From Albidovulum sediminis (lineage in GTDB: Bacteria; Pseudomonadota; Alphaproteobacteria; Rhodobacterales; Rhodobacteraceae): a stretch of 64,000 nucleotides of DNA. Made by a program: the position numbers and the translations under genes. Positions 1 to 64,000 of the stretch are shown piece by piece. The stretch is taken from NCBI RefSeq assembly GCF_025380365.1, contig NZ_JAOCQF010000001.1:310001-374000 (forward strand). Reading direction: 5' to 3'. The stretch's first letter is position 1. Each line of letters opens with the position of its first letter. The notes beneath the pieces were generated by a model that ran no database searches, had not been told where the DNA came from, and saw nothing but the letters and a program-made list of their open reading frames with translations.

Positions 1-82
1 ACGAGCGAAACTTGCGGTCGCTGTCTGTCGTCAAAGCCCCGCAAAGGGCGCATAATCCCGATGAAGGCGAGGAGGTGCGACG

Positions 83-208
83 ATGAACTGGAGTGACATG
101 GGAAACGGAATGGGTTTCGGGATGGGGTTTGGCTGGCTGTTCGGCCTGCTGATCCTCGTGCTCGTGGTCTTGGCGATTGCGGCGCTGATCAAGTATCTTC
201 GGAAATAG
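83..208 (+). CDS. small single-pass membrane protein
   Basis: A 41-residue reading frame with a strong Shine-Dalgarno AGGAGG at 70-75, seven bases before the ATG. The N-terminus is short, polar and Met/Gly/Phe-rich. A single hydrophobic helix follows (about residues 14-36) and the protein ends in a basic KYLRK tail, so it should sit in the inner membrane with the tail in the cytoplasm. It resembles the N-terminal half of small SHOCT-type membrane proteins often found beside metal-resistance genes, but the SHOCT domain itself is absent. It lies just upstream of a TVP38 protein and a copper ATPase on the same strand, which suggests a role in the same metal-stress group. No specific function can be assigned. 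Confidence 0.6.
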   Translation: MNWSDMGNGMGFGMGFGWLFGLLILVLVVLAIAALIKYLRK

Positions 209-269
209 GGGAAGGAGGGCGCGTTGACCTGCACGATGATCCGGATGATCGCTTGCGCCGCGGTCTGAG

Positions 270-953
270 ATGAGCCTGCGCGCCGCCATACTCGCAGCCC
301 TGGCGATCCTCGCGATCGTCCTCATCGGCGTCTGGCAGTTTGCGCCCTCGGCCTTCGCCGAGGCCTGCGCACTTGTGGACCGCGAGCGTCTGGAGGCAAT
401 CGTTGCGCGTGCGGGTCTCTGGGGGCCGGTCCTGATCGTCACGCTCATGACAATCGCGGTCGTGGCCAGCCCGATCCCGAGCGCGCCGATCGCGCTGGCG
501 GCCGGGGCGGCCTACGGGCACGTCTGGGGCACGGTTCAGGTCGTCATCGGCGCCGAGCTTGGCGCGCTGATCGCCTTCGGCCTCGCACGGGTCCTGGGGC
601 ACGATATCCTGCGGCGCGTGTTCGGCGCCTCGGTCGATGCCGGGCTCCTCGGTTCGCAGGCCGCGTTGACGGCGACGGTCTTTGCCAGCCGCCTCATGCC
701 GTTCGTGTCCTTCGACATGATCAGCTACGCGGCCGGGCTCAGCCGCCTTCAGGCCTGGCGGTTCGCCCTCGCGACGCTTGCCGGCATCATCCCGGCAAGC
801 TTCCTGCTGGCGCATGTCGGGGGCGAGGCGGCCAGCGGAGACCTTGGCCGGGCCGGCTGGGCGGTGCTCGGCCTCGGGTTCGTGACGGGGCTGCCGCTGA
901 TCTGGGCGGCGATGCGGGGAAAGGGACGCCCCTCGGCTGACGATCGCCGGTGA
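270..953 (+). CDS. TVP38/TMEM64 family membrane protein
   Basis: A 227-residue polytopic protein of the TVP38/TMEM64 (VTT, SNARE-associated Golgi) family. An N-terminal membrane helix (residues 5-25) is followed by the family core: GAAYGHVWGT, then GAELGALIAFGLAR, then two further hydrophobic blocks toward the C-terminus. The length fits bacterial members (200-250 aa). Bacterial homologues are inner-membrane proteins of poorly defined, transport-like or lipid-scramblase-like function and often accompany selenite or metal genes. It sits 61 bp after the small membrane protein and 67 bp before the copper ATPase, all on one strand, so the three are probably co-transcribed. The substrate is unknown. 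Confidence 0.8.
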   Translation: MSLRAAILAALAILAIVLIGVWQFAPSAFAEACALVDRERLEAIVARAGLWGPVLIVTLMTIAVVASPIPSAPIALAAGAAYGHVWGTVQVVIGAELGALIAFGLARVLGHDILRRVFGASVDAGLLGSQAALTATVFASRLMPFVSFDMISYAAGLSRLQAWRFALATLAGIIPASFLLAHVGGEAASGDLGRAGWAVLGLGFVTGLPLIWAAMRGKGRPSADDRR

Positions 954-1020
954 TTCCTCTTGAGCCTCCCAGCGTTGGAGGCTTCAGGCATGAGTCGACA
1001 GGATGAAAGGTTGGCATGTC

Positions 1021-3351
1021 ATGGACCACGATCACCACCACGAGAAGGCCGACCTTCCGGCCGGAACGAAGACGGCAACGGACCCGGTCTGCGGCATGAC
1101 GGTGGCCGTCAGGCCGGACGGGCGCCAGGCCGAGTTCGCTGGCGGGACCTTTCACTTCTGCTCGGAGTCGTGCCGGACGAAGTTCAGGGCCGACCCGTAT
1201 TTCTACGCCTCCGGCAACGCGGGGAAGGCAGGGCAGCGCGCGCGGCCCGGAACGCAGTACACCTGTCCGATGCACCCCCAGATCGTTCGCGACGAACCGG
1301 GAAGCTGCCCGATCTGCGGCATGGCGCTGGAACCCATGGTCCCATCGGACGAACCCAGCCCTGAGCTTGTGGACTTCACGCGGCGGATGTGGATATCGGC
1401 GGCGGCGGCGGTGCCGCTTGTCATCATCACCATGGGCGAGCTTGTCGGGCTCGACGTGCGCGGATGGATGGGGCATCGCCTGTCCGTCCATGCCGAGTTC
1501 ATTCTGGCGACCCCGGTGATCCTCTGGGCGGCGCTGCCGTTCTTCCGGCGCGGGATCGACTCGATCCGCAACGCTTCGCCCAACATGTGGACGCTGATTT
1601 CTCTCGGCGTCGGCGCGGCCTACCTCTATTCACTGGTCGCGACCTTCGCGCCAGGTCTGTTTCCTGCCGAGTACCGGATGGGCCACGGTGTCGGCACCTA
1701 TTACGAGGCCGCCGTGGTGATCGTGGCGCTTGTATTCCTGGGCCAGGTGCTGGAGTTGCGCGCGCGGGAACGGACGGGCGATGCGATCCGCGCGCTCCTG
1801 GACCTCGCGCCCAAGACCGCGCGGCGGATCCTGGCGGACGGCTCGGAATACGACGCGCCGCTCGAGAACATCGTGGAGGGCGACCTTCTCCGGGTCCGGC
1901 CCGGCGACAGCGTGCCGGTTGACGGCGAGGTGGTCGAGGGTCGGTCCTCGGTCGACGAGAGCATGATCACGGGCGAACCGGTGCCGGTCGAGAAGGTCGA
2001 AGGCGACCGCGTCACCGGCGGCACGATCAACAGGAACGGCACGCTGGCGGTGCGCGCGACACAGGTCGGCGCCGACACCGTGCTGGCGCAGATCGTCGAG
2101 ATGGTCGCGGGCGCGCGGCGGTCGCGGGCGCCGATCCAGGGGCTGGCGGACCGGGTGTCGTCGATCTTCGTGCCGACGGTGGTGCTGGTGGCGCTTGCCG
2201 CCTTCGGCGTCTGGCTCTGGGCCGGCCCCGAACCGGCGCTGGCCTTCGCCATCGCCGCGGCCGTGTCGGTGCTGATCATCGCCTGCCCCTGCGCGCTGGG
2301 GCTTGCCACGCCGATCTCGATCACCACGGCGGCCGGCCGGGGTGCACAGGCGGGCGTCCTGATCAAGGATGCCGAGGCGCTGGAACGCATGGCGCGGGTC
2401 GATACAGTGATCGTCGACAAGACCGGGACGCTGACCGAGGGAAAGCCGCGTCTGACCGACGTGCTGGCGCTCGCCCGCGACGAGTCGGAGGTGCTGGCCC
2501 TCGCCGCCGCGCTGGAGCGCGGGTCGGAGCATCCCCTGGCCGAGGCGATCGTGGCCGGCGCGAAGGACCGCGGGCTGACGCTTGATGCCACGCAGGAATT
2601 CGAGGCGGTCACCGGCAAGGGCGTGCACGGCACCGTCGCGGGCCGCAGGGTGGCACTCGGCAACGCGGCGATGATGACCGATCTCGGGCTTTCGACGGAC
2701 GCGGCCGAGGCGCGGGCCGACGCGCTGCGCTCGGAGGGCAAGACGGCGATGTTCGTGGCCGTGGACGGCGTGCTTGCCGGAATCGTCGCCGTGGCCGATC
2801 CGATCAAGGAAACGACCGCCGCGGCGATCCGCGACCTTCATGCGCTGGGGCTGACCATCATCATGGCCACCGGCGACAACCGGCGCACCGCCGAGGCGGT
2901 GGCCTCAAGGCTCGGCATCGACGAGGTGCGCGCGGGCGTCCTGCCGGAGGACAAGCAGAAGCTGGTCGAGGAGTTGCGGGCGAAGGGCGCCTCGGTGGCG
3001 ATGGCCGGCGACGGCGTGAACGACGCCCCGGCGCTTGCGGCGGCGGATGTCGGCATCGCGATGAGCACCGGGGCCGACGTGGCGGTGGAAAGCGCGGGGA
3101 TCACGCTCATGCGCGGGGACCTCGCCGGCCTCGTGCGGGCGCGGAAACTGGCCGTGGCCACGCTCGGCAACATCCGGCAGAACCTGTTCTTCGCCTTCGT
3201 CTACAACGCCGCGGGCGTGCCCATTGCCGCCGGCGTCCTCTATCCCCTGACCGGCCTCCTGCTCTCGCCGATGATCGCGGCTGCGGCGATGAGCCTTTCG
3301 TCGGTCTCGGTCATCACCAACGCGCTGCGCCTCAGGCGGATCGACCTCTGA
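1021..3351 (+). CDS. copper-translocating P-type ATPase with YHS and heavy-metal-binding domains
   Basis: A P1B-type ATPase of 776 aa that should export copper from the cytoplasm. From the N-terminus: a His-rich stretch (residues 2-7); a YHS domain (about 20-63, DPVCGM and paired cysteines); a heavy-metal-binding domain (80-107, CPMHP and CPICGM); then the ATPase core with TGEP, the CPC metal site in a membrane helix (ACPCALG), phosphorylation site DKTGTLT, SEHP of the nucleotide domain, and GDGVNDAP. It has YHS/HMBD modules instead of CxxC HMA domains, unlike the second copper pump at 17347-19833. I chose the ATG at 1021 because AAAGG lies 11 bases upstream and MDHDHHH is a typical beginning; an in-frame ATG at 1003 is also possible. 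Copper specificity is inferred from CPC and the C-terminal helix motifs. Confidence 0.9.
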
Positions 3352-3541
3352 GCCTGGTCCCGCGGCGAAGGTTCGCGCCGAACCGTCGGGTCGGACCTGG
3401 GCGCCCGGGGGCCGGGAAAGGGCGATCGCGGGCAGCGCGGCACGAACGGCAGGAAACCCGCGACCGATCGGTGTGCGCGACCTCGCTGACTGCCGGCGGA
3501 GACCGATCCGGACACCTGAACGCCGGCGCGCCGGCAATGCG

Positions 3542-5068
3542 TCACGCGTTTTCAGGCGCGTGTCCGGGAACCGGAAAGGCAGCATCGCGATCAAGGGGCC
3601 AGACCGGGCGACGCACGCGCGCATAGGGCCGCAGATGCGCCTGCGGGGTGGCAAGCGCGCCGGTGTCGCAGACGATGACGCGGCCGGCGACCGGTTCGAA
3701 GGCGGCGCGGAAATGCTGCATCGACTTGACCACCAGAAAGCGCTGGCTTGCGGGTTCGATGCCGAAGGCGCGCACCTGCTGAAGGTCCAGCATCTGGCCG
3801 GGAAGCGTCACCACCAGAATGTCGATCCCCTGGACACGGAAGACCGCCGTCGGGCCGAAGCTGTGGGTGATGCCGCCCAGAATGGGACCGTCGCCGGTAA
3901 AGACGCCGTCCGAAAGATGCCTCACCTCGCCTGTCAGGCGCAGCGGGCCGCCGCCGAAGGACGGATCGCACTTGCCGCCAAGAACCAGGGTCACGCTGTC
4001 GCCGACCTTGTGGCGGTGCAGAAGCGCCGCCGCCTCTGCGTCGATCATCGGGGCAAAGGCGCCCGGCGCGGCGCCAGCCTCGAGCAGGGCCTTGAGCAGG
4101 GCGGTCGCATCGCCATAGGCACCTGCGCCGGGGTTGTCGGCGTAATCGGCGATCACCAGGGGCCCCCCGGCCGGGTCGAAGTCGCGGGCCTGCGCCGCGG
4201 CCTCCGCCGGGGTCAGGAAGGTGTTCGCGACCTTGCCGCGCCCGTCCCAGATGCTGTGCGCCAGGCCTGCGGCGATGTCGCGGGCCTGCGTCTCGCGACC
4301 TGCGTCATAAGTGACCAGCACGGTTGGCCCCATCTCGGTGATGTCGGCCTCGGAAAACCCGGCGTTGATCGACACGGCCAGAATCCCCGGCTCCGCCTCG
4401 TGCGCGCGGGCGCGGGCGTAGAGCGCCGCGGTTTCGGGCACGTCGGTGCGGCCGGCGTTGGCCTCGTCCAGCATCGGCACATGGACGCGCAACGTGCGCG
4501 GCTGGACCTCGCGGCGCATGGCCCGGTCCAGGATGCGGCCCGCCTGCAGGCCGATCTCGCGCATGTCGATGTGGGGATAGGTCTTGTAGCTGACGAGGAT
4601 CTGCGCCAGGTCGACCATCGCGGGCGTCACCATCGCATGCAGGTCCAGCGTGACGGCAATCGGCAGGTCCGGCCCCACGACCTCCCGCAACCGGCGCAGA
4701 AGCTCCCCTTCTCCGTCCTCGCAGAAGCTTGGCACCATCGAGCCGTGCAGCGACAGAAGGATGCCGTCCAGCGTGGCCCGATGTTCCCGCGCCGCCTCGC
4801 AGATGAGGCCGGCGATGTGGTCGAAGGCCGCGCGCGAGACGGTGGCGCCGGGCGTGGCGTGGGCCGAGACGGTGTGCGTGACCTGCCAGCCCGCCTCGCG
4901 GCCCGCATCGAGAAAGCCCGCCAGTTCGTCGTTCACGTCGCCGAAGCGGTCGATGGCGGCCTGCCCGAGGTCGAACACCTCGTCGTGGAAATCCTGAAGC
5001 GTCGTCTCCCCCTTCTTGAAGGTGTTGCTTTCATGGACAAAAGCGCCGGTCAGAACGTGGAAGGGCAT
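3542..5068 (-). CDS. M81 family metallopeptidase (MlrC-like)
   Basis: A 508-residue protein with the two-part M81/MlrC layout: an N-terminal DUF1485 region beginning MPFHVLTGAFVHESNTF and a C-terminal MlrC domain. Likely zinc ligands are the DLHA motif (D142, H144) and the histidine of YPHIDM (H166); LHGSM at 108-112 is also conserved. MlrC hydrolyses linearised microcystin, a peptide rich in D-residues; most relatives have unknown substrates. It is the last gene of the leftward dipeptide-transporter operon, 13 bases after the preceding stop. The start at 5068 was chosen by homology and length; a longer in-frame start at 5182 would add residues that lie inside the upstream transporter gene. 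The likely role is hydrolysis of an imported peptide or amide, possibly containing D-amino acids (inference). Confidence 0.85.
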   Translation of the reverse strand: MPFHVLTGAFVHESNTFKKGETTLQDFHDEVFDLGQAAIDRFGDVNDELAGFLDAGREAGWQVTHTVSAHATPGATVSRAAFDHIAGLICEAAREHRATLDGILLSLHGSMVPSFCEDGEGELLRRLREVVGPDLPIAVTLDLHAMVTPAMVDLAQILVSYKTYPHIDMREIGLQAGRILDRAMRREVQPRTLRVHVPMLDEANAGRTDVPETAALYARARAHEAEPGILAVSINAGFSEADITEMGPTVLVTYDAGRETQARDIAAGLAHSIWDGRGKVANTFLTPAEAAAQARDFDPAGGPLVIADYADNPGAGAYGDATALLKALLEAGAAPGAFAPMIDAEAAALLHRHKVGDSVTLVLGGKCDPSFGGGPLRLTGEVRHLSDGVFTGDGPILGGITHSFGPTAVFRVQGIDILVVTLPGQMLDLQQVRAFGIEPASQRFLVVKSMQHFRAAFEPVAGRVIVCDTGALATPQAHLRPYARVRRPVWPLDRDAAFPVPGHAPENA

Positions 5069-5081
5069 GAGCGTGAGCCTT

Positions 5082-6029
5082 TCAAAGCGGGTGGAAACAG
5101 GCCACCGGGTGGGTCGCGTCCCCATCCAGCGCGGGGGGCTGGCGGCGGCAGAGGTCCGAGGCGCGCGGGCAGCGTGCGGCAAAGGCGCAGCCCGGCGGCA
5201 GGGCGAAGGGGCTGGGGATCTCGCCGCTCAGCGGTTCGATGGCCCTGCGGCGGGCCGGATCGGGGGCGAAGTTCGACTCCATCAGCGCCTGCGTATAGGG
5301 GTGGCGCGGCGCTGTGGCCGTGTCGGGCAGCACCTCGACCACCGCGCCCAGATACATCACCACGATCCGGTCGCAGAAATAGCGCACCAGCCCGAGGTCG
5401 TGGCTGATGAACAGATAGCTCAGCCCCAGCCGGTCGCGCAGATCGGCCAGAAGCGCGATGATCTGCGCCTGGATGGACACGTCAAGGCTGGCGGTGGGTT
5501 CGTCCAGCACCACGAAATCGGGCCGCAGCGCCAGGGCGCGGGCAATGCCGACGCGCTGGCGCTGGCCGCCCGACAACTGATGCGGATGGTTGCCCGCCAG
5601 TGCCGCCGGCAGGCCGACCGCCGCCAGCATCGCCTCGACCCGGTTCGCGGGCAGCGGTTCGTTCTGCACGCGGAACGGCTCTGCCAGCACATCGGCCAGC
5701 GTGTAGCGCGGATCAAGGCTGGAATAGGGGTCCTGAAACACCATCGCCATGCGCCGGCGCATCCGGCGCAGCGCCGGGGGGGAAAGCGCGGTGATCTCGG
5801 TGCCGTCGAAGGTGACGCGGCCCGAGGTCGGCTCGATCAGCCGCAGCACCAGCCGGGCGAGCGTCGACTTGCCGCAGCCGCTTTCGCCGACCACGCCCAG
5901 AACCTCGCCCTTGCCGACGCTCAGCGTCACGTCGCGCACGGCCATCATCGCGCGCGGACGGGCGAACAGCCCGCCCCCGGACTGGAAGCGCTTGCCAAGC
6001 GCCTCGATCCGGATCAGGGGCGCAGTCAT
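5082..6029 (-). CDS. peptide ABC transporter ATP-binding protein (DppF/OppF type)
   Basis: A 315-residue ATPase subunit of an oligopeptide/dipeptide-type importer. Walker A is GESGCGKST (residues 49-57), the signature is LSGGQRQR, Walker B is [12 protein letters not shown], and the C-terminal oligopeptide-binding extension ends with a cysteine-containing [10 protein letters not shown] segment typical of OppDF/DppDF proteins. It overlaps the preceding ATPase gene by ATGA at 6026-6029, so the two are translationally coupled. It would form a heterodimer with that subunit under the two permeases encoded upstream. Confidence 0.92.
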
Positions 6030-6985
6030 GCCGACACCTCGGGGTGGTGGCAGGCGACCCGGCCTTCGCCGCGCGAAAGGATCGGCGGCGGACTGGCGCG
6101 GCAGGCTTGGCTTGCGCGGGGGCAGCGCGGATGGAACCGGCAGCCTTCGGGGAAGGTCATGGCCGAGGGGACCGCGCCGGGAATGCCGGTCAGGCTACCC
6201 TTCGCCATGCCCGCTTGCGGGATGCAGCCGATCAGCGCGGCGGTATAGGGATGGGCGGGCGCGGCAAAGATCGGACCGACCGGGCCTTCCTCCGCGACAC
6301 GGCCCGCGTAAAGCACCGCCACCCGGTCGCAGACCTGCGCCACAACGCTCATGTCATGGGTGATGAGCAGGAGCGAAACGCCGCGGTCGCGCACCAGATG
6401 GCCGAGGATATGGATGATCTGCGCCTGCACCGTCACGTCCAGCGCGGTCGTGGGTTCGTCGGCGATGATGAGGTCGGGATCACCCGCGAGCGCCATGGCG
6501 ATGACGATCCGCTGCTTCATGCCGCCCGAGAGCTGATGTGGCCAGGCCTCGGCGACGGTCTCCGCCTCGGGGATGCGAAGCTGGGTCAGAAGGTCCAGCG
6601 TGCGGGCGCGGGCCTCGTCCCTGGACAGCCCCAGATGCAGGCGCGACACCACGTCCACCTGCGCGCCGATGCGCTGCACCGGGTCGAGCGCCGTCATCGG
6701 GTTCTGGGTGACAAAGCCGATGCGCCCGCCGCGCAGCCTGCGCCGCTGCACCTCGGTCATCGCGGCCATGTCCTGCCCGTCGAAGCGCACCGCGCCCGCC
6801 GTGACGCGCCCGCCGATCAGCGGCAGAAGGCCCATCGCGGCCATCGCGGTCAGCGACTTGCCCGAACCGCTTTCGCCGACAAGGCCCAGGATCTGCCCGC
6901 GTTCGACGGTCAGCGCGATGCCGTCAAGCAGCGCCACCTTGCCGATCGCGACGCTGAGGGACTGAAGCTCAAGCAGCGCGCTCAT
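6026..6985 (-). CDS. peptide ABC transporter ATP-binding protein (DppD/OppD type)
   Basis: A 319-residue partner ATPase of the dipeptide importer. It shows Walker A GESGSGKS, the signature LSGGMKQR, Walker B LIIADEPTTALD, and the C-terminal cysteine-bearing CRFHPRCPRA region of the OppD/DppD family. The correct start is the ATG at 6985, which overlaps the permease stop (ATGA, 6982-6985). The frame stays open further upstream, but that extension lies antisense to nothing meaningful and inside the permease gene. It is translationally coupled on both sides. Confidence 0.92.
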   Translation of the reverse strand: MSALLELQSLSVAIGKVALLDGIALTVERGQILGLVGESGSGKSLTAMAAMGLLPLIGGRVTAGAVRFDGQDMAAMTEVQRRRLRGGRIGFVTQNPMTALDPVQRIGAQVDVVSRLHLGLSRDEARARTLDLLTQLRIPEAETVAEAWPHQLSGGMKQRIVIAMALAGDPDLIIADEPTTALDVTVQAQIIHILGHLVRDRGVSLLLITHDMSVVAQVCDRVAVLYAGRVAEEGPVGPIFAAPAHPYTAALIGCIPQAGMAKGSLTGIPGAVPSAMTFPEGCRFHPRCPRASQACRASPPPILSRGEGRVACHHPEVSA

Positions 6986-7821
6986 GCCTCCCTCCGCAAC
7001 CTTGACCGGATGTCGAGTTCGGCAATCAGCGCATCGCCGTAAAGGTTGATGGCGACGACGGTGACCGCCACCGCCAGGCCGGGAAAGATGATGACCCAGG
7101 GCGCCTTGAAGACGAGGGCGGAGCCTGCCGACATCATGCCGCCCCAACTGGGCACCGGGGGCTGGGCGCCAAGGCCGAAAAAGCCCAGCGTCGCCTCGAG
7201 GATGATGGCGTCGCCGGTCGCCAGCATGGCGGAAACCAGGACCGGGGCCAGCGCGTTGGGCAAGAGGTGGCGGAAGAGGATATGGGCATGGCCCGCCCCG
7301 AGCGAACGCGCGGCCTCGATGAAGGTCTCCCCCTTCAGCGTCAGGATCTGGGCGCGGGTCAGGCGGGTGAACTGCGCGATGTAGGCGACCGCGATGGCGA
7401 TCATCACTCCGATGGTCCCCGGTCCGATGATCGCCACGAGGATCAGCGCGATGAGGATTTCCGGGAACGACCAGCTGAGGTCGACGACCATGGTCACGGC
7501 ACGGTCGAGCCAGCCGCCGAACCACGCCGCCGCCGCCCCCAGCACCATGCCGCACAGGACCGAGATCGAGATCGCCGTGGCGCTGACCGAAAGCGAGGTG
7601 CGGGCGCCGTAGATCAGCCGGGTCAGCAGGTCGCGCCCGAATTCGTCGGTGCCCAGCCAGTGCCGCGCCGAGGCCGGTTGATAGGCCTGCGGCAGGTTCT
7701 GTACGTCATAGGCATAGGGCGTCAGCAGGGGTGCTGCCAGGGCGGCCGCGATCACGAGGATCAGCCAGCCCCCGGCCAGTCCGCCCTGCGGGCGACGGAA
7801 GGCGCGCAGCGGCGCCGTCAT
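6982..7821 (-). CDS. peptide ABC transporter permease (DppC type)
   Basis: A 279-residue inner-membrane permease. It starts with a short cytoplasmic segment, one helix, and the DppC hallmark HWLGTDEFGRDLLTRLIYGAR. A binding-protein-dependent transport domain with five more helices follows, carrying the EAARSLGAGHAHILFRHLLP coupling loop (EAA motif) that contacts the ATPases. The start ATG at 7821 overlaps the stop of the DppB-type gene by four bases. The longer open frame to 8265 is the out-of-frame shadow of that gene. Confidence 0.92.
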   Translation of the reverse strand: MTAPLRAFRRPQGGLAGGWLILVIAAALAAPLLTPYAYDVQNLPQAYQPASARHWLGTDEFGRDLLTRLIYGARTSLSVSATAISISVLCGMVLGAAAAWFGGWLDRAVTMVVDLSWSFPEILIALILVAIIGPGTIGVMIAIAVAYIAQFTRLTRAQILTLKGETFIEAARSLGAGHAHILFRHLLPNALAPVLVSAMLATGDAIILEATLGFFGLGAQPPVPSWGGMMSAGSALVFKAPWVIIFPGLAVAVTVVAINLYGDALIAELDIRSRLRREA

Positions 7822-8744
7822 GTCATGGCCGCCCGCACGCGCGGGTCCATCAACGCCTGCAGGATGTCGCCCATGAGGGTGCCGAGCATCACCGCCATCG
7901 CCAGCATCAGAAGGCAGGCCTGCACCACCGGATAGTCGTGCTGGGAAAGCGACTTTATCAGCAGCGTGCCGAGGCCGGGGCGGGCGAACACCACCTCGAC
8001 GGTGACGGCCCCGCCGAGGATCCAGCCGATGCGCAGGGCAAGGATGGTCACCACCGGGATCAGCGCGTGGCGCAGCACATGGCGCAACTGGATGCGCAGG
8101 GGCGACAGGCCCTTGGCATGCAGAAGGGTGACGAAGTCGCGCCCCGCCGCCTCGATCATCGACACCCGTGTGATGCGGGCCACCAGCGCGGTGCCGCCAA
8201 GCCCGATGGTCAGCACCGGCAGCACCAGAGACTGCCAGCCGCGCGCGCCCGAGACCGGGAACCATCCGAGGCCGACCGAGAAGATCAGGATCAGGATCAG
8301 CCCCAGCCAGAAGCTGGGCATGGTCGACCCCACAAGGACGCCGCCCATGATCGCCCGGTCGGGCCAGCGGTCGCGGCTCAGCGCCGCCACCACGCCCAGC
8401 GTCACGCCGACGACGGTGGAAAACAGGAGCGCCAGCCCCCCGAGCCGGAGCGAATGCGGCAGCGCCTGCGCGATCAGGTCCGCGACCGGACGGCGCGCCA
8501 CGATGGCGGTGCCCAGATCCCCTTGCAGGACGTTCGAAAGCCAGATGAGGTATTGCACCGGCAACGGCCGGTCCAGACCGTAGCGCGCCTCCATCTCGGC
8601 GCGCGCCTCGGGGGACGACCCGATCTTGAGAAGATTGTCGATCGGATCGCCCGGAATGAAGTGGAGGATCGAGAAGATCACCACCGAGACGGCCAGGAAG
8701 ACCGGCACCAGCATCAAGAGCCGTTTGATGAGCCAGGACAGCAT
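7818..8744 (-). CDS. peptide ABC transporter permease (DppB type)
   Basis: A 308-residue permease with the DppB pattern: an N-terminal helix (MLSWLIKRLLMLVPVFL), the FIPGDP motif, a periplasmic segment with YGLDRPLPVQYLIW, then five helices and an EAA loop (EAAGRDFVTLLHAKGLSP). It lies 24 bp after the substrate-binding protein gene and overlaps the DppC-type gene by ATGA. It would form the heterodimeric transmembrane channel with that gene product. Confidence 0.92.
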   Translation of the reverse strand: MLSWLIKRLLMLVPVFLAVSVVIFSILHFIPGDPIDNLLKIGSSPEARAEMEARYGLDRPLPVQYLIWLSNVLQGDLGTAIVARRPVADLIAQALPHSLRLGGLALLFSTVVGVTLGVVAALSRDRWPDRAIMGGVLVGSTMPSFWLGLILILIFSVGLGWFPVSGARGWQSLVLPVLTIGLGGTALVARITRVSMIEAAGRDFVTLLHAKGLSPLRIQLRHVLRHALIPVVTILALRIGWILGGAVTVEVVFARPGLGTLLIKSLSQHDYPVVQACLLMLAMAVMLGTLMGDILQALMDPRVRAAMT

Positions 8745-8768
8745 GCCGGTCTTCCCGTGGTCTGCCGG

Positions 8769-10352
8769 TTACTCCTTGACTTCCAGGTCGAGGAAGGCCG
8801 CCGCGCCAAAGGCCGGCGCGTCGATCGTTTCGGGAAGCGCGATGCGGTCGGTGCTGTAGGCCATGGCCTGCACCGGCTGGTAGATCGGCGCCATCGGGAA
8901 CTGGGTCAGGACGTATTCATGATAGGCGGTGAAGTTGGCGATCCGCTCGTCCATGTTCTTCGCCCCGGTCATCGCCGCCGCGCGCAGTTCCTCGGCCTTG
9001 GGATCGTTGAACATCGACACGTTGGGATAGCCCAGCCGGTCGCCGCCGAAGAACCAGTCGACGATGTCGGCGTTGTCCCAGTTGTAGGACCGCACGGCCA
9101 GTTGCTGTTCGCCGGTCCGGTACTGGTCGCGGATCATCGAACTGTCGAAGGTGGTAATCTCCGCCTCGATCCCCACGGCCTTCAGCTGCGCCTGCACGAC
9201 CTCGGTCAGGCGGCGGAAGATGCTGTCGCTTTGCGTCCAGAGCGCGACCTTCAGCGGCTGGCCATCCTTCATCCGCACGCCGCCCTCGCCCATGGCCCAG
9301 CCGGCCTCGTCCAGCAGGGCATTGGAACGGGCGGGGTCGAACCTGATCTTCGCGCCGTCCGGGACCTGGCTCTCCGGCAGGGCCGAGATCAGGAAGGTAT
9401 CGGCCACCGCGCCGACCCCGCCGAAGACCGAGGCCAGGATTTCCTCCTGGTTGATCGCCTTGGCGGCGGCCTCGCGCACGCGGATGTCGTCGAAGGGCGC
9501 GCTGGTGACGTTGATCGGCATGTACCAGACGTCCTGCCCCGGCAGGGTCAGCACGGCCAGGTTGGCCTCTTTCTGCACCTCGCCCATCAGGTCGGCCGGG
9601 ACCGACAACAGGAAATCCACCCCGCCGGTCTTCAGTTCCAGAAACGCGGTCGAATCCTCTGGGATTTCGCGGAAGGTGAGGCGTTCCACCTTGGCCGGAC
9701 CCTGGTTCGCGGCCACGGCGGGGCCCCAGGTGTAGCCCTCGTTGCGCACCAGCACGGTTTCCTGCCCGATGGCAAAGCTTTCCAGCCTGAAGGGGCCGGT
9801 GCCGTAGACCTCGGTCACGCCGTAGTCGTCGCCAAGGGCCGCGAAGGACTTCGGTTCGACCACGCCCATGAAGGTCGACGACAGGTTGTAAAGCAGGTTC
9901 GGCTCGGGCCGCGACATCACGAACCTGACGGTGTGCTCGTCCACCACCTCGACCGAGGCGATGGCCTCGGCCATGTAGCCGTTCTCGCCCTCGGTGGTTT
10001 TGAACAGATCAAGCCAGCCCTTCACGGCTTCGGCGTTGAACGGCTCGCCGTTGTGGTAGGTCACGCCCTGCTTCAGGTGGAAGGTCCAGGCCATGCCGTC
10101 GGGCGCCTCTTCCCAGCTTTCGGCCAGCCAGGGGTGGTAGGACAGGTCCGCGGCCTGGGAGACCAGCCGGTCGAAGATCAGGCCCGTGGCCGTGTTCAGC
10201 ATGGTGGCCTTGATCGGGTTGTAGGTGGGGGCGCCCACCTCGTTCGTGGCCATCACGAAGACGGCCTCCTGCGCCATCGCGCCTTGCGCGGCGATCAGGG
10301 CGGCCAGGCTGACGCTGGCCGACAGCAGGGTCTTGCGGAAAAGAAGGGTCAT
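8769..10352 (-). CDS. peptide ABC transporter substrate-binding protein (SBP family 5)
   Basis: A 527-residue periplasmic binding protein of the DppA/OppA class. The Sec signal peptide runs to about residue 27 (cleavage after GAMA). The mature protein has the family 5 features: the early YNPIKATMLNTA segment, AESWEEAPDGMAWTFHLKQGVTYHNGEPF, and a long C-terminal lobe. It is the second gene of the operon, 24 bp after the regulator. The family usually binds di- or oligopeptides but also nickel, heme precursors or opines, so the peptide assignment rests on the neighbouring M81 peptidase and amino-acid enzymes. Confidence 0.9.
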   Translation of the reverse strand: MTLLFRKTLLSASVSLAALIAAQGAMAQEAVFVMATNEVGAPTYNPIKATMLNTATGLIFDRLVSQAADLSYHPWLAESWEEAPDGMAWTFHLKQGVTYHNGEPFNAEAVKGWLDLFKTTEGENGYMAEAIASVEVVDEHTVRFVMSRPEPNLLYNLSSTFMGVVEPKSFAALGDDYGVTEVYGTGPFRLESFAIGQETVLVRNEGYTWGPAVAANQGPAKVERLTFREIPEDSTAFLELKTGGVDFLLSVPADLMGEVQKEANLAVLTLPGQDVWYMPINVTSAPFDDIRVREAAAKAINQEEILASVFGGVGAVADTFLISALPESQVPDGAKIRFDPARSNALLDEAGWAMGEGGVRMKDGQPLKVALWTQSDSIFRRLTEVVQAQLKAVGIEAEITTFDSSMIRDQYRTGEQQLAVRSYNWDNADIVDWFFGGDRLGYPNVSMFNDPKAEELRAAAMTGAKNMDERIANFTAYHEYVLTQFPMAPIYQPVQAMAYSTDRIALPETIDAPAFGAAAFLDLEVKE

Positions 10353-10376
10353 GGCGGGTCCTCTCTGTTGGATGGG

Positions 10377-11300
10377 TCAGGGTTTGCCCGGGTTTCGCCC
10401 CGGGACGGTATGTCCGATGAAATCGTCGTAAAGTGCGGAGACGCGGGCCATGCGGCCCTCGACCTCGGCGCCCAGTTCGCGGAACACGCCATTGACCAGA
10501 AGCCCGATCAGCGAGGACATGGCCGACGTGGTGTCCCAGAAGTGGTTGAGGTCGGTCGGCACGGCGAAATGTTCGCTCACCAGCCCCGGCGCCCAGTCGC
10601 AGTAGGGGTCGGTGATCAGCGTGACGGGGATCCCCTCGTCCCGCGCGGCCACGGCGAGGTCGCGGGTCAGGCGCGAATAGCGGCGCCCGTCGATCAGGAC
10701 CAGCGTCGTCTCCTCCGGGTCCGACAGCAGCACCTCGGCGAAATGCCCGCCCGGGACATCGGCCAGGTTCACGCCTGCGCGGAGGTATTGCAGGTTGTGG
10801 ACCAGTTCCGCCGCATGGCCGCGTTCGGTCTGGAAGCCCGCCACCCAGACCGCCTGCCTCCGCGCCAGCCGCTGCACCGCCGCGCCAAAGGCGGGAGTGG
10901 CGGCCAGTTCGTAGACGTTGACAAGGGCCGCGATCTCGCGTTCCAGCGCACGGGCCAGTTCTTCGTTGCCCTGCTGGCTGCGCTGGTGAAAATCCTTCAG
11001 GCGGTCGCCGATCAGCCAGGCCTTTTCGCCAAGGTCCACCTGCAGCCTGGACTTCAGGTCCTTGAGGTGCCCGTAGCCGATCGACCGGCAGAACCGCCCG
11101 ACCGAGGCCTCCGACACGCCCACCTTGGCGGCGATGGTGGCCGCCGTCTCGAACGGCAGGGACGACAGGTTGGAGGCAAGGTAATGCGCCAGCGCGCGTT
11201 CCGAAGGGGTGCCGTTCCTGGCCGCGAGGGACAGTCGCTGATGCAGGTTGTCACCGGGCGTCGGCGCCTTGTCTTCCGTCTCTGGCCGGTCCTGGTCCAC
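10377..11300 (-). CDS. MurR/RpiR family transcriptional regulator
   Basis: A 307-residue regulator. The N-terminal RpiR-type helix-turn-helix (about 30-100) includes AAKVGVSEASVGRFCRSIGY, and a C-terminal SIS sugar-isomerase-fold domain (about 125-270) usually senses phosphosugars or cell-wall amino sugars. It is the first gene of the seven-gene leftward transporter operon and faces the racemase/GNAT pair across a 107-bp intergenic region, so it probably controls both transcripts. A RpiR effector domain next to peptide uptake and D-amino-acid enzymes would suit a cell-wall-derived signal, but that is inference. Confidence 0.88.
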   Translation of the reverse strand: MDQDRPETEDKAPTPGDNLHQRLSLAARNGTPSERALAHYLASNLSSLPFETAATIAAKVGVSEASVGRFCRSIGYGHLKDLKSRLQVDLGEKAWLIGDRLKDFHQRSQQGNEELARALEREIAALVNVYELAATPAFGAAVQRLARRQAVWVAGFQTERGHAAELVHNLQYLRAGVNLADVPGGHFAEVLLSDPEETTLVLIDGRRYSRLTRDLAVAARDEGIPVTLITDPYCDWAPGLVSEHFAVPTDLNHFWDTTSAMSSLIGLLVNGVFRELGAEVEGRMARVSALYDDFIGHTVPGRNPGKP

Positions 11301-11332
11301 AGCACGTCCCCCTTTGTCGGGGAAGCCTGTCA

Positions 11333-11342
11333 GAAAACTTTC
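11333..11342. promoter_or_regulatory. possible RpiR operator
   Basis: The short inverted repeat GAAA-AC-TTTC lies in the divergent region between the RpiR regulator and the racemase gene. RpiR-family sites are often GAAA/TTTC half-sites, and the location is right for control of both directions. The arms are only four bases, so chance occurrence is quite possible. Confidence 0.28.
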
Positions 11343-11407
11343 ATTCGGTCAACGATGCAAGTAAACTGCAACAGATCGCCCGCATCCCACCCGACCGGAG
11401 GACCCCG

Positions 11408-12541
11408 ATGCCCATTTCCACGCCGACCCGTGCCCCCTTGCGTATCGACGGGGCCACATTGCGGCTGGTGCGCCTGCCGCTGGTCACGCCCTTCACCATC
11501 GCGACCGGCACGATGACCGAAAAGGTGTTTCCTCTGCTGACCTTGCGGGCCGACGGGCTTGAGGGCTACGCCGAGGGCGTGATGGACCCGCTGCCCGATT
11601 ATCTGGAAGAAACCGTGGCCGGCGCGATGGACCTGATCGCACGGGTGCTGCTCCCGCAGGTGCTGGGCAGAAGCTTCGCGCACCCCGAGTCGCTGGCGCG
11701 CGCCTTTGCCCCCTGGCGGGCGAACTTCATGGCCCGGGCGACCGTCGAAATGGCCTTCTGGGATCTCTGGGCGAAATCGCTGGGCCTGCCCCTGCAGACC
11801 GTGCTGGGTGGCGCGGGCGAGGCCATCGACGTCGGCGTGTCGCTGGGCATCGGCCCCGTCGCCGGCACGCTGGAGCGGGTGGCGACCCACCTTGAGCAGG
11901 GCTACAAGCGCATCAAGCTGAAGGTGAAGCCGGGCCATGACATCGCCCTTCTGGAGGCGGTGCGCCATGCCTTCCCGGATGCGCACCTGACCGTGGACGC
12001 CAACTGCTGCTACACGCTGGCCGACAGCGACCTGATCCGCGGGATGGACGATTTCGCGCTGGACTACATCGAACAGCCGCTGGCCTGGGACGACATCCAC
12101 GATCACGCGACCCTGCAACGGCGGATTCGGACGCCGCTTTGCCTCGATGAATGCATCCGCACGGTGGACCACGCCCGCAAGGCGCTGCAAACCGACGCGG
12201 CGCGCGTGATCAACATCAAGGTCGGCCGGGTGGGCGGCCATGCCGCCGCCCGCCAGATCCACGACCTCTGCCAGTCCTTCCAGGTGCCGGTCTGGTGCGG
12301 AGGCATGCTGGAATCCGGCATCGGCCGGGCGCACAACATCCACCTCTCCACGCTGCCGGGCTTTACCAAGCCGGGCGACACCTCCTCGGCCAGCCGGTAT
12401 TTCACCCGCGACATCATCGAGCAGAAGCTTGAGACGGAGGGCGGCCGGATGCCTGTGCCGAAGGGACCGGGCATTGGCGTGACGCTGGATCTCGACTATC
12501 TGGGGACGGCAACGCTTTCGGTGCAGGACTTCGCCGCATGA
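11408..12541 (+). CDS. enolase-superfamily N-acylamino-acid racemase-like enzyme
   Basis: A 377-residue member of the muconate-lactonizing subgroup of the enolase superfamily. It has the catalytic KxK motif (K170, K172), metal ligands D197 (DANCCYT), E222 (IEQPL) and D247 (LDECI), and the second catalytic lysine K271 (NIKVGRVGG). The segment WCGGMLESGIGRAHN (296-310) is the signature of the o-succinylbenzoate synthase/N-succinylamino-acid racemase branch. No menaquinone genes are nearby and the next gene, overlapping by ATGA, is a GNAT. That is the known gene pairing of the pathway that converts D-amino acids to L-amino acids through N-succinyl intermediates, so racemase function is favoured over o-succinylbenzoate synthase. 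Dipeptide epimerase remains an alternative. Confidence 0.85.
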   Translation: MPISTPTRAPLRIDGATLRLVRLPLVTPFTIATGTMTEKVFPLLTLRADGLEGYAEGVMDPLPDYLEETVAGAMDLIARVLLPQVLGRSFAHPESLARAFAPWRANFMARATVEMAFWDLWAKSLGLPLQTVLGGAGEAIDVGVSLGIGPVAGTLERVATHLEQGYKRIKLKVKPGHDIALLEAVRHAFPDAHLTVDANCCYTLADSDLIRGMDDFALDYIEQPLAWDDIHDHATLQRRIRTPLCLDECIRTVDHARKALQTDAARVINIKVGRVGGHAAARQIHDLCQSFQVPVWCGGMLESGIGRAHNIHLSTLPGFTKPGDTSSASRYFTRDIIEQKLETEGGRMPVPKGPGIGVTLDLDYLGTATLSVQDFAA

Positions 12542-13248
12542 CCGACCTGACCTTCCGCGACCTCTCCGGCATGGCCGAGTTCCGCGCCGCGGAAAACCTG
12601 CAACGCGCGGTCTGGGGCGAGGGGGACCAGCCCGACCCCGCCGACCTGATGATGGTCATCCAGGCGGAAGGCGGCCTGGTCGGGGGGGCCTTCGCGGGGG
12701 ACAGGATTCTGGGCTATGTCTTCGGCTTTCCCACGCGCGAGGGGCGGGTGCAGCATTCCCACCGGCTGGCCGTGCTGCCCGAGGCGCGGGGGCTGCAACT
12801 GGGGGTGCGGCTGAAGTTCTATCAGCGGCGCTGGTGCCTTGAGCGCGGCATCACCCATGTCCGCTGGACCTTCGACCCGCTTCGCCTGGTCAACGCGACG
12901 ATGAACATCCATCGCCTTGGCGCCACCTCCGACACCTACCTGCCCGACTATTATGGCGAGATGGCGGGCATCAACAGCGGCCTCGCCTCCGACCGGCTTC
13001 TGGTCGACTGGGATCTGGCCGCGCCGGTGAGCCGCGCGCTGGCCGAGGGCCTGCCGCGCCCGGCCCAACCCTGCCGGCCCCTGAACGTGACCCTGCCCGA
13101 AGACCTGGAAACCCTGACCCGCGACGACCCGGAGCAGGCCCACGCCCTTCGCATCGACCTGCGCAAGGCGTTGCAGGCCGCCCTCGCCAACGGGCACCGG
13201 ATCATGGATTTCGACCGAAACCGCCGCCAGTACCTGCTGACGCCCTGA
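12538..13248 (+). CDS. GNAT acetyltransferase, candidate D-amino-acid N-succinyltransferase
   Basis: A 236-residue GNAT of the COG3375 type. The beta-bulge and acyl-CoA-binding region is around HRLAVLPEARGLQLGVRLKF (about 75-95), followed by the family segment WTFDPLRLVNATMNIHRLGA. The start overlaps the racemase stop (ATGA, 12538-12541), so the two are one operon. In Geobacillus a homologous GNAT next to N-succinylamino-acid racemase is a succinyl-CoA:D-amino-acid N-succinyltransferase; the same job is inferred here. The third step of that pathway, an N-succinyl-L-amino-acid hydrolase (usually M20), is not in the window. Confidence 0.8.
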   Translation: MTDLTFRDLSGMAEFRAAENLQRAVWGEGDQPDPADLMMVIQAEGGLVGGAFAGDRILGYVFGFPTREGRVQHSHRLAVLPEARGLQLGVRLKFYQRRWCLERGITHVRWTFDPLRLVNATMNIHRLGATSDTYLPDYYGEMAGINSGLASDRLLVDWDLAAPVSRALAEGLPRPAQPCRPLNVTLPEDLETLTRDDPEQAHALRIDLRKALQAALANGHRIMDFDRNRRQYLLTP

Positions 13249-13278
13249 ACACGCGGGTGGGTGCCAGGGCCGCGCGGC

Positions 13279-13587
13279 GGCGGGCAGCAGGGTGTCGCGG
13301 CGGTACTTGAGGAACTCGACGCCCGTGCGGTTCTGGCGACCGACGGCCCGCGCGCCCAGCCGGCGCAGGGCGCCAAGGTTGCGACGAGAGGGCGGCAACA
13401 GGAACGTGACGAAGGGGATGCGCCCGTCGCATGCGCGGCAGGCTTCCTTCGCGGCGGCGAAGCGCAGCACTTCGACCTCTCCCCAACCACCGCCCAGCAA
13501 AGGCATGCGCGCGCGCAGGCGCGGGTCCGACATATGCGCGGCCAGTTCCGCCAGCGGCACCCCGGTCAGGCGCGCGAACCGGGCTGA
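13279..13587 (-). pseudogene. possible internally deleted GNAT remnant
   Basis: On the minus strand a frame free of stops encodes coding-like sequence: RFARLTGVPLAELAAHMSDP, then LRFAAAKEACRACDGR, then directly VTFLLPPSRRNLGALRRLGA and EFLKYRRDTLLPA. The first half looks like the N-terminal part, and the second like the C-terminal part, of Rhodobacteraceae GNAT acetyltransferases, with the middle acyl-CoA-binding portion missing. There is no good start, and the frame runs on antisense to the upstream GNAT gene. The most likely reading is a decayed gene with an internal deletion. Confidence 0.35.
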
Positions 13588-13946
13588 GGGCGGCGTGACG
13601 GGGTTCTGGAACCCCCATCTCGGGCGGGGGCCGAGTGCGGTTCATCGCGCGCCGACGGCATGGTGCGGACGGGCACATCACGATTGGCCCTCCTGTTCCT
13701 CGAACCTCGCCGACCGCCTCATGCTCTGGCCGGCACCTGCCTTTCGGGCGAGGAGGTGGCGACCGGCACGGGCGCGTCGCGGTCCGCGGCCGGCGACCGT
13801 GTCTTCGGTCCCGCCGGCATGCATGCTGGTGCGCATGCGCCCCGCGACCTGTTCCCGCGCCGGTCCTGTTTCCCGGTCCCCCTTTGTTGTGTCGGGAAAG
13901 CCTTTGGTTCAGGATTGCGGAAACACCCGAGGGGATCCCGCCCGAG
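13588..13946. other. intergenic, no gene recognised
   Basis: GC-rich sequence between the GNAT remnant and the LysR gene. Several frames are open in both directions, but none has family-like sequence, a ribosome site or a plausible start. It presumably holds the promoter of the LysR gene. Confidence 0.5.
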
Positions 13947-14834
13947 ATGGACAAGCTATCCGTCATGCATGCCTTCCGCCGCATCGTCGAACGCGGCAGT
14001 TTCGCGCGTGCGGCGGAAGACCTTGGCGTCTCGCCCGCGCTTCTGAGCCGCGAGATCAAGCTGCTGGAGGAAGGTCTCGGGACAAGTCTCCTCACGCGCA
14101 CGACACGATCCATGTCGCTGACCGATGCCGGCCGGCTTTACTACGACGAAGCGTCGGGCATCCTCGACGCCGTGAGCCAGGTCGAAACCCGCATCCGCGA
14201 GGGTTCCGGCGTCGTGCGGGGCCATCTGAAGGTGAACGCCTCCAGTTCCTTCGGGCAGACGATCATCGCGGCGATGCTGCCCTCGTTCCTGGGGGCTTAT
14301 CCGGATCTTCGTCTCACTCTCTCGATGGACGACCGGGTGGTCGACATGGTCGAGGGCGGTTTCGACGTCTCGATCCGCATTCGGGCCGCCATGCCGGACT
14401 CGGCGCTCGTGGCGCGCAAGATCGGGACGATGCGGCAACGGATCTTCGCCGCACCCGCCTATCTTGCGCGGGCCGGCGTTCCGCAGACGCCGGAGGACAT
14501 CGCAGGTCACAGGGTGATCGGTTTCCTCCTCGCGGATCACCTGACCTCGTGGGTGCTGAACGGCCCTTCCGGTTCGACCTCGGTTGACCTCGATCCACCG
14601 GTCCGCGTGGGCAACAGCCTTGTGCTGCGCGATCTGCTGATCGCGGGTCAGGGTATCGGAACGCTGCCGGACTTCGTCTCGAAGCAGCCCGAGGCGCGCA
14701 AGGAGCTGGTCCGCGTCCTGCCGGACTGGGAGCTTCCGGCGCCGGACATCTTCGCGGTGGCGACCTCGCGGCTGGGGATGGATGCGCGCGTGACGGCGTT
14801 TCTCGACCATCTCCGCGCGGCGCTGGACCCCTGA
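13947..14834 (+). CDS. LysR family transcriptional regulator
   Basis: A 295-residue LysR protein. The N-terminal winged helix (residues 1-60) has FRRIVERGSFARAAEDLGVS, then LSREIKLLEEGLGTSLLTRTTR. The C-terminal periplasmic-binding-like effector domain (about 90-290) is of the CrgA/DsdC-like group often adjacent to quinone reductases. The start at 13947 matches the family beginning (MDKLSVMHAF); the frame is open to 13635 but that part is not family-like. It lies immediately upstream of and co-oriented with the WrbA-type gene, which it probably controls in response to quinone or electrophile stress. Confidence 0.88.
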   Translation: MDKLSVMHAFRRIVERGSFARAAEDLGVSPALLSREIKLLEEGLGTSLLTRTTRSMSLTDAGRLYYDEASGILDAVSQVETRIREGSGVVRGHLKVNASSSFGQTIIAAMLPSFLGAYPDLRLTLSMDDRVVDMVEGGFDVSIRIRAAMPDSALVARKIGTMRQRIFAAPAYLARAGVPQTPEDIAGHRVIGFLLADHLTSWVLNGPSGSTSVDLDPPVRVGNSLVLRDLLIAGQGIGTLPDFVSKQPEARKELVRVLPDWELPAPDIFAVATSRLGMDARVTAFLDHLRAALDP

Positions 14835-14837
14835 CAT

Positions 14838-14859
14838 CATTCAACCTGCGTAAAGAATG
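14838..14859. promoter_or_regulatory. possible LysR-type operator
   Basis: The inverted repeat CATTC-N12-GAATG begins four bases after the LysR stop and ends 82 bp before the wrbA-type start. It fits the T-N11-A style of LysR sites and the position of an activator site for the downstream operon. It could instead be a chance repeat or a small transcript-end structure. Confidence 0.32.
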
Positions 14860-14941
14860 AAGTGAGCGCCGGCGGGTTATTCCGGCGCGACCGATCTCCC
14901 ATCCTCCCGGGCACCGAAACCCGAAGCCTGATGAGGATCCC

Positions 14942-15565
14942 ATGACCCGCGTCCTGATACTCTACTATTCCAGCTACGGCCACGTCCGTGCCCTTGCGCA
15001 GGCCGAGGCCGAGGGCGCCCGCAGCGTGCCCGGCACCCGGGTGGACCTGCGGCGCGTGCCCGAAACCGTCCCTGAAGATGTCCGGCAGAAGGCCGGTTTC
15101 GTCGCGGACGATACGCCCGTTGCGACCCCTGCCGATCTGGAAACCTACGATGCCATCATCTTCGGCACACCGACGCTCTTCGGCATGATGGCCGGGCAGA
15201 TGAAGTCGTTCCTCGACCGGGCCGGCGGGCTCTGGGCGCGCAATGCGCTGGTCGGCAAGGTGGCCGCGGTCTTCACCTCCACCGGCTCGCAGCATGGCGG
15301 GCACGAGGCGACGCTGCTGTCCACCCAGATCCCGCTCCAGCATTTCGGGATGCTGATCGCGGGCATGCCTTACACCTTTTCGGGACAGAAGTCTGCCGGG
15401 GGCATCGTCGGCGGCGCCCCCTATGGCGCCGGCACCATCGCCGGTGCCGACGGGGCCCTTGTGCCCACCGAAACCGATCTGGCCGGCGCGCGCTTCCAGG
15501 GCGCCCATGTGGCCCGGATCGCCGCGCGGCTGGCCGTGGCCAGCCCGGCCGAGGAGGCTGCGTGA
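14942..15565 (+). CDS. NAD(P)H:quinone oxidoreductase, WrbA type
   Basis: A 207-residue flavodoxin-fold enzyme. The FMN phosphate loop is YYSSYGHVRALAQAEAEGA near the N-terminus. FGTPTLFGMMAGQMKSFLDR (about 77-96) and the TSTGSQHGGHEATLLS loop are diagnostic of WrbA-type quinone reductases (usual length about 200). It reduces quinones by two electrons in the cytosol, avoiding semiquinone radicals. It is the first gene of a small operon with a DsbA-like protein, whose start overlaps its stop by one base. Confidence 0.92.
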   Translation: MTRVLILYYSSYGHVRALAQAEAEGARSVPGTRVDLRRVPETVPEDVRQKAGFVADDTPVATPADLETYDAIIFGTPTLFGMMAGQMKSFLDRAGGLWARNALVGKVAAVFTSTGSQHGGHEATLLSTQIPLQHFGMLIAGMPYTFSGQKSAGGIVGGAPYGAGTIAGADGALVPTETDLAGARFQGAHVARIAARLAVASPAEEAA

Positions 15566-16203
15566 TGGCCTCGCTCACCATCGACTTCTTTCACGACGTC
15601 GTCTGTTGCTGGTGCTTCAACATCTCGTCGCGCGTACGCAGCCTGGCCGACGAGTTCGATCTCGACCTGCGGCACCGGACCTTCGTCCTGCAGGCCAGCC
15701 GCGCCGAGATGGCCGCGCGCTGGGGCACGCCCCGGGACGCGCGCGAGACCATCCTTGGCCACTGGGCCGCGTGCCGCCGCGCCAGCGACCGGCCGGAACG
15801 TGTCGCCATCGACGCGATGCGCGCCGCGCCATTCGAGTATCCGCACGGGATGACGGCCGCGCGCGGGTGCAAGGCGGCGGAGCGGCTCGCGGGGCAGGCC
15901 GCGCACTGGGACATGTTCGACCGGCTCCAGCAGATGCATCTGGGCGAAGCGCGCAACGTCGCGGACGCGGAGGTCGTTCTGAGCGCCGCACGGGACCTGG
16001 GCCTCGACGCCACGGCCTTCGCGGAGGCGTTCGACGACCCTGTCACGGTCCGCGCCGTCGAGGCTGACCGCCAGCGCGCCCGCACGCTCCACGTCCGCTC
16101 GATCCCGGCCCTCATTGTCCGCGAGACGGGCACCCGCCTCGTCAACGGCCCGCGCGAGGACCTGGCCGCACAGCTGCGCGCCGACCTCCGTCTTGTCGCC
16201 TGA
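15565..16203 (+). CDS. DsbA family oxidoreductase (FrnE-like)
   Basis: A 212-residue thioredoxin-fold protein of the DsbA/FrnE/2-hydroxychromene-isomerase group, with no signal peptide and so cytoplasmic. The N-terminal DFFHDVVCCWCFN carries a CxxC-like CCWC site, and a C-terminal cis-proline region has RSIPALIV. FrnE-like proteins are disulfide oxidoreductases linked to oxidative stress. The ATG at 15565 overlaps the WrbA stop (TGATG) and has GAGGAGG at 15551-15557; a GTG one codon upstream is possible. Co-transcription with a quinone reductase fits a redox or electrophile stress response. Confidence 0.82.
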   Translation: MASLTIDFFHDVVCCWCFNISSRVRSLADEFDLDLRHRTFVLQASRAEMAARWGTPRDARETILGHWAACRRASDRPERVAIDAMRAAPFEYPHGMTAARGCKAAERLAGQAAHWDMFDRLQQMHLGEARNVADAEVVLSAARDLGLDATAFAEAFDDPVTVRAVEADRQRARTLHVRSIPALIVRETGTRLVNGPREDLAAQLRADLRLVA

Positions 16204-16214
16204 AGGGGACCTTC

Positions 16215-17264
16215 ATGGCCGTCCTTCCCTTCCGCCGCAGCCACCGGAGGTGCCACCGCGGGTCCAGGGGCGTGCTCTGCGACCTGCCGTCCCACATCCT
16301 GCGCGACATCGGCCTCGATCCGTGGCCGGAACGTCCGCGCATCCCCTTTTCCGGCTCTGGTGAGCCTGTTCCGGAGACCGTGCCGATGTCTCGTACCACC
16401 GATATCCTGTTCACTTCGCTTGCCCCGGCGGTCTGGGGCAGCACCTATCTCGTCACGACCGAGGCACTGCCCGCGGGGCATCCCGTCACCCTCGCTGCAC
16501 TTCGCGCGCTGCCCGCGGGGCTGCTGCTGCTCGCTCTCACGCGCTGCCTGCCGCCGCGCGCCTGGCTCGGACGGGCCTTCCTGCTCGGCAGCCTGAACTT
16601 CGCGTTGTTCTGGGTGCTGCTGTTCGTGGCGGCCTACAGGCTTCCTGGCGGGGTCGCGGCCACGCTGGGATCGCTGCAGGCGATGATGGTCATCCTGATG
16701 GCGCGCGGGTGGCTCGGGACTCCGATCCGGGCGGGGGCGGTCGCCGCGGCCGCCACGGGGGCGCTGGGCGTGGCGCTGCTGCTGATCGACCCCGACTCCG
16801 CGCTCGACCCCATGGGCATCGCGGCCGGCCTTGGCGGCGCGGCTTCCATGGCGGCGGGCACGGTTCTCAGCCGGAAATGGCAGCCGCCCGTCTCCTCTCT
16901 CAGCTTCACCGCCTGGCAACTGACCGCCGGCGGCCTGATCCTTCTGCCGCTCGCGCTTTTGCTCGAGCCTCCGCTGCCGCCTCTTTCGGCATCGAACCTC
17001 GCCGGTCTCGCCTGGCTCGGCCTCGTCGGGGCCGCCGCGACATATGCGATCTGGTTCCGTGGTGTCGCAAGGCTGGAACCCGGCGCGGTCTCCATGCTCG
17101 GCATGATGAGCCCCGTGACCGCGGTGATCCTGGGCTGGGTGTGGCTGGGTCAGTCCCTCTCGGCCGTGCAGGCGGTCGGCGCGGCCATCGTTCTGGGCGC
17201 TGTCTGGGCAGGGCAGCGCTGCAATCGCGGCCGGTCCGGCGCGGGGCAGGTCGGGGTGGCATAG
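16215..17264 (+). CDS. EamA family transporter with in-frame DUF1127-like leader
   Basis: The main part (from the ATG at 16386) is a 292-residue, ten-helix EamA/DMT exporter with two homologous halves; the second ends in VWLGQSLSAVQAVGAAIVLGAVW. Upstream, in the same frame and without a stop, 57 residues beginning at 16215 look like a small DUF1127 protein (basic start, then LPSHILRDIGL). The upstream start has a good ribosome site (AAGGGGA), and the internal ATG also has GGAG eight bases before it. Either one 349-residue fusion is made or two nested starts are used. The gene is 11 bp after the DsbA-like gene, so it belongs to the same operon. The substrate is unknown. Confidence 0.78.
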   Translation: MAVLPFRRSHRRCHRGSRGVLCDLPSHILRDIGLDPWPERPRIPFSGSGEPVPETVPMSRTTDILFTSLAPAVWGSTYLVTTEALPAGHPVTLAALRALPAGLLLLALTRCLPPRAWLGRAFLLGSLNFALFWVLLFVAAYRLPGGVAATLGSLQAMMVILMARGWLGTPIRAGAVAAAATGALGVALLLIDPDSALDPMGIAAGLGGAASMAAGTVLSRKWQPPVSSLSFTAWQLTAGGLILLPLALLLEPPLPPLSASNLAGLAWLGLVGAAATYAIWFRGVARLEPGAVSMLGMMSPVTAVILGWVWLGQSLSAVQAVGAAIVLGAVWAGQRCNRGRSGAGQVGVA

Positions 17265-17314
17265 ACGATGACGGTGCCGGTCGTGAGAGGTCTCCTCGTG
17301 CTGGATCTTGGGGG

Positions 17315-17337
17315 CGCCCCCGGCCGGGCCGGGGGCG
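17315..17337. terminator. GC-rich hairpin between convergent genes
   Basis: A perfect 10-bp stem (CGCCCCCGGC / GCCGGGGGCG) with a 3-base loop lies between the ends of the EamA gene and the CopA gene, which converge. There is no T-run on either side, but the location and stability suit a bidirectional transcript end. Confidence 0.5.
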
Positions 17338-17346
17338 CGGGGGCCG

Positions 17347-19833
17347 TCAGTGCGCGGCGCGGGCGGTGTCGTGCATCGGCGCCCTGACGCGGCGGAGGCG
17401 GAGCGCGTTGCCGAGCACGAAGACCGAGGACAGCGCCATCGCGCCTGCCGCGAAGACGGGCGACAGAAGGATGCCCGAGACGGGCCAGAGGGCGCCGGCG
17501 GCGACCGGGATCAGCGCGGCATTGTAGGCGAAGGCCCAAAACAGGTTCTGGCGGATGTTGCGCATCGTCGCGCGGGAGAGCGCGATGGCGTTCGGCACGC
17601 CCTTCAGGCTGCCCGACATCAGCACCACGTCGGCGGCCTCGATGGCCACGTCGGTGCCGGTGCCGATGGCAAGGCCCACGTCGGCCTCGGCCAGCGCCGG
17701 GGCGTCGTTGATGCCGTCGCCGACGAAGGCCACGGGTCCGAGCGCCTTCAGCCGCCTGATCGCCGCGACCTTGCCGTCGGGCAGCACCTCGGCCACCACC
17801 TCGTCGATGCCGAGCCGGCGGGCGATGGCCTCGGCCGTGCGGCGGTTGTCGCCGGTGATCATCGCGACCTTCAGGCCAAGGCCGTGCAGCGCGCGGATCG
17901 CCTCGGGCGTCGTCTCCTTGATCGGGTCGGCCACCGCGATGATCGCGGCCGTGTGCCCGCCGATGGCGGCGTAGAGCGGCGACTTGCCTTCGTCCGCAAG
18001 CCGGGCCGCCGTGGCCGCGAAGGCGCTCACGTCATGGCCGAGCTTCGCCATGTAGCGGTCGGCGCCGATCTCGACACGGACCCCGCCAGCCTCGGCATTG
18101 ACACCGAACCCCGTCACGCTCTCGAACAAGGCGAGCGGGGGCAGGGCCAGCCCCTCGGCCCCGGCCGCCTCGACGATGGCGCGCGCGATCGGATGTTCCG
18201 ACTTCGCCTCGACGGCGGCGATCCGGGACAGCACCTCGGCGCGGTTGAACCCGTCCGACAGCACGAGGTCGGTGAGCGTCGGCTTGCCCATCGTCAGTGT
18301 GCCGGTCTTGTCGAGCGCGACCACGCGGGCCTCCTGCAGACCCTGCAGCGCATCGCCCTTGCGGAAGAGGACGCCCAGTTCCGCGCCGCGCCCCGTGCCG
18401 ACCATGATCGAGGTCGGCGTGGCCAGCCCCATCGCACAGGGGCAGGCGATGATCAGGACGGCGACCGCGTTCACCAGGCCGAAGGTCAGCGCCGGGTCGG
18501 GTCCGAAGAAGAACCAGACGCCGAAGGTCAGCGCCGCGAGCGTCATCACCGCCGGCACGAACCACATCGTTATCCTGTCGACGAGACCCTGGATCGGCAG
18601 CTTTGCCCCCTGCGCCTCCTCGACCATGCGGATGATCTGGGCGAGCATCGTGTCGCCGCCCACAGCCGTGGCGCGGAAGGCGAAGGCGCCGGTCTGGTTG
18701 ACCGTGCCGCCCGTCACCGTCGCGCCCGCGGACTTGGCGACCGGGATCGGCTCGCCGGTGATCATGCTCTCGTCGATCCAGCTTTCGCCCTCGACCACCT
18801 CGCCGTCGACCGGCACCCGTTCGCCCGGGCGCACCTCGACGATGTCGCCGGGGGCGACGTCGGCAACCTCGATCTCGCTGACGGTCGCACCGCGCCGCAC
18901 GCGGGCGGTCCTGGCCTGCAGCCCGACAAGCCGCTTGATCGCCTCGGATGTCCGGCCCTTGGCCCGCGCCTCGAGGACGCGGCCCAGAAGGATCAGCGTG
19001 ACGATGACGGCCGCGGCCTCGTAGTAGACGTTGACCGTGCCGGCGGGCAGCAGGCCCGGCGCGAAGGTCGCGACCAGCGAATAGGCATAGGCCGCCAGCG
19101 TGCCGACGGCGACCAGGCTGTTCATGTCCGGCGCGGCACGCAGCAGCGCGGGGATCCCCTTGCGGTAGAAGCGGAAGCCGGGGACGGCAAGGACAAGCGT
19201 CGTCAGCGCGAACTGGATCAGCCAGCTTGTCCCCATGCCGATGGTCGAGGCGATCAGGTGGTGCATTCCGGGGATGACATGGCTGCCCATCTCGAGCGCG
19301 AAGACCGGCAGGGTGAGGCCCGCGGCGATCGCCAGGTCACGCGACAGGACACGGCGCTCCTCCGCTTTCTGGGCCTCGGTCTCGGCATTGGCGGCGCCGC
19401 TGCGATCCACCGGGCGGGCCTCGTAGCCGACATCGGCCACCGCCGCGATCAGCGTGGCGGCATCGGCGCTGCCCTTCACCGTGGCGCGCTCGGTGGCGAG
19501 GTTGACGCTCGCCCCGGTGACGCCCGGCACGGCGCGCAGCGCGCGCTCGACGCGCCCCACGCAGGACGCACAGGTCATGCCCTCGATGGCGAGTTCGACC
19601 GTCGCGGCGCTGACGGTGTAGCCCGCGTCCTCGACCGCGCGGATCAGACCGGCGCGATCGGCGGCTCCGGCAAGGCGGACCTCGGCACGCTCGGATGCGA
19701 GGTTGACGCTGGCGTCGAGGACGCCGGCGACACCCCTCAGGGCCCGTTCGACGCGCCCCACGCAGGAGGCGCAGGTCATGCCCTCGATGGGGAGGGAGAC
19801 GGTCTTCCGGCTGAAGCTGGCTGGCGCATTCAT
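17347..19833 (-). CDS. copA: Cu(+)-exporting P-type ATPase CopA
   Basis: An 828-residue P1B-1 ATPase. Two N-terminal HMA metal-binding domains are present, each with GMTCASC (cysteines at 21/24 and 88/91). The core has TGEP, the membrane metal site ACPCAMG, the phosphorylation motif [22 protein letters not shown], and the C-terminal [13 protein letters not shown] and [15 protein letters not shown] helices typical of copper(I) pumps. The start at 19833 is preceded by AAGGGA. It is transcribed leftward from a CueR-type promoter at 19869-19899, divergent from the CopZ chaperone. Its role is export of cytosolic Cu(I). Confidence 0.95.
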
Positions 19834-19868
19834 GGCTGATTCCCTTCGGATGAGCGGTGATGCGCACA

Positions 19869-19899
19869 GACATGGGATCTCCCATCATGGGAGGGTCAA
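19869..19899 (-). promoter_or_regulatory. CueR/HmrR-type promoter of copA
   Basis: Read on the minus strand: a -35 TTGACC (19899-19894), a dyad CTCCCAT/ATGGGAG, and a -10-like CATGTC (19874-19869) after a 19-bp spacer. The long spacer with a central dyad of this sequence is characteristic of MerR-family copper activators, which underwind the promoter when Cu(I) binds. The site lies about 36 bp upstream of the copA start. Confidence 0.8.
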
Positions 19900-19934
19900 G
19901 CGATGAAATCTCCCCTTGCGGGCTGGAGCGGGCG

Positions 19935-19982
19935 CCCATGCCGCCGCCCATGCCGCCGCCCGTGCCGCCGCCCGTGCAGCCC
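19935..19982. repeat. 12-bp tandem repeat between the divergent copper promoters
   Basis: Four consecutive 12-bp units: CCCATGCCGCCG twice, CCCGTGCCGCCG, then a degenerate CCCGTGCAGCCC. The array sits between the copA and copZ promoters. It is not part of a convincing coding frame (minus-strand translation gives only Arg-Arg-His-Gly repeats). It may set the spacing of the two operators, or it may simply be slippage-prone sequence. Confidence 0.7.
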
Positions 19983-20005
19983 CGGAAAAAATCCGCGCCG
20001 TTCCC

Positions 20006-20036
20006 TTGACCCTCCCATGCTGGGAACGCCCAGATG
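20006..20036 (+). promoter_or_regulatory. CueR/HmrR-type promoter of copZ
   Basis: The -35 TTGACC at 20006-20011 is followed by the dyad CTCCCATGCTGGGAA and a -10 region CAGATG at 20031-20036 after a 19-bp spacer. The first 13 bases are identical to those of the copA promoter on the other strand. It lies 31 bp upstream of the CopZ start and should respond to the same copper activator. Confidence 0.78.
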
Positions 20037-20067
20037 TCCGATTGCCAAGCGAACACAGGAGGCAAAC

Positions 20068-20268
20068 TTGCAATTCCACATCGAGAACATGACCTGCTCC
20101 GGCTGCGCCCGGAGCGTGACGAAGGCGATCCAGTCGGTCGACCGGGGCGCGGTGATCGACGCCGACCCCGAGAACCGCAAGGTCGAGGTCGAGACTTCGG
20201 CTGCACGCGCCGAGATCGAGGCGATCCTCGCCGTGGCGGGCTATCCCGCCGCGCGCGGCGCAGCCTGA
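20068..20268 (+). CDS. copZ: copper chaperone CopZ-like (HMA domain)
   Basis: A 66-residue single HMA domain with the metal site NMTCSGC near the N-terminus, followed by RSVTKAIQSV and AILAVAGY. It carries Cu(I) to the CopA pump in the cytoplasm. The start is a TTG at 20068: AGGAGG at 20057-20062 sits five bases before it, homology begins there, and no ATG or GTG is suitably placed. The frame is open further upstream to 19903, but that part crosses the promoter and the tandem repeat. The gene is driven by the adjacent CueR-type promoter. Confidence 0.85.
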   Translation: MQFHIENMTCSGCARSVTKAIQSVDRGAVIDADPENRKVEVETSAARAEIEAILAVAGYPAARGAA

Positions 20269-20357
20269 CAGGGGCAATCTCCCACCTTCACTGCCGCACT
20301 GCCGGCCTTGCCGGCCCGGATCGCTGGCGGAACCAGCGAATACAGAAAGGAAAGACC

Positions 20358-20633
20358 ATGACGTCGCATCTCACCCTCTCCACCCTCGCGCTGCTGGTGG
20401 CAGCCCCTGCCTTCGCGGCCCCCAGCCAGCTTGAACGCGCGGCCAGTGTGGCGGAAGGCATCTACACGCCGGTTCAGGTCGGCGAAATCGCGGCGGCGGA
20501 CGCGCCCGCGGAGGCGCTGCGCCTGCGCAAGTTCCACGCCGCCCATAACGCCGGTGGCGTCAACCGCCACGACTTCGCCGCGCCCGAATACGGCGCCGAA
20601 ACCGCTCGCGAAGGCGGATCGGACCGCAACTGA
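20358..20633 (+). CDS. small exported protein of the copper locus
   Basis: A 91-residue protein with a clear Sec signal peptide (residues 1-20, cleavage after PAFA) and a short polar mature part of about 70 residues with no cysteines (only His at three positions, e.g. KFHAAHN). The ribosome site AAAGGAAAG immediately precedes the ATG. It follows CopZ by 89 bp on the same strand and precedes a strong hairpin, so it is probably the last gene of the copper transcript. No family was recognised; a periplasmic role in copper handling is only inferred from position. Confidence 0.65.
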   Translation: MTSHLTLSTLALLVAAPAFAAPSQLERAASVAEGIYTPVQVGEIAAADAPAEALRLRKFHAAHNAGGVNRHDFAAPEYGAETAREGGSDRN

Positions 20634-20665
20634 CCCGCCGCTCCAAGCGCAGACAAACCTGAACA

Positions 20666-20689
20666 GGGCGCCCGGACATCCGGGCGCCC
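20666..20689 (+). terminator. hairpin after the copper transcript
   Basis: An 11-bp GC-rich stem (GGGCGCCCGGA / TCCGGGCGCCC) around a 2-4-base loop, 32 bp downstream of the small exported protein gene. It lacks a T-run but is very stable and correctly placed for transcript termination. Confidence 0.6.
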
Positions 20690-20874
20690 CAATGCGTGCC
20701 CGGTCAGGTTCGCCCCCCGAGTTCGGACAACCGGCGGCACGGTTCCGGGCCCTGACCGGACCGTCCGCAAGCTCCGCGCCCTTCGCGCCGGGCCTGCCCT
20801 TCACGGCCGCCTCCCCATTCGGGGGATGACCGAGGACAAGACACCGCGAGGAGTCCCGAGTCCGGGTTCGGACC

Positions 20875-21678
20875 CTAGCCGGGCACTGCCGATTTCACGG
20901 CCCAGGCCCGCGCGGTGAGGCGAAGGGGTCCAACCGCACCCAGCGTCTCGGACAGCCTCGATTTCAAGGCTTCGCGCCGATCCTCCGGCAAGCTCATGCA
21001 GTATCCCGGCGCCGGGCCGGCGCCCAGCGTGAAGGGATGCCAGAACGCCTCGAAGCCGGGAAACTCGGTCGTGATCTCGATCGGCGCAATCGCGGGCGCG
21101 TCGATTCCGGCCTGCGCACAAAGACCGGCGAGCCCCTCCGCCGTGCAGAAGGGAAACCGTGTCCCCTCGTCCAGATCGGCCGCCGTCGGATCGAGTGATG
21201 CCGCCGCCTTCCAGAACGCATCGATGAACCCGATCCCGCCACCGGGATAGTCCCAGACGTAGAATGACAGCAGGCCGCCCGGACGCAGGACACGCTGCAT
21301 TTCCTTCAGGGCCGCCGGGCGATCCGGCACGAAATTGAGCACCAGGGCAGAGGTGACGATATCCACGCTGCTGTCCTCTGCCGGCAGGTGCCGGGCATCG
21401 GCAGAGCGGAAGCTGGCCCTCGGGTCGCCGATCGTTCCGCGTGCATGGGCGATGAAGTCCTCGGATGCGTCTGTGGCCAGGATCGAGTTCGGCGCGCATT
21501 CCCGCAGGATGGCCGAAGTCAGCGCCCCGGTTCCGCATCCGACTTCAAGCCAGTCGGCCCCCTCGGGCGCGTCCAGCCAGTCAAGAAACCCGGAGGCGAC
21601 AATGCGGCTCCAGCGGCCCATGTACTGTTCGTAGTTCTGGCCCGCGCTCCAGGCGTCGTGGTCTGCCTGTGAGGACAT
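20875..21678 (-). CDS. class I SAM-dependent methyltransferase
   Basis: A 267-residue cytoplasmic methyltransferase of the UbiE/COQ5-like Methyltransf_11 type. Motif I is WLEVGCGTGALT (residues 41-52), acidic motif II is ATDASEDF, and motif III/IV are DIVTSALVLNFVPD and RVLRPGGLLSFYVWDYPGGG. The start MSSQADHDAW at 21678 has GGGAG upstream. It stands alone between the copper locus and the GlxA-type regulator. The substrate is unknown. Confidence 0.82.
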   Translation of the reverse strand: MSSQADHDAWSAGQNYEQYMGRWSRIVASGFLDWLDAPEGADWLEVGCGTGALTSAILRECAPNSILATDASEDFIAHARGTIGDPRASFRSADARHLPAEDSSVDIVTSALVLNFVPDRPAALKEMQRVLRPGGLLSFYVWDYPGGGIGFIDAFWKAAASLDPTAADLDEGTRFPFCTAEGLAGLCAQAGIDAPAIAPIEITTEFPGFEAFWHPFTLGAGPAPGYCMSLPEDRREALKSRLSETLGAVGPLRLTARAWAVKSAVPG

Positions 21679-21878
21679 GGCGCGCTCCCCTGTGATGGCA
21701 GATCCCTGAAGGGATGGGACATGATAGCACGGAGCGGACGCCCTGTCTGCCTTGCGCCGCCCGCATGGCGCCCCTTCGGCCGACCGGGACGGGATATCCC
21801 CGAGAGGATCGGGTTGCGGGCCGCTTGCGCCATGCTCCATCGCGCCCCCGGCAGCGCAGGCAACGCCGCCCGTTCGTC

Positions 21879-22991
21879 TTACCCGCTCGTCTTCCTGAGG
21901 ATCTGCATCGGCTTGGCACTGCCCCGGTTCTCCAGCGCTTCCAGGAACTTCGACAAGGTTCCGGGCCAGCTCGGGGTCGCATCCTGCTCCGGCCAGGCCT
22001 GACGGTAGTCCGAGGGCCTGCGGCCAAAGCACTTGCCGAAGGAAAAGGCAAAGTGGGACAGCGTGTTGAACCCCGAGGCCGTGGCGATCTCGCGCACCGA
22101 CAGATCGGTCGCGATCAAGAGGACCCGCGCGTGTTGCAGCCGCAGGAGCAGGCCGAACTGCACCACCGTGCAGCCGATGCTCGCCTTGAACTGCCGTTCC
22201 AGCTGCCGCTGCGACACCCCGAGATGTTCGGCAATCGCGGGTACGGCCATGGGTTCCGCGATGTTCTTTTCGATCAGATGGATCGCCTCGCGCACCATCG
22301 GGGCAAGGGTTTCCATGCCGCGCCCCATGGTGCGCCGCTGCGGCGCCGTGCCGGGCCGGATCGGGTGATAGAGCATCTGGTCCGCGATCTCGCCGGCCAG
22401 CCGTTCCCCGTGCGCATCACCCACGAGTCGAAGCATCAGGTCGACACCGGCAAGGCCGCCCGAACAGGTCATCATCTGGCCATCCATCGTGAACAGCTGC
22501 TCCGTGACCGTTATTTCGTCAAACTGCTCGCCGAAGCCGGACATCCATGACCAGTGCGTCGTCGCGCGCTTGCCCGCCAGAAGCCCGGCCCGCGCCACGA
22601 GATAGCAGCCGAGCTCGACCGAACAGATGCGCTGGCCGCCCCGCGCCTGACGCCGGATCCAGGCCAGGGTCTGCGGGTTCCGATAGGTCTCGGCGTTCCA
22701 GGAGCCCAGCACGAAGATCGTCTCGTTCCGGTGCACATGTTCGTCCGGCTTCTGCGCACGCACGGTGAACCCGTTCGATGCGGTGATCTCTTCTCCGTCG
22801 AAGGACAGCACCTCCCATCGATAGAGCGGCGACGGAGACAGGTAATTGGCGATCCGCATCACCTCGATCATCGTCATCATCGTGGTCATGTTGAAACGCG
22901 GCACGACCAGAAAGGCGACCCGCGTCACGGGCGCCGCGGGCTGACCGGGGGCAGGGGGCGGGGCTGGCCGGGAAGTGCGTATTTTCGACAT
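21879..22991 (-). CDS. GlxA family transcriptional regulator (CdhR-like)
   Basis: A 370-residue regulator with an N-terminal DJ-1/PfpI-like amidotransferase-fold domain (about 20-185, with [20 protein letters not shown]) and a C-terminal AraC helix-turn-helix pair (about 235-330, with [18 protein letters not shown] and then [17 protein letters not shown]). This architecture is shared by regulators of carnitine (CdhR), glycine betaine (GbdR) and arginine catabolism. It is divergent from a BKACE gene, the family that cleaves dehydrocarnitine in carnitine degradation. It most likely activates the catabolic operon at 23073 and beyond when bound to a betaine-like ligand (inference). Confidence 0.88.
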
Positions 22992-23003
22992 GGAGGCAGC
23001 ATA

Positions 23004-23019
23004 TCAGTCGAAAAACTGA
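23004..23019. promoter_or_regulatory. candidate operator between GlxA-type gene and BKACE gene
   Basis: The inverted repeat TCAGT-N6-ACTGA is in the 81-bp divergent intergenic region, 12 bases from the GlxA-type start and 53 bases from the BKACE start. It is the only clear dyad there and is well placed to be read by the divergent regulator. The arms are short. Confidence 0.35.
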
Positions 23020-23072
23020 CAGGAAATAGCCTTCCGCGCCACAAGATGAAGAAAAACAGGGAGGAGAGGCGC

Positions 23073-23966
23073 ATGAATTTCGAGGTGGTCCTGACCTGTG
23101 CTGTCACCGGGGCCGGGGCGACGACCAACATCAGCCCGCATGTTCCGGTGACGCCCGAGGCAATCGCGCGCGAGGCGATCGAGGCTGCGAAGGCGGGCGC
23201 CTCCTGTGCCCATATCCATGTCCGCGACCCCGAAACCGGGAAGGGGTCGCGCGACCCGGGACTGTTCCGCGAGGTCGTGGACCGGGTGCGCGACAGCGGC
23301 ACCGATGTCGTCATCAACCTGACCGCCGGGATGGGCGGCGACTGGGTGCCTTCGAAGGAGGATTGGGCCATGCCCGGCCCCGGCACCGACATGATCGGCC
23401 CCGACGAACGGCTGGCGCATGTGAAGGACTGTCTGCCGGAGATCTGTTCGCTCGACTGCGGGACGCTGAACTTCGGCAACGACGACACGATCTACATCTC
23501 GACGCCGCCGATCCTGCGCCGCATGGCCGCGCTGACGAAGGAATGGGGCGTCAAGCCCGAGCTTGAGGTCTTCGACCTTGGCCACATCCGTTTCGCCAGG
23601 GCGATGGTGGACGAGGGGCTGATCGCCGCGCCGCCGATGTTCCAGCTGTGCCTTGGCATCCCCTGGGGCGCCGACCAGACGGTCGAGACGATGGCCGCGA
23701 TGAAGGCGCAACTGCCGGCCGGTGCAAGCTGGGCCAGCTTCGGCATCAGCCGGATGCAGATGCCGATGGTCGCCGCCGCCGTGTCGCTGGGCGGCAATGT
23801 CCGTGTCGGGCTCGAGGACAACATCTATCTCTCGAAAGGCGTGCTCGCCACCAATGCCCAGCTTGTCGAACGCGCCCGCACGATCATCGAGGCGATGGGC
23901 GCGCGCGTCCTGACCCCGCAGGAGGCGCGCAACAAGCTGAAGCTGCGCGGCGCGAACGCAGCATGA
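23073..23966 (+). CDS. beta-keto acid cleavage enzyme (BKACE, DUF849)
   Basis: A 297-residue TIM-barrel zinc enzyme that condenses a beta-keto acid with acetyl-CoA to give acetoacetate and a new acyl-CoA. The zinc-binding HIHVRD motif (H47, H49) is at the expected position and the distal ligand is in GLEDNIY (Glu). The length is typical. Known members act on 3-keto-5-aminohexanoate, dehydrocarnitine and similar substrates. The start at 23073 has GGAGGAGAGG just upstream. It begins an operon with a PotABCD-type importer (ATGA overlap with the ATPase gene) and is divergent from a GlxA-type regulator, an arrangement resembling carnitine-degradation loci. Dehydrocarnitine or a related amino-keto acid is the best substrate guess. 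Confidence 0.9.
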
Positions 23967-24967
23967 GCGAGGTCGCCGCCTTGCCGGGGCTGAGGTTGCG
24001 GGCGCTGACCAAGCGCTTCGGAACCTTCACGGCTGCCGAGGACATCGATCTCGACATCCGGCGTGGCGAGTTCCTGACCCTGCTCGGGCCGTCGGGCTCG
24101 GGCAAGACCACGCTTCTGATGATGATCGCGGGGTTTCTCGACATCACCTCGGGCGACATCCTGCTTGACGGCGCATCCATCGCCGGCATGCCGCCCGAGA
24201 AACGCAATTTCGGGATGGTGTTCCAGGGCTACGCGCTGTTCCCGCACATGACGGTGCGCCAGAACATCGCCTACCCCCTCGACGTGCGTCGGCGCCCCCG
24301 GGCCGAGATCGACCGGCGCGTCGACGAGATGCTGGAGCTGGTGCAGCTTCGGGACTTCGGCCACCGCCTGCCACGGCAGTTGTCGGGCGGCCAGCAGCAA
24401 CGCGTCGCGCTGGCCCGTGCACTGTGCTTCGCGCCGCCGGTGCTGCTTCTCGACGAGCCGCTGGGGGCGCTCGACAAGAAGCTGCGCATCGAGGTGCAGG
24501 ACCAGCTCAAGGACATTCACCGCCGGGTCGGCACCACCTTCATCTACGTGACCCATGATCAGGAAGAGGCGCTGTCGATGTCCGACCGCATCGTGATCAT
24601 GCAGAACGGCCGCATCGAGCAGGTGGGCACGCCGCAGGAGCTGTACCAGAGGCCGCGCACCGCGTTCGCGGCCAGCTTTCTGGGCAAGTCGAACTTCCTG
24701 ACCAGGGACGGCACGCTCCATGCGCTCCGACCCGAAAAGATCGAGATCGCGCCGAAAGGGCAGGGCCAGGGGCCGAACATGGTCAGCGGGACCATCCGGG
24801 CCATCACCTACTTCGGTTCGATCCTGAAGTACGACGTTGCGGTGCCGGGCATGGACGAGATCGAGGTCGACGTCGACGCCTGGCGCGGCGGCGCGGCCAT
24901 GGCCGAGGGCGCCGAGGTGGACCTCAGCTGGTCCGACACGGCGGCGGTGCCGCTGGAAAGGGACTGA
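23963..24967 (+). CDS. ABC transporter ATP-binding protein (PotA type)
   Basis: A 334-residue ATPase with Walker [10 protein letters not shown], signature LSGGQQQR, Walker [12 protein letters not shown], and a C-terminal TOBE domain (about 265-330). It belongs to the spermidine/putrescine (PotA) and related betaine or iron importers. ATGA overlap with the BKACE gene shows one transcript. It energises the two permeases at 26253-27904. Confidence 0.92.
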
Positions 24968-25045
24968 CGACCCGTAGCGGGGAGGGCGGAACAGACCCCG
25001 CGAACGACCGGGCGGCAAGCCCGATCAACATGGAGGAGACCTGGA

Positions 25046-26155
25046 ATGCACGACAAGCAATTCATGCGTGAAGCCGCACAGGAGGGTGCAAAGGCGTTCA
25101 AGGAAGGCCGGATGGACCGGCGCACCTTCCTCGTGCTCTGCGGCATGGCCGGCATCGCCACGCAGGCCGTGATCGCCGGTGACGCGGAAGCGGCGGCGAA
25201 CGAGATCGTGATGTGGAACTGGGGCGGCCAGTCCGAGGAATGCCACGGCAAGGCCATCGGCGATCCCTTCACCGCTGAAACCGGGATGCCGCTGAAGTTC
25301 GACACGTCGGGTCCGCTTCAGGGCAAGATCAAGGAAATGGTCGACAGCGGCAACGTCACGGCGGACGTCTGCGACGCCGACCTTTTCGACGCCGTGGCGC
25401 TTGGCCCCTCGGGGCATCTCGAACCGATCGACTACGACATCGTCTCGAAGGACCGGACGCTGCCGCAATACGCGCTGGAGCACGGCGTTTCGATCATTCT
25501 CTACGGCTATGCCTTCGTCTACGATACCGAAGCCTACGGGGACAATCCGCCGAAAAACTGGGCCGACTTCTTCGACACCGCGAAGTTTCCCGGCAAGCGG
25601 TCGCTCTACAAATGGGCGAACGGGGCGCTTGAAGGCGCGCTTCTGGCCGACGGCGTGGCCAAGGATGCGCTCTACCCCCTCGACATGGACCGGGCGCTCG
25701 CCAAGATCAAGTCGATCAAGGACGACAGCCTCTACTGGGGCTCGGGCTCCGAGGCGCATTCGATGGTGGTCAACGGCGAGGTGTCCATGGGCATGATCTG
25801 GCAGAACCGCGGCCGCAACATCGAGATGGACACCGACGGCCGCTACAAGCTGGTGATGAACGAGGCGCTTGCCATGCCGGGCGCCTATATCGTGCCGAAG
25901 GGCAACCCCGCCGGGCGAGAGGCGGTGATGAAGTTCATCGCCACCGCGCAGTCCGTTCCCTCGCAGCTCACGCTTCTCGGTTGCCTCGGCATGACGCCGT
26001 CGAACCCCGAAGCCTTCGCCCAGATCCCCGAGGATCAGCAACCCTATGCCATCACCTCGGCGATGAACATCGACGGGATCGTCTACAACGATCCGACCTG
26101 GTGGGGCGAGAACGGCGGCGACGCCGTCAACGCCTTCCTCGAGGCGATCTCCTGA
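25046..26155 (+). CDS. extracellular substrate-binding protein (PotD/PotF type)
   Basis: A 369-residue periplasmic binding protein of the polyamine-type SBP family 1. The N-terminus has 22 charged residues, then MDRRTFLVLCGMAG and a small-residue stretch, i.e. a twin-arginine-like signal. The mature part starts near ANEIVMWNWGGQ and contains FVYDTEAYGDNPPKNWADFFD and WQNRGRN. Aromatic residues of the expected pocket (several Trp/Tyr) would suit a cationic amine. It is encoded between the ATPase and permease genes. Polyamine uptake is the family default; a betaine-like ligand is suggested by the neighbouring carnitine-type enzymes. Confidence 0.88.
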   Translation: MHDKQFMREAAQEGAKAFKEGRMDRRTFLVLCGMAGIATQAVIAGDAEAAANEIVMWNWGGQSEECHGKAIGDPFTAETGMPLKFDTSGPLQGKIKEMVDSGNVTADVCDADLFDAVALGPSGHLEPIDYDIVSKDRTLPQYALEHGVSIILYGYAFVYDTEAYGDNPPKNWADFFDTAKFPGKRSLYKWANGALEGALLADGVAKDALYPLDMDRALAKIKSIKDDSLYWGSGSEAHSMVVNGEVSMGMIWQNRGRNIEMDTDGRYKLVMNEALAMPGAYIVPKGNPAGREAVMKFIATAQSVPSQLTLLGCLGMTPSNPEAFAQIPEDQQPYAITSAMNIDGIVYNDPTWWGENGGDAVNAFLEAIS

Positions 26156-26163
26156 TCCTCGAT

Positions 26164-26192
26164 CCCGGCGGCGCCGCTCCCGCGCCGCCGGG
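26164..26192 (+). terminator. intercistronic hairpin after the binding-protein gene
   Basis: A perfect 11-bp stem (CCCGGCGGCGC / GCGCCGCCGGG) with a 7-base loop starts nine bases after the binding-protein stop and lies within the operon. Such structures usually protect or partly terminate the upstream message, so that binding protein is made in excess over permeases. Confidence 0.6.
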
Positions 26193-26252
26193 TCTGTCAC
26201 CTGGCAGGGCCTTCGGGCCCCGCCCCTTTTCCACGCGAAGGAATCGCCCCGG

Positions 26253-27104
26253 ATGAACGGCTCGCCCCTCACACGCTTCGGTACCGGCTGGCTTCTGGTC
26301 CTGCCGTTCCTTGCGCTGGTGGTGGCGCTTTTCCTCGGCCCCATCGCCAACATCCTGTGGCTGAGCGTGACCGACCCCGAGCCGGGCCTTGGCAACTACG
26401 CCGCGCTCGTCACCTCGGACAACCTCGCCGGCATTCTCTGGACGACCATCCGCATCTGCGTAATCACCACCGCCTTCTCGGTGGTCCTCGGCTATTCCAT
26501 CGCCTACGCCATGGTCCATGTCGCACAGGGCAGCCGCAACCGGATGCTCGGCCTTCTCCTCGTCTCGTTCTGGATCTCGGTCCTGGTGCGCACGTTCAGC
26601 TGGCTCATGCTTCTCGGCCGCAAGGGGCTGGTCAACGAGACGCTTCTGGGTATCGGCCTCATCGCCCAGCCCATCGAATTCATGCGCAACGAGCTTGGCG
26701 TGCTGATCGGCATGGTGCATTACATGATCCCCTACGCCGTCCTGCCGCTTCTGGCCTCGATGCAGAACATCGACACGCGGGTGCTGGCGGCATCGCGCAG
26801 CCTGGGCGCGACCGGCACCCAGACATTCTGGCGCATCTACCTGCCGCTGACGAAACCCGGCCTCGTGGCGGCGGCGCTTCTGGTCTTCATCCTGTCGCTC
26901 GGCTTTTACGTGACGCCTGCGATCCTGGGCGGCGGCAAGGTGCTTATGGTCGCCGAATACATCTCGGTCCAGATTCTCGTGACGCTCCGCTGGGGCACGG
27001 CGGCGATGCTGGCGGCGCTGATGCTCTTCGGGGTTCTTGCCCTTCTCTTCGTCATGTCGCGCTTCATGAAGCTTTCGACCGTCTTCGGGGGGGCCAAGGC
27101 ATGA
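26253..27104 (+). CDS. ABC transporter permease (PotB type)
   Basis: A 283-residue inner-membrane permease with six helices. Its EAA-like coupling loop, AASRSLGATGTQTFWRIYLP (about 178-197), is of the PotB/spermidine class. It overlaps the next permease by ATGA at 27101-27104. It forms the importer channel with the PotC-type partner. Confidence 0.9.
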   Translation: MNGSPLTRFGTGWLLVLPFLALVVALFLGPIANILWLSVTDPEPGLGNYAALVTSDNLAGILWTTIRICVITTAFSVVLGYSIAYAMVHVAQGSRNRMLGLLLVSFWISVLVRTFSWLMLLGRKGLVNETLLGIGLIAQPIEFMRNELGVLIGMVHYMIPYAVLPLLASMQNIDTRVLAASRSLGATGTQTFWRIYLPLTKPGLVAAALLVFILSLGFYVTPAILGGGKVLMVAEYISVQILVTLRWGTAAMLAALMLFGVLALLFVMSRFMKLSTVFGGAKA

Positions 27105-27904
27105 AACCGGGCCTGCCGGCCATCCTGAACCGTTACGGGGCGTGGCTCATCCTGCTTTTCCTGGTCGCGCCGGCGCTGGTCGCCATTCCGGTTTCGCTGA
27201 CACCCAAGGGCTTTCTTTCGATGCCGAAGGGCGACTATTCCGCCAGGCATTTCGAAAAGCTCTTCACCTCCGAAGAGTGGATGTCGAGCTTCTGGCAAAG
27301 CACCGTGATCGGCCTTTCCGTCGCGGTGCTGGCAACCGCGCTCGGCACGTTCTGCGCCATCGGTCTGTGGCGGGTGGCGTCGAGATGGGGCGAGGTGGTG
27401 CGCGCCTTCCTGCTTCTTCCGCTGGTCGTGCCGCCGATCATTTCTGCAATGGCCTTCTACCGGCTGATGGTGCCCCTGGGCCTGATCGACACCTATGCCG
27501 GGCTGATCCTCGCCCACACGGTCCTGGCCGCGCCGCTGGTCCTGATCACGGTATCGGCCTCGCTCGCCGGGTTCGATCCGCGGCTTGAGCAGGCTTCGCG
27601 CAATCTGGGCGCCTCGAACTGGACGACGATGCGGCGGGTGATCCTGCCGTCGATCCGGCCGGGCGTCCTCGCAGGGGCGATCTTTGCCTTCATCGCGTCC
27701 TGGGACGAGATCGTCGTGACGCTGTTCCTGTCCAAGTTCAGCGTCTACACGCTGCCCCGTCGCATGTGGAACGGCATCCGCGAGAACACCGACCCCACGG
27801 TCGCGGCCGCCGCCGTGGTGCTGATCGCCGTCACCCTGATCTTCTTCCTCATCCAGGCGCTGAACGCGCGCCGCAGCCGCAATTCCGCTTCCGGAGAGAC
27901 CTGA
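27101..27904 (+). CDS. ABC transporter permease (PotC type)
   Basis: A 267-residue permease with six membrane helices and the coupling loop QASRNLGASNWTTMRRVILP (about 164-183); the late segment WDEIVVTLFLSKFSVYTLPRR is characteristic of PotC. Its stop overlaps the acyl-CoA dehydrogenase start (TGATG), so transport and catabolism are co-expressed. Confidence 0.9.
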   Translation: MKPGLPAILNRYGAWLILLFLVAPALVAIPVSLTPKGFLSMPKGDYSARHFEKLFTSEEWMSSFWQSTVIGLSVAVLATALGTFCAIGLWRVASRWGEVVRAFLLLPLVVPPIISAMAFYRLMVPLGLIDTYAGLILAHTVLAAPLVLITVSASLAGFDPRLEQASRNLGASNWTTMRRVILPSIRPGVLAGAIFAFIASWDEIVVTLFLSKFSVYTLPRRMWNGIRENTDPTVAAAAVVLIAVTLIFFLIQALNARRSRNSASGET

Positions 27905-29064
27905 TGACCGTAGTTCACTCGCACGAGGACGAGCTTCTGCGCGCCTCTGTCCGTGCCTTCTTCGAGCGTGAGGTGATCCCGCACGAAGACCTGGTCGACC
28001 GCCTGGGCGAAGTGCCTGAGGAGATCGGGCGCGAGATCGAGGCGAAGTCGAAGGAACTTGGCCTCTTCGCCGCCAACCTGCCGGAACGGGTCGGCGGGGG
28101 GGGGCTCAACTATACCCAGATGTCGATCATAGAGCGGGAATTCGGGCGCACCAGCCACGCGCTGCATTCCTGGGTCGCCCGGCCGACGGAACTGCTTCTG
28201 GCCTGCGAGGGCGATCAGGTCGGCACCTACCTCATGCCCTGCGTCACGGGCGAAAAGCGCGAGTTGTTCGGGCTGACCGAGCCGGGCGCGGGATCGGATG
28301 CGATGGGGATGCAGACCCGCGCGCGCAAGGACGGCGACGACTGGATCCTGGACGGGATGAAGCATTTCATCTCGGCCCCGACGATGGCCGATTTCGCCAT
28401 CGTCTTCGCCGTCACCGGCATGGACGAAACCAAGCGCGGGCCGCGCAAACGCATCACCGCCTTCCTCGTCGATCGCGACAGGCCCGGCGTGACCTTCCGT
28501 GAGGGCACCAAGTGCGTCTCGAACCGTGGCTACAAGACTTATGAGCTGATCTTCGACCGCGTGCGCCTCGGCCCCGGCCAGGTGTTGGGCGAAGAGGGCA
28601 GGGGCTTTGAACTGGCGGGCAAGTGGCTGGGCATGGGGCGGGTCTGGATCGGCGCGACCTGCTGCGGCAAGGCGGAACGGCTGATCGAGATGGCGACCGA
28701 CTGGTGCGCCACCCGCAAGCAGTTCGGCCAGCCGATCGGCCAGTTCCAGGCCACGGGCTTCCGTCTGGCCGACATGGCGATCGGGCTTCGCACCGGCGAT
28801 CTGCTGGTCGCCGACACGGTGCGCCGCGCGGACCAGGGGATCATGACCGACAGCGACGCCGCAATGGTCAAGGTCTATTGCTCCGAGATGCTGAACCGGG
28901 TCGCCGACGACACCGTGCAGATCTACGGCGGCATGGGGTTGATGGAGGAATTGCCCGTCCAGCGGATGTGGCGCGACGCGCGGATCGAACGCATCTGGGA
29001 TGGAACCTCCGAGATCCAGCGCCACATCATCACCCGCGCGATCCTGAGGCCGCTCGGAGCATGA
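27904..29064 (+). CDS. acyl-CoA dehydrogenase family protein
   Basis: A 386-residue FAD enzyme with the complete acyl-CoA dehydrogenase fold: N-terminal helices, the FAD/substrate segment ELFGLTEPGAGSDAMGMQT, and the C-terminal QIYGGMGLMEELPVQRMWRD. The usual C-terminal catalytic Glu (as in YEGT) is replaced by Asp in IWDGTSEIQ (D366), which may alter substrate or base position. It is coupled to the permease upstream and to the acyl-CoA synthetase downstream (ATGA). In the context of CaiB- and CaiD-like genes a role like crotonobetainyl-CoA reductase (CaiA) or its reverse, butyrobetainyl-CoA oxidation, is possible; a generic short-chain acyl-CoA substrate cannot be excluded. Confidence 0.88.
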   Translation: MTVVHSHEDELLRASVRAFFEREVIPHEDLVDRLGEVPEEIGREIEAKSKELGLFAANLPERVGGGGLNYTQMSIIEREFGRTSHALHSWVARPTELLLACEGDQVGTYLMPCVTGEKRELFGLTEPGAGSDAMGMQTRARKDGDDWILDGMKHFISAPTMADFAIVFAVTGMDETKRGPRKRITAFLVDRDRPGVTFREGTKCVSNRGYKTYELIFDRVRLGPGQVLGEEGRGFELAGKWLGMGRVWIGATCCGKAERLIEMATDWCATRKQFGQPIGQFQATGFRLADMAIGLRTGDLLVADTVRRADQGIMTDSDAAMVKVYCSEMLNRVADDTVQIYGGMGLMEELPVQRMWRDARIERIWDGTSEIQRHIITRAILRPLGA

Positions 29065-31160
29065 CGCCCGCCCGCCGTGCCAACCTGACCCGGCTCCTGT
29101 CGCCGCGCCACATCGCCTTCGTCGGCGGGCGTGACGCCGAGGTCGCGATCGGAGAGGCCGAACGGCGCGGCTTTCGCGGCGCTATCTGGGCGGTCAATCC
29201 CCGGCGCGACGCGCTTGGCGGCCATCCCTGCTTCCGCAGCCTCGCCGACCTGCCGGAGGCACCGGACGCGGTCTTTCTGGCCGTGCCCGCACCCGCTGCG
29301 GTGGAGGCCGTGGCCGAACTTGCCCGGATGGGCGCGGGCGGCATCGTCTGCTACACCGCCGGCTTCCGCGAGGCCGGCGCGACGGGGGCAGAGCTGGAAC
29401 GCCGCCTGATCGAGGCGACCGGCGACATGGCCCTGATCGGGCCCAACTGCTACGGCATGATCAACTACCTCGACGGCGCGGCGCTCTGGCCCTTTGCCCA
29501 TGGCGGCACCTGCCCCGGCTGGGGCGCGGCGATCATCACCCAGTCGGGGATGCTTTCTTCCGACATCACCATGGCCCAGCGGTCGCTGCCGCTGACGCAC
29601 ATGATTTCGGGCGGCAATCAATCGGTCCTGACGATCGAGGATTTCATCGACCACCTTGCCGACCATCCCGCCGTCCGCGCCATCGGCGTTCACATCGAAG
29701 GCCTGCGCGACGTGCGCAGCTTCGAGGCCGCCTGCCTGAAGGCGCTGGACCGGGGGGTGCCGGTGGTCGCGCTCAAGACCGGGTCATCGCGGATCGGCGC
29801 ACGCCTGACCGTCAGCCACACCGGCTCGCTTTCAGGCGCCGACGATCTGCACAACGCGCTGTTCGACCGTTCCGGGGTGATCCGGGTCAAGAACCCGTCG
29901 GAACTTCTTGAAACGTTGAAGTTTATCTGCGTCTCTGGTGCGCCCGCCGGCCCCCGGGTCGCCGGCTTCACCTGTTCGGGCGGCGGGGCGACCATGCTGG
30001 CCGACCACGCCGAGATCATCGGGCTCGACTTTCCCGCCTTCGACGCACCCGCGCAGGCCGAACTGGCCGGGATGCTGCCCCCTATCGCGACCGTGTCGAA
30101 CCCGCTCGACTACACCACGCCGATCTGGGGCCAGCCCGGGATCACCGGCCCGGTCTTCGAACGCGCCATCGCCCTTGCGAAGGCCGATGCGGCGGTTCTG
30201 GTGCAGGATTACCCGGCGGCCGGGCTGGATGAGTCGAAGGTCTATTACCTGAACGACGCCTTCGCCTTTTGCGCGGCCGCCCGGCGCCACGGCATCCCGG
30301 CCGCGATCTGCGCGACGCTGCCGGAAAACCTGGACGCCGAGACGCGCGACATGCTGATCGCGCGCGCCGTCGCCCCGATGCAGGGCATTGACGAGACGCT
30401 GAACGCGATCGCGGCTGCTGCCAGGTGGTCGGCGATGCGTGCCCGGCTCTCTGCTGACCGGCCGCAGCCGCTCTTGCCGGCTGTCCCCCGAAACGATGTC
30501 CGGATGATCGAGGAGGCGGAAGGCAAGCAGTGGCTCAGCGCGCTTGGCCTCGCGGTGCCCGAGGGGCGCGTCGTGGCGGGCGAGGCGGCCCCCATCGCTG
30601 CTGCCGAGGTCGGATTTCCGGTCGTGCTGAAGATGATGGGGCCACGGCTGGCCCACAAGTCAGAGGCCGGCGCGGTAGCCGTCGGGTTGGTCGACGCCGC
30701 AGGTGTTGCCCGGGCCGTCGCCGACATGCGCGCAGCCGTCGCCGCCCGCGACCCTGCCGCGCTGACCGACCGCTTCCTCGTCGAGGAAATGGCGGAAAGG
30801 CCCGTCGCCGAACTGATCCTTTCGGTGCGTTCCGATCCGCAGTTCGGGCTGGCTCTGACGCTGGGATCGGGGGGCGTTCTGGCCGAACTGATCGGCGACA
30901 GCGCGACACTGCTCCTGCCCGCGACCGCGTTTGAGGTCGAGTCCGCGCTGCGCGGTCTGAAGGTGGCGCATCTTCTAGGCGGCTACCGGGGCGCGAAAGC
31001 GGTCGACATCGCAGGCCTCGCCGCCCGGATCGCCGGTTTCGCCGAAGCCGTCGCGGCGCGTGCCGACGTGCTGGCGGAGGTGGAGATCAATCCCTTGTTC
31101 GTCTACGATAAGGGCGGTGTCGCCGTCGACGTGCTGATCCATGAATGGGCCGCGACATGA
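29061..31160 (+). CDS. ADP-forming acyl-CoA synthetase (acetate--CoA ligase family)
   Basis: A 699-residue NDP-forming acyl-CoA synthetase with fused alpha and beta parts. The N-terminal CoA-binding Rossmann domain (about 10-130) and succinyl-CoA-synthetase-like flavodoxin domains (about 140-450) carry IITQSGMLSSD and the phosphohistidine region TVSHTGSLSG. The C-terminal ATP-grasp domain (about 475-695) includes GFPVVLKMMGPRLAHKSEAGAV and EVEINPLFV. It makes an acyl-CoA from a carboxylic acid with ATP. ATGA overlaps join it to the dehydrogenase and to the serine hydrolase, so it probably activates the pathway's carboxylate substrate. Confidence 0.9.
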   Translation: MTPARRANLTRLLSPRHIAFVGGRDAEVAIGEAERRGFRGAIWAVNPRRDALGGHPCFRSLADLPEAPDAVFLAVPAPAAVEAVAELARMGAGGIVCYTAGFREAGATGAELERRLIEATGDMALIGPNCYGMINYLDGAALWPFAHGGTCPGWGAAIITQSGMLSSDITMAQRSLPLTHMISGGNQSVLTIEDFIDHLADHPAVRAIGVHIEGLRDVRSFEAACLKALDRGVPVVALKTGSSRIGARLTVSHTGSLSGADDLHNALFDRSGVIRVKNPSELLETLKFICVSGAPAGPRVAGFTCSGGGATMLADHAEIIGLDFPAFDAPAQAELAGMLPPIATVSNPLDYTTPIWGQPGITGPVFERAIALAKADAAVLVQDYPAAGLDESKVYYLNDAFAFCAAARRHGIPAAICATLPENLDAETRDMLIARAVAPMQGIDETLNAIAAAARWSAMRARLSADRPQPLLPAVPRNDVRMIEEAEGKQWLSALGLAVPEGRVVAGEAAPIAAAEVGFPVVLKMMGPRLAHKSEAGAVAVGLVDAAGVARAVADMRAAVAARDPAALTDRFLVEEMAERPVAELILSVRSDPQFGLALTLGSGGVLAELIGDSATLLLPATAFEVESALRGLKVAHLLGGYRGAKAVDIAGLAARIAGFAEAVAARADVLAEVEINPLFVYDKGGVAVDVLIHEWAAT

Positions 31161-32296
31161 CGGGGTTGCCCAGCATTCCCAACCCGGACCTCACGGTTGG
31201 CAAGGACAACAAGCAGGGCTGGAACCAGCCCGACCGGCGCCGCGAGGGGTTTCACAACGGCCATGCCCGCTGGCGGCGCATGCTGATGATCCGCGCGCGC
31301 CGCATTCTCTCCCTTCGCGACACCCCCGATCCCCGCCTGTCGGCCGCGGTCGAGGCAACCGGCCTGACCCGCAATCCCGCCTTTTCTGCGCTGGTCGTGG
31401 CCGAGGGCGACCGTGTCCTGCACTCTTCCCATGCCGGTGACTTCGGTCCGGACCGGCCGCATTCGATCCAGTCGGTCACCAAGCTGCACGCCCATCTCAT
31501 CCTTGGTGAACTTGTCGCTTCCGGTCGGATCGACCCCGACCTGCCGGTGGTCCGCTACCTGCCCTGGATCGGTTCCGGCTATGCGGCGGCGTCCGTGCAG
31601 GATGTTCTCGACATGAACGTGGAGAACGACTTCACCGAGGATTACGACGACCCGCAGTCAGGATGCTACGCCGAGGAGGAGGCGCTGGGATGGCGGCTTC
31701 CGCCGGACGGCCGGGCCGAGATCACCTTGCGGGATTTCGTCGCCGGCCTGACCGGCGGCGACCTCGTGAACCGGACGGGGCACGCGCTTTACAAGTCGGC
31801 CAATACCGATGTCCTCACCCTCATCGCGGCGGCGGTCGGCGATCAGCCTCCGCTGGCACGGTTGCAGGCCATCGCGGACGCGGCGGGATACGAGGGCGGG
31901 TTTCACATCTCGCTCAGCCCCGACCTTCTGCCGGCCCTGTCGGGCGGCGCCTGCCTGTCGGCCCGCGATCTGGCCCGTTTCGGCCTGCTGCTGGCCCGCC
32001 GCGGCGGTGCGGTCAGCGGCGCCGATGTCGGCGACCGGATGTTTCTGGAGCGATCGCTGCACCGGCCGGCGCCGATCCTCGGCGCGACGCGCGGCTGGGT
32101 CCGCTACTCGAACCAGTTGATGACCGATGGCAAATGGGTCGGCCACGCCGGCTACGGCGGCCAGTTCCTGATGGCGGACATGGAGACCGGGCGCGTCGCC
32201 GCCTTCCTCAGCGTCCTCGAGAACGACTCGGGCTACGATGACGCCTACATGGCCCATGTCATCCGAAGCCTTGAGGGTGTTCTCTCGACGCGCTGA
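31157..32296 (+). CDS. serine hydrolase, beta-lactamase fold
   Basis: A 379-residue protein of the class C beta-lactamase/esterase/6-aminohexanoate-dimer-hydrolase family. The nucleophile motif SxxK is SVTK in HSIQSVTKLHAH, the Tyr motif is YKSAN, and a late GHAGYGG segment plays the KTG role. There is no signal peptide, so it should be cytoplasmic, unlike true beta-lactamases. The start at 31157 overlaps the synthetase stop (ATGA); another ATG is four codons upstream. It is the last gene of the rightward operon that starts with BKACE. Hydrolysis of an amide or ester intermediate is the likely role; the substrate is not known. Confidence 0.82.
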   Translation: MTGLPSIPNPDLTVGKDNKQGWNQPDRRREGFHNGHARWRRMLMIRARRILSLRDTPDPRLSAAVEATGLTRNPAFSALVVAEGDRVLHSSHAGDFGPDRPHSIQSVTKLHAHLILGELVASGRIDPDLPVVRYLPWIGSGYAAASVQDVLDMNVENDFTEDYDDPQSGCYAEEEALGWRLPPDGRAEITLRDFVAGLTGGDLVNRTGHALYKSANTDVLTLIAAAVGDQPPLARLQAIADAAGYEGGFHISLSPDLLPALSGGACLSARDLARFGLLLARRGGAVSGADVGDRMFLERSLHRPAPILGATRGWVRYSNQLMTDGKWVGHAGYGGQFLMADMETGRVAAFLSVLENDSGYDDAYMAHVIRSLEGVLSTR

Positions 32297-32319
32297 GGTG
32301 ATGCGGTGTGCGGGGCCAC

Positions 32320-32928
32320 CTAGACGCCGGCGGGGTTCTCGATGTCGCGCCCCATCGCGGCAAGGTCGGAATAGCGGTCGCCGATGCGGTGGTGCGGCCG
32401 CCCGCGGGTGGCGGCACCCAGCGCCACGACAAGTTCGTCGTGCCCCGGCGCGTCGGGGATCGCGAACTGCACGGTCAGGTAGTGCGACCGCCGCCCGCTG
32501 TCGTGCTTGTCCATCAGCGGCACCTGGATCTGCGTGTTCGCCGGCCCGCGCGTGTTGGTGAAGCCGAGATAGGTCTTGGCTCCGACGGCCTCGCGGTAGA
32601 AGTTGCCGAAAAGCAGGGTGTGGATCAGCGCCGAGCCATGTTCCAGCTCGCAATCGGTACCGCAGAGGGCGGCCTTGCCATAGGCCTCGATCGCGTCGCC
32701 CGATCCCGCCAGGGCGATCAGCCGGTCGGTCAGCATCTTGCCGAGCGGCGGCGCCATGCGCTTGATCTCGGGCGAGAGATCCTCGACGAAGCCTTTTCCG
32801 TGCCAGGGGTTCCTGACCACGGCGGCGACCCCGATCATCCGCAGCACCGGCGCGACGGTGCGGCCGCCGTCCTGGTGGATGTCTTCGTCATAAGTCACGA
32901 CCTTGCGTAATTCCGGCAGCATCATCAT
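32320..32928 (-). CDS. amino acid synthesis family protein (DUF1185)
   Basis: A roughly 200-residue member of the AA_synth/DUF1185 family: it begins MMMLPELRKVVTYDEDIHQDGGR, then has VVRNPWHGKGFVEDLSP and a C-terminal HDELVVALGAATRGRPHHRIGDR. The biochemical role of this family is unknown despite its name; members recur next to flavin monooxygenases and amidohydrolases. Three adjacent ATG codons (32928, 32925, 32922) make the exact start uncertain; GAGGGAG abuts the first. It is the last gene of the leftward RidA operon, a few bases after the CoA-transferase fusion, and converges on the serine hydrolase gene. Confidence 0.82.
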   Translation of the reverse strand: MMMLPELRKVVTYDEDIHQDGGRTVAPVLRMIGVAAVVRNPWHGKGFVEDLSPEIKRMAPPLGKMLTDRLIALAGSGDAIEAYGKAALCGTDCELEHGSALIHTLLFGNFYREAVGAKTYLGFTNTRGPANTQIQVPLMDKHDSGRRSHYLTVQFAIPDAPGHDELVVALGAATRGRPHHRIGDRYSDLAAMGRDIENPAGV

Positions 32929-32933
32929 CTCCC

Positions 32934-35018
32934 TCAACTCTCCGTCACGCGACGGACTTTTCCCGTGATTTCATTGCCCTGATAGATGCCGAACGATCCA
33001 TGCCGGAATTCCCCGGCATAGCGTTCCAGCATCGCGCGTTCGGCGGTGCTGGCGACCCGGTCCCAGGGCAGGGCGTCGAGCGGCAGGTAGACCATACCTT
33101 TCGGCGCCGCCCCTTCGACCTGGCCGTGGTAGAAGATTCCGGTGGTACCGGTCTCGCGGTCCTCATAGACCGCATAGAGGAACTCGACCTCGGGCGTCAG
33201 CCCCTCGGCCGACAGTCCGGCGCGAAGGGTGTCAAGGCTCGGCTTCGCCCCGCGTGCGACCGGGACGGACAGGGCGCCGTTCGGCCCTTCGCACAGGAGC
33301 AGGCGGCCCCGGTTGTTCAGGACCGCGCCGATCCGGGTGGCGCCCGCCGCGGCGACGGCAGAGACAAGCCGATCCTCAAGCCCGATGGAGAAATAGTTGC
33401 CCCGGAAGTAGCCCAGCGGATCGCCGTCGGCGGTGGCGAAGTCGAGGACGCGCCCGATCAGCACGACGTGGTCGCCGGCGTCGACCAGCCTTTCACGCGC
33501 GCAGGCGAAATGCGCCAGCGCGCCGTCGATCAGCGGTACGTCCTGCGCGCCGGGTCTCCAGGCGCACTGGTCGAACTTGTCCGGCGCCCGGCTGGCAAAA
33601 AGGCCCGATATGGCCTTCTGATGCTCCGCGAGCACGTTCACCGCGAAATGCTCGGCGCCCATGAAGGTGGCAAAGCTGTGCGCCGTCTTGGCCAGGCACA
33701 CGAGCAGCAGCGGCGGGTCGAGCGAGACCGAGGTGAAGGAATTCGCGGTAAATCCGCGCGGCGTGCCGTCGGCTTGCCGGGTGGTCAGCACCGTGACCCC
33801 CGTGGCAAAGGCGCCGAAGGCGTTGCGCAGCGCCCGGGCATCGAGGGCTGGCGCCGTGGCGGTGCCCAGAATCTCAGGGTTGCTTTGCCCCAAGCGCTCG
33901 GGCGGTGCGTAGTCCGGCGCGGGATGGGCGGAGAACCTGACCGGATTGCCCGCGACCCGCCAGGGCCTCCGGCCCGGTTCGGCATGGGGCACCGTCGCGA
34001 TCATGCCGCGCGCCGCCACATGCGGATCGGCGACGATGTCGGCCACGGTGTTCACCGGGCCGAAGGGCACCAGGCCGCCGAGAATGCCGGCAAGCTCGAC
34101 CTTGGTCCGCGCCGCGGTCCAGTCGGACACGATGGCATTGATGCTGGTCGCGTTGGCCCGCCGCGCCGCACGGGTGGCGTAGCGCGGGTCGCTGCCCAGC
34201 TCAGCCCGGCCCATCGCGGTGGCCAGCCTGACCCAGAACGCATCGTCGACGATGCCCAGTGCCACATGCCCGTCCCGGGCCGCGAAGATGCCGAAGGGCG
34301 CCAGCAGCGGATGGCCATTGCCCTCGGGTCCCGGCACGATGCCCTCGAAGTCGTACAGATAGAGCGCGCGTTCACAAAGCGAGACCATGGCATCGTACAT
34401 GGCGACATCGACGAACTGGCCGCGCCCGGTCGCCTCGGCCTCGCGCAGCGCCGCGAGGATGGCGAAGGCCATCAGCGATCCGGCGAAGACGTCGCCGATG
34501 CCGGGGCCGACCTTTGTCGGCGTCCGCGCATCCGGCCCGGTCAGCGCGACAAGCCCGCCCATCGCCTGCGCCACCACGTCGTAGGCCGGCCAGTCCCGAT
34601 AGGGGCTTTCGCCCGATCGCGGATCGCCGAAGCCCCGGATTGCCGCATAGACGAGGCGCGGGTTCACCTCGGCCAGGCTTTCGCAGGACAGCCCCAGCCG
34701 GTCCATCACGCCGGGGCGGAAGTTTTCCACCACGACATCGGCGGTGGCGGCCAGGGCGCGGAAGGCCGCCTTGCCGGCCTCGGTCTTCAGATCGATCTGC
34801 ACGCTTCTCTTCGACCGGTTCAGGCTGACGAAATAGCCCGCCCAGTCGTGGTCGGGGTCGTCGTCCCGGAAGGGGCCGTTCTGGCGGCTGGTGTCGCCGA
34901 AGCGGTCCTCGATCTTGATCACCTCGGCGCCGTGATCGGCCAGCATCATCGTGCAATAAGGCCCCGACAGCATGCGGGACAGGTCCAGAACGCGAATGCC
35001 TTTCAGGATGCCGGTCAT
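32934..35018 (-). CDS. CaiB-type CoA-transferase fused to a flavin reductase
   Basis: One 694-residue reading frame with three parts. Residues 1-388 form a class III CoA-transferase (CaiB/BaiF): it begins GIRVLDLSRMLSGPYCTMML and has catalytic Asp176 in GPGIGDVFAG. Residues about 395-550 form an FMN-dependent flavin reductase of the RutF/DIM6-NTAB type (AFGAFATGVTVLTT, then NSFTSVSLDPPLLLVCL and AVNVLAEHQ). Residues about 556-694 form a C-terminal module with a Nudix-like opening (GAVLNNRGRLLLCEGPNG). The two activities are normally separate proteins. The reductase could supply reduced FMN to the LLM monooxygenase at 40101-41135. ATGA overlap joins it to the hydrolase gene upstream. No frameshift is visible; the fusion is continuous in the raw sequence. 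Confidence 0.88.
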   Translation of the reverse strand: MTGILKGIRVLDLSRMLSGPYCTMMLADHGAEVIKIEDRFGDTSRQNGPFRDDDPDHDWAGYFVSLNRSKRSVQIDLKTEAGKAAFRALAATADVVVENFRPGVMDRLGLSCESLAEVNPRLVYAAIRGFGDPRSGESPYRDWPAYDVVAQAMGGLVALTGPDARTPTKVGPGIGDVFAGSLMAFAILAALREAEATGRGQFVDVAMYDAMVSLCERALYLYDFEGIVPGPEGNGHPLLAPFGIFAARDGHVALGIVDDAFWVRLATAMGRAELGSDPRYATRAARRANATSINAIVSDWTAARTKVELAGILGGLVPFGPVNTVADIVADPHVAARGMIATVPHAEPGRRPWRVAGNPVRFSAHPAPDYAPPERLGQSNPEILGTATAPALDARALRNAFGAFATGVTVLTTRQADGTPRGFTANSFTSVSLDPPLLLVCLAKTAHSFATFMGAEHFAVNVLAEHQKAISGLFASRAPDKFDQCAWRPGAQDVPLIDGALAHFACARERLVDAGDHVVLIGRVLDFATADGDPLGYFRGNYFSIGLEDRLVSAVAAAGATRIGAVLNNRGRLLLCEGPNGALSVPVARGAKPSLDTLRAGLSAEGLTPEVEFLYAVYEDRETGTTGIFYHGQVEGAAPKGMVYLPLDALPWDRVASTAERAMLERYAGEFRHGSFGIYQGNEITGKVRRVTES

Positions 35019-35827
35019 GCGCGCGCCCCCAGATGCCGGTCAAGGAAGGTGACCAGCGGCCGGTTCAACGCCGGCGGGTCTTCGGCCAGCGCCATGTGGC
35101 GAAGGCCGGGCAGGATCAGCGCCTCGGCACCCGCGATCTCGGCCGCGATGGCGCGGGTCATCTCGGGGCCATTGCCGTAATCTTCGTCCCCGGTGATCAC
35201 CAGCGTGGGCACGGCGATCGGCGGGTTCGGCGCAACGACCTCGTCGACGCCTTCGGCGAGGATGCGGTAGATCGACGGATAGACCACCGGATCGTTGGCC
35301 ATGACCCAGGACCGCACAAGATCCATCATCTCGGGATTGGCCGCGCGGAAGCTATCGGTGAACCAGCGCACCAGCGCCGCCTCGACCGTTGCCTGTGGCC
35401 CCTCCGTCCTGGCCTGCCCGACGCGGGCAACGACGGCCGCCTGCGCAGCGGGCGTGCGGCGATGGGGCGAATGCAGGATGCCAAGCGCGCTCACCCGCGC
35501 CGGGTGATCCTGTGCGAAGCGCCGGGCGATCATGCCGCCGAGTGAGAAACCGACAAGCGCCGCCCGCGCGATCCCGAGGTGATCCAGCAGCGCCGCCAGA
35601 TGGTCGGAGAGCGTCCGCAGCGTGGGAGAGGGCGGCGGCGCGGCGCTTTGGCCGTGGCCGGGAAGATCGTAGGTCAGGACCCGGTAGCGCGCCGCCAGGT
35701 CCGGCACGAGCCATTGCCAGCAGGCCCGGTTGAGCCCGAGGCCGTGGATCAGCACCACCACCGGCGCGCCCTCCGGTCCGGTCAGGTCATGGGCGGTGCC
35801 GTCAGGCGCGCGCATGGCCGCGTTCAT
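35015..35827 (-). CDS. alpha/beta hydrolase
   Basis: A 270-residue alpha/beta-hydrolase. The oxyanion HGLGLNRACW is near residue 30, the nucleophile elbow is GFSLGG (Ser near 97), the acid is in ITGDEDYGNG, and the catalytic His is in GLRHMALAEDP. Its size and motifs resemble RutD and the amide hydrolases of pyridine-ring catabolism. The gene overlaps RidA upstream and the CoA-transferase/flavin reductase downstream (ATGA both sides), so it acts in the same pathway, probably on a ring-opened or enamide intermediate (inference). Confidence 0.88.
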   Translation of the reverse strand: MNAAMRAPDGTAHDLTGPEGAPVVVLIHGLGLNRACWQWLVPDLAARYRVLTYDLPGHGQSAAPPPSPTLRTLSDHLAALLDHLGIARAALVGFSLGGMIARRFAQDHPARVSALGILHSPHRRTPAAQAAVVARVGQARTEGPQATVEAALVRWFTDSFRAANPEMMDLVRSWVMANDPVVYPSIYRILAEGVDEVVAPNPPIAVPTLVITGDEDYGNGPEMTRAIAAEIAGAEALILPGLRHMALAEDPPALNRPLVTFLDRHLGARA

Positions 35828-36219
35828 GGCCGGGCCACGGGCTTGTGGGCGATGACCTCGACCTCGACCTTCACGTCGACAAGCAGATCGGAAACCACGG
35901 CAGACCGGGTCGGTGGATCGTTCGGGAAGTATTCGCCATAAACCGCGTTGAAGCCCGGAAAATCGGCGCGATCGACAAGCCAGACCATGGCCTTGACCAC
36001 ATCATCCCGGCTGCATCCGGCCAGCGCCAGCGTCGCGGTGATCTCGTCAAGCACCGCGCGCGTCTGGTCCTCGATCGTCCCCGAGGTCATCACCGCCCCG
36101 TCCCTCATCGGCACCTGCCCGGTCAGGAAAACGAAATCTCCCGCGCGTATCGCCCGGCTGAGCGAAAGGCGGCGTCCGTTGATCACGATCGGTTCCCCGA
36201 TGACCTGCTTTTCCGGCAT
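35824..36219 (-). CDS. RidA family protein (RutC-like)
   Basis: A 131-residue RidA/YjgF/UK114 protein. It includes FVFLTGQVPMRDG, then EDQTRAVLDEITATLALAGCSRDDVVKAMVWL, split across the conserved subunit-interface regions, and the C-terminal PPTRSAVV with the family Arg. Classic RidA deaminates reactive enamines/imines; RutC acts on aminoacrylate peracid products after an LLM oxygenase. The start at 36219 has GGGGGG just upstream; an ORF extension to 36273 is not family-like. First gene of the leftward operon, divergent from an aldehyde dehydrogenase across a region with strong palindromes. Confidence 0.88.
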   Translation of the reverse strand: MPEKQVIGEPIVINGRRLSLSRAIRAGDFVFLTGQVPMRDGAVMTSGTIEDQTRAVLDEITATLALAGCSRDDVVKAMVWLVDRADFPGFNAVYGEYFPNDPPTRSAVVSDLLVDVKVEVEVIAHKPVARP

Positions 36220-36258
36220 CCGCGCCCCCCTTTTCCCAATCCGTGCCATCTGCGGCCG

Positions 36259-36298
36259 TGCGAATATACGCAATTTTCGCCATGGCCTGGCGAAAATT
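36259..36298. promoter_or_regulatory. double palindromic operator between RidA and aldehyde dehydrogenase operons
   Basis: Two adjacent inverted repeats occupy the divergent promoter region: TGCG-AATATA-CGCA at 36259-36272, and an 11-bp-arm perfect repeat AATTTTCGCCA-N5-TGGCGAAAATT at 36272-36298. The second is far beyond chance for a GC-rich genome and should be a regulator binding site controlling both operons. The half-site TGGCGAAAA recurs upstream of the LLM monooxygenase operon (40008-40016). The cognate regulator is not identified. Confidence 0.7.
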
Positions 36299-36361
36299 CG
36301 GAGTTCATCTGTCCCGGCGCGGTCAGTATGGATGGAACCGGACCTGGGGAGGAAACGCGCG

Positions 36362-37843
36362 ATGGCCGACGTGAAACGCTACAAGATGCTGATCGACGGC
36401 GAGTGGGTCGATGCCTCGGACGGCGGCACCTTCGACAGCATCAACCCCGCCACGGGGCAGGTCTGGTCGCGCGTGCCCGAGGCTACGGCGGCGGATGTCG
36501 ACCGCGCGGTGCGCGCCGCCGACCGCGCCTTCAGCTCCGGGCCCTGGGCCTCGATGCTGCCCAGCCAGCGCGGCAAATGCCTGCGCAGGCTGGGCGATCT
36601 CCTGGCCGAGAGGTCGGAGCAGCTGGGCCGGACGGAATCGATCGACACCGGCAAGATGCTGAAGGAAACCCGCTGGCAGGCGAAGTACATCGCCGAGTTC
36701 TTCCATTTCTACGCGGGCTGCGCCGACAAGATCGCGGGCGAGACGCTGCCCATCGACAAGCCCGACCTGTTCGTCTTCACGCGGCGCGAACCCCTGGGCG
36801 TGGTGGCCGCCGTGGTGCCCTGGAACTCGCAGCTGTTCCTGGTGGCGGTGAAGATCGGCCCCGCGCTGGCGGCGGGCAATACCGTGGTGCTGAAGGCGTC
36901 GGAGCAGGCCTCGGCGGCGATGCTGGAGTTCGGTGAGCTGATCGAAGAGGCGGGCTTTCCCCCCGGTGTGGTCAACATCGTCTCGGGCCACGGCGATCCG
37001 TGCGGCAAGGCGCTGACCTCGCACTCGCTGGTCGCGCGCATCTCCTTCACCGGCGGCCCGAACGCCGCCCGGCATGTCCTTTACAATTCGGCCGAGAACT
37101 TTGCCGAGGTCTCGCTGGAACTTGGCGGCAAGTCGCCCTTCATCGTCTTCGAGGACGCGGACATCGAAAGCGCGGTGAACGGATCGATCGCCGGGATCTT
37201 CGGGGCGACGGGGCAAAGCTGCGTGGCGGGGTCGCGGCTCTATCTGCACGAAGACATCGCCGACGAATTCCTCGAACGGATGACCGCGATTGCGCGCACC
37301 ATCCTGATCGGCGACCCCTTGGCCGAGGAAACCCAGATGGGGCCGCTTTGCACCGCGGGCCAGCTTGACCACATCGAACGCGAGGTCGCCCGCGCGCTCA
37401 GCGAGGGCGCGCGCCTTGTGACCGGCGGCAAGCGGCCTGCGGGGCTCCCGGGCACCTATTACGAGCCCACGATCCTCGAATGTCCGCGCCAGGACCTGCA
37501 CATCGTCGATACCGAGCTTTTCGGCCCGGTGCTGGCGGTGCAGCGGTTCCGCACCGAGGAAGAGGTGATCGGGCTGGCCAATGACACCAGGCACGGGCTG
37601 GCCGCCGGCATCTTCACCCGCTCGGGCGCGCGGCAGATGCGGATGGCCAAGGCGATCCGTGCCGGCATCGTCTGGATCAACACCTACCGCGTCGTGTCGC
37701 CCATCGCCGAGTTTGGCGGGGTCAAGGGATCGGGCTACGGCCGCGAAAGCGGCTTTCAGGCGATGTGGGACTATACGCGCCCGAAGACCGTCTGGGTGAA
37801 CACCTCCGACACGCCGATGGCCAATCCCTTCGTCATGCGGTAA
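36362..37843 (+). CDS. aldehyde dehydrogenase family protein
   Basis: A 493-residue NAD(P)-dependent aldehyde dehydrogenase with all landmarks: VVPWNSQLFLVAVKIGPALA, ISFTGG, catalytic Glu in ELGGKSP, catalytic Cys in GATGQSCVAGSRLYL, and EEVIGLANDTRHGLAAGIF. The start at 36362 has GGGGAGG nine bases before it; upstream in-frame codons lie in the operator. Rhodobacterial relatives include betaine-aldehyde-like and pyridine-ring-pathway dehydrogenases. It is transcribed divergently from the RidA/hydrolase/flavin-reductase operon and probably oxidises the aldehyde made by the monooxygenase step (inference). Confidence 0.92.
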   Translation: MADVKRYKMLIDGEWVDASDGGTFDSINPATGQVWSRVPEATAADVDRAVRAADRAFSSGPWASMLPSQRGKCLRRLGDLLAERSEQLGRTESIDTGKMLKETRWQAKYIAEFFHFYAGCADKIAGETLPIDKPDLFVFTRREPLGVVAAVVPWNSQLFLVAVKIGPALAAGNTVVLKASEQASAAMLEFGELIEEAGFPPGVVNIVSGHGDPCGKALTSHSLVARISFTGGPNAARHVLYNSAENFAEVSLELGGKSPFIVFEDADIESAVNGSIAGIFGATGQSCVAGSRLYLHEDIADEFLERMTAIARTILIGDPLAEETQMGPLCTAGQLDHIEREVARALSEGARLVTGGKRPAGLPGTYYEPTILECPRQDLHIVDTELFGPVLAVQRFRTEEEVIGLANDTRHGLAAGIFTRSGARQMRMAKAIRAGIVWINTYRVVSPIAEFGGVKGSGYGRESGFQAMWDYTRPKTVWVNTSDTPMANPFVMR

Positions 37844-37914
37844 GGGCGTCGTGCGCCCTGCGGTCTGCCGCCGGGCTGCCGGCACGCGCCTGCAGTCGGC
37901 ATTTCGCGCGAAGG

Positions 37915-38820
37915 TCAGGCGGCGCCGGGTGCCGCCCGTGTTCCCGCGCGTCCCCGGTGGCGGTCTTCGCGCGGGGATTGACCGAACTTGCGCGAATAGT
38001 CACGGCTGAACTGTGCGGGGCTTTCGTAGCCGACATCGAAGGCGACCGAGGAAATCGCATCGCTGCTTTCCATGATAAGCCGGCGCGCCTCGAGAAGGCG
38101 AACATCCTTCTGGTACTGGCCGGGCGTCTGGCCCGTCACTGCCTTGAAATGCGCGTGGAATGACGACTTGCTCATGCCGGCATGTGCCGCCAGAACTGAA
38201 ACCGACAGCGGTTCGTTGATGGAAGAACGGATCGACGCAATCGCCCTGGCGAGGTGGTTCGAGGGGTCGTCGCGGCGAAGGAAACGCCGCAGGATGGCCC
38301 CTTGCGCGGACACGAGCAGACGGGCGTGTATCTCGCGCAGAAGGATCGGACCAAGAAGCGCTGCGGCCGCGTCGCCACGGACAAGCTCAAGGAACCGGGC
38401 GACGGCGCCAGTCAGGCCGGCGTCCGCCGGGTAAGATCTCAGCGCCGCCATATCCTGCTGTCCGTCATCGAAGTCCGGAACAAGGTCATAGAAGCTGCGC
38501 AACAGGCCAAGATCGATGGGAAGCACGAAGGCGGCATAGGGTTTGTCCGGCGATGCTTCGGTGATGCGTGACAGGACCGGCAGGTCATGGCTGACGATGA
38601 TGGCGTGCCCGGCAGGGCAATGAACGCGGTGGGTGCCTGCCATGACCTCCTTCGCCCCCTGAATGACCATGCACAGGAGCGGGCGGTAAAGCGACCCCTC
38701 GATGGCGGAAGGATGACTGCGCCAGAGGATCGCGGCATCCCCCAACCCGAGCTTGGTAACGCCATCCGTCGCCGCGGCGTCCACAAGATCGCCCGCCATC
38801 CGAGAGAGTTCCGGTTCCAC
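37915..38820 (-). CDS. AraC family transcriptional regulator
   Basis: A 301-residue regulator with an AraC_N (YesN-type) ligand domain (about 25-175, with YRPLLCMVIQGAKEVMAG) and a C-terminal AraC HTH (about 190-285, with LAAHAGMSKSSFHAHFKAVT and then VAFDVGYESPAQFSRDYSRKFG). I chose the GTG at 38820 because GGAGG lies 5 bases upstream and the length matches the family; the frame is open to an ATG at 38937. It is divergent from the aldo/keto reductase gene, a common pair in which the regulator controls the reductase. Confidence 0.85.
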   Translation of the reverse strand: MEPELSRMAGDLVDAAATDGVTKLGLGDAAILWRSHPSAIEGSLYRPLLCMVIQGAKEVMAGTHRVHCPAGHAIIVSHDLPVLSRITEASPDKPYAAFVLPIDLGLLRSFYDLVPDFDDGQQDMAALRSYPADAGLTGAVARFLELVRGDAAAALLGPILLREIHARLLVSAQGAILRRFLRRDDPSNHLARAIASIRSSINEPLSVSVLAAHAGMSKSSFHAHFKAVTGQTPGQYQKDVRLLEARRLIMESSDAISSVAFDVGYESPAQFSRDYSRKFGQSPREDRHRGRAGTRAAPGAA

Positions 38821-39008
38821 AACGCCTCCATCCTTCTGCGCCGGGCAAGGGGTAGCACAGCCTGCGGTCAACTTGGCATTCTTTCCGTTGGTATGGAGGA
38901 ATTGACAAGTGTTCTCTCTCAATGAGCAAGAAACCATCTGTCTTGTCAGCTAAAGATCATCCTGAAAGTCAAATACCCTGGGCATCTGGGTGCTAGCCGG
39001 AGATCGAA

Positions 39009-39932
39009 ATGACTGACCATTCCACAAGGAAAAGCAAGACAGCTGCCGGCATTCCTCCGGTCGGATTCGGGACGTACCTGATTGCAGACGATGATGCGCC
39101 GGCTGCCGTCGCCGCCGCGATCGCGGCCGGCTATCGCCACATCGACACCGCTGCCGGCTATCAAAACGAGGCGGGGGTAGGCAGAGGCATCCGCGAGGGG
39201 ATCGAAGATGCCGGCCTTGACCGCTCGGACATCTTCGTGACAACCAAGCTCTGGCCCGGGAATCCTGCCTGGGGCGACAAGCCGAAAGGTTACGGCGAGA
39301 CCGTCGCGGCCTTCGCAGGTTCACTGGACGCACTCGGGCTCGACTACGTCGATCTCTACCTCATCCACGCACCCTCAGGCGGGTCCGAGCGCGTGAACGA
39401 ATGGCGGGCACTGGTCGATCTGAAAGCGCAGGGCAAGGCGCGGTCGATCGGGGTAAGCAATTACACCGAGGCACATGTCGAGGAGATCCGCGCCGCGGGC
39501 TTGCCGTTGCCGGAGTACAATCAGATCGAGCTGCATCCCTGGTCGCAGAAGCCGCAGCTTCTGGAGTTCATGGCGAAAAACGGGATCGCGCCTATCGCCT
39601 ATAGCTCGCTCGTGCCCCTTTCCACGTGGCGTGCCGCACCCGGTCAAGGCAGCGCGAAGACCAGCGAGATGCGCGCCGCGGGCGACGAAGCCGGTTCGCC
39701 CTTCAAGGCGATGGCCGTCAAGTACGGTGTGACGGAGGCGCAGGTGCTGCTGCGCTGGGGTGTGCAGAAAGGCTTTGCGGTCCTGCCCAAGAGCCTGAAT
39801 CCCGTGCGGATGCGCCAGAACATCGACCTCTTCGGATTCGAGATAGATGCGGAAGACATGGCGCTGCTCGCAACCATGGATCGCGGCGACGGCGTTGCAT
39901 GGGCGACCGGGGATCCGCGTTTCATGGGGTAG
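39009..39932 (+). CDS. aldo/keto reductase
   Basis: A 307-residue NADPH-dependent (alpha/beta)8 reductase: PPVGFGTYLI, YRHIDTAAGYQNEAGVGRGI with the catalytic Asp and Tyr, a Lys in FVTTKLWPGN, a substrate loop with the catalytic-His position YLIHAP, SIGVSNYTEAHVEEI, and NQIELHPWSQK. It would reduce an aldehyde or ketone. It is divergent from an AraC regulator and is separated by 168 bp from the LLM operon, so it may or may not belong to the same pathway. Confidence 0.88.
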   Translation: MTDHSTRKSKTAAGIPPVGFGTYLIADDDAPAAVAAAIAAGYRHIDTAAGYQNEAGVGRGIREGIEDAGLDRSDIFVTTKLWPGNPAWGDKPKGYGETVAAFAGSLDALGLDYVDLYLIHAPSGGSERVNEWRALVDLKAQGKARSIGVSNYTEAHVEEIRAAGLPLPEYNQIELHPWSQKPQLLEFMAKNGIAPIAYSSLVPLSTWRAAPGQGSAKTSEMRAAGDEAGSPFKAMAVKYGVTEAQVLLRWGVQKGFAVLPKSLNPVRMRQNIDLFGFEIDAEDMALLATMDRGDGVAWATGDPRFMG

Positions 39933-40007
39933 GTCCGGCTGACCCGCCGAAGCGAGGCGAAGCTGCCCTGACAGACAAGGCCGGGGTCTCACCACGGACG
40001 AAAACGT

Positions 40008-40043
40008 TGGCGAAAAACCGCTTTGGGTGTCGAAATTCCGACA
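40008..40043. promoter_or_regulatory. candidate operator upstream of the LLM monooxygenase operon
   Basis: TGGCGAAAA at 40008-40016 repeats the half-site of the palindrome at 36272-36298. It is followed by the inverted repeat TGTCG-N6-CGACA at 40028-40043. Both lie within 95 bp of the monooxygenase start. The shared half-site suggests that the operons are co-regulated, though nine bases can recur by chance. Confidence 0.42.
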
Positions 40044-40100
40044 AACACCGGCCGCGAAGCGGCGAACATGGAGGTCAAAAGCGATCCGGGGAGGGATGAG

Positions 40101-41135
40101 ATGAAATTTCAGCTGGCGATCAACCTGGAGCGCTTGGACGACACGCTCGACATGCGGGACGTCGCGCGCCACACGCTTGAAATGGTGCAGATGGCGGAGG
40201 AGGGCGGCTTTACCATCGCCTGGGCGGCCGAACACCACGCGCTGGAGATGACCATCGCGCCCAACCCCTTCTCGATCCTGACCTGGTGGGCCGAGAATAC
40301 CAGCCGCATCCGCCTGGGCACGGCTGTCGCCGTCGCCGCCTACTGGCATCCGATCAAGCTGGCGGGCGAGGCGGCCTTCTTCGACCTGATCTCGGGCGGG
40401 CGGCTCGAATTCGGCATCGGTTCGGGCGCCTACCAGCGCGAGTTCGACCGCATGCATCCTGGCCTGAAGCAATCGGACGCCTGGCGCCACATGCAGGAAA
40501 TGCTGCCCGCCGTGCAGGCGCTCTGGCAGGGCGACTATGAGCACAACGGCCAGTTCTGGTCCTTCCCCAAGGCCACGTCGGTGCCAAAGCCCCTGCAGAA
40601 GGAGGTGCCGATCTGGGTCGCCGCGCGCGCGCCGATGACCTACGACTACGCGGTCAGGAACGGCTGCAACATCCAGTCCTGGCCGCTCACGCGCGGGATG
40701 GACGAGGCCGAGACCTACATGGCTCGCATGGCCGAGGCGATGGCCGCCAACCCCGGCAAGAAGCGCCCCACGATGGCGATGATGCGCCACACCGCCCTTT
40801 ACGACCGCAAGGAAGACTGGATGGTGCCGGTGCGCGCGGCGCAGCGCCAGCTGTCGCAGTTCGAGAACCTGTTCAAGAACATGGGCGACGTGGAAAACGG
40901 CTTTCCGCGCTCGATCCCCTTTGACCAGCTCGGCAACCGCGCCGAATACGACCCGGAGATGCTGACGCGCAACCTGATGTTCGGCACGCCCGACGAGGTG
41001 ATCGCCAAGCTGAAGCAGTACGAGGCGATCGGCGTCGACGAATTCATCTACTACGCCTCGCTCGGCCTTGGCCACAGGGAGCAGAAACGCTCGATGGAGC
41101 TGTTCTGCAAGGAAGTCATCCCCGCGTTCTCCTGA
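40101..41135 (+). CDS. LLM class flavin-dependent monooxygenase
   Basis: A 344-residue bacterial-luciferase-like TIM barrel: FTIAWAAEHHAL (about 38-49), RIRLGTAVAVAAYWHPIKLA, and RLEFGIGSGAYQREFDRM. Such enzymes use reduced FMN delivered by a separate reductase and O2 to oxygenate C-N or C-S substrates; RutA (pyrimidine ring) and trigonelline or pyridine oxygenases belong here. The ATG at 40101 follows GAGGGATGAG; an in-frame extension to 40023 is unlikely. It leads an operon with a CaiD-like crotonase and a carnitine-dehydrogenase-like gene. The only flavin reductase in view is the domain fused to the CoA-transferase at 32934-35018. Confidence 0.9.
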   Translation: MKFQLAINLERLDDTLDMRDVARHTLEMVQMAEEGGFTIAWAAEHHALEMTIAPNPFSILTWWAENTSRIRLGTAVAVAAYWHPIKLAGEAAFFDLISGGRLEFGIGSGAYQREFDRMHPGLKQSDAWRHMQEMLPAVQALWQGDYEHNGQFWSFPKATSVPKPLQKEVPIWVAARAPMTYDYAVRNGCNIQSWPLTRGMDEAETYMARMAEAMAANPGKKRPTMAMMRHTALYDRKEDWMVPVRAAQRQLSQFENLFKNMGDVENGFPRSIPFDQLGNRAEYDPEMLTRNLMFGTPDEVIAKLKQYEAIGVDEFIYYASLGLGHREQKRSMELFCKEVIPAFS

Positions 41136-41143
41136 GGGTTCCG

Positions 41144-41941
41144 ATGTCTCTTGTCGAAACGGCGCGGCGCGGCCGCGTGCTGGAAGTCACGCTGAACAAG
41201 CCCAAGGTCAACGCCATCGACATCGAGATGAGCCGGCAGATGGGCCGGGCCTTCGCCGAGTTGCGCGACGACCCGGAGCTTTGGTGCGCGATCCTGACCG
41301 GCGCGGGGAAGAAGATCTTTTCCGCCGGCTGGGACCTGAAGGCGCTGAACGCGGGCGAGATGGAGCTCGATAACTGGTGGCAGGAGGATTACGGGATCGG
41401 CGGCTTTGCCGGGCTGACCGAGAACTGGCGGCTGAACAAGCCGGTGATCTGCGCGCTGAACGGCCTGGCCATCGGCGGCGGCTTTGAAATCGCGCTGTCC
41501 TGCGACCTGATCATCGCCGCCGAGCACGTGGAATTCGGCCTGCCGGAGATGCCGCTGGGCATCGTGCCCGACGCGGGTGCGCTGCAACGCCTGCCGCGCC
41601 GCATCCCCCACAACATCGCGATGGAGATGTTCCTTCTGGGCCGCCGCATGACCGCGCAGGAGGCCGCGCACTACGGCCTTGTCAACAAGGTCGTGCCGAA
41701 AGGGCAGGAAATGGATGCGGCCCGCGAATGGGCCGACCGGATTGCCGGTTCGGCGCCGCTGGCGATGCAAAGCGTCAAGGAGGTGCAGCGCGCAATCGAA
41801 TGCCGGCCGCTGGAACAGGCCTTCGCCCATATGCGCGAAGGCGACCTGCCGACCTACCGCAGGATGCTGACTTCGGAGGACGCCAGGGAAGGCGTGGCGG
41901 CCTTCGTCGAGCGGCGCGATCCCGTGTTCAAGGGGCGATAA
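41144..41941 (+). CDS. crotonase, carnitinyl-CoA dehydratase (CaiD)-like
   Basis: A 265-residue enoyl-CoA hydratase/isomerase that resembles CaiD along its whole length: AILTGAGKKIFSAGWDLKAL (oxyanion/CoA region), GGFAGLTENWRLNKPVICALNG, GLPEMPLGIVPDAG (Glu of the active site), and a C-terminal FVERRDPVFKGR like the CaiD ending. It would add or remove water at a beta-position of an acyl-CoA. An insertion DNWWQEDYGI near residue 80 differs from CaiD. It lies 8 bp after the monooxygenase gene and 1 bp before the dehydrogenase gene, so all three are one transcript. Confidence 0.88.
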   Translation: MSLVETARRGRVLEVTLNKPKVNAIDIEMSRQMGRAFAELRDDPELWCAILTGAGKKIFSAGWDLKALNAGEMELDNWWQEDYGIGGFAGLTENWRLNKPVICALNGLAIGGGFEIALSCDLIIAAEHVEFGLPEMPLGIVPDAGALQRLPRRIPHNIAMEMFLLGRRMTAQEAAHYGLVNKVVPKGQEMDAAREWADRIAGSAPLAMQSVKEVQRAIECRPLEQAFAHMREGDLPTYRRMLTSEDAREGVAAFVERRDPVFKGR

Positions 41942-41942
41942 G

Positions 41943-42893
41943 ATGTATCCCGATCCTTCCTCTGTCACCCGCGTCACCACGCTTGGCGCGGGTCCCATCG
42001 GCGGGGGCTGGGCCGCGCATTTCCTGGCGCGCGGCTATGACGTGACCGCCTATATCCACGCCGAAGGCGAACGCGCGGCGCTGATGTCGGTCATCGACAC
42101 CGCCTGGATCAGCCTTGAGGCGCTGGGGCTGGCCCCCGGTGCCTCGCGCGACCGGCTGAGGGTCACGACCGATCTCGATGCGGCGGTGCGGGACGCGCAG
42201 TTCATCCAGGAAAGCGCGCCCGAGCGGCTGGAGCTGAAGCAGGCGCTCTACAAGCGTTTGGGCGAGGTCGCGCCGAGGGGCTGTGTCATCGCCTCCTCGA
42301 CCTCGGGGCTGATGATGACGGACATCCAGAAGGACTGCCCGACGCCCGAACGCACCGTCATCGGCCACCCGTTCAACCCGCCCTACCTTCTGCCGCTGGT
42401 CGAGATCGTCGGCGGCCGGAAAACCGATCCGGCAGCCGTGCGGTGGGCGGAGGATTTCTACCGGGTTGCGGGCAAGGCGCCGCTGGTGATGAAGAAGGAA
42501 ATCCCCGGCTTCGTCGCCACGCGGCTGCAGGAGGCGCTCTGGCGCGAGGCCCTGCACATGGTGGCGAACGGCGAGGCGACGCCAGAAGACATCGACAACG
42601 CGCTGATGAACGGCCCGGCGCCGCGCATGGCGGTGCAAGGCCAGTGCATGGCCTTCCACGTCGCCTGCGGAGAGGGTGGCATGGCCACCAACCTCGACCA
42701 GTTCGGCCCGGCGCTGAAATGGCCCTGGACGCGGCTCGAGGCGCCCGAACTGACGCGGGAACTGCGCGACCGCATGGTCGACGGCTGCAACGCCATCGCC
42801 GCGGGGCGACCTTTCGAGGAGATGGCGGCAGAGCGCGACCGGGAGATCGTCGCCGTCCTCAACGCGATCCGCGCGGCGCGGCGCAGGACGTGA
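41943..42893 (+). CDS. 3-hydroxyacyl-CoA dehydrogenase family, carnitine 3-dehydrogenase-like
   Basis: A 316-residue NAD-dependent dehydrogenase with an N-terminal Rossmann domain (TLGAGPIGGGWAAHFLARGY) and a 3HCDH C-terminal domain. Segments FIQESAPERLELK, SSTSGL, VIGHPFNPPYLLPLVEIVGG and KEIPGFVATRLQEALWREALH match the carnitine 3-dehydrogenase/CdhA group rather than ordinary FadB-type enzymes. It would oxidise a beta-hydroxy group to the beta-keto acid that BKACE (23073-23966) can cleave. It is the last gene of the LLM operon. L-gulonate dehydrogenase-type enzymes are the closest alternative. Confidence 0.87.
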   Translation: MYPDPSSVTRVTTLGAGPIGGGWAAHFLARGYDVTAYIHAEGERAALMSVIDTAWISLEALGLAPGASRDRLRVTTDLDAAVRDAQFIQESAPERLELKQALYKRLGEVAPRGCVIASSTSGLMMTDIQKDCPTPERTVIGHPFNPPYLLPLVEIVGGRKTDPAAVRWAEDFYRVAGKAPLVMKKEIPGFVATRLQEALWREALHMVANGEATPEDIDNALMNGPAPRMAVQGQCMAFHVACGEGGMATNLDQFGPALKWPWTRLEAPELTRELRDRMVDGCNAIAAGRPFEEMAAERDREIVAVLNAIRAARRRT

Positions 42894-42901
42894 TCGCCCG
42901 A

Positions 42902-42925
42902 ACCCGCGCGACGGCGCGTGCGGGT
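42902..42925 (+). terminator. possible terminator after the LLM operon
   Basis: An imperfect GC-rich inverted repeat (ACCCGC..GCGGGT with inner GCG/CGC pairing) begins nine bases after the dehydrogenase stop, at a convergent junction with the arsenic operon. There is no T-run. Confidence 0.4.
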
Positions 42926-43037
42926 CCCGAGGTGGGGCCCCGACGCTGAAGCCGGGCGACAGCCCGTCTTTCGCCGACCCGCCACGGCTCCATGCCCGCC
43001 CTTCCGGCAGGGCAGGCCCGCCGTGCTCGACACCCGG

Positions 43038-44045
43038 TCAGGCGAATTTCGCGCGGGTGCGGTTGGCGAATGCCACGAGCGACAACATGACCGGGACCTC
43101 GACCAGCACGCCAACGACCGTGGCCAGTGCCGCACCCGAGTTCAGGCCGAAGAGGCTGATCGCCACGGCCACCGCGAGCTCGAAGAAGTTCGACGTGCCG
43201 ATCAGCGCGCAGGGCGCCGCGATGCGGTGCGGCACCCGCAGCGCGTAGGCGGCGGCATAGGCCAGCGCGAAGATGCCGTAGGACTGGATCAGGATCGGCA
43301 CGGCGATCAGCGCGATGACCTGCGGCCGGTCGAGGATCACCTGCCCCTGGAGGCCGAAGAGAATGACGACTGTCGCGACAAGACCGACGACCGACCATGG
43401 CTTGACCCGGTCACGGAACGCCTCGATCCGGGCCGCGCTGCCAAGCCGCGTGCGCGTCCAGAGTCCCGCGGCGAGCGGTAGCGCCACGAAGAGCACCACA
43501 GAGAGAACCAATGTCTCCCAAGGTACGGTGATGTCGGTAACACCGAGCAGGAATGCCACGATGGGCGCGAAGGCGAACACCATGACGACGTCGTTCACGG
43601 AGACCTGCAGCAGCGTGTAGCTTTCGTCGCCGCGCGTGAGCTGCGACCAGACGAAGACCATCGCCGTGCAGGGCGCGGCGCCAAGCAGGATCAGGCCCGC
43701 GATGTATTGCTGCGCGTCCCCGGGCGCGATCAGGTCGGCGAAGACGACCTCGAAGAACAGGACCCCGAGCGCGGCCATCGTGAAGGGCTTGATCAGCCAG
43801 TTCACCGCGAGCGTGATGGCCAGCCCCCTGGGCTGCTTGAAGGCATTCCTGAGGCTGCCGGGATCGACACCGACCATCATCGGATAGACCATCGCCCAGA
43901 TCAGCACCGCGACGACGAGATTGACGCTGGCCACCTTGGCCGCCGCGATCGCCTCGACGAGCGATGGCGCGATGCTGCCGATCGCGATCCCGGCCACGAT
44001 GGCCAGGGCGATCCAGACGGAAAGATAGCGCTCGAACACGCTCAT
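43038..44045 (-). CDS. arsB: ACR3 family arsenite efflux transporter
   Basis: A 335-residue membrane protein with ten hydrophobic helices of the ACR3 (BASS-fold) arsenite permease. The conserved Cys is in [17 protein letters not shown] and the conserved [11 protein letters not shown] and [13 protein letters not shown] segments are present. It exports As(III) from the cytoplasm. The start at 44045 overlaps the stop of the ArsJ gene (ATGA). It is the last gene of the four-gene arsenic operon. The symbol follows common usage (arsB/acr3). Confidence 0.93.
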
Positions 44046-45325
44046 GCGGAGATCTCCTGTCGAGGTTCGGCGCCGAGTCGACCGGCGGCCAGCGCCGAGA
44101 GTGCGACCATCGCGGCTGCCGTGCCGAGCATAAGCGACAGCCCCCCGGCCTGGTAGGTCAGACCGGACAGAACGGTGCCCATGAGACGGCCGGCGGCATT
44201 CGCCATGTAGTAGAAGCCCACGTCCATCGTGACCCGTTCGGCCTTGGTGAAGGCGAGGATCAGATAGGAATGGAGCGACGAGTTCACCGCGAAGACCGCG
44301 CCGAAGACGAGAAGCCCGCCCACGAGCGTGACCGTCAGCCAGGTCTGCGGAACGGGTGACAGCAACGCTGCCACGGTCAGCACGGCCGGCACCAGGGCCA
44401 GCATCCAGGCCCAACCTCTGGCTGCCGCGATCAACTCCCCCTCGGGCCGGCTGGCCGCGCGGAGGAGGCGCGGCGCCGCGGCCTGGACCGCTCCGTAGAG
44501 GATGATCCAGAGCGCCATGAAGATTCCGATCATGAAGAAGGCGCCGCGGTTCCCCTCGGGCGATCCGTCGGACAGAACGGCATGGAAATAGACGGGCAGG
44601 CCAACCACGAACCAGACGTCGCGGGCGCCGAAAAGGAACACCCGGGCCGCGCTCAGCCAGTTCACGTTGGCGGACCGGGAGAAGACCTCGGAGAACCTCA
44701 CTCCCTTGCGCCCCTTCGGCAGCCCCGGCGGCATCGCGACCCGCACGGCCACGAGGATCACCGCCAGGACGGCGGCCATCGCCAGAGCCGCCCAGACGAA
44801 GCCCAGCGTTGCCAGAAGCGCCGCGCCGAGAAGGAAGCCCGCGCCCTTCACCGCGTTCTTCGAGCCGGTGAGGAGGGCCACCCAGCGGAAAAGAATGCCA
44901 CCCTCTGTCGGCGCCAGCAGCTTCACCGCGGATTTCGAGGACATCTTGGCAAGATCCTTGGCCACGCCGCTCGCGCCCTGCACGACCATCACATAGGCGA
45001 CCGAAAGCCCGATGGCCCATTCCGGATCGAGCTGCGCCAACGCGACCAGCGCCGCCACCTGAAGCCCGAGGCCCGCGACAAGCGTCGAGCTCAGCCCGAA
45101 GCGCGCCGCGATCCACCCGGCGGACAGATTGGTCACCATCCCGGCGATCTCGTATAGCACGAAGAGGTAGGCCAGCTGCACCGGCGAGAAGCCGAGCGTG
45201 TGGAAGTGCAGCAGCACCAGCATCCTGAGCGCGCCGTCCGTCAGCATGAACGCCCAGTAGGCGGCGGTGACCGCGACATAGGCCCCCAGGGCATCGGGCC
45301 GCGCGGGCGCAGGGCGGCCGGTCAA
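44042..45325 (-). CDS. arsJ: organoarsenical efflux MFS transporter ArsJ
   Basis: A 427-residue major-facilitator protein matching Ars[21 protein letters not shown], the central [17 protein letters not shown] loop, [18 protein letters not shown], and [20 protein letters not shown] near the C-terminus. ArsJ exports 1-arseno-3-phosphoglycerate, the unstable product of arsenate use by the partner GAPDH encoded next to it; the two together give arsenate resistance. ATGA overlaps connect it on both sides. Confidence 0.94.
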
Positions 45326-46320
45326 AGCGAGGCCCCGACCATCAGTGCGACGTCGACGAGGCGGTGCGCGTATCCCATCTCGTTGTCGTACCAGGCGTAG
45401 ACCTTCACCTGCGTGCCGTTCACGACCATGGTCGAGGGCGCGTCCACGATGCCGGACCGCGTGTCGTTGGTGTAGTCGGCCGAGACCAGCGGCCGCTCCT
45501 CGTAGCCGAGGATGCCTGCGAGCGGCCCCTCCGCCGCGGCCTTGAAGAGGGCGTTCACCTCCTCGGCGGTCGTCGACCGCTTCACCTCGAACACGCAGTC
45601 GGTGATCGAGGCGTTCAGCAGCGGCACGCGCACGGCATGGCCGTTCAGTCGTCCCTTCAGTTCGGGATAGATCAGCGTGATCGCCGTGGCCGAGCCGGTG
45701 GTGGTCGGGATCAGCGAATTCAGCGCCGAGCGCGCGCGGCGCAGGTCCTTCGCGGGCCGGTCGACGATGGTCTGGGTGTTCGTGACGTCATGAATCGTGG
45801 TGATCGAGCCGTGCCGGATGCCGATCGCCTCGTGGATCACCTTCACCACGGGCGCCAGGCAGTTCGTCGTGCAGCTTGCGGCGGTGACGATCCGGTGCGC
45901 CGCGGCATCGTAGGTGTCGTGGTTGACCCCGTAGACGATATTGGCCGTGCCTGCGTCCTTGACCGGCGCCGAAACGACGACCTTCTTCACGCCCGCCTCG
46001 AAATACGGCGCCAACTTCGTCACGGTCTTGAAGGCGCCGGTGCAGTCGATGACCACGTCGACACCCCGGAGCGGCAGGGCCGAAAGGTCCCGCGTGCCGA
46101 TGAACGGCAGCCGCGTGCCGTCGATGGTCACGCTGTCCGCATCGTGGGAAAGACGCGCATTCCAGCGACCATGCACCGTGTCGAACTCAAGCAGGTGTGC
46201 ATGCATCGCGGGATTGCCCACGGCGTCGTTGATCCAGGCGATCCTGGCCCCGCGCGCGAGAAGGGGCTTGAGGGCAAGCTTGCCGATGCGGCCAAGGCCG
46301 TTCAGGGCATAGGTCGTCAT
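45322..46320 (-). CDS. ArsJ-associated glyceraldehyde-3-phosphate dehydrogenase
   Basis: A 332-residue GAPDH with the Rossmann start [18 protein letters not shown], the catalytic SCTTNC motif, [14 protein letters not shown], and the late [14 protein letters not shown]. The organisation with ArsJ identifies it as the dedicated enzyme that makes 1-arseno-3-phosphoglycerate from glyceraldehyde-3-phosphate and arsenate, rather than the housekeeping glycolytic enzyme. The start at 46320 overlaps the ArsR-ArsC stop (ATGA). Confidence 0.93.
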
Positions 46321-47162
46321 GACAGCTCCGCACAGGATTTGCCGCCGATCTCGTCGATCCTGGCCTGCAGGGCCAGACGGCTCAGGGACTCGATGTTGAG
46401 CGCGGTGAAGAGGTCGATCCGCTGCTTCAGCGCCCCATAGGCCTGCTGGAACGCGAGCGCCTTCTGGGCATCGTTCCCCTCGGCCTTGACCGGATCCGGC
46501 ATGCCCCAGTGCCCGGTGACCGGCTGACCTTCCCAGGCCGGGCATTCTTCATTGGCCGCCTGGTTGCAGACGGTGAAGACGAAATGGAAATGCGGAGCGT
46601 CCGGGCCGGAAACCTCCGAGACGTCCTTCGACCTGAGCACCGATATGTCGTGCCCCTTGTCCCTGAGGACCTGGACGGCAAAGGGATTGAGTGTCGATCC
46701 GGGACGCGTCCCGGCGGAGTAGGCGTTGAACCTGTCGCCCGCGGTCTCGCGCAGGATGGACTCGGCGAAGATGGATCGCGCCGAGTTGCCGGTGCAGATG
46801 AACAGCACGTTGAACTTGGCGCGCGGCATGGCATCGGACCCCATGGCAAAGGGCATTGAAACGGGTGAGCAGAATTCCGGGCGACCGCGGCAGCAGTCGA
46901 GGAGCAGGTAGTCGAAGGTCCGTCGCACCTCGGACATGTCGATCGAGTAGCGAAGCGAGGTTGCGACCCGATCCTGGGTCACCAGCCCGGCTTGCATCAG
47001 CGCGGACAGATAGGCCGACAGCGTGGAGGCCTTGAGACCCAACGCCTCTGCCAGTTCCCCGGCCGGCACGCGGTCCGGATAGCGGCGCATGAGCAGACGG
47101 AAGATGGCCAGCCGCTGAGGGTGACCGAGAATGGACAGGCGTGAAGGAATCAGTGTTTCCAT
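46317..47162 (-). CDS. ArsR repressor fused to arsenate reductase ArsC
   Basis: A 281-residue fusion. Residues 1-95 are an ArsR winged helix ([35 protein letters not shown]) with arsenite-binding cysteines in [10 protein letters not shown] (C90, C91, C98). Residues about 115-281 are a low-molecular-weight-phosphatase-type arsenate reductase with the P-loop CTGNSARS (C123) and a redox cysteine pair in [15 protein letters not shown]. It senses As(III) and reduces As(V) in one polypeptide. No Shine-Dalgarno is visible before the ATG at 47162, so translation may be leaderless. It is the first gene of the operon and presumably auto-represses it. Confidence 0.92.
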
Positions 47163-47443
47163 ATTTCATGGATAACAGAAATAAAGAGGCGGGCAATTCC
47201 AAACCCGTGCCGTCACGAAATCTTCACATGCAGACCCGCCCGTGATCCCGCATCACGGCGCAGCCGCTCGTGAAACCAAGGGACCGCGGCCCGGACCGGA
47301 TGAATATCGACGAGACCATCCCCTCTCATCCTGCAAGAGCCGCCGAATTCGTCCCAATGCGGCGCGCCGATAACCGTCACGGTGAAGGTGGCGTATGTCC
47401 GGACGCCGCGCGGCACCTGCGCCCGCTTCAAACCGGTTTCCAC

Positions 47444-47501
47444 TGACACGGCCCTGACGGGGCTATTTGATCCTCGCCGGGAGTGATGCAACCGCACTAG
47501 G
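47444..47501. repeat. 58-bp direct repeat, left copy
   Basis: This segment, containing GGGGCTATTTGATCCTCGCC and GGGAGTGATGC, recurs in the same orientation at 55948-56005 with three mismatches (of 58). The two copies bracket an 8.5-kb accessory segment with IS debris. It could be an attachment-site or recombination remnant, or a short dispersed repeat; no coding role is evident. Confidence 0.75.
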
Positions 47502-48047
47502 TGTTTGATCCCGCGGTTTGATGGTGCGATCCTGGCGGTTGGTCACTGGGGCTGGGGCACGAAAACATCGACACGACCCTCAGGGCCCATTGCCCGGTTT
47601 CGTCCGCGCGGCGCGCAGAGTTGATCCGGGGAATGCGCTAACAGGCATCGTGCGAATGGGCGGGAGGCCGACTTTTGCCGTAGGTGCAATGGCACCACAG
47701 ACCGAGCGCAAGAGCGGACATCGGGAGACGGAAACGGCCTGAATGGGCTGGCTCCTGCCCGCGGGCGGAGAGCTGACTTTCGCCGTAAGTCCGAAACCGC
47801 GGATCGTGCCCGAAAAAGCATCCACTCATCGCGGGCAGATCAAGTTTCGGCGGGGTGGGGAGGAGTTTGGCGGCACGGGCATTCACCCGGGTGGCGGGCG
47901 CCTAATACCACGGGAGCGCCCCTCGATGTCAGTGCATCGCCAGATTGCAAAGCGATCTTGCAGAGAATAGATGTCCGGGCGCCCTTGCGCTTGGGCGGCG
48001 CATGTCCGGAATGAAGTTCCTCATCCACGCTGCTGGAGAATGAAAAG
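47502..48047. other. intergenic region with degenerate repeats, no gene recognised
   Basis: Between the repeat and the Lrp gene there is no convincing coding frame. A motif GACTTTTGCCGTAGGT near 47670 recurs in degenerate form as GACTTTCGCCGTAAGT near 47776, each preceded by similar sequence. This looks like decayed repeated DNA. The stretch 47163-47443 to the left holds only the presumed ars promoter and an unconvincing minus-strand frame. Confidence 0.45.
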
Positions 48048-48530
48048 ATGAACCTGGACGCCGCTGACATTCGTATCCTTTGCGCGTTGCAGCAACATGG
48101 GCAGCTTAGCAAGTCCAAACTGGCGGAACTCGTCGGGCTTTCCCCTACACCTTGCTGGGCGCGCTTCGCGCGACTGAAGAAGGCAGGGCTGATCTGCGGC
48201 TACCATGCTGACCTTGCTCTGGGCAGGATCGTCGATGTTTCCAAGGTCGTGGTTACGGTTTCGTTGAAAAGTCACCGCAAATTGGATTTCGACCGCTTCG
48301 AGGCGCACGTCCGCAGCCTTTACGAGGTTACAGACTGCGTCGCCACCGGCGGGGGGATGGATTACGTCATGACGGTCGTCACCACCAGTCTTTCGGCCTT
48401 TCAAACCCTGATGGAGGAAATGCTGTTAGCGGAGCTCGGGGTCGACCGCTACATGACGTACATCGTGACACGGGAGGTCAAATCGGTTCAGCCTGACCTC
48501 GCACGGCTGAGCGCTGCATCGGCGAAATGA
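48048..48530 (+). CDS. Lrp/AsnC family transcriptional regulator
   Basis: A 160-residue regulator. The N-terminal HTH (residues 1-55) has LDAADIRILCALQQHGQLSK and LVGLSPTPCWARFARLKKAGLI. The C-terminal RAM/AsnC ligand domain (about 65-145) has VTDCVATGGGMDYVMTVVT. GGAGA lies eight bases before the ATG. It is upstream of and co-oriented with the DmdA-like gene, so it probably controls that small cluster in response to an amino acid or related metabolite. Confidence 0.88.
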   Translation: MNLDAADIRILCALQQHGQLSKSKLAELVGLSPTPCWARFARLKKAGLICGYHADLALGRIVDVSKVVVTVSLKSHRKLDFDRFEAHVRSLYEVTDCVATGGGMDYVMTVVTTSLSAFQTLMEEMLLAELGVDRYMTYIVTREVKSVQPDLARLSAASAK

Positions 48531-48713
48531 CCCGATAAAGCTGCTGCCCACAGCACGAAGTCTAAACGGCCCGGTTGGCGCCCGAAATTGGTCCGTTCGG
48601 TCTGTCGTGCATGCGTTTTCGGTCCGATTCTGGACGCCGATTGTCGCTAGAACCACGCCCAGTTCCACAAGGTGTAGCGGTCCGTGAAAGACCAGCAGGA
48701 AAGGGCAATCAGA

Positions 48714-49856
48714 ATGGCACAATCAGATGATTTCGGTTTCGGCACCCAGATCCGCAAGTCCCCGTATTTCGATGCCACGGTTCGCTGGGGCGCCAAGGGC
48801 TTCTCGGTCTACAACCACATGTATATCCCGCGCGACTTCGGCGACCCGGAGCAGAACTTCTGGAACCTGATAAACGACGCCATCCTCTGCGACGTGGCGG
48901 TCGAGCGTCAGGTCGAGATCACCGGCCCGGATGCGGCGAAGTTCGTGCAGATGCTGACGCCGCGCGACCTGTCGAAAATGGCGGTCGGGCAGTGTAAATA
49001 TGTGCTCATCACCAATGCCGAAGGCGGGATCCTGAACGACCCGATCCTGCTGCGTCTGGCCGAAAACCACTTCTGGATCTCGCTCGCCGACAGCGACATC
49101 CTGCTCTGGGCGCAGGGCTTGGCCGTGCATTCGGGGCTGGATGTGACGATCCGCGAACCCGATGTGTCGCCCTTGCAGCTTCAGGGCCCGAAGTCGGGCG
49201 AGGTGATGAAGGCGCTCTTTGGCGACAGCATCATGGATCTGAAATATTACTGGCTGCGCGCGGTTGAACTGGACGGCATCCCGCTGATTGTGTCGCGCAC
49301 CGGCTGGTCGAGCGAACTGGGTTACGAACTTTACCTGCAGGATGGGTCGCGCGGCGACGAGCTCTGGGAAAAGATCATGGCGGCGGGCAAGCCCTTTGGC
49401 CTGAAGCCCGGCCACACCTCCTCGATCCGTCGGATTGAAGGCGGCATGCTGTCCTATCACGCCGATGCAGACATCAACACCAACCCCTACGAGCTTGGGC
49501 TGGGCCGCCTCGTGAACCTCGACATCGAGGCCGATTTCATCGGAAAGACCGCGCTGCGCCGGATCAAGGAAGCGGGCGTGCGCCGCAAGCAGGTCGGTCT
49601 GTTGATCGAGGGCGCCCCGCTGAAAGGGCCGAACACGACGTTCTGGACCATCAACAAGAACGGCGCCGCCATCGGCCAGGTCACGTCGGCTGTCTATTCG
49701 CCCCGACTGGAGCAGAACATCGCACTGGCGATGGTCTCGGCAGATGCCGCCAAGATTGGCGCCGAGGTCGAGGTCGTCACCGCATCCGGGCCGGCCCGCG
49801 CGACGATCGTCGAGCGCCCGTTCTACGATCCGCAGAAGAAACTTGCCGCTGCCTGA
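48714..49856 (+). CDS. aminomethyltransferase family protein, DmdA-like
   Basis: A 380-residue GcvT-fold protein. It matches the pattern of DMSP demethylase DmdA more than glycine-cleavage T protein: GFSVYNHMYIPRDF, CDVAVERQVEITGPDAAKF, TPRDLSKMAVGQCKYV, GGILNDPILLRLAENHFWIS, EPDVSPLQLQGPKSG, then RIEGGMLSYHADADINTNPYE. Such enzymes transfer a methyl group to tetrahydrofolate. The N-terminal region differs from canonical marine DmdA (48 residues before the first conserved block), so DMSP is only one candidate, with other methylated sulfur or nitrogen compounds also possible. The start at 48714 follows GGAAAGGG. Next comes an OsmC gene and a crotonase. Confidence 0.82.
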   Translation: MAQSDDFGFGTQIRKSPYFDATVRWGAKGFSVYNHMYIPRDFGDPEQNFWNLINDAILCDVAVERQVEITGPDAAKFVQMLTPRDLSKMAVGQCKYVLITNAEGGILNDPILLRLAENHFWISLADSDILLWAQGLAVHSGLDVTIREPDVSPLQLQGPKSGEVMKALFGDSIMDLKYYWLRAVELDGIPLIVSRTGWSSELGYELYLQDGSRGDELWEKIMAAGKPFGLKPGHTSSIRRIEGGMLSYHADADINTNPYELGLGRLVNLDIEADFIGKTALRRIKEAGVRRKQVGLLIEGAPLKGPNTTFWTINKNGAAIGQVTSAVYSPRLEQNIALAMVSADAAKIGAEVEVVTASGPARATIVERPFYDPQKKLAAA

Positions 49857-49886
49857 TCGCCAACAGACAGACAGGAAACCGTAGCC

Positions 49887-50336
49887 ATGTCCGACCTTTC
49901 GATCGAACTGCACTGGCACCGCACCGAGTCCGGTTTTGTACCCGGAAAATACTCTGCCGAGCATGTCGTGCGCTACAATAATAGCTATGAAGTGCGCGCG
50001 GATGCTGCCCCGGACTGGGGCGGCAAAGCGGAAAATACCAACCCAGAACAGGCCCTCGCATCGGCGCTGTCCAGTTGCCACATGATGACCTTCCTGGCGC
50101 TGGCGGCGAAAGCGAATTGGCCGGTAGCCAGCTACCACGACCATGCGGTCGCTCATCTTGGCAAAAACCCGAAGGGTCAGATGTCGGTCACGCGCATCGA
50201 CCTGCACCCGGTGGTGCGCTTCGACACAGGCTTCTCGGTCGACGACAAGATCCTGGCGGACATGCAGGACCGCGCGCATCGCTACTGCTTCATCGCAAAC
50301 ACGCTCGCCGACAGCGTCGAGATCAATGTCTTATAG
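49887..50336 (+). CDS. OsmC family protein
   Basis: A 149-residue OsmC/Ohr-type peroxidase-fold protein. Two redox cysteines are visible: ALSSCHMMTFLA (about residue 64) and HRYCFIANTLADSV (about 135). They reduce organic hydroperoxides in this family. The gene is 30 bp after the DmdA-like gene and 21 bp before the crotonase on the same strand, so it is part of that operon; its role there is unclear. Confidence 0.88.
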   Translation: MSDLSIELHWHRTESGFVPGKYSAEHVVRYNNSYEVRADAAPDWGGKAENTNPEQALASALSSCHMMTFLALAAKANWPVASYHDHAVAHLGKNPKGQMSVTRIDLHPVVRFDTGFSVDDKILADMQDRAHRYCFIANTLADSVEINVL

Positions 50337-50357
50337 GCCCCGGCCGGGAGAAGCCCT

Positions 50358-51155
50358 GTGCAAGATAACTTCCTGCTGCGCGACTTGGATGGCGACGGCG
50401 TCCTGCGCCTGACCCTGAATGACGTAAAGCGACGCAATGCGCTGTCCGAAGCGATGCTGGGGGAACTGCGAGCGGTCTTTGCCGAGGCCGGGGACAACCC
50501 AGCGGTTCGGGTCATCATCCTGGCCGCCAACGGGCCGGCATTCTGCGCGGGTCACGACCTGAAGGAAATGACCGCTGGCCGGTCGGCACCAGACCGCGGA
50601 AGGGCCTATTTCACCAAGGTGATGGCAATGTGCTCGGGTGTCATGCAGGCGGTCGTGAATTGCCCGAAACCCGTCATTGCCGAGGTGACGGGCATTGCGA
50701 CGGCCGCGGGGTGTCAGCTGGTCGCAAGCTGCGATCTGGCCGTCGCCGCCGAGACCGCGCAGTTCAGCACGCCGGGGGTGCATATCGGCCTCTTCTGCTC
50801 CACGCCGATGGTGGCGCTGTCGCGCAACGTCGGCAACAAGCACGCGATGGAGATGCTTCTGACCGGGGAAATGATACCGGCGGCCCGTGCGGCCGAGATC
50901 GGGCTGGTCAACCGGGTGGTCACCACCGACGCGTTGCGGGAGGCGACCCACGAGGTGGCGCGCAAGATCGCGTCCAAGTCCAGCATGACGCTCGCCACCG
51001 GCAAACGCGCCTTCTACGCACAGCGCGAAATGCCGCTGTCGGAGGCCTACGACTACGCCTCCAGCGTCATGGTCGAGAACATGCTGGCCCGCGACGCCGA
51101 GGAAGGCATCGGCGCCTTCATCGAAAAACGCGCGCCCCAGTGGCAGGAACAGTGA
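50358..51155 (+). CDS. enoyl-CoA hydratase/isomerase family protein
   Basis: A 265-residue crotonase: RVIILAANGPAFCAGHDLKEM (oxyanion loop 1) and VAEVTGIATAAGCQLVASCDLAV (loop 2, with AAGC in place of GGG), followed by GLFCSTPMVALSRNVG. The CAGHDL and AAGCQL signatures resemble the ECHDC3-type subgroup. The start is a GTG at 50358 with GGGAG eight bases upstream. It ends the Lrp/DmdA-like/OsmC cluster; IS debris begins about 130 bp downstream. A role analogous to DmdD-type hydratases is conceivable but not shown by sequence. Confidence 0.86.
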   Translation: MQDNFLLRDLDGDGVLRLTLNDVKRRNALSEAMLGELRAVFAEAGDNPAVRVIILAANGPAFCAGHDLKEMTAGRSAPDRGRAYFTKVMAMCSGVMQAVVNCPKPVIAEVTGIATAAGCQLVASCDLAVAAETAQFSTPGVHIGLFCSTPMVALSRNVGNKHAMEMLLTGEMIPAARAAEIGLVNRVVTTDALREATHEVARKIASKSSMTLATGKRAFYAQREMPLSEAYDYASSVMVENMLARDAEEGIGAFIEKRAPQWQEQ

Positions 51156-51288
51156 GGTCAGGCCCCACAGCGCGATCGGATACAACGTCCCGATCGCCCT
51201 GCATTATCCCGATGGCGCAGCCAGCCCGTCATCGTGAAAGAGCCGGGAAATTCCAGCTTCCGGCGATCCAAGGTTGGGGCTCAGAGCA

Positions 51289-51328
51289 GAAGCGGCAAAA
51301 CTCTGGCCAGCAGTGGTCCAAGGTTGGG
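51289..51328 (+). repeat. 40-bp IS-end sequence, left copy
   Basis: This 40-bp stretch (GAAGCGGCAAAACTCTGGCC, then AGCAGTGGTCCAAGGTTGGG) recurs inverted at 54906-54945 with one mismatch. At the right copy it directly follows the stop of an IS3-type transposase fragment, so it is the terminal region of that IS. Here only the end survives. Confidence 0.7.
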
Positions 51329-51394
51329 GGGGGCGGATCAAATCAGCTTCCGGCTGCGGTCGCGGCTGGACAAAAGACCAGTGGCAGGTCACCG

Positions 51395-51610
51395 GGAAAA
51401 CCGAACGACAATGTCTACATCGAAGCATTCAACAGCCGGGTCAGGCAGGAATGCCTCAACGCCTCATGGTTCCTGTCGATGGTCGACGCGCGTCAGAGGA
51501 TCAACGAATGGAGGGCCGATTACAACGAATGCAGGCCGCATTCGGCGCTCGGAAACTTGACGCCGAACGCCTTTGCTGCCCAACTGAAACCAACCCGAAA
51601 GGTTGCATGA
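51395..51610 (+). pseudogene. IS3-family transposase C-terminal fragment
   Basis: The last 71 codons of an integrase-core (rve) transposase: GKPNDNVYIEAFNSRVRQEC, WFLSMVDARQRINEWRADYN, ECRPHSALGNLTPNAFA, then a stop. The DDE domain upstream is missing and the frame before codon 1 is unrelated. It belongs to a different IS3 subgroup from the fragment at 54948-55067. Confidence 0.85.
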
Positions 51611-51651
51611 CGTCCGGACCTGAGACAGGGTGAGGTCCCAAAGTAAAAACT

Positions 51652-51684
51652 CATTTAAAGTAATTAAAAACAATTACTTAAATG
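51652..51684. other. AT-rich hairpin in GC-rich surroundings
   Basis: An inverted repeat CATTTAAAGTAATT / AATTACTTAAATG (one bulged base) with loop AAAAAC. The stretch is about 85 percent A+T in a chromosome that is otherwise two-thirds G+C. It lies just after the IS3 fragment. It may be foreign DNA, a terminator or an origin-like element. Confidence 0.6.
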
Positions 51685-51800
51685 GTAGAGAAGTTTGGAT
51701 ATCAGACCCATCCGCTCCCTTGGCCGACTTCGAACGCGCCTGGACGGCCTTTGAACGGGCGTGCACCCGACCAGGTCCTCCCCGCCGCAGCCCCCCCGTG

Positions 51801-52178
51801 TCAGGCCAGCGCCCTGAAGGCCAACACCCGCAAGAGCGCTCCGACCAGCGCGTTCGACAGGTCGGGGCCATGGGCGTGGCCGATGAATTCCGCATCGTCG
51901 CTGGTGTCTGTCGGGCGCAGGCTGCATTGCCAATGGCCGTCGGGTTCCATCGCCTTGCCCCGCAGCCGGATGGTCCAACCCGGCGTCACCCGGTCGATCA
52001 GGTGCAGCACATAGTCGGTCGACGCCAGGTCGTCGGCCCGGACAGCCACACCTTCCCTGCCTTCGGGCAGGAACCGGTTGACGGCATCGGCCACCTCATG
52101 GGCCAGCGGGCCAGTCAGCGTCAGTCTTTGTTCGACTTTTTCGGCCAGATCCTCGCAGACCTGCGATAACGATGTCAT
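51801..52178 (-). CDS. conserved-looking hypothetical protein
   Basis: A 125-residue cytoplasmic protein, not recognised. It begins MTSLSQVCEDLAEKVEQRLT, is rich in acidic and hydrophobic alternation (VRADDLASTDYVLHLIDRVT), contains GWTIRLRGKAMEPDGHWQCSLR, and ends in a hydrophobic helix LSNALVGALLRVLAFRAL. There is no signal peptide or membrane helix of full length. Codon use fits its neighbours. It is divergent from the PEP-synthase-like gene with 164 bp between them, within the segment bracketed by inverted IS ends. Confidence 0.6.
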   Translation of the reverse strand: MTSLSQVCEDLAEKVEQRLTLTGPLAHEVADAVNRFLPEGREGVAVRADDLASTDYVLHLIDRVTPGWTIRLRGKAMEPDGHWQCSLRPTDTSDDAEFIGHAHGPDLSNALVGALLRVLAFRALA

Positions 52179-52342
52179 GCCCTATCCTCCGGTCTGTGGG
52201 CGCGCCGGATGCGGGCGCGGCCAATGTAGTGCGATCAACCTAAGGCGCGGGTTCTAGCCCGGCTTTGATACAGATCATCGCCCTGAACGCGGCCTTGGCA
52301 CAAGTTTGTCTTAGTCCGGCTTGGCAAGAAGGGCCCGCTACG

Positions 52343-54730
52343 ATGCATGCGCCGAACCTGATCTGGCTTGAACATCTGAACCGTGGCGACGTGGCGCGGG
52401 TGGGGGGCAAGAATGCCTCTCTGGGCGAGATGATCCAGGCGCTGGAGCCCCGCGGCATCCGCATCCCGCCGGGATTCGCGACGACTGCCGATGCCTACCG
52501 CCTTTTTCTGGCGGAAAACGGGCTGGGCGACCTGATCAGCCGGACCCTTGCGGCACAGGTCGAAGGGCGAATGTCGCTTCAAAAGGCGGGTGCCACCATC
52601 CGCGACGCGATCCGGGCCGGGGAATGGCCGGCCGCCATCGCCGCCGACATCCGCGCAGCCTATCGCACGCTGGGCCAGCGAGCGGGCAAGGCCGATCCGT
52701 CGGTCGCTGTCCGGTCCAGCGCGACCGCCGAAGACCTGCCCGATGCCAGCTTTGCCGGACAGCAGGAAACCTTTCTGAACATCACGGGCGAAGCGGCGCT
52801 GCTGGATGCCTGCCGCCGCTGCTATGCGTCGCTGTTCACCGACCGGGCGATCACCTACCGCACGCTCAAGGGGTTTGACCACGACAAGGTGGCGCTGTCG
52901 GTCGGCGTGCAGATGATGGTGCGGTCGGATACCGGCGGCGCGGGGGTGATGTTCTCGATCGACACAGAGTCGGGCTTTGACAGGATCGTGTTGATCAATG
53001 CGGCATGGGGATTGGGCGAAAACGTGGTGCAAGGCGCCGTCGATCCCGACGAATACCAGGTCTACAAACCCTTTCTCGACCGACCGGGCATCATGCCGGT
53101 GGTCGCCAGGTCTCTGGGCGCCAAGGAACGCAAGATGATCTACGGGTCCGGCGCCACCGGCCCGACGCGCAACGTGCCCACCTCTCGGGCCGAGCGCGAA
53201 ACCTTTGTGCTGTCCGACGCCGAAATCGTGGATCTTGCGCGGCAGGCCCGCATCATCGAAGCCCATTACAGCATGCCGATGGACATTGAATGGGCCCGCG
53301 ACGGCGAGACGGGGCGCATTTACATCGTTCAGGCCCGGCCCGAGACGGTGCAGGCCCGCGCCGACGTCCATGCACTGCGCAGCTATCGCATCCGCGAGGC
53401 CGGCGCAAAGCTGATCGAAGGGCTGAGCGTCGGAGAGGCCATCGCCACGGGCGAGGTCTGCCTGCTGGAATCGGCCCACGACATCGACCGCTTCGTAGAC
53501 GGCGCGATCCTTGTGACTTCGACCACCGACCCCGACTGGGTGCCCATCATGAAGCGCGCCGCAGCGATCGTTACCGATCACGGCGGTCGGACGAGCCACG
53601 CCGCCATCGTCAGCCGTGAGCTTGGGCTGCCCGCGATCGTGGGAACGGGCAATGCCACGCGGCTGCTTCACGACCATCAGCAGGTCACCGTTTCTTGCGC
53701 CGAGGGCGACCGGGGCATGGTCTATGCAGGCATCGCGGACTTCGACGTGCAGGATGTGGCACTTGACCGGATGCCCCCGACGCGCACCAAAGTGATGCTG
53801 AACTTGGCCAATCCTGCGGCAGCGGCGCGCTGGTGGCGCCTCCCGGCCGATGGCGTGGGGCTGGCGCGGATGGAATTCGTCATCGCCAACGCGATCCGGG
53901 TGCATCCTCTGGCGCTGACTCGCTACGACAGCCTTAAGGACGATGTCACCCGGGCCGAGGTGGACCGCCTGACCCGCGGCTACGCGCGGCGGACCGACTA
54001 CTTCGTGCAATCGCTGGCGATGGGCCTCTCTCGCATTGCGGCCACCTGGTACCCCAACCCGGTCATTGTGCGAATGAGCGATTTCAAGACCAACGAATAC
54101 GCCGAGCTTCTGGGGGGAAGCCAGTTCGAACCGCACGAGGAGAACCCGATGATCGGGTGGCGTGGAGCCTCACGCTACTATGCCGAGGGCTACCGCGACG
54201 GGTTCGCGCTGGAATGCCAGGCCATTCGGCGCCTGCGCGACGACATGGGGTTCGACAACGTGATCGTGATGATCCCCTTCTGCCGGTCCCCCGAAGAGGC
54301 CGACAAGGTGCTGGAGGTAATGGCCGAAAACGGGCTGCGGCGCGGCGAAGGGGGCCTTGAGGTCTATGTCATGTGCGAAATCCCCTCGAACGTGATCCTG
54401 GCCGAGGAATTCGCCCGCCGCTTCGACGGCTTTTCCATCGGGTCGAACGACCTGACCCAGTTGACGCTGGGCGTTGACCGCGATTCCAGCCAGCTGGCCG
54501 ATCTTTTCCGCGAACGCGACGCCGCCGTGATGTGGATGATTGAAGAGGTGATCCGCCGTGCCCACAAGGCGGGGGCCAAGGTTGGCCTGTGCGGCCAGGC
54601 TCCCAGCAACGACCCCGACTTCGCGCGGCTGCTGGTGGCGGCGGGGATCGACTCGATCTCTGTCACGCCCGACAGCTTCGTCGCGGTCAAGGCGAATGTC
54701 GCCGCCGCTGAACAGGCCGCACCATCCTGA
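52343..54730 (+). CDS. ppsA: phosphoenolpyruvate synthase-like enzyme
   Basis: A 795-residue protein with the three PpsA modules: an N-terminal ATP-grasp/pyruvate-phosphate-dikinase domain (KNASLGEMIQAL, VAVRSSATAEDLPDASFAGQ), a swivelling phosphohistidine domain (TDHGGRTSHAAIVSRELGLP, His in TSHA), and the C-terminal PEP-binding TIM barrel (EENPMIGWRGASRY, CEIPSNVI, GLCGQAPSNDP with the catalytic Cys). It converts pyruvate and ATP to PEP, AMP and phosphate. The start at 52343 (MHAPNLIWLEHL) is chosen by homology; the frame is open to 52265. It lies between two inverted IS3-end copies. Confidence 0.9.
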   Translation: MHAPNLIWLEHLNRGDVARVGGKNASLGEMIQALEPRGIRIPPGFATTADAYRLFLAENGLGDLISRTLAAQVEGRMSLQKAGATIRDAIRAGEWPAAIAADIRAAYRTLGQRAGKADPSVAVRSSATAEDLPDASFAGQQETFLNITGEAALLDACRRCYASLFTDRAITYRTLKGFDHDKVALSVGVQMMVRSDTGGAGVMFSIDTESGFDRIVLINAAWGLGENVVQGAVDPDEYQVYKPFLDRPGIMPVVARSLGAKERKMIYGSGATGPTRNVPTSRAERETFVLSDAEIVDLARQARIIEAHYSMPMDIEWARDGETGRIYIVQARPETVQARADVHALRSYRIREAGAKLIEGLSVGEAIATGEVCLLESAHDIDRFVDGAILVTSTTDPDWVPIMKRAAAIVTDHGGRTSHAAIVSRELGLPAIVGTGNATRLLHDHQQVTVSCAEGDRGMVYAGIADFDVQDVALDRMPPTRTKVMLNLANPAAAARWWRLPADGVGLARMEFVIANAIRVHPLALTRYDSLKDDVTRAEVDRLTRGYARRTDYFVQSLAMGLSRIAATWYPNPVIVRMSDFKTNEYAELLGGSQFEPHEENPMIGWRGASRYYAEGYRDGFALECQAIRRLRDDMGFDNVIVMIPFCRSPEEADKVLEVMAENGLRRGEGGLEVYVMCEIPSNVILAEEFARRFDGFSIGSNDLTQLTLGVDRDSSQLADLFRERDAAVMWMIEEVIRRAHKAGAKVGLCGQAPSNDPDFARLLVAAGIDSISVTPDSFVAVKANVAAAEQAAPS

Positions 54731-54752
54731 CAAGGACGGCCGCTGCGCCAAC

Positions 54753-54851
54753 CTATCGGTTGCGCAGCCAGTCCAGCATCGTCTCGACCCCCGACACCTG
54801 CACCGGCACGTCCGGCAGGTTGTAGCGGAAACCATGATCGACAAACTGACC
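54753..54851 (-). pseudogene. truncated 3-prime end of an unidentified gene
   Basis: On the minus strand about 33 coding-like codons end in a stop: FVDHGFRYNLPDVPVQVSG, then VETMLDWLRNR. Upstream the frame runs into a stop and the IS3 end, so the body of the gene is gone. It overlaps nothing and sits 22 bp after the ppsA stop. The family was not recognised. Confidence 0.4.
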
Positions 54852-54905
54852 TGCCCTCCGGTCGTCCCTCGATCATGACGAGGGTCCTTGGGGTTGTGAT
54901 CCGAA

Positions 54906-54945
54906 CCCAATCTTGGACCACTGCTGGCCAGAGTTTTGCCGCTTC
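54906..54945 (-). repeat. 40-bp IS-end sequence, right copy
   Basis: Inverted copy of 51289-51328 with one mismatch, immediately downstream of the IS3-type transposase fragment stop. It marks the terminal region of that IS. Confidence 0.72.
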
Positions 54946-54947
54946 GC

Positions 54948-55067
54948 TCAGGGTGACGGGCTGGTGGCGTCCCCCGATTTCGTCAGCGCGATCGGCACCT
55001 TGTTCCCGATCGCGCCGTGTGGTCGTTCCTCGCTGTGGTGCTGCCAGACAAATTCGAACCAGTCTCA
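54948..55067 (-). pseudogene. IS3-family transposase C-terminal fragment
   Basis: Minus-strand codons reading WFEFVWQHHSEERPHGAIGN, then KVPIALTKSGDATSPSP and a stop, the typical end of an IS3-family OrfB. A stop codon just upstream and the adjoining IS6 element cut off the rest. The IS6 copy probably inserted into, or recombined with, this element. Confidence 0.8.
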
Positions 55068-55080
55068 GCTAGGACAGTGA

Positions 55081-55848
55081 GGCTGTCCGTTATTCCGCGC
55101 AGAGGCCGCGCCACTGGGCTAGAGCCGCGGCTCGGTTGGCCTTGAAATGGTGTCGGGTGGAGAGGCTGGGTTCCAGGTTGAAGTGATTGTGGACGGAAGC
55201 GTGTATGGCCGCAAACTTCTGCAGACTACGCATCCGCCGAAAGCGGAGCATCGCCCGCTCGCGTCGTCGGAACGGCAGGTGTGAATTCTCGACCTGATTG
55301 TTGAGCCAGCGGCCGGTAACCTGCCGATCCTCGGCGCCGATCTCCCTCAGGGCGCCATAGGACCGAAGCCGATCGGTCACGATGGCTTTCGGCTGCCCAT
55401 GCCGCTTCATCGATTTTCGCAGGAATTTCAATGCAGCTTTCTTGTCTCGGGTCTTTGTGACGAAGCTTTCCAGCACCTCGCCTTCGTGATCCACCGCGCG
55501 CCAGAGGTAGTGCCGTTCGCCGTTGATCTTCACGAAGATCTCGTCCAGGTGCCATTTCCAGCGGCTCAACTGCATGCCTTCAATCCGTCGTTTCCGGATC
55601 TCGGTGGCAAACATCGGGCCGAACCTGTGCCACCAGTAGCGAACCGTTTCGTGGCTGATATCGACACCACGTTCGTGCAGCAAATCTTCGACATTCCGAA
55701 GCGAGAGCGGAAACCGCACATAGAGCATCACTGCCAGGCGGATGATCTCCTCGCTCGTCTTGAAGTATCTAAACGGGCTGGGTTTGGTCATGCTCGTACG
55801 CTACCCAGCCCCCTGCCGCACCTCAAGCCAAGTTGCTCTGACAATGCC
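55081..55848 (-). mobile_element. IS6-family insertion sequence
   Basis: About 768 bp around a complete IS6-type transposase. The right end GGCATTGTCAGAGC (read inward, ending 55848) is typical of the family; the left end GGCTGTCCGTT at 55081 is a poor match, so the exact left boundary is uncertain. No 8-bp target duplication is visible, which suggests recombination after insertion. Confidence 0.65.
55090..55791 (-). CDS. IS6 family transposase
   Basis: A 233-residue DDE transposase with the N-terminal RFPLSLRNVEDLLHERGVDI and SHETVRYWWHRFGPMF typical of IS6/IS26. The catalytic acids are in WHLDEIFVKING, IVTDRLRSYGAL and NQVENSHLPFRRRERAM. Full length with no frameshift, so the element may still be active. 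Confidence 0.93.
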   Translation of the reverse strand: MTKPSPFRYFKTSEEIIRLAVMLYVRFPLSLRNVEDLLHERGVDISHETVRYWWHRFGPMFATEIRKRRIEGMQLSRWKWHLDEIFVKINGERHYLWRAVDHEGEVLESFVTKTRDKKAALKFLRKSMKRHGQPKAIVTDRLRSYGALREIGAEDRQVTGRWLNNQVENSHLPFRRRERAMLRFRRMRSLQKFAAIHASVHNHFNLEPSLSTRHHFKANRAAALAQWRGLCAE

Positions 55849-55947
55849 CGGTCACATGCACCGCGCACAAAGGCCGGACAAATGACCGCAACCTGCTTCG
55901 ATCACCGCCGCATACAAAACCCTTGCAAAACCGGAGCCGTCCACAAA

Positions 55948-56005
55948 TGACACGTCCCTGATGGGGCTATTTGATCCTCGCCGGGAGTGATGCGACCGCA
56001 CTAGG
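55948..56005. repeat. 58-bp direct repeat, right copy
   Basis: Same orientation as 47444-47501, three mismatches. It lies 100 bp beyond the IS6 right end and 107 bp before the sulfotransferase gene. The rest of 55849-56111 shows no gene; a small dyad CGATA-GTA-like TATCG occurs near 56022. Confidence 0.75.
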
Positions 56006-56111
56006 AACGGTTTGCGCCAACCGATAGTATCGGCGCATTGCGCCACCGGTCAGGGAGACCCAGGTCGCCTGCGTCGGACGCGCATCCGATGTCTTGGAGC
56101 GCGTGCAGCGA

Positions 56112-56861
56112 ATGATTGTCGCAAACAGCGGAAGGTTCATCTTCGTTCACATCCACAAGACCGGTGGAACCAGCATGGAGTTGGCGATCGCGCCGCACCT
56201 GCGCTGGAACGATCTGATCCTCGGCAGCACCCCGCTCGGCCAGGCCGCGAACCAGGAATTCCGCAATGCGCACGGATTGTTCGACCATGCCTCAGCCGAG
56301 GAAATAGCCTTCGTTTGCGGCACGGAGCTGTTTGAAAGCTATTACAGCTTCGCCCTGGTTCGCCACCCGCTCGACCGGGCGGTGTCGATGTACAATTTCA
56401 TCGCCTCGCTTTGCCGGTTCGCCGCGCGGCGCCGGGGCTTCAATCACGCAAGGCTCGCCGCCTTCGTGCTGGATCGTCGTGCCCACAGCGAAGACTTCGC
56501 CTTGGCGGTGGAGCGCGATCCGTTCCTGGGATGGCCGATCACCGCAGCTTTTCTTGAGCACGATGGTTTCAGCGGCTTCATTCGCGCGCCCGAGACGCGC
56601 GCGGACCGGTCGTTCCTGCCCCAGGTCGACATGGTCCGCAGCCTGGACGGTCGCGTCAGGGTGCGTGATTGCATCCGGCTTGAAGATCTGCCGCTTCACG
56701 TCAGCGATCTGAGCCGAAGACTGGGTGTGCCGCTGGAACTTGGCCACCACAATGCCGCACCGTTCACGGTGCTCGACAGGCGCGATTTGCGCGCCGACGA
56801 CAGGGACTACTTGCTGCACGAGTTCGGCGAGGACATTCTTGCTTTCGATTACCGGGCTTGA
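56112..56861 (+). CDS. sulfotransferase family protein
   Basis: A 249-residue cytoplasmic sulfotransferase of the Sulfotransfer_2 type. The PAPS 5-prime-phosphosulfate loop is FVHIHKTGGTSMEL near the N-terminus and the 3-prime-phosphate motif is SFALVRHPLDRAVSMYNF (about 83-100). It would transfer sulfate to a carbohydrate or lipid hydroxyl. ATG 56112 is favoured; TTG 56094 is also in frame. The following glycosyltransferase-like genes suggest sulfation of a surface polysaccharide. Confidence 0.83.
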   Translation: MIVANSGRFIFVHIHKTGGTSMELAIAPHLRWNDLILGSTPLGQAANQEFRNAHGLFDHASAEEIAFVCGTELFESYYSFALVRHPLDRAVSMYNFIASLCRFAARRRGFNHARLAAFVLDRRAHSEDFALAVERDPFLGWPITAAFLEHDGFSGFIRAPETRADRSFLPQVDMVRSLDGRVRVRDCIRLEDLPLHVSDLSRRLGVPLELGHHNAAPFTVLDRRDLRADDRDYLLHEFGEDILAFDYRA

Positions 56862-56945
56862 GTTGCCGATTCTGGTTTCCTGCCGGCCGGCATGCTGCCA
56901 GTCTGCCACGAACTGCCAGGCGTGGCCGCGAACAGGGAGAGCGTT

Positions 56946-59015
56946 GTGATCATCCGGTCAGCAAGATTGGGGATTTCGATCCTGTTCGTACTGGCCTGCG
57001 CGGTGGTCGGACCCGGGGCTGCCCGGGCAGCCGAACGTTGGGCGCTCGTGGTCGGAAACGCGGTCTACGAGGATGCCGCCGTTCCGGGGCTCGCCAATAC
57101 CGTCAACGACGCACGCACCATGGCGGCATCGCTGACCGACATGGGGTTTCAAGTATACCTTATTGAAAACGCAAGGAAAAACGACATAGCGGAGACCGTT
57201 GCCAGGATCGCGGCCGAAGAGTCCGGAGCAAATCTGGGGCTGTTCTTCTTTGCCGGTCACGGGCTGCAGCAATCGGGCGTGAACTACATTCTGCCCTCGG
57301 ACATGAAACCGACGGCGGCCGATTTCCTGCAAACGCAGACGGTTGCGCTGAATGATCTGCTTCGTGACCTCAAGGCGACCGGGATCGGGCAGCTCGTGGT
57401 CATTCTCGATTCCTGCCGGAATTCTCCTTTCGGCGATGATCAGGCGTTCGGCACCGGGCTGGCACTGGTCGATGCGCCGGAAGACACGATCATCGCCTAT
57501 TCGACCGCGCCCGGCGCCGTCGCGCTTGACGGGGCGGGAAAGAACAGCCCGTTCACCGCGGCGCTGGCCTCGATCCTGGATGGACCCGGACAGGACATCC
57601 GCGACATTCTGCGCCTTGTCCGCGCGAAGGTTCGCTTTGCGACGGACGGCGCGCAGACCCCCTGGTTCATCGACAATACCAGGTCCGAGATGTTCATCCA
57701 GCCGCGTGCCGCGATTGCGCTGTCGGAGGAGGAACAGAGCGCGCTTGCCGGCCCGATCACGCTCGCCTCCACCGCTTGGCAGACCATATCGCGCAGTTCC
57801 GACGTCAACGACTTCGAGCAGTTTGCACAGCTCTTTTCCGATAACGAACTGGCGCCCGTGGCGCTCAGGCAGTTGTCGCTTCTGCGCGGGTCCGGCCTGC
57901 CGGACCTGCCGCCGATGGATCTGGGTGTTCCCGATCCGAACCCGGATGTGCCCGGTGGCCTTGGAACGATCATCACCGGATGCGATGTCCTTGCAACGGG
58001 CATCGGTGATGTCTACGGCCTGGTCGAACCGGTTCCACACGATCTGGTGAACACGCGGGCCGCGCTGCGGGCCTGTATCGCCGCGGTCTCGAACGATCCG
58101 CAAAACCCCCGCCTGAACGCCCTTCTTGGCCGCGTCCTGCGGCTTGAGGGGCGCTTTGAGGAAGCGAAGATCTTCTTCGACAAGGCTGTGTCCCTGGGCA
58201 GCTCGACGGCATTTGCCGGGCTTGTGGAACTCTACCGCTTTGGTCTCGGTGTCCCGCAGGACCTGACCAAGGCCGCCGAATACGCGCGCGCGGGCGCCAT
58301 GATGGGCAATGCGCCGCTAAGGCTGGTTCTTGCCGGCTACTACAAGCAAGGCTGGGGTGTGCCCCAATCATTTTCCGAAGCGCGCCGCTGGCTTGAGATC
58401 GCGTCATATTCCGGCTATCCGGGCGCGCTGACAGCACTTGGCGACATCTATCGCAAGGGGGAGGGCGTGCCACCAGACCCGGCGCTGGCGATGAAATACT
58501 ACCGTGCGGCCGCCGCGAACGGAAAGACGGACGCCATGAACAATCTCGGCATGGCCTACATGCGCGGCGACGGCGTGCCGGAGGATACGAACCTGGGCAT
58601 CCAGTGGCTGACACAGGCTTCGGAACTGGGAAATCCCTATGCGGCCTATCACCTCGGCCGCGCGTTCCGAAAGGGCTGGGGCGTGCCGGCGGACGCCAAC
58701 CAGGCGCTGGCCTACCTCCGTCTGTCCGCGCAGCGCAACTTTCTGGGCGCCTATACCCAGATCGGCGACATGCTGGCGGCGGGCGAAGGGGTCGAGAAGA
58801 ACGTGCAGGAAGCCTACGCGAACTACACGATCGCGATCGAGGCGGCGAAGCTGCGCGATACGATGGCATCCGATGAGAACCTGAAGGAAGCGACCGAGAA
58901 ACGCGACGCGCTGGTCAAGGACATGAGCGCCGAGGACATCGCAAAGGGTGAACGGATTGCGGCCAACTGGATCGCACAATACGGGCTTCTGGATTTCAAC
59001 CTGGTGAACGAGTGA
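56946..59015 (+). CDS. exported caspase-family protein with Sel1 repeats
   Basis: A 689-residue protein. After a signal peptide (1-28, ARLGISILFVLACAVVG, cleavage near AARA) comes a caspase/metacaspase-like C14 domain (about 30-260) with both catalytic residues: His105 in FFFAGHGLQQSG and Cys157 in VVILDSCRNSPF. A linker follows, then five or more Sel1/TPR-like repeats (about 400-620; e.g. ALGDIYRKGEGVPPDPALAMKYY, read in parts). The start GTG at 56946 has AGGGAGAG upstream; the frame is open to 56892. It should act in the periplasm as a protease with a protein-binding solenoid. Its substrate is unknown. Confidence 0.86.
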   Translation: MIIRSARLGISILFVLACAVVGPGAARAAERWALVVGNAVYEDAAVPGLANTVNDARTMAASLTDMGFQVYLIENARKNDIAETVARIAAEESGANLGLFFFAGHGLQQSGVNYILPSDMKPTAADFLQTQTVALNDLLRDLKATGIGQLVVILDSCRNSPFGDDQAFGTGLALVDAPEDTIIAYSTAPGAVALDGAGKNSPFTAALASILDGPGQDIRDILRLVRAKVRFATDGAQTPWFIDNTRSEMFIQPRAAIALSEEEQSALAGPITLASTAWQTISRSSDVNDFEQFAQLFSDNELAPVALRQLSLLRGSGLPDLPPMDLGVPDPNPDVPGGLGTIITGCDVLATGIGDVYGLVEPVPHDLVNTRAALRACIAAVSNDPQNPRLNALLGRVLRLEGRFEEAKIFFDKAVSLGSSTAFAGLVELYRFGLGVPQDLTKAAEYARAGAMMGNAPLRLVLAGYYKQGWGVPQSFSEARRWLEIASYSGYPGALTALGDIYRKGEGVPPDPALAMKYYRAAAANGKTDAMNNLGMAYMRGDGVPEDTNLGIQWLTQASELGNPYAAYHLGRAFRKGWGVPADANQALAYLRLSAQRNFLGAYTQIGDMLAAGEGVEKNVQEAYANYTIAIEAAKLRDTMASDENLKEATEKRDALVKDMSAEDIAKGERIAANWIAQYGLLDFNLVNE

Positions 59016-59048
59016 CCCGGGTCGATCGGTCTGCCGGGGAGCGTCGGC

Positions 59049-60338
59049 GTGAAAACCGGTGACCTGCCCATCGTCTTTCTGTCGCTTGACGAACCATGGG
59101 CGGATTCCTTCTTTGCGGACCTGCAGCGACATTTCCCGAAGGCGCTGCGCGTGCATGGTGTGCGCGGGCTGGATGCCTGCCACAAGGCGGCGGCGAAGGC
59201 GGCCGGAACGCGCTGGTTCGTGACGGTCGATTGCGACACGCTGGTCCACCCCGACTTTGCCGAGGTCGACATCCCGCAGGAATTCCTGAACGATACCTGC
59301 CGCATCGAATGGTCGAGCCGCAATGGCGTCAACGGCCTCAGCTACGGCAACGGTTCCCTGAAGTGTTGGCCGGCGCGGCTCGTCGAGCGGATGCGCACGC
59401 ACGAAGCCGCGCCCTCGGGGCAGCGGTCGATCGATCATGACATCGGCAAGGCGCGCGGCGAGATAGCCACCGGGCAAAGGATCCTGTTGCCCGGAATGCA
59501 CTCGACGACCCATCCTGCACAGACGCCGTTTCACGCGTTCCGATGTGGCTTTCGCGAGGGCGCCCGACTGGCGTTGGGCGGCGATGTCGTGCGTTTCGGG
59601 AAGGGATTTTCGGAGAGGCTGCCATCCTGGCACCGTCAGCGGGTGGTGGCATGGAGCAGCCTCGGGCGGCACGCGCCGAACGGGATCTGGGTGCTCTACG
59701 GCGCGCGCCTTGGCGTCCTCATGGCGCAGCTGGGCGACTGGGACGTGACATCGATCAACGATTATCGGTGGTTCAACGCGCTGTGGGAGGACATCCTGGC
59801 CCCCCGTTTCGCTGGCCGTTCGGCGGTTTGTGAGATGACAGGTTTCCGCTGGGACGTCGAACGCATCGAAGACGAAACACGAGGTCTGGCGCAAAGGCTT
59901 CAGGACGAACTCGCCTTCGACGTGCCGGAGGTGGAGGCAGCCGCAAGCCGCTTCATTGTCGGGCACCTGCACGAAAACCGGTCGCCCAGCATGATGGATA
60001 TCTTGGGTGTGCTTTTCGACAAGGGCAGGGACCTGCCGCGCGACCCGGTGCGGGCCGAAGAAAATTTCGAGATCGGTGTCGCCTACAACCTGGCGTCTTC
60101 GCACAATAATCTGGCGCGCATGCACCATCTTGGGCGAAGCCCCGCTCCGGACAGAACCAAGGCTCTATATCACTATGAGCGGGCGGTTGAGCTTGAAGAC
60201 CGCTTTGCGCCCTGGCACCTCGCGAACTACCTTTCGGAGATGGAGCCCGACACCGACCCATCGCGAATTGCCATGCTGAAGGATCTGGCGCGCAGTCGGG
60301 GTTTCGACCCCGAGCCGGCCGGGGGGCAGCAAGGATGA
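59049..60338 (+). CDS. glycosyltransferase-like protein with Sel1-type C-terminus
   Basis: A 429-residue cytoplasmic protein, not assigned to a family with certainty. The N-terminal third resembles a GT-A nucleotide-sugar fold: WFVTVDCDTLVHPDF has a DxD-like acidic pair, followed by NGLSYGNGSLKCWPARLV. The C-terminal part (about 300-415) has Sel1/TPR-like repeats (GVAYNLASSHNNLARMHHLG, then ALYHYERAVELEDRFAPWHLA), as in the caspase protein upstream. GTG start with GGGGAG six bases before; 33 bp after the caspase gene. It overlaps the next gene by ATGA. A sugar-transfer role is inferred. Confidence 0.65.
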   Translation: MKTGDLPIVFLSLDEPWADSFFADLQRHFPKALRVHGVRGLDACHKAAAKAAGTRWFVTVDCDTLVHPDFAEVDIPQEFLNDTCRIEWSSRNGVNGLSYGNGSLKCWPARLVERMRTHEAAPSGQRSIDHDIGKARGEIATGQRILLPGMHSTTHPAQTPFHAFRCGFREGARLALGGDVVRFGKGFSERLPSWHRQRVVAWSSLGRHAPNGIWVLYGARLGVLMAQLGDWDVTSINDYRWFNALWEDILAPRFAGRSAVCEMTGFRWDVERIEDETRGLAQRLQDELAFDVPEVEAAASRFIVGHLHENRSPSMMDILGVLFDKGRDLPRDPVRAEENFEIGVAYNLASSHNNLARMHHLGRSPAPDRTKALYHYERAVELEDRFAPWHLANYLSEMEPDTDPSRIAMLKDLARSRGFDPEPAGGQQG

Positions 60339-61195
60339 CAGCGGGGGCGCCCTATCCCTGTTTCTGGCTGTCGCCGTCTCCGGCACCGCGGGCAGTCGCG
60401 CTCAGGATGGCCAGCTATTTCCCGGATGCGCGCCTCATGGATGAGGCGGATACGGGCGCGCTGGTTCAGGCGCTGGAGGAATGCGAGGCTGATTGGGTCT
60501 TCGTGATGCGTTCCGACCTCTTGCCTTACTCGACCTTGCCCGGCGCGCGCCCGGATCATCTTCATGCCGCACGTCGCAGACCGATGCGATTCCTGTCGCG
60601 GAACTCCGTGACGGGTGAATTCAGCACCGAGCGGGGGCCAGAGCTTTGGCCGCGCGACGTGCTCTTGAACACGGTTTCCAGGGCAGGTGCCGCGCCGAAC
60701 GTCACTCTCGTCCCGCAGGCGATGGCGCAATGGTATGTCAATGCTTCCGGTGCGTCGGCCTTTCGGCATGCGCATGCATCGATCACAGCCCGGCTGCAGA
60801 CCGGGGCTGGGACGCAGGAAAAGCGCGACCTGGAAATCGGCGCCTCGCTTGGGGCGGACGCACAGCACGGATACGCATGGATCGCCGGGGCATGCGCCGC
60901 GCTTCTGGGTCTTCCCCCGGAAAATTGGGAATGGGTGGAAGACGCCGATGCGGTGGGCCTGGCAGCCAGGGATTTCGCCCGCCGAGTCCGTCTGGAAACG
61001 CCGTACGAGGTTCACGTGCTGACGCCCGGCGAATGCCGGATTGTCCGGGATCTGTGTTTCCAGATGCCCCCAGCGTCAGTCTATGATCAGGCGGCTGCGC
61101 TGGCCGAGGATGGCACGAAGGAGGGGGAACACAGCGCCCGGATCTTGCGCGCTGCCGGGGACTGGCTATGGCTGGGCCAGTATCCGCCGGATTGA
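60335..61195 (+). CDS. hypothetical protein of the surface cluster
   Basis: A 286-residue cytoplasmic protein not recognised. It begins PYPCFWLSPSPAPRAVALRM, contains CEADWVFVMRSDLLPYSTL and SRNSVTGEFSTERGPELWPR, then YAWIAGACAALLGLPPENW. The pattern of acidic and aromatic residues after a beta-strand-like stretch is compatible with a degenerate glycosyltransferase, but this is weak. The gene is coupled to the previous one by ATGA and its tail overlaps the convergent lipoprotein gene by 30 bp. Confidence 0.6.
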   Translation: MTAGAPYPCFWLSPSPAPRAVALRMASYFPDARLMDEADTGALVQALEECEADWVFVMRSDLLPYSTLPGARPDHLHAARRRPMRFLSRNSVTGEFSTERGPELWPRDVLLNTVSRAGAAPNVTLVPQAMAQWYVNASGASAFRHAHASITARLQTGAGTQEKRDLEIGASLGADAQHGYAWIAGACAALLGLPPENWEWVEDADAVGLAARDFARRVRLETPYEVHVLTPGECRIVRDLCFQMPPASVYDQAAALAEDGTKEGEHSARILRAAGDWLWLGQYPPD

Positions 61196-61819
61196 TCCGG
61201 ACGACCGGCACGTTTCCTGCGCCCCGAGGGATCCCGCGTTCCGCCCGGTGAACTCTGCCCGGACTGTTCGTGGCGGTTCCTTGCGTGCAATTGCGGTCCA
61301 GACAACGTGGACCCGGTGGCGTTCCGCGATGCTTGCCGCATATCCCGAGCCGTCGGAAAGGCGCGCCACGTGAATGGTGAACTTCGACTGCGACGAAAAC
61401 TTGCGCCGGTCCAGCTCGCCGGCGCCATCGGTAGCGGCAGGCAATGCGGAATCGGCGGTTGTTCCGGCAAGCCGGGTCCGACGATTGCCTGTCGTCACTA
61501 CGAACGTTCCGCAATCGAGGAGGTCCGGCGAGGACGTCGCGCCCCATACGTTCCCCGTGCGGACATCTGCCCTGAGCTTCGTATAGCCGGCGTCCTTCAA
61601 TCCTTGGACGACGCCCGCAACGGCCTCTTTGCGGCTGGCCCCGGCGACGCGGAAATAGCCGCCGGTTTCGCCGTGCGATACCGGTGCCTCGTAATTCAGC
61701 CTGGCCGCGCCTTGCCGGAAGCTTGCCGGGTTCGTGGGGTCTGGTGCGGTGCAGGCAGTCGCCAGGACGGCCAGGCCGAGGAGTCCTGCGCGTGAAGATG
61801 TCATGACCTTGAGCAACAT
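61166..61819 (-). CDS. putative lipoprotein
   Basis: A 217-residue exported protein. The N-terminus is MLLKVMTSSRAGLLGLAVLA followed by TACTAPDP, a lipobox-like sequence with a Cys at residue 22. The mature part is beta-rich (VTTGNRRTRLAG, SKFTIHVARLSDGSGYAASI) and has two cysteines (CGTFV and ETCRSS). No family was recognised. The start at 61819 is preceded by GGAAAGGG. It ends tail-to-tail inside the end of the preceding gene. Confidence 0.6.
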   Translation of the reverse strand: MLLKVMTSSRAGLLGLAVLATACTAPDPTNPASFRQGAARLNYEAPVSHGETGGYFRVAGASRKEAVAGVVQGLKDAGYTKLRADVRTGNVWGATSSPDLLDCGTFVVTTGNRRTRLAGTTADSALPAATDGAGELDRRKFSSQSKFTIHVARLSDGSGYAASIAERHRVHVVWTAIARKEPPRTVRAEFTGRNAGSLGAQETCRSSGSIRRILAQP

Positions 61820-61841
61820 GAGCGGCCCTTTCCGTCGGAAA

Positions 61842-62177
61842 TCAGTAGAGACTGAGGCTGCCGCTCGCAGGCACGGCCGACGGCAGGGCAGGCAGTGCCG
61901 GGGGCGGCGCCGCGGGGCCGCAGTCGACCGGGGCCGCGCCGCCGTTGCGCACACCCAACGCCGTCAGCATCGTTACTGCCTCCGCGAGGTGTTGGCCGGC
62001 CGGATTGCGGCGCAGATACCAAAGATATCCTTCTGCCGAGCAGGACTGTTGTGCCAGTTGCCAGTCGGCCTCATCGGTCTGGCTTGACTTTGCGCCGGTT
62101 GGCGTGGCCGCGCCGCCAAACAGAAGGGTCACCAGGAATGCACGCCAAAAAATGATCCAACGCGAAACGGTTGCCAT
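61842..62177 (-). CDS. small exported protein
   Basis: A 111-residue protein with a signal peptide (about 1-30, WIIFWRAFLVTLLFGGAATP) and a short mature domain with two cysteines (QQSCSAEGYLWYLRR and VDCGP), then a Pro/Ala-rich tail. ATG 62177 has GAGGGG at a good distance; another ATG at 62183 would be too close to it. It is 22 bp upstream of the lipoprotein gene, so the two are probably co-transcribed. Function unknown. Confidence 0.55.
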   Translation of the reverse strand: MATVSRWIIFWRAFLVTLLFGGAATPTGAKSSQTDEADWQLAQQSCSAEGYLWYLRRNPAGQHLAEAVTMLTALGVRNGGAAPVDCGPAAPPPALPALPSAVPASGSLSLY

Positions 62178-62234
62178 TTTCATTCCCCTCGCTGCCCCGA
62201 TACGTTGCCGGATTCTTGCGAGATAAACAACTTG

Positions 62235-62687
62235 TTAACGCAGGCGAACCTGATTTCCTTCCGGGGGAAGGCGGGTATTGAGCGCGCGCATCGCGCCAAG
62301 CCATCCCGCAGTGGCAGGGCCGACGGGATAAAGACTGCCCAAGCGCCACTTTTCGCAGATCATGGCGAGGCGTCTGGCGGCGTACAGAAGCCGGGCAGAG
62401 TCGGGCGGCGTTGACCCGTCTGCATCGGCGAACGGCAGGAATTCGGTCGTAAGACCGGGTGTCTGATACTGCGCAAGATCGCGCGACGCCGTTATCAGGA
62501 ACGCGATCTTGCCAAGCTTGCGCATCGCGGCCCGGACCTCTGCCGTCTCGCACTCGGCACCGAGCGCGAGGACGGCAGGGACATCCGGCACGGTCGGGGC
62601 ATCATCGGGAATGCCGCGCGTATTGCTGTTGGCGACCGCATCCCGGCCGGCCTGCAGCGCCTCGCGGAAACGGCTGAGCAGTATCAT
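62235..62687 (-). CDS. hypothetical protein
   Basis: A 150-residue, mostly helical cytoplasmic protein: MILLSRFREALQAGRDAVAN, then VPAVLALGAECETAEVRAAM and SARLLYAARRLAMICEKWRL. GGGAGG lies six bases before the start. It heads the leftward set of three small genes and is divergent from the large glycosyltransferase. Not recognised. Confidence 0.6.
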   Translation of the reverse strand: MILLSRFREALQAGRDAVANSNTRGIPDDAPTVPDVPAVLALGAECETAEVRAAMRKLGKIAFLITASRDLAQYQTPGLTTEFLPFADADGSTPPDSARLLYAARRLAMICEKWRLGSLYPVGPATAGWLGAMRALNTRLPPEGNQVRLR

Positions 62688-62772
62688 GTGCCGCCTCCCG
62701 GCAGACTGGCGTGGACATGTCGCGTACCTTGGTTCACTCTGTTTGCATGTTCAAGTCTGCTGCCGGAGCATC

Positions 62773-64000
62773 GTGCAATCTGACGTTCTGATCCTGGGCG
62801 ATATCCGGTTTCCCGGCGGCACCGCGACGGCCATGGCGTCAGAGGCCCGTGCCTTGGCGGAAGCAGGCTACGAAGTCGGGATATTGCCGGTCAGGGGCGG
62901 TGTCCTGAATTTCCCGCACCCGGTGAACCCCGCGCTGCAGGCGCTGTCGGGGCGCGAACGCATCACTCTGGTGCCCCCCGGCGTCGTGCCGCGCGCCCGG
63001 CTATGTCTCCTGCATCATCCGCAGCTTTACACGGACCTTCCCGCCGACCCCATCCGGGTCATCGCCGATGAATTTCGGATGATCGTCCACCACCCACCCG
63101 TCGACGCGCGCGGAACGGCGAACTACGACTGGCGGGCGATCGATCGCAACCTGCGCCTTCTTTTCGGCCCCCTGCGCTGGGCGCCGGTGGGGCCCAAAGT
63201 GCGTGCGGCTTTCCGGGGACTTCCGGATGGACCCGACGTCACTTCCGAAGACTGGGTCAACGTTCTGGATTCCAATGATTTTCGACTGGCGCGCACCGGT
63301 TTCCTGCCAGCGGTCCCGGTGGTCGGGCGGCACGGTCGGCCCGATCCGCTGAAATGGCCCGACGACAGGACGAGTTTCCTTGCCGCCTACCCGGCGCGCC
63401 CGGACATCCGCGTCAGGCTGATGGGCTACGGGCCTGAACAGGATGCGGTCGTTGTCAAGCGCCCAGAGAACTGGGAAGTCCTGCCGTTCAACGCCGAACC
63501 TGTGCGACATTTCCTCGGCAGCATCGACTATTATGTGCACTTCCATGGCGGCGACTGGATCGAGGCGTTCGGCCGCGCCATCCTGGAGGCGATCGCATCA
63601 GGGGCCGTTGCGATCCTTCCGGAGCATTTCCGCGGCGTTTTCGGCGATGCGGCCGTCTATTGCCCGGCAAAGGGCGTGGCTGACACGGTGCTGGCGCTGC
63701 ACCGCGACCCGGCGGCCTATACCCGGCAATCTGCCCGTGCGCTCGCAATCATACGCGAGTCCTATGGACCGGAGACGGCGGTGGCGAGGGTTCGCCAGAT
63801 CATCGGGGCCCCTGCGCCGACCCGGCCCGTGCCAGCCCGGGCTGCGCCTGCGGCAAAGGCACTGTTCCTGACCTCGAACGGTGTCGGCATGGGACACCTG
63901 ACGCGCGCGGTGGCCGTCGCGCGGCGTTTGCCCCCGGCCGTTCGTCCGGTGGTCGTGACCTTGTCCAAGGCTTTCGGCGTTTGCACGGCCGACGGCATCG
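62773..64000 (+). CDS. two-module glycosyltransferase (partial, runs off the window)
   Basis: An uninterrupted frame from a GTG at 62773 (CCGGAG upstream) to the window end, 409 codons so far. It begins SDVLILGDIRFPGGTATAMA, as GT4 glycosyltransferases do, with the C-terminal GT4 motif EAFGRAILEAIASGAVAIL near residue 265. After a Pro/Ala linker, a second module starts with LFLTSNGVGMGHLTRAVAVA, the entry of a MurG/GT28-like fold. No stop is reached. It was chosen over minus-strand frames on the same DNA because of this family-like sequence. Probably assembles a surface glycan together with the sulfotransferase and the GT-like genes. Confidence 0.8.
   Translation, partial: MQSDVLILGDIRFPGGTATAMASEARALAEAGYEVGILPVRGGVLNFPHPVNPALQALSGRERITLVPPGVVPRARLCLLHHPQLYTDLPADPIRVIADEFRMIVHHPPVDARGTANYDWRAIDRNLRLLFGPLRWAPVGPKVRAAFRGLPDGPDVTSEDWVNVLDSNDFRLARTGFLPAVPVVGRHGRPDPLKWPDDRTSFLAAYPARPDIRVRLMGYGPEQDAVVVKRPENWEVLPFNAEPVRHFLGSIDYYVHFHGGDWIEAFGRAILEAIASGAVAILPEHFRGVFGDAAVYCPAKGVADTVLALHRDPAAYTRQSARALAIIRESYGPETAVARVRQIIGAPAPTRPVPARAAPAAKALFLTSNGVGMGHLTRAVAVARRLPPAVRPVVVTLSKAFGVCTADGI

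Follow-up and report, generated by a model that had tools for sequence, protein, structure and literature searches.

Described systems closest to the locus

Trigonelline is broken down in Acinetobacter baylyi by the Tgn pathway, which comprises a flavin reductase, an LLM oxygenase, an aldehyde dehydrogenase, an α/β-hydrolase, and a DUF1185 protein, and in which the ring-opened product ends as an amine plus a central metabolite. The breakdown of γ-butyrobetaine and carnitine proceeds through Cai, Cdh, and BKACE steps. TgnA/TgnB are given a ring-opening role (PMC7913881, PMC8269262), and a DUF1185 protein is termed a TgnF homologue, with no role so far beyond that of a proposed hydrolase helper (PMC7913881). 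The same paper describes a 7-hydroxycoumarin operon with a DUF1185 gene of its own, for which a stimulating effect could not be observed (PMC7913881); DUF1185 is therefore not restricted to N-heterocycles.

The window analyzed here, a 64,000-nucleotide stretch of the Albidovulum sediminis genome, contains a 17-gene set with features of both systems, which is maintained as a unit across various aquatic and soil bacteria. As judged from sequence, the set looks like one catabolic pathway for a betaine-like compound, in which an acid side chain is trimmed and an N-containing ring is opened. We provisionally regard this pathway as undescribed: no paper on the gene combination appeared among the matches listed in the literature searches, the scope of which stopped short of the primary trigonelline and homarine pathway papers. 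The genes named in the initial annotation are all present as open frames in Pfam and NCBIfam scans; the starts of BKACE (near 23073), the LLM gene (near 40101), and RidA (near 36219) were judged by eye from the sequence.

The CoA arm and the importer

The gene for BKACE, a β-keto acid cleavage enzyme (23073–23966, + strand, 338 bits), is followed on the same strand by genes assigned in profile scans to an ABC importer, composed of a PotA/PhnT-like ATPase (23963–24967), a solute-binding protein of the GABA-binding kind (25046–26155), and PotB-like (26253–27104) and PotC-like (27101–27904) permeases, and then to an acyl-CoA dehydrogenase (27901–29064) and a single-chain ADP-forming acyl-CoA synthetase holding both halves (29061–31160). 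The serine hydrolase named initially comes next (31157–32296, +) and is more precisely a β-lactamase-fold protein, with NylB as its closest solved relative; it occupies the same position in three other loci (L144–L146) and is absent from that position in a further three (L147, L148, and L150). A crotonase closest to crotonobetainyl-CoA hydratase, CaiD (41144–41941, +, 311 bits, cutoff 500), and a 3-hydroxyacid dehydrogenase closest to L-carnitine dehydrogenase (41943–42893, +, 321 bits, cutoff 414) are encoded at the far end of the cluster. The regulator (21879–22991, − strand) is a GlxA/CdhR/GbdR-type AraC protein with DJ-1/PfpI and HTH domains, whose best NCBIfam match is GbdR (243.9 bits, cutoff 480).

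This content resembles that of the γ-butyrobetaine/carnitine systems, with which the cluster shares an acyl-CoA synthetase, an acyl-CoA dehydrogenase, a hydratase, a CoA-transferase, a 3-hydroxyacid dehydrogenase, BKACE, and a GlxA-type regulator, and, as in carnitine loci, BKACE, the dehydrogenase, and a CdhR-like regulator lie in one cluster. The substrate could then be plain γ-butyrobetaine or crotonobetaine, with the LLM oxygenase and aldehyde dehydrogenase cutting the C–N bond of a carnitine-type intermediate. The best named matches of the hydratase, dehydrogenase, and regulator are indeed carnitine or betaine proteins, 95 of the 122 cluster-invariant BKACE positions are identical in carnitine BKACE, and one relative (L062) encodes an OpuAC protein. 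All cluster scores against the carnitine models, however, fall below the curated cutoffs (320.9 versus 414, 268.1 versus 592, 311.3 versus 500, 125.1 versus 413, and 159.9 versus 540), and the dehydrogenase, at 316 residues, lacks the second half of the 499-residue carnitine enzyme. Moreover, a canonical carnitine operon is present at another site of the same genome, so the substrate of the cluster is probably a different compound, and DUF1185, RidA, and the lactonase-like hydrolase would have no evident role. We consider γ-butyrobetaine or crotonobetaine a distinctly improbable substrate, and a plain carnitine operon is ruled out by the better one elsewhere in the genome. The BKACE of that operon is 54% identical to the cluster enzyme, and comparison of the two does not settle the substrate.

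In the binding protein, the amine-binding Asp of the pocket is replaced by Gly and the Arg is retained in 17 of 17 cluster proteins, including that of the window (positions assigned by eye with the aid of an alignment and of the residues listed for GABA-binding proteins). None of the 17 therefore has the pocket Arg together with the amine-binding Asp of the Atu4243/Pf622 kind. In three relatives (L062, L127, and L130), another ABC system is placed after the synthetase, and the binding protein of L062 is OpuAC-type, which counts for a betaine character of the predicted substrate.

The ring arm and comparison with Tgn and Rut

The remaining genes include, on the − strand, DUF1185/AA_synth of the TgnF family (32320–32937; PMC7913881), a CoA-transferase/flavin-reductase fusion (32934–35018), an enol-lactonase-like α/β-hydrolase in the place of TgnE (35015–35827), and the enamine/imine deaminase RidA (35824–36219), and, on the + strand, an aldehyde dehydrogenase (36362–37843, 541 bits) and an LLM luciferase-like flavin monooxygenase (40101–41135), all from profile scans. 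The aldehyde dehydrogenase starts at about 36362 within an ORF spanning 35948–37843; the opposite-strand ORF at 36323–37885 matched no family in the Pfam/NCBIfam scans.

The CaiB-like and flavin-reductase proteins, listed initially as separate, are encoded by a single gene whose product has 694 residues. The family III CoA-transferase domain (CoA_transf_3, 414 bits) covers residues 5–378 and the Flavin_Reduct domain (139 bits) residues 402–545, followed by a C-terminal extension that is absent from L106, L127, and L130. An AlphaFold model of the flavin-reductase half (pLDDT 78, pTM 0.50), whose main match is 3rh7 (S. meliloti SMa0793, 43%), gave no explanation for the extension. The fusion is present in 23 of 98 loci examined and joins the two chemistries, CoA and ring opening, in one protein.

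The second gene group had been likened to Rut or trigonelline loci, and the resemblance to Tgn stands. A flavin reductase, LLM oxygenase, α/β-hydrolase, and RidA are kinds shared with the Rut pyrimidine pathway, but the scores are far below the curated cutoffs (RutC, 54 versus 169; RutD, 78 versus 238.5; RutF, 89 versus 255 bits), which rules Rut out, and no RutB-like gene is found among the genes identified in the cluster. By sequence comparison, Tgn is the better reference for the oxidative arm: a flavin reductase, an LLM oxygenase, an aldehyde dehydrogenase, an α/β-hydrolase, and DUF1185 lie together in both. The cluster differs in its single aldehyde dehydrogenase and in the additional RidA, CoA-transferase fusion, CoA arm, and GlxA regulator.

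The five Tgn-like genes are also found together in three other loci (L177–L179), in the order DUF1185–hydrolase–flavin reductase–LLM–aldehyde dehydrogenase in an Acinetobacter venetianus operon, and in the same order in an S. meliloti pSymA operon, where NIPSNAP, ABC, and succinate-semialdehyde dehydrogenase genes follow. The LLM of the window is 38–42% identical to those of L177–L179, and its ring substrate may accordingly be a compound other than trigonelline, or no pyridinium at all. LLMs from similar operons of four family genomes (L078–L081) form a separate supported branch on the LLM tree.

To our knowledge, BKACE is required by neither the trigonelline nor the homarine pathway. This counts against reading the locus as one of these pathways with accessory CoA genes, for which the ring-arm gene content speaks. 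Two genomes, furthermore, contain both the cluster and a second, Tgn-like set: a five-gene operon in one (L055 and L080 of genome G043) and an aldehyde dehydrogenase–LLM–DUF1185–hydrolase set in the other (L054 and L075 of G036). Action of TgnA/TgnB on homarine is held to be unlikely (PMC8269262). We consider a trigonelline or homarine pathway rather improbable.

A shared operator

The two divergent promoters, GlxA/BKACE and RidA/aldehyde dehydrogenase, share a predicted operator of the form TTTTCGnC-N7/N17-GnCGAAAA. The GlxA/BKACE site (22982–23014) reads TTTTCGAC-N17-GTCGAAAA and is overlapped by the annotated GlxA start codon; the RidA/aldehyde dehydrogenase site (36274–36296) reads TTTTCGCC-N7-GGCGAAAA. 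Motif search also locates two direct half-sites (GACGAAAA and GGCGAAAA) upstream of the LLM gene (39997–40016). The only two operator matches in the window lie at these promoters (0.00 expected), and the genome holds six, four of them beyond this pair, versus none for the backward control.

With at most 2 mismatches of 14, the operator is found at spacing 7 in 36 of 52 promoters between RidA or the hydrolase and aldehyde dehydrogenase, and at spacing 17 in 13 of 24 GlxA/BKACE promoters, compared with at most 1 in shuffled sets (single-base shuffles, 20 per set, which ignore kinship). Since two pairs of loci are the same places (L060/L107 and L121/L168), one sequence of the former set is counted twice; the 52 regions are 51 distinct ones and the 36 hits 35. 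All four Hyphomicrobiales RidA/aldehyde dehydrogenase promoters have the operator with one mismatch each. The limit is exceeded in 16 of the 52 promoters of the former set and in 11 of the 24 GlxA/BKACE promoters, the 16 including Ruegeria, Planktomarina, and Roseovarius loci; alternative spacings satisfy it in 14 of 52 (spacing 8) and 5 of 24 (spacing 18). Regions were delimited by tblastn match ends, and 6 of the 11 GlxA/BKACE misses are only 48–92 bases long and may not contain the site. As the motif was first read in the RidA/aldehyde dehydrogenase promoter of the window, relatives of that promoter test conservation, and the GlxA/BKACE set is more independent. GlxA would bind both operators, and a common, specific operator predicts co-induction of the two operons.

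Conservation and co-occurrence

The cluster forms one block in Rhodobacteraceae relatives and has a different order in Hyphomicrobiales. It may still be mobile, since two named plasmids, one from Parasedimentitalea marina and one from Aminobacter sp. SR38, each carry a copy; the 64-kb window contains no tRNA and no Rfam element, and a viral origin was rejected, the dehydrogenase having no relatives in viral contigs. An AraC_N regulator (37915–38937, −) and an aldo-keto reductase (39009–39932, +), at first counted as cluster members, were excluded as intruders, neither being matched in the 98 loci.

Among 198 family genomes, the carnitine-dehydrogenase-like gene is present in 7 and the LLM gene in 22, including all 7 (Fisher p = 8e-8, kinship ignored). 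The window-type binding protein is found in four family genomes, all among those 7, and each of the 20 loci that encode it has at least two of the five CoA-arm genes; 19 loci have CoA-arm genes without it, several ending at contig or locus edges. A survey with the fusion protein matched 188 of 198 genomes, because any CaiB matches, and was uninformative past the top matches; the LLM and dehydrogenase surveys were used instead. All arm counts depend on identity thresholds of our choosing, at which 12 of 98 loci have the LLM gene with neither arm, some on cut contigs, so the LLM gene alone does not prove a ring arm. The CoA-arm label requires 13 changes on the LLM tree.

The initial annotation held that the carnitine-type and ring-opening groups belong together, and this is borne out by co-occurrence across genera and two orders, the fusion gene, and mixed operons; the LLM/RidA/fusion operons and the BKACE operon are found together in other genomes. 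Two separate pathways under one regulator, for compounds that often co-occur, might nevertheless account for the 35 of 98 loci that lack a CoA arm yet have the LLM gene together with two or more further ring-arm genes, and for the division of the genes between two loci in Defluviimonas. That division, however, crosses the arms (LLM–CaiD–CdhA versus DUF1185–fusion–hydrolase/aldehyde dehydrogenase), and both the fusion and the mixed LLM–CaiD–CdhA operon combine them; we give separate pathways very little weight.

Proposed pathway

Homology and transporter type, both read from sequence, suggest a betaine-like, N-heterocyclic class of compound. We judge it an even call that the cluster specifies one pathway, probably GlxA-controlled, by which a betaine-like compound whose N-heteroaromatic head bears a carboxylic side chain is taken up and degraded, although we know of no abundant natural compound of exactly this structure. 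The compound would be imported by the ABC importer and converted to a CoA ester by the ADP-forming synthetase, from which the acyl-CoA dehydrogenase and CaiD-like hydratase would produce a 3-hydroxyacyl-CoA. CoA would then be transferred off by the CaiB half of the fusion, and the 3-hydroxyacid dehydrogenase would yield a 3-keto acid, which BKACE would convert with acetyl-CoA to acetoacetate and a CoA ester two carbons shorter. In Aminobacter, an acetoacetate-CoA ligase after the synthetase would be a sink for the BKACE product. The serine hydrolase or the α/β-hydrolase may act as thioesterase. The leftover ring carboxylate would be opened by the LLM oxygenase, supplied by the fused flavin reductase. 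Much as in the Tgn pathway, the aldehyde dehydrogenase, the α/β-hydrolase with DUF1185, and RidA would process the product further, giving an amine and a central metabolite. CoA-transferase is absent from 4 of 29 both-arm loci (L058, L062, L131, and L170; the L062 genome encodes one on another contig, L063), so the CoA transfer proposed here is not essential.

Side-chain shortening before ring opening is favored because dehydrogenase carriers are nested within LLM carriers and the binding protein goes with CoA-arm genes (20 of 20 loci). In the reverse order, the Tgn-like arm would open the ring of the imported betaine, and the released acid, activated by CaiB or the synthetase, would be completed by the CoA arm. 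The best match of the CaiB half, succinyl-CoA:mesaconate CoA-transferase (408.7 bits, cutoff 700), suits a ring-opening dicarboxylate; a Tistrella operon holds a CaiB relative (58%) with MaoC and CoA-ester lyase, a CoA-transferase/MaoC/CoA-ester-lyase operon adjoins the Aminobacter cluster, and LLMs with and without a CoA arm are 58–86% identical to that of the window, such that the ring step may be common to both. Against this order, 15 of 22 LLM-carrying family genomes lack the dehydrogenase and none of 7 shows the opposite, and the window-type importer accompanies CoA-arm genes. The importer argument is weakened by the S. meliloti operon, which encodes a related importer from one and the same family, with 34% identity in the binding protein and 58% in the ATPase; the S. 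meliloti binding protein retains the Asp. We regard the reverse order as unlikely, though deserving some weight. Loci of Actinomycetota and Gammaproteobacteria, with Rieske, TauD, PhyH, or TPP-enzyme neighbors, indicate no single compound.

Implications

With slightly less than even confidence, we propose that the cluster represents a widespread, undescribed two-stage route, in which carnitine-style CoA chemistry first trims the side chain of a heteroaromatic betaine, whose ring is then opened by a flavin system of the Tgn type, the stages being linked by a bifunctional CoA-transferase/flavin-reductase and one GlxA operator. If so, DUF1185 would gain a further well-defined pathway context, and the invariant-pocket binding protein, the regulator with its defined operator, and the fusion enzyme would serve as handles on the route. 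The cluster would also point to an unrecognized betaine, sufficiently common in aquatic and soil habitats for two or more bacterial orders to maintain an importer dedicated to it, and to a conserved way of using as a nutrient a betaine that may go unnoticed in metabolite surveys.

Gene Content and Organization

The window corresponds to positions 310001–374000 of contig C11 in the 4.29 Mb source genome (G000; GC content, 67%), and Pfam and NCBIfam scans confirm the presence of the genes listed in the initial annotation. A GlxA regulator (21879–22991) is divergent from the BKACE operon (23073–32296, plus strand), which encodes BKACE, an ABC ATPase, a binding protein, two permeases, an acyl-CoA dehydrogenase (ACAD), an ADP-forming acyl-CoA synthetase, and a hydrolase of the beta-lactamase fold. 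RidA, an alpha/beta hydrolase, a CoA-transferase/flavin-reductase fusion, and DUF1185 are encoded on the minus strand from 36219 to 32320, divergent from an aldehyde dehydrogenase (ALDH) gene (36362–37843). The genes for the LLM protein, a CaiD-like crotonase, and a carnitine-dehydrogenase-like (CdhA-like) protein (40101–42893) come after a pair encoding an AraC_N regulator and an aldo-keto reductase (37915–39932), which sits between ALDH and LLM. This pair is unmatched in all 98 loci examined and is thus probably an insertion or rearrangement. When the window proteins were compared by tblastn with 88 loci (28 from genomes of the Rhodobacteraceae sample and 60 from contigs of named genomes), the order common to many was DUF1185-fusion-hydrolase-RidA / ALDH-LLM-CaiD-CdhA / GlxA / BKACE-ABC-ACAD-synthetase. 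Relative to this order, the window copy is rearranged: the BKACE operon is relocated and the AraC/aldo-keto-reductase pair inserted.

The CoA-transferase and flavin reductase share a single open frame in 23 of the 98 loci; the CoA-transferase is unfused in five, and a reductase match occurs without a CoA-transferase match in 28. The reductase, which has a long C-terminal extension, is similar to Sinorhizobium meliloti SMa0793 (PDB 3rh7, 43%), and the extension is missing in three fusions (L106, L127, and L130).

Near the cluster lies a gene for a heavy-metal P-type ATPase (17347–19833). By Pfam, the minus-strand genes at 43038–47162 encode an ArsR-like/LMW phosphatase fusion, GAPDH, an MFS protein, and an SBF-family transporter, a set that looks like an arsenic-resistance operon.

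Conservation of the Two Arms

The carnitine-like genes (CoA arm) and the Tgn-like genes (ring arm) form one unit, not two: a real, conserved hybrid gene set. By counts that depend on the chosen thresholds, LLM is accompanied by both arms in 25 of the 98 loci, by the ring arm only in 35, and by the CoA arm only in 10, and it stands alone in 12; the remainder comprise both arms without LLM (four), the ring arm only (five), and none of these (seven). A CoA-transferase match is absent from four of the 29 loci having both arms. Six of the 10 loci with LLM and the CoA arm only (L094, L101, and L109–L112) come from genomes in which DUF1185 is found elsewhere, accompanied by further ring-arm genes, and the other four (L086, L128, L135, and L137) are cut by contig ends. 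Among the 198 family genomes, the CoA-arm dehydrogenase (E ≤ 1e-90) is found in seven and LLM (E ≤ 1e-130) in 22, and all seven lie within the 22 (Fisher p = 8e-8, or 7e-7 without the source genome, values that ignore relatedness). At 82% identity or more, the binding protein is found in four genomes, all among those seven. The observation that the two groups lie together, and the main interpretation that they belong together, hold in view of this conserved set and a common operator. The gene combination was not found described in a literature search whose coverage was without two key papers, on trigonelline and homarine.

There is variability in the arrangement of the cluster. In Hyphomicrobiales, the genes occur in a different order with the CoA-transferase unfused, and another small flavin reductase is visible in two of four loci. 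In Defluviimonas, the cluster is divided over two loci, and the division does not match the two chemistries. Parasedimentitalea marina has a complete plasmid copy plus a carboxymuconolactone-decarboxylase-like gene. The plasmid copy of Aminobacter sp. SR38 has an unfused reductase, an operon without the CoA-transferase, and no serine hydrolase after the synthetase; an acetoacetate-CoA ligase gene (L170:26192-28108) immediately follows the synthetase and likely provides a sink for the BKACE product. In L144, L145, and L146, the synthetase gene is followed by that for the serine hydrolase; in L147, L148, and L150, it is not.

A Candidate Shared Operator

The RidA|ALDH promoter of the window contains TTTTCGCC-N7-GGCGAAAA (36274–36296), and the GlxA|BKACE promoter contains TTTTCGAC-N17-GTCGAAAA (22982–23014). 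With spacings of 6–18, this pattern has two matches in the window, exactly at those two promoters (0.00 expected from 100 dinucleotide shuffles), and six genome-wide versus none for a backward control. Allowing up to two mismatches, a scan of relatives that also counted the window gave matches at spacing 7 in 36 of 52 RidA-or-hydrolase|ALDH promoters and at spacing 17 in 13 of 24 GlxA|BKACE promoters, versus at most one in shuffles. The two spacings differ by approximately one helical turn. The operator is present in all four Hyphomicrobiales RidA|ALDH promoters, with one mismatch each. In Ruegeria, Planktomarina, and Roseovarius loci, the RidA|ALDH or hydrolase|ALDH promoters show no match within two mismatches. 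Upstream of the window LLM gene, which is no longer placed behind ALDH, are two direct half-sites, 12 bases apart. L094 has an inverted half-site pair before LLM, L101 has one half-site, and L109–L112 have none within 350 bases before LLM. Regulator binding, like substrate and step order, is put forward here as a hypothesis; from gene position, we infer that GlxA is the operator-binding protein.

Comparison with Carnitine Pathways

The best models for the hydratase, dehydrogenase, and regulator are those for carnitine or betaine, with all scores below the cut-offs. A carnitine 3-dehydrogenase encoded elsewhere in the source genome scores 785.7 bits (cut-off, 592). This 499-residue enzyme belongs to a canonical carnitine operon outside the window (L142:9250-11663; contig C11, ~819–822 kb), the BKACE of which is 54% identical to the window BKACE.

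The binding protein is related to GABA-binding proteins. The iGABASnFR2 paper names eight residues of the GABA site; relative to these, mapped by eye from the alignment, both Trp residues and the Arg are kept, Ser replaces Thr, Ile replaces Phe100, Tyr is present at 102, Met replaces Tyr264, and Gly replaces the amine-binding Asp. None of the eight positions varies among the 17 cluster binding proteins examined. The marine loci L062, L127, and L130 are without the window-type importer, and another ABC system adjoins the synthetase; the L062 binding protein is OpuAC, of the glycine-betaine type. The suggested ligand is carboxylated, and its head is cationic or aromatic and offers no amine hydrogen.

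Comparison with Tgn-Like Operons

According to Heal et al. (PMC8269262), the trigonelline ring is opened by TgnA/TgnB. In a paper on the 7-hydroxycoumarin pathway (PMC7913881), which is not an N-heterocycle pathway, the DUF1185 protein is described as homologous to TgnF, the Acinetobacter baylyi protein that stimulates TgnE; such stimulation was not observable for the paper's own protein.

A five-gene operon, DUF1185-hydrolase-flavin reductase-LLM-ALDH, is found in S. meliloti pSymA (where NIPSNAP, ABC genes, and succinate-semialdehyde dehydrogenase come next), Acinetobacter venetianus, and Leisingera. All five functions recur in the window ring arm, with RidA in addition, but the window LLM shares only 38–42% identity with the LLMs of these operons. 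In the LLM tree, the proteins of similar operons in family genomes (L078–L081) form a separate supported branch, and one genome (G043) contains both kinds (cluster L055 and Tgn-like operon L080). Because of these features, the ring arm looks like Tgn in kind, with a substrate that probably differs from that of Tgn.

Several related arrangements were observed. The source genome has a tandem pair of further DUF1185 genes close to an ABC importer (L176; contig C11, ~2082 kb, outside the window), with other ring-arm genes unmatched in the surrounding 20 kb. A five-gene-type operon on Acidiphilium multivorum pACMV1 (L180) has an IS110 transposase at the expected LLM position. A GbcA-like Rieske oxygenase gene precedes LLM of the same clade in L059, L126, and L129, lying between ALDH and LLM in the first two; L129 is cut. 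Neighbors of this LLM clade in Acidimicrobiales include Rieske, TauD, or PhyH genes.

Order of the Two Arms

Every sampled family genome with the dehydrogenase also has LLM, and 15 of the 22 LLM genomes are without the dehydrogenase. At least two CoA-arm genes accompany the binding protein in 20 of 20 loci, and CoA-arm genes occur without it in 19 loci, several of which are cut by contig or locus ends. This nested distribution fits a CoA arm that is an upstream, optional extension, with the side chain trimmed first and the ring opened second. A related importer adjoining the S. meliloti five-gene operon speaks against this order, although the binding protein of that importer keeps the Asp, and the dicarboxylate type of the CoA-transferase would suit the reverse order, in which the ring is opened before the CoA arm acts. 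The CoA-arm label requires 13 changes on the LLM tree versus a shuffled mean of 26.9, and the CoA arm therefore moves in and out.
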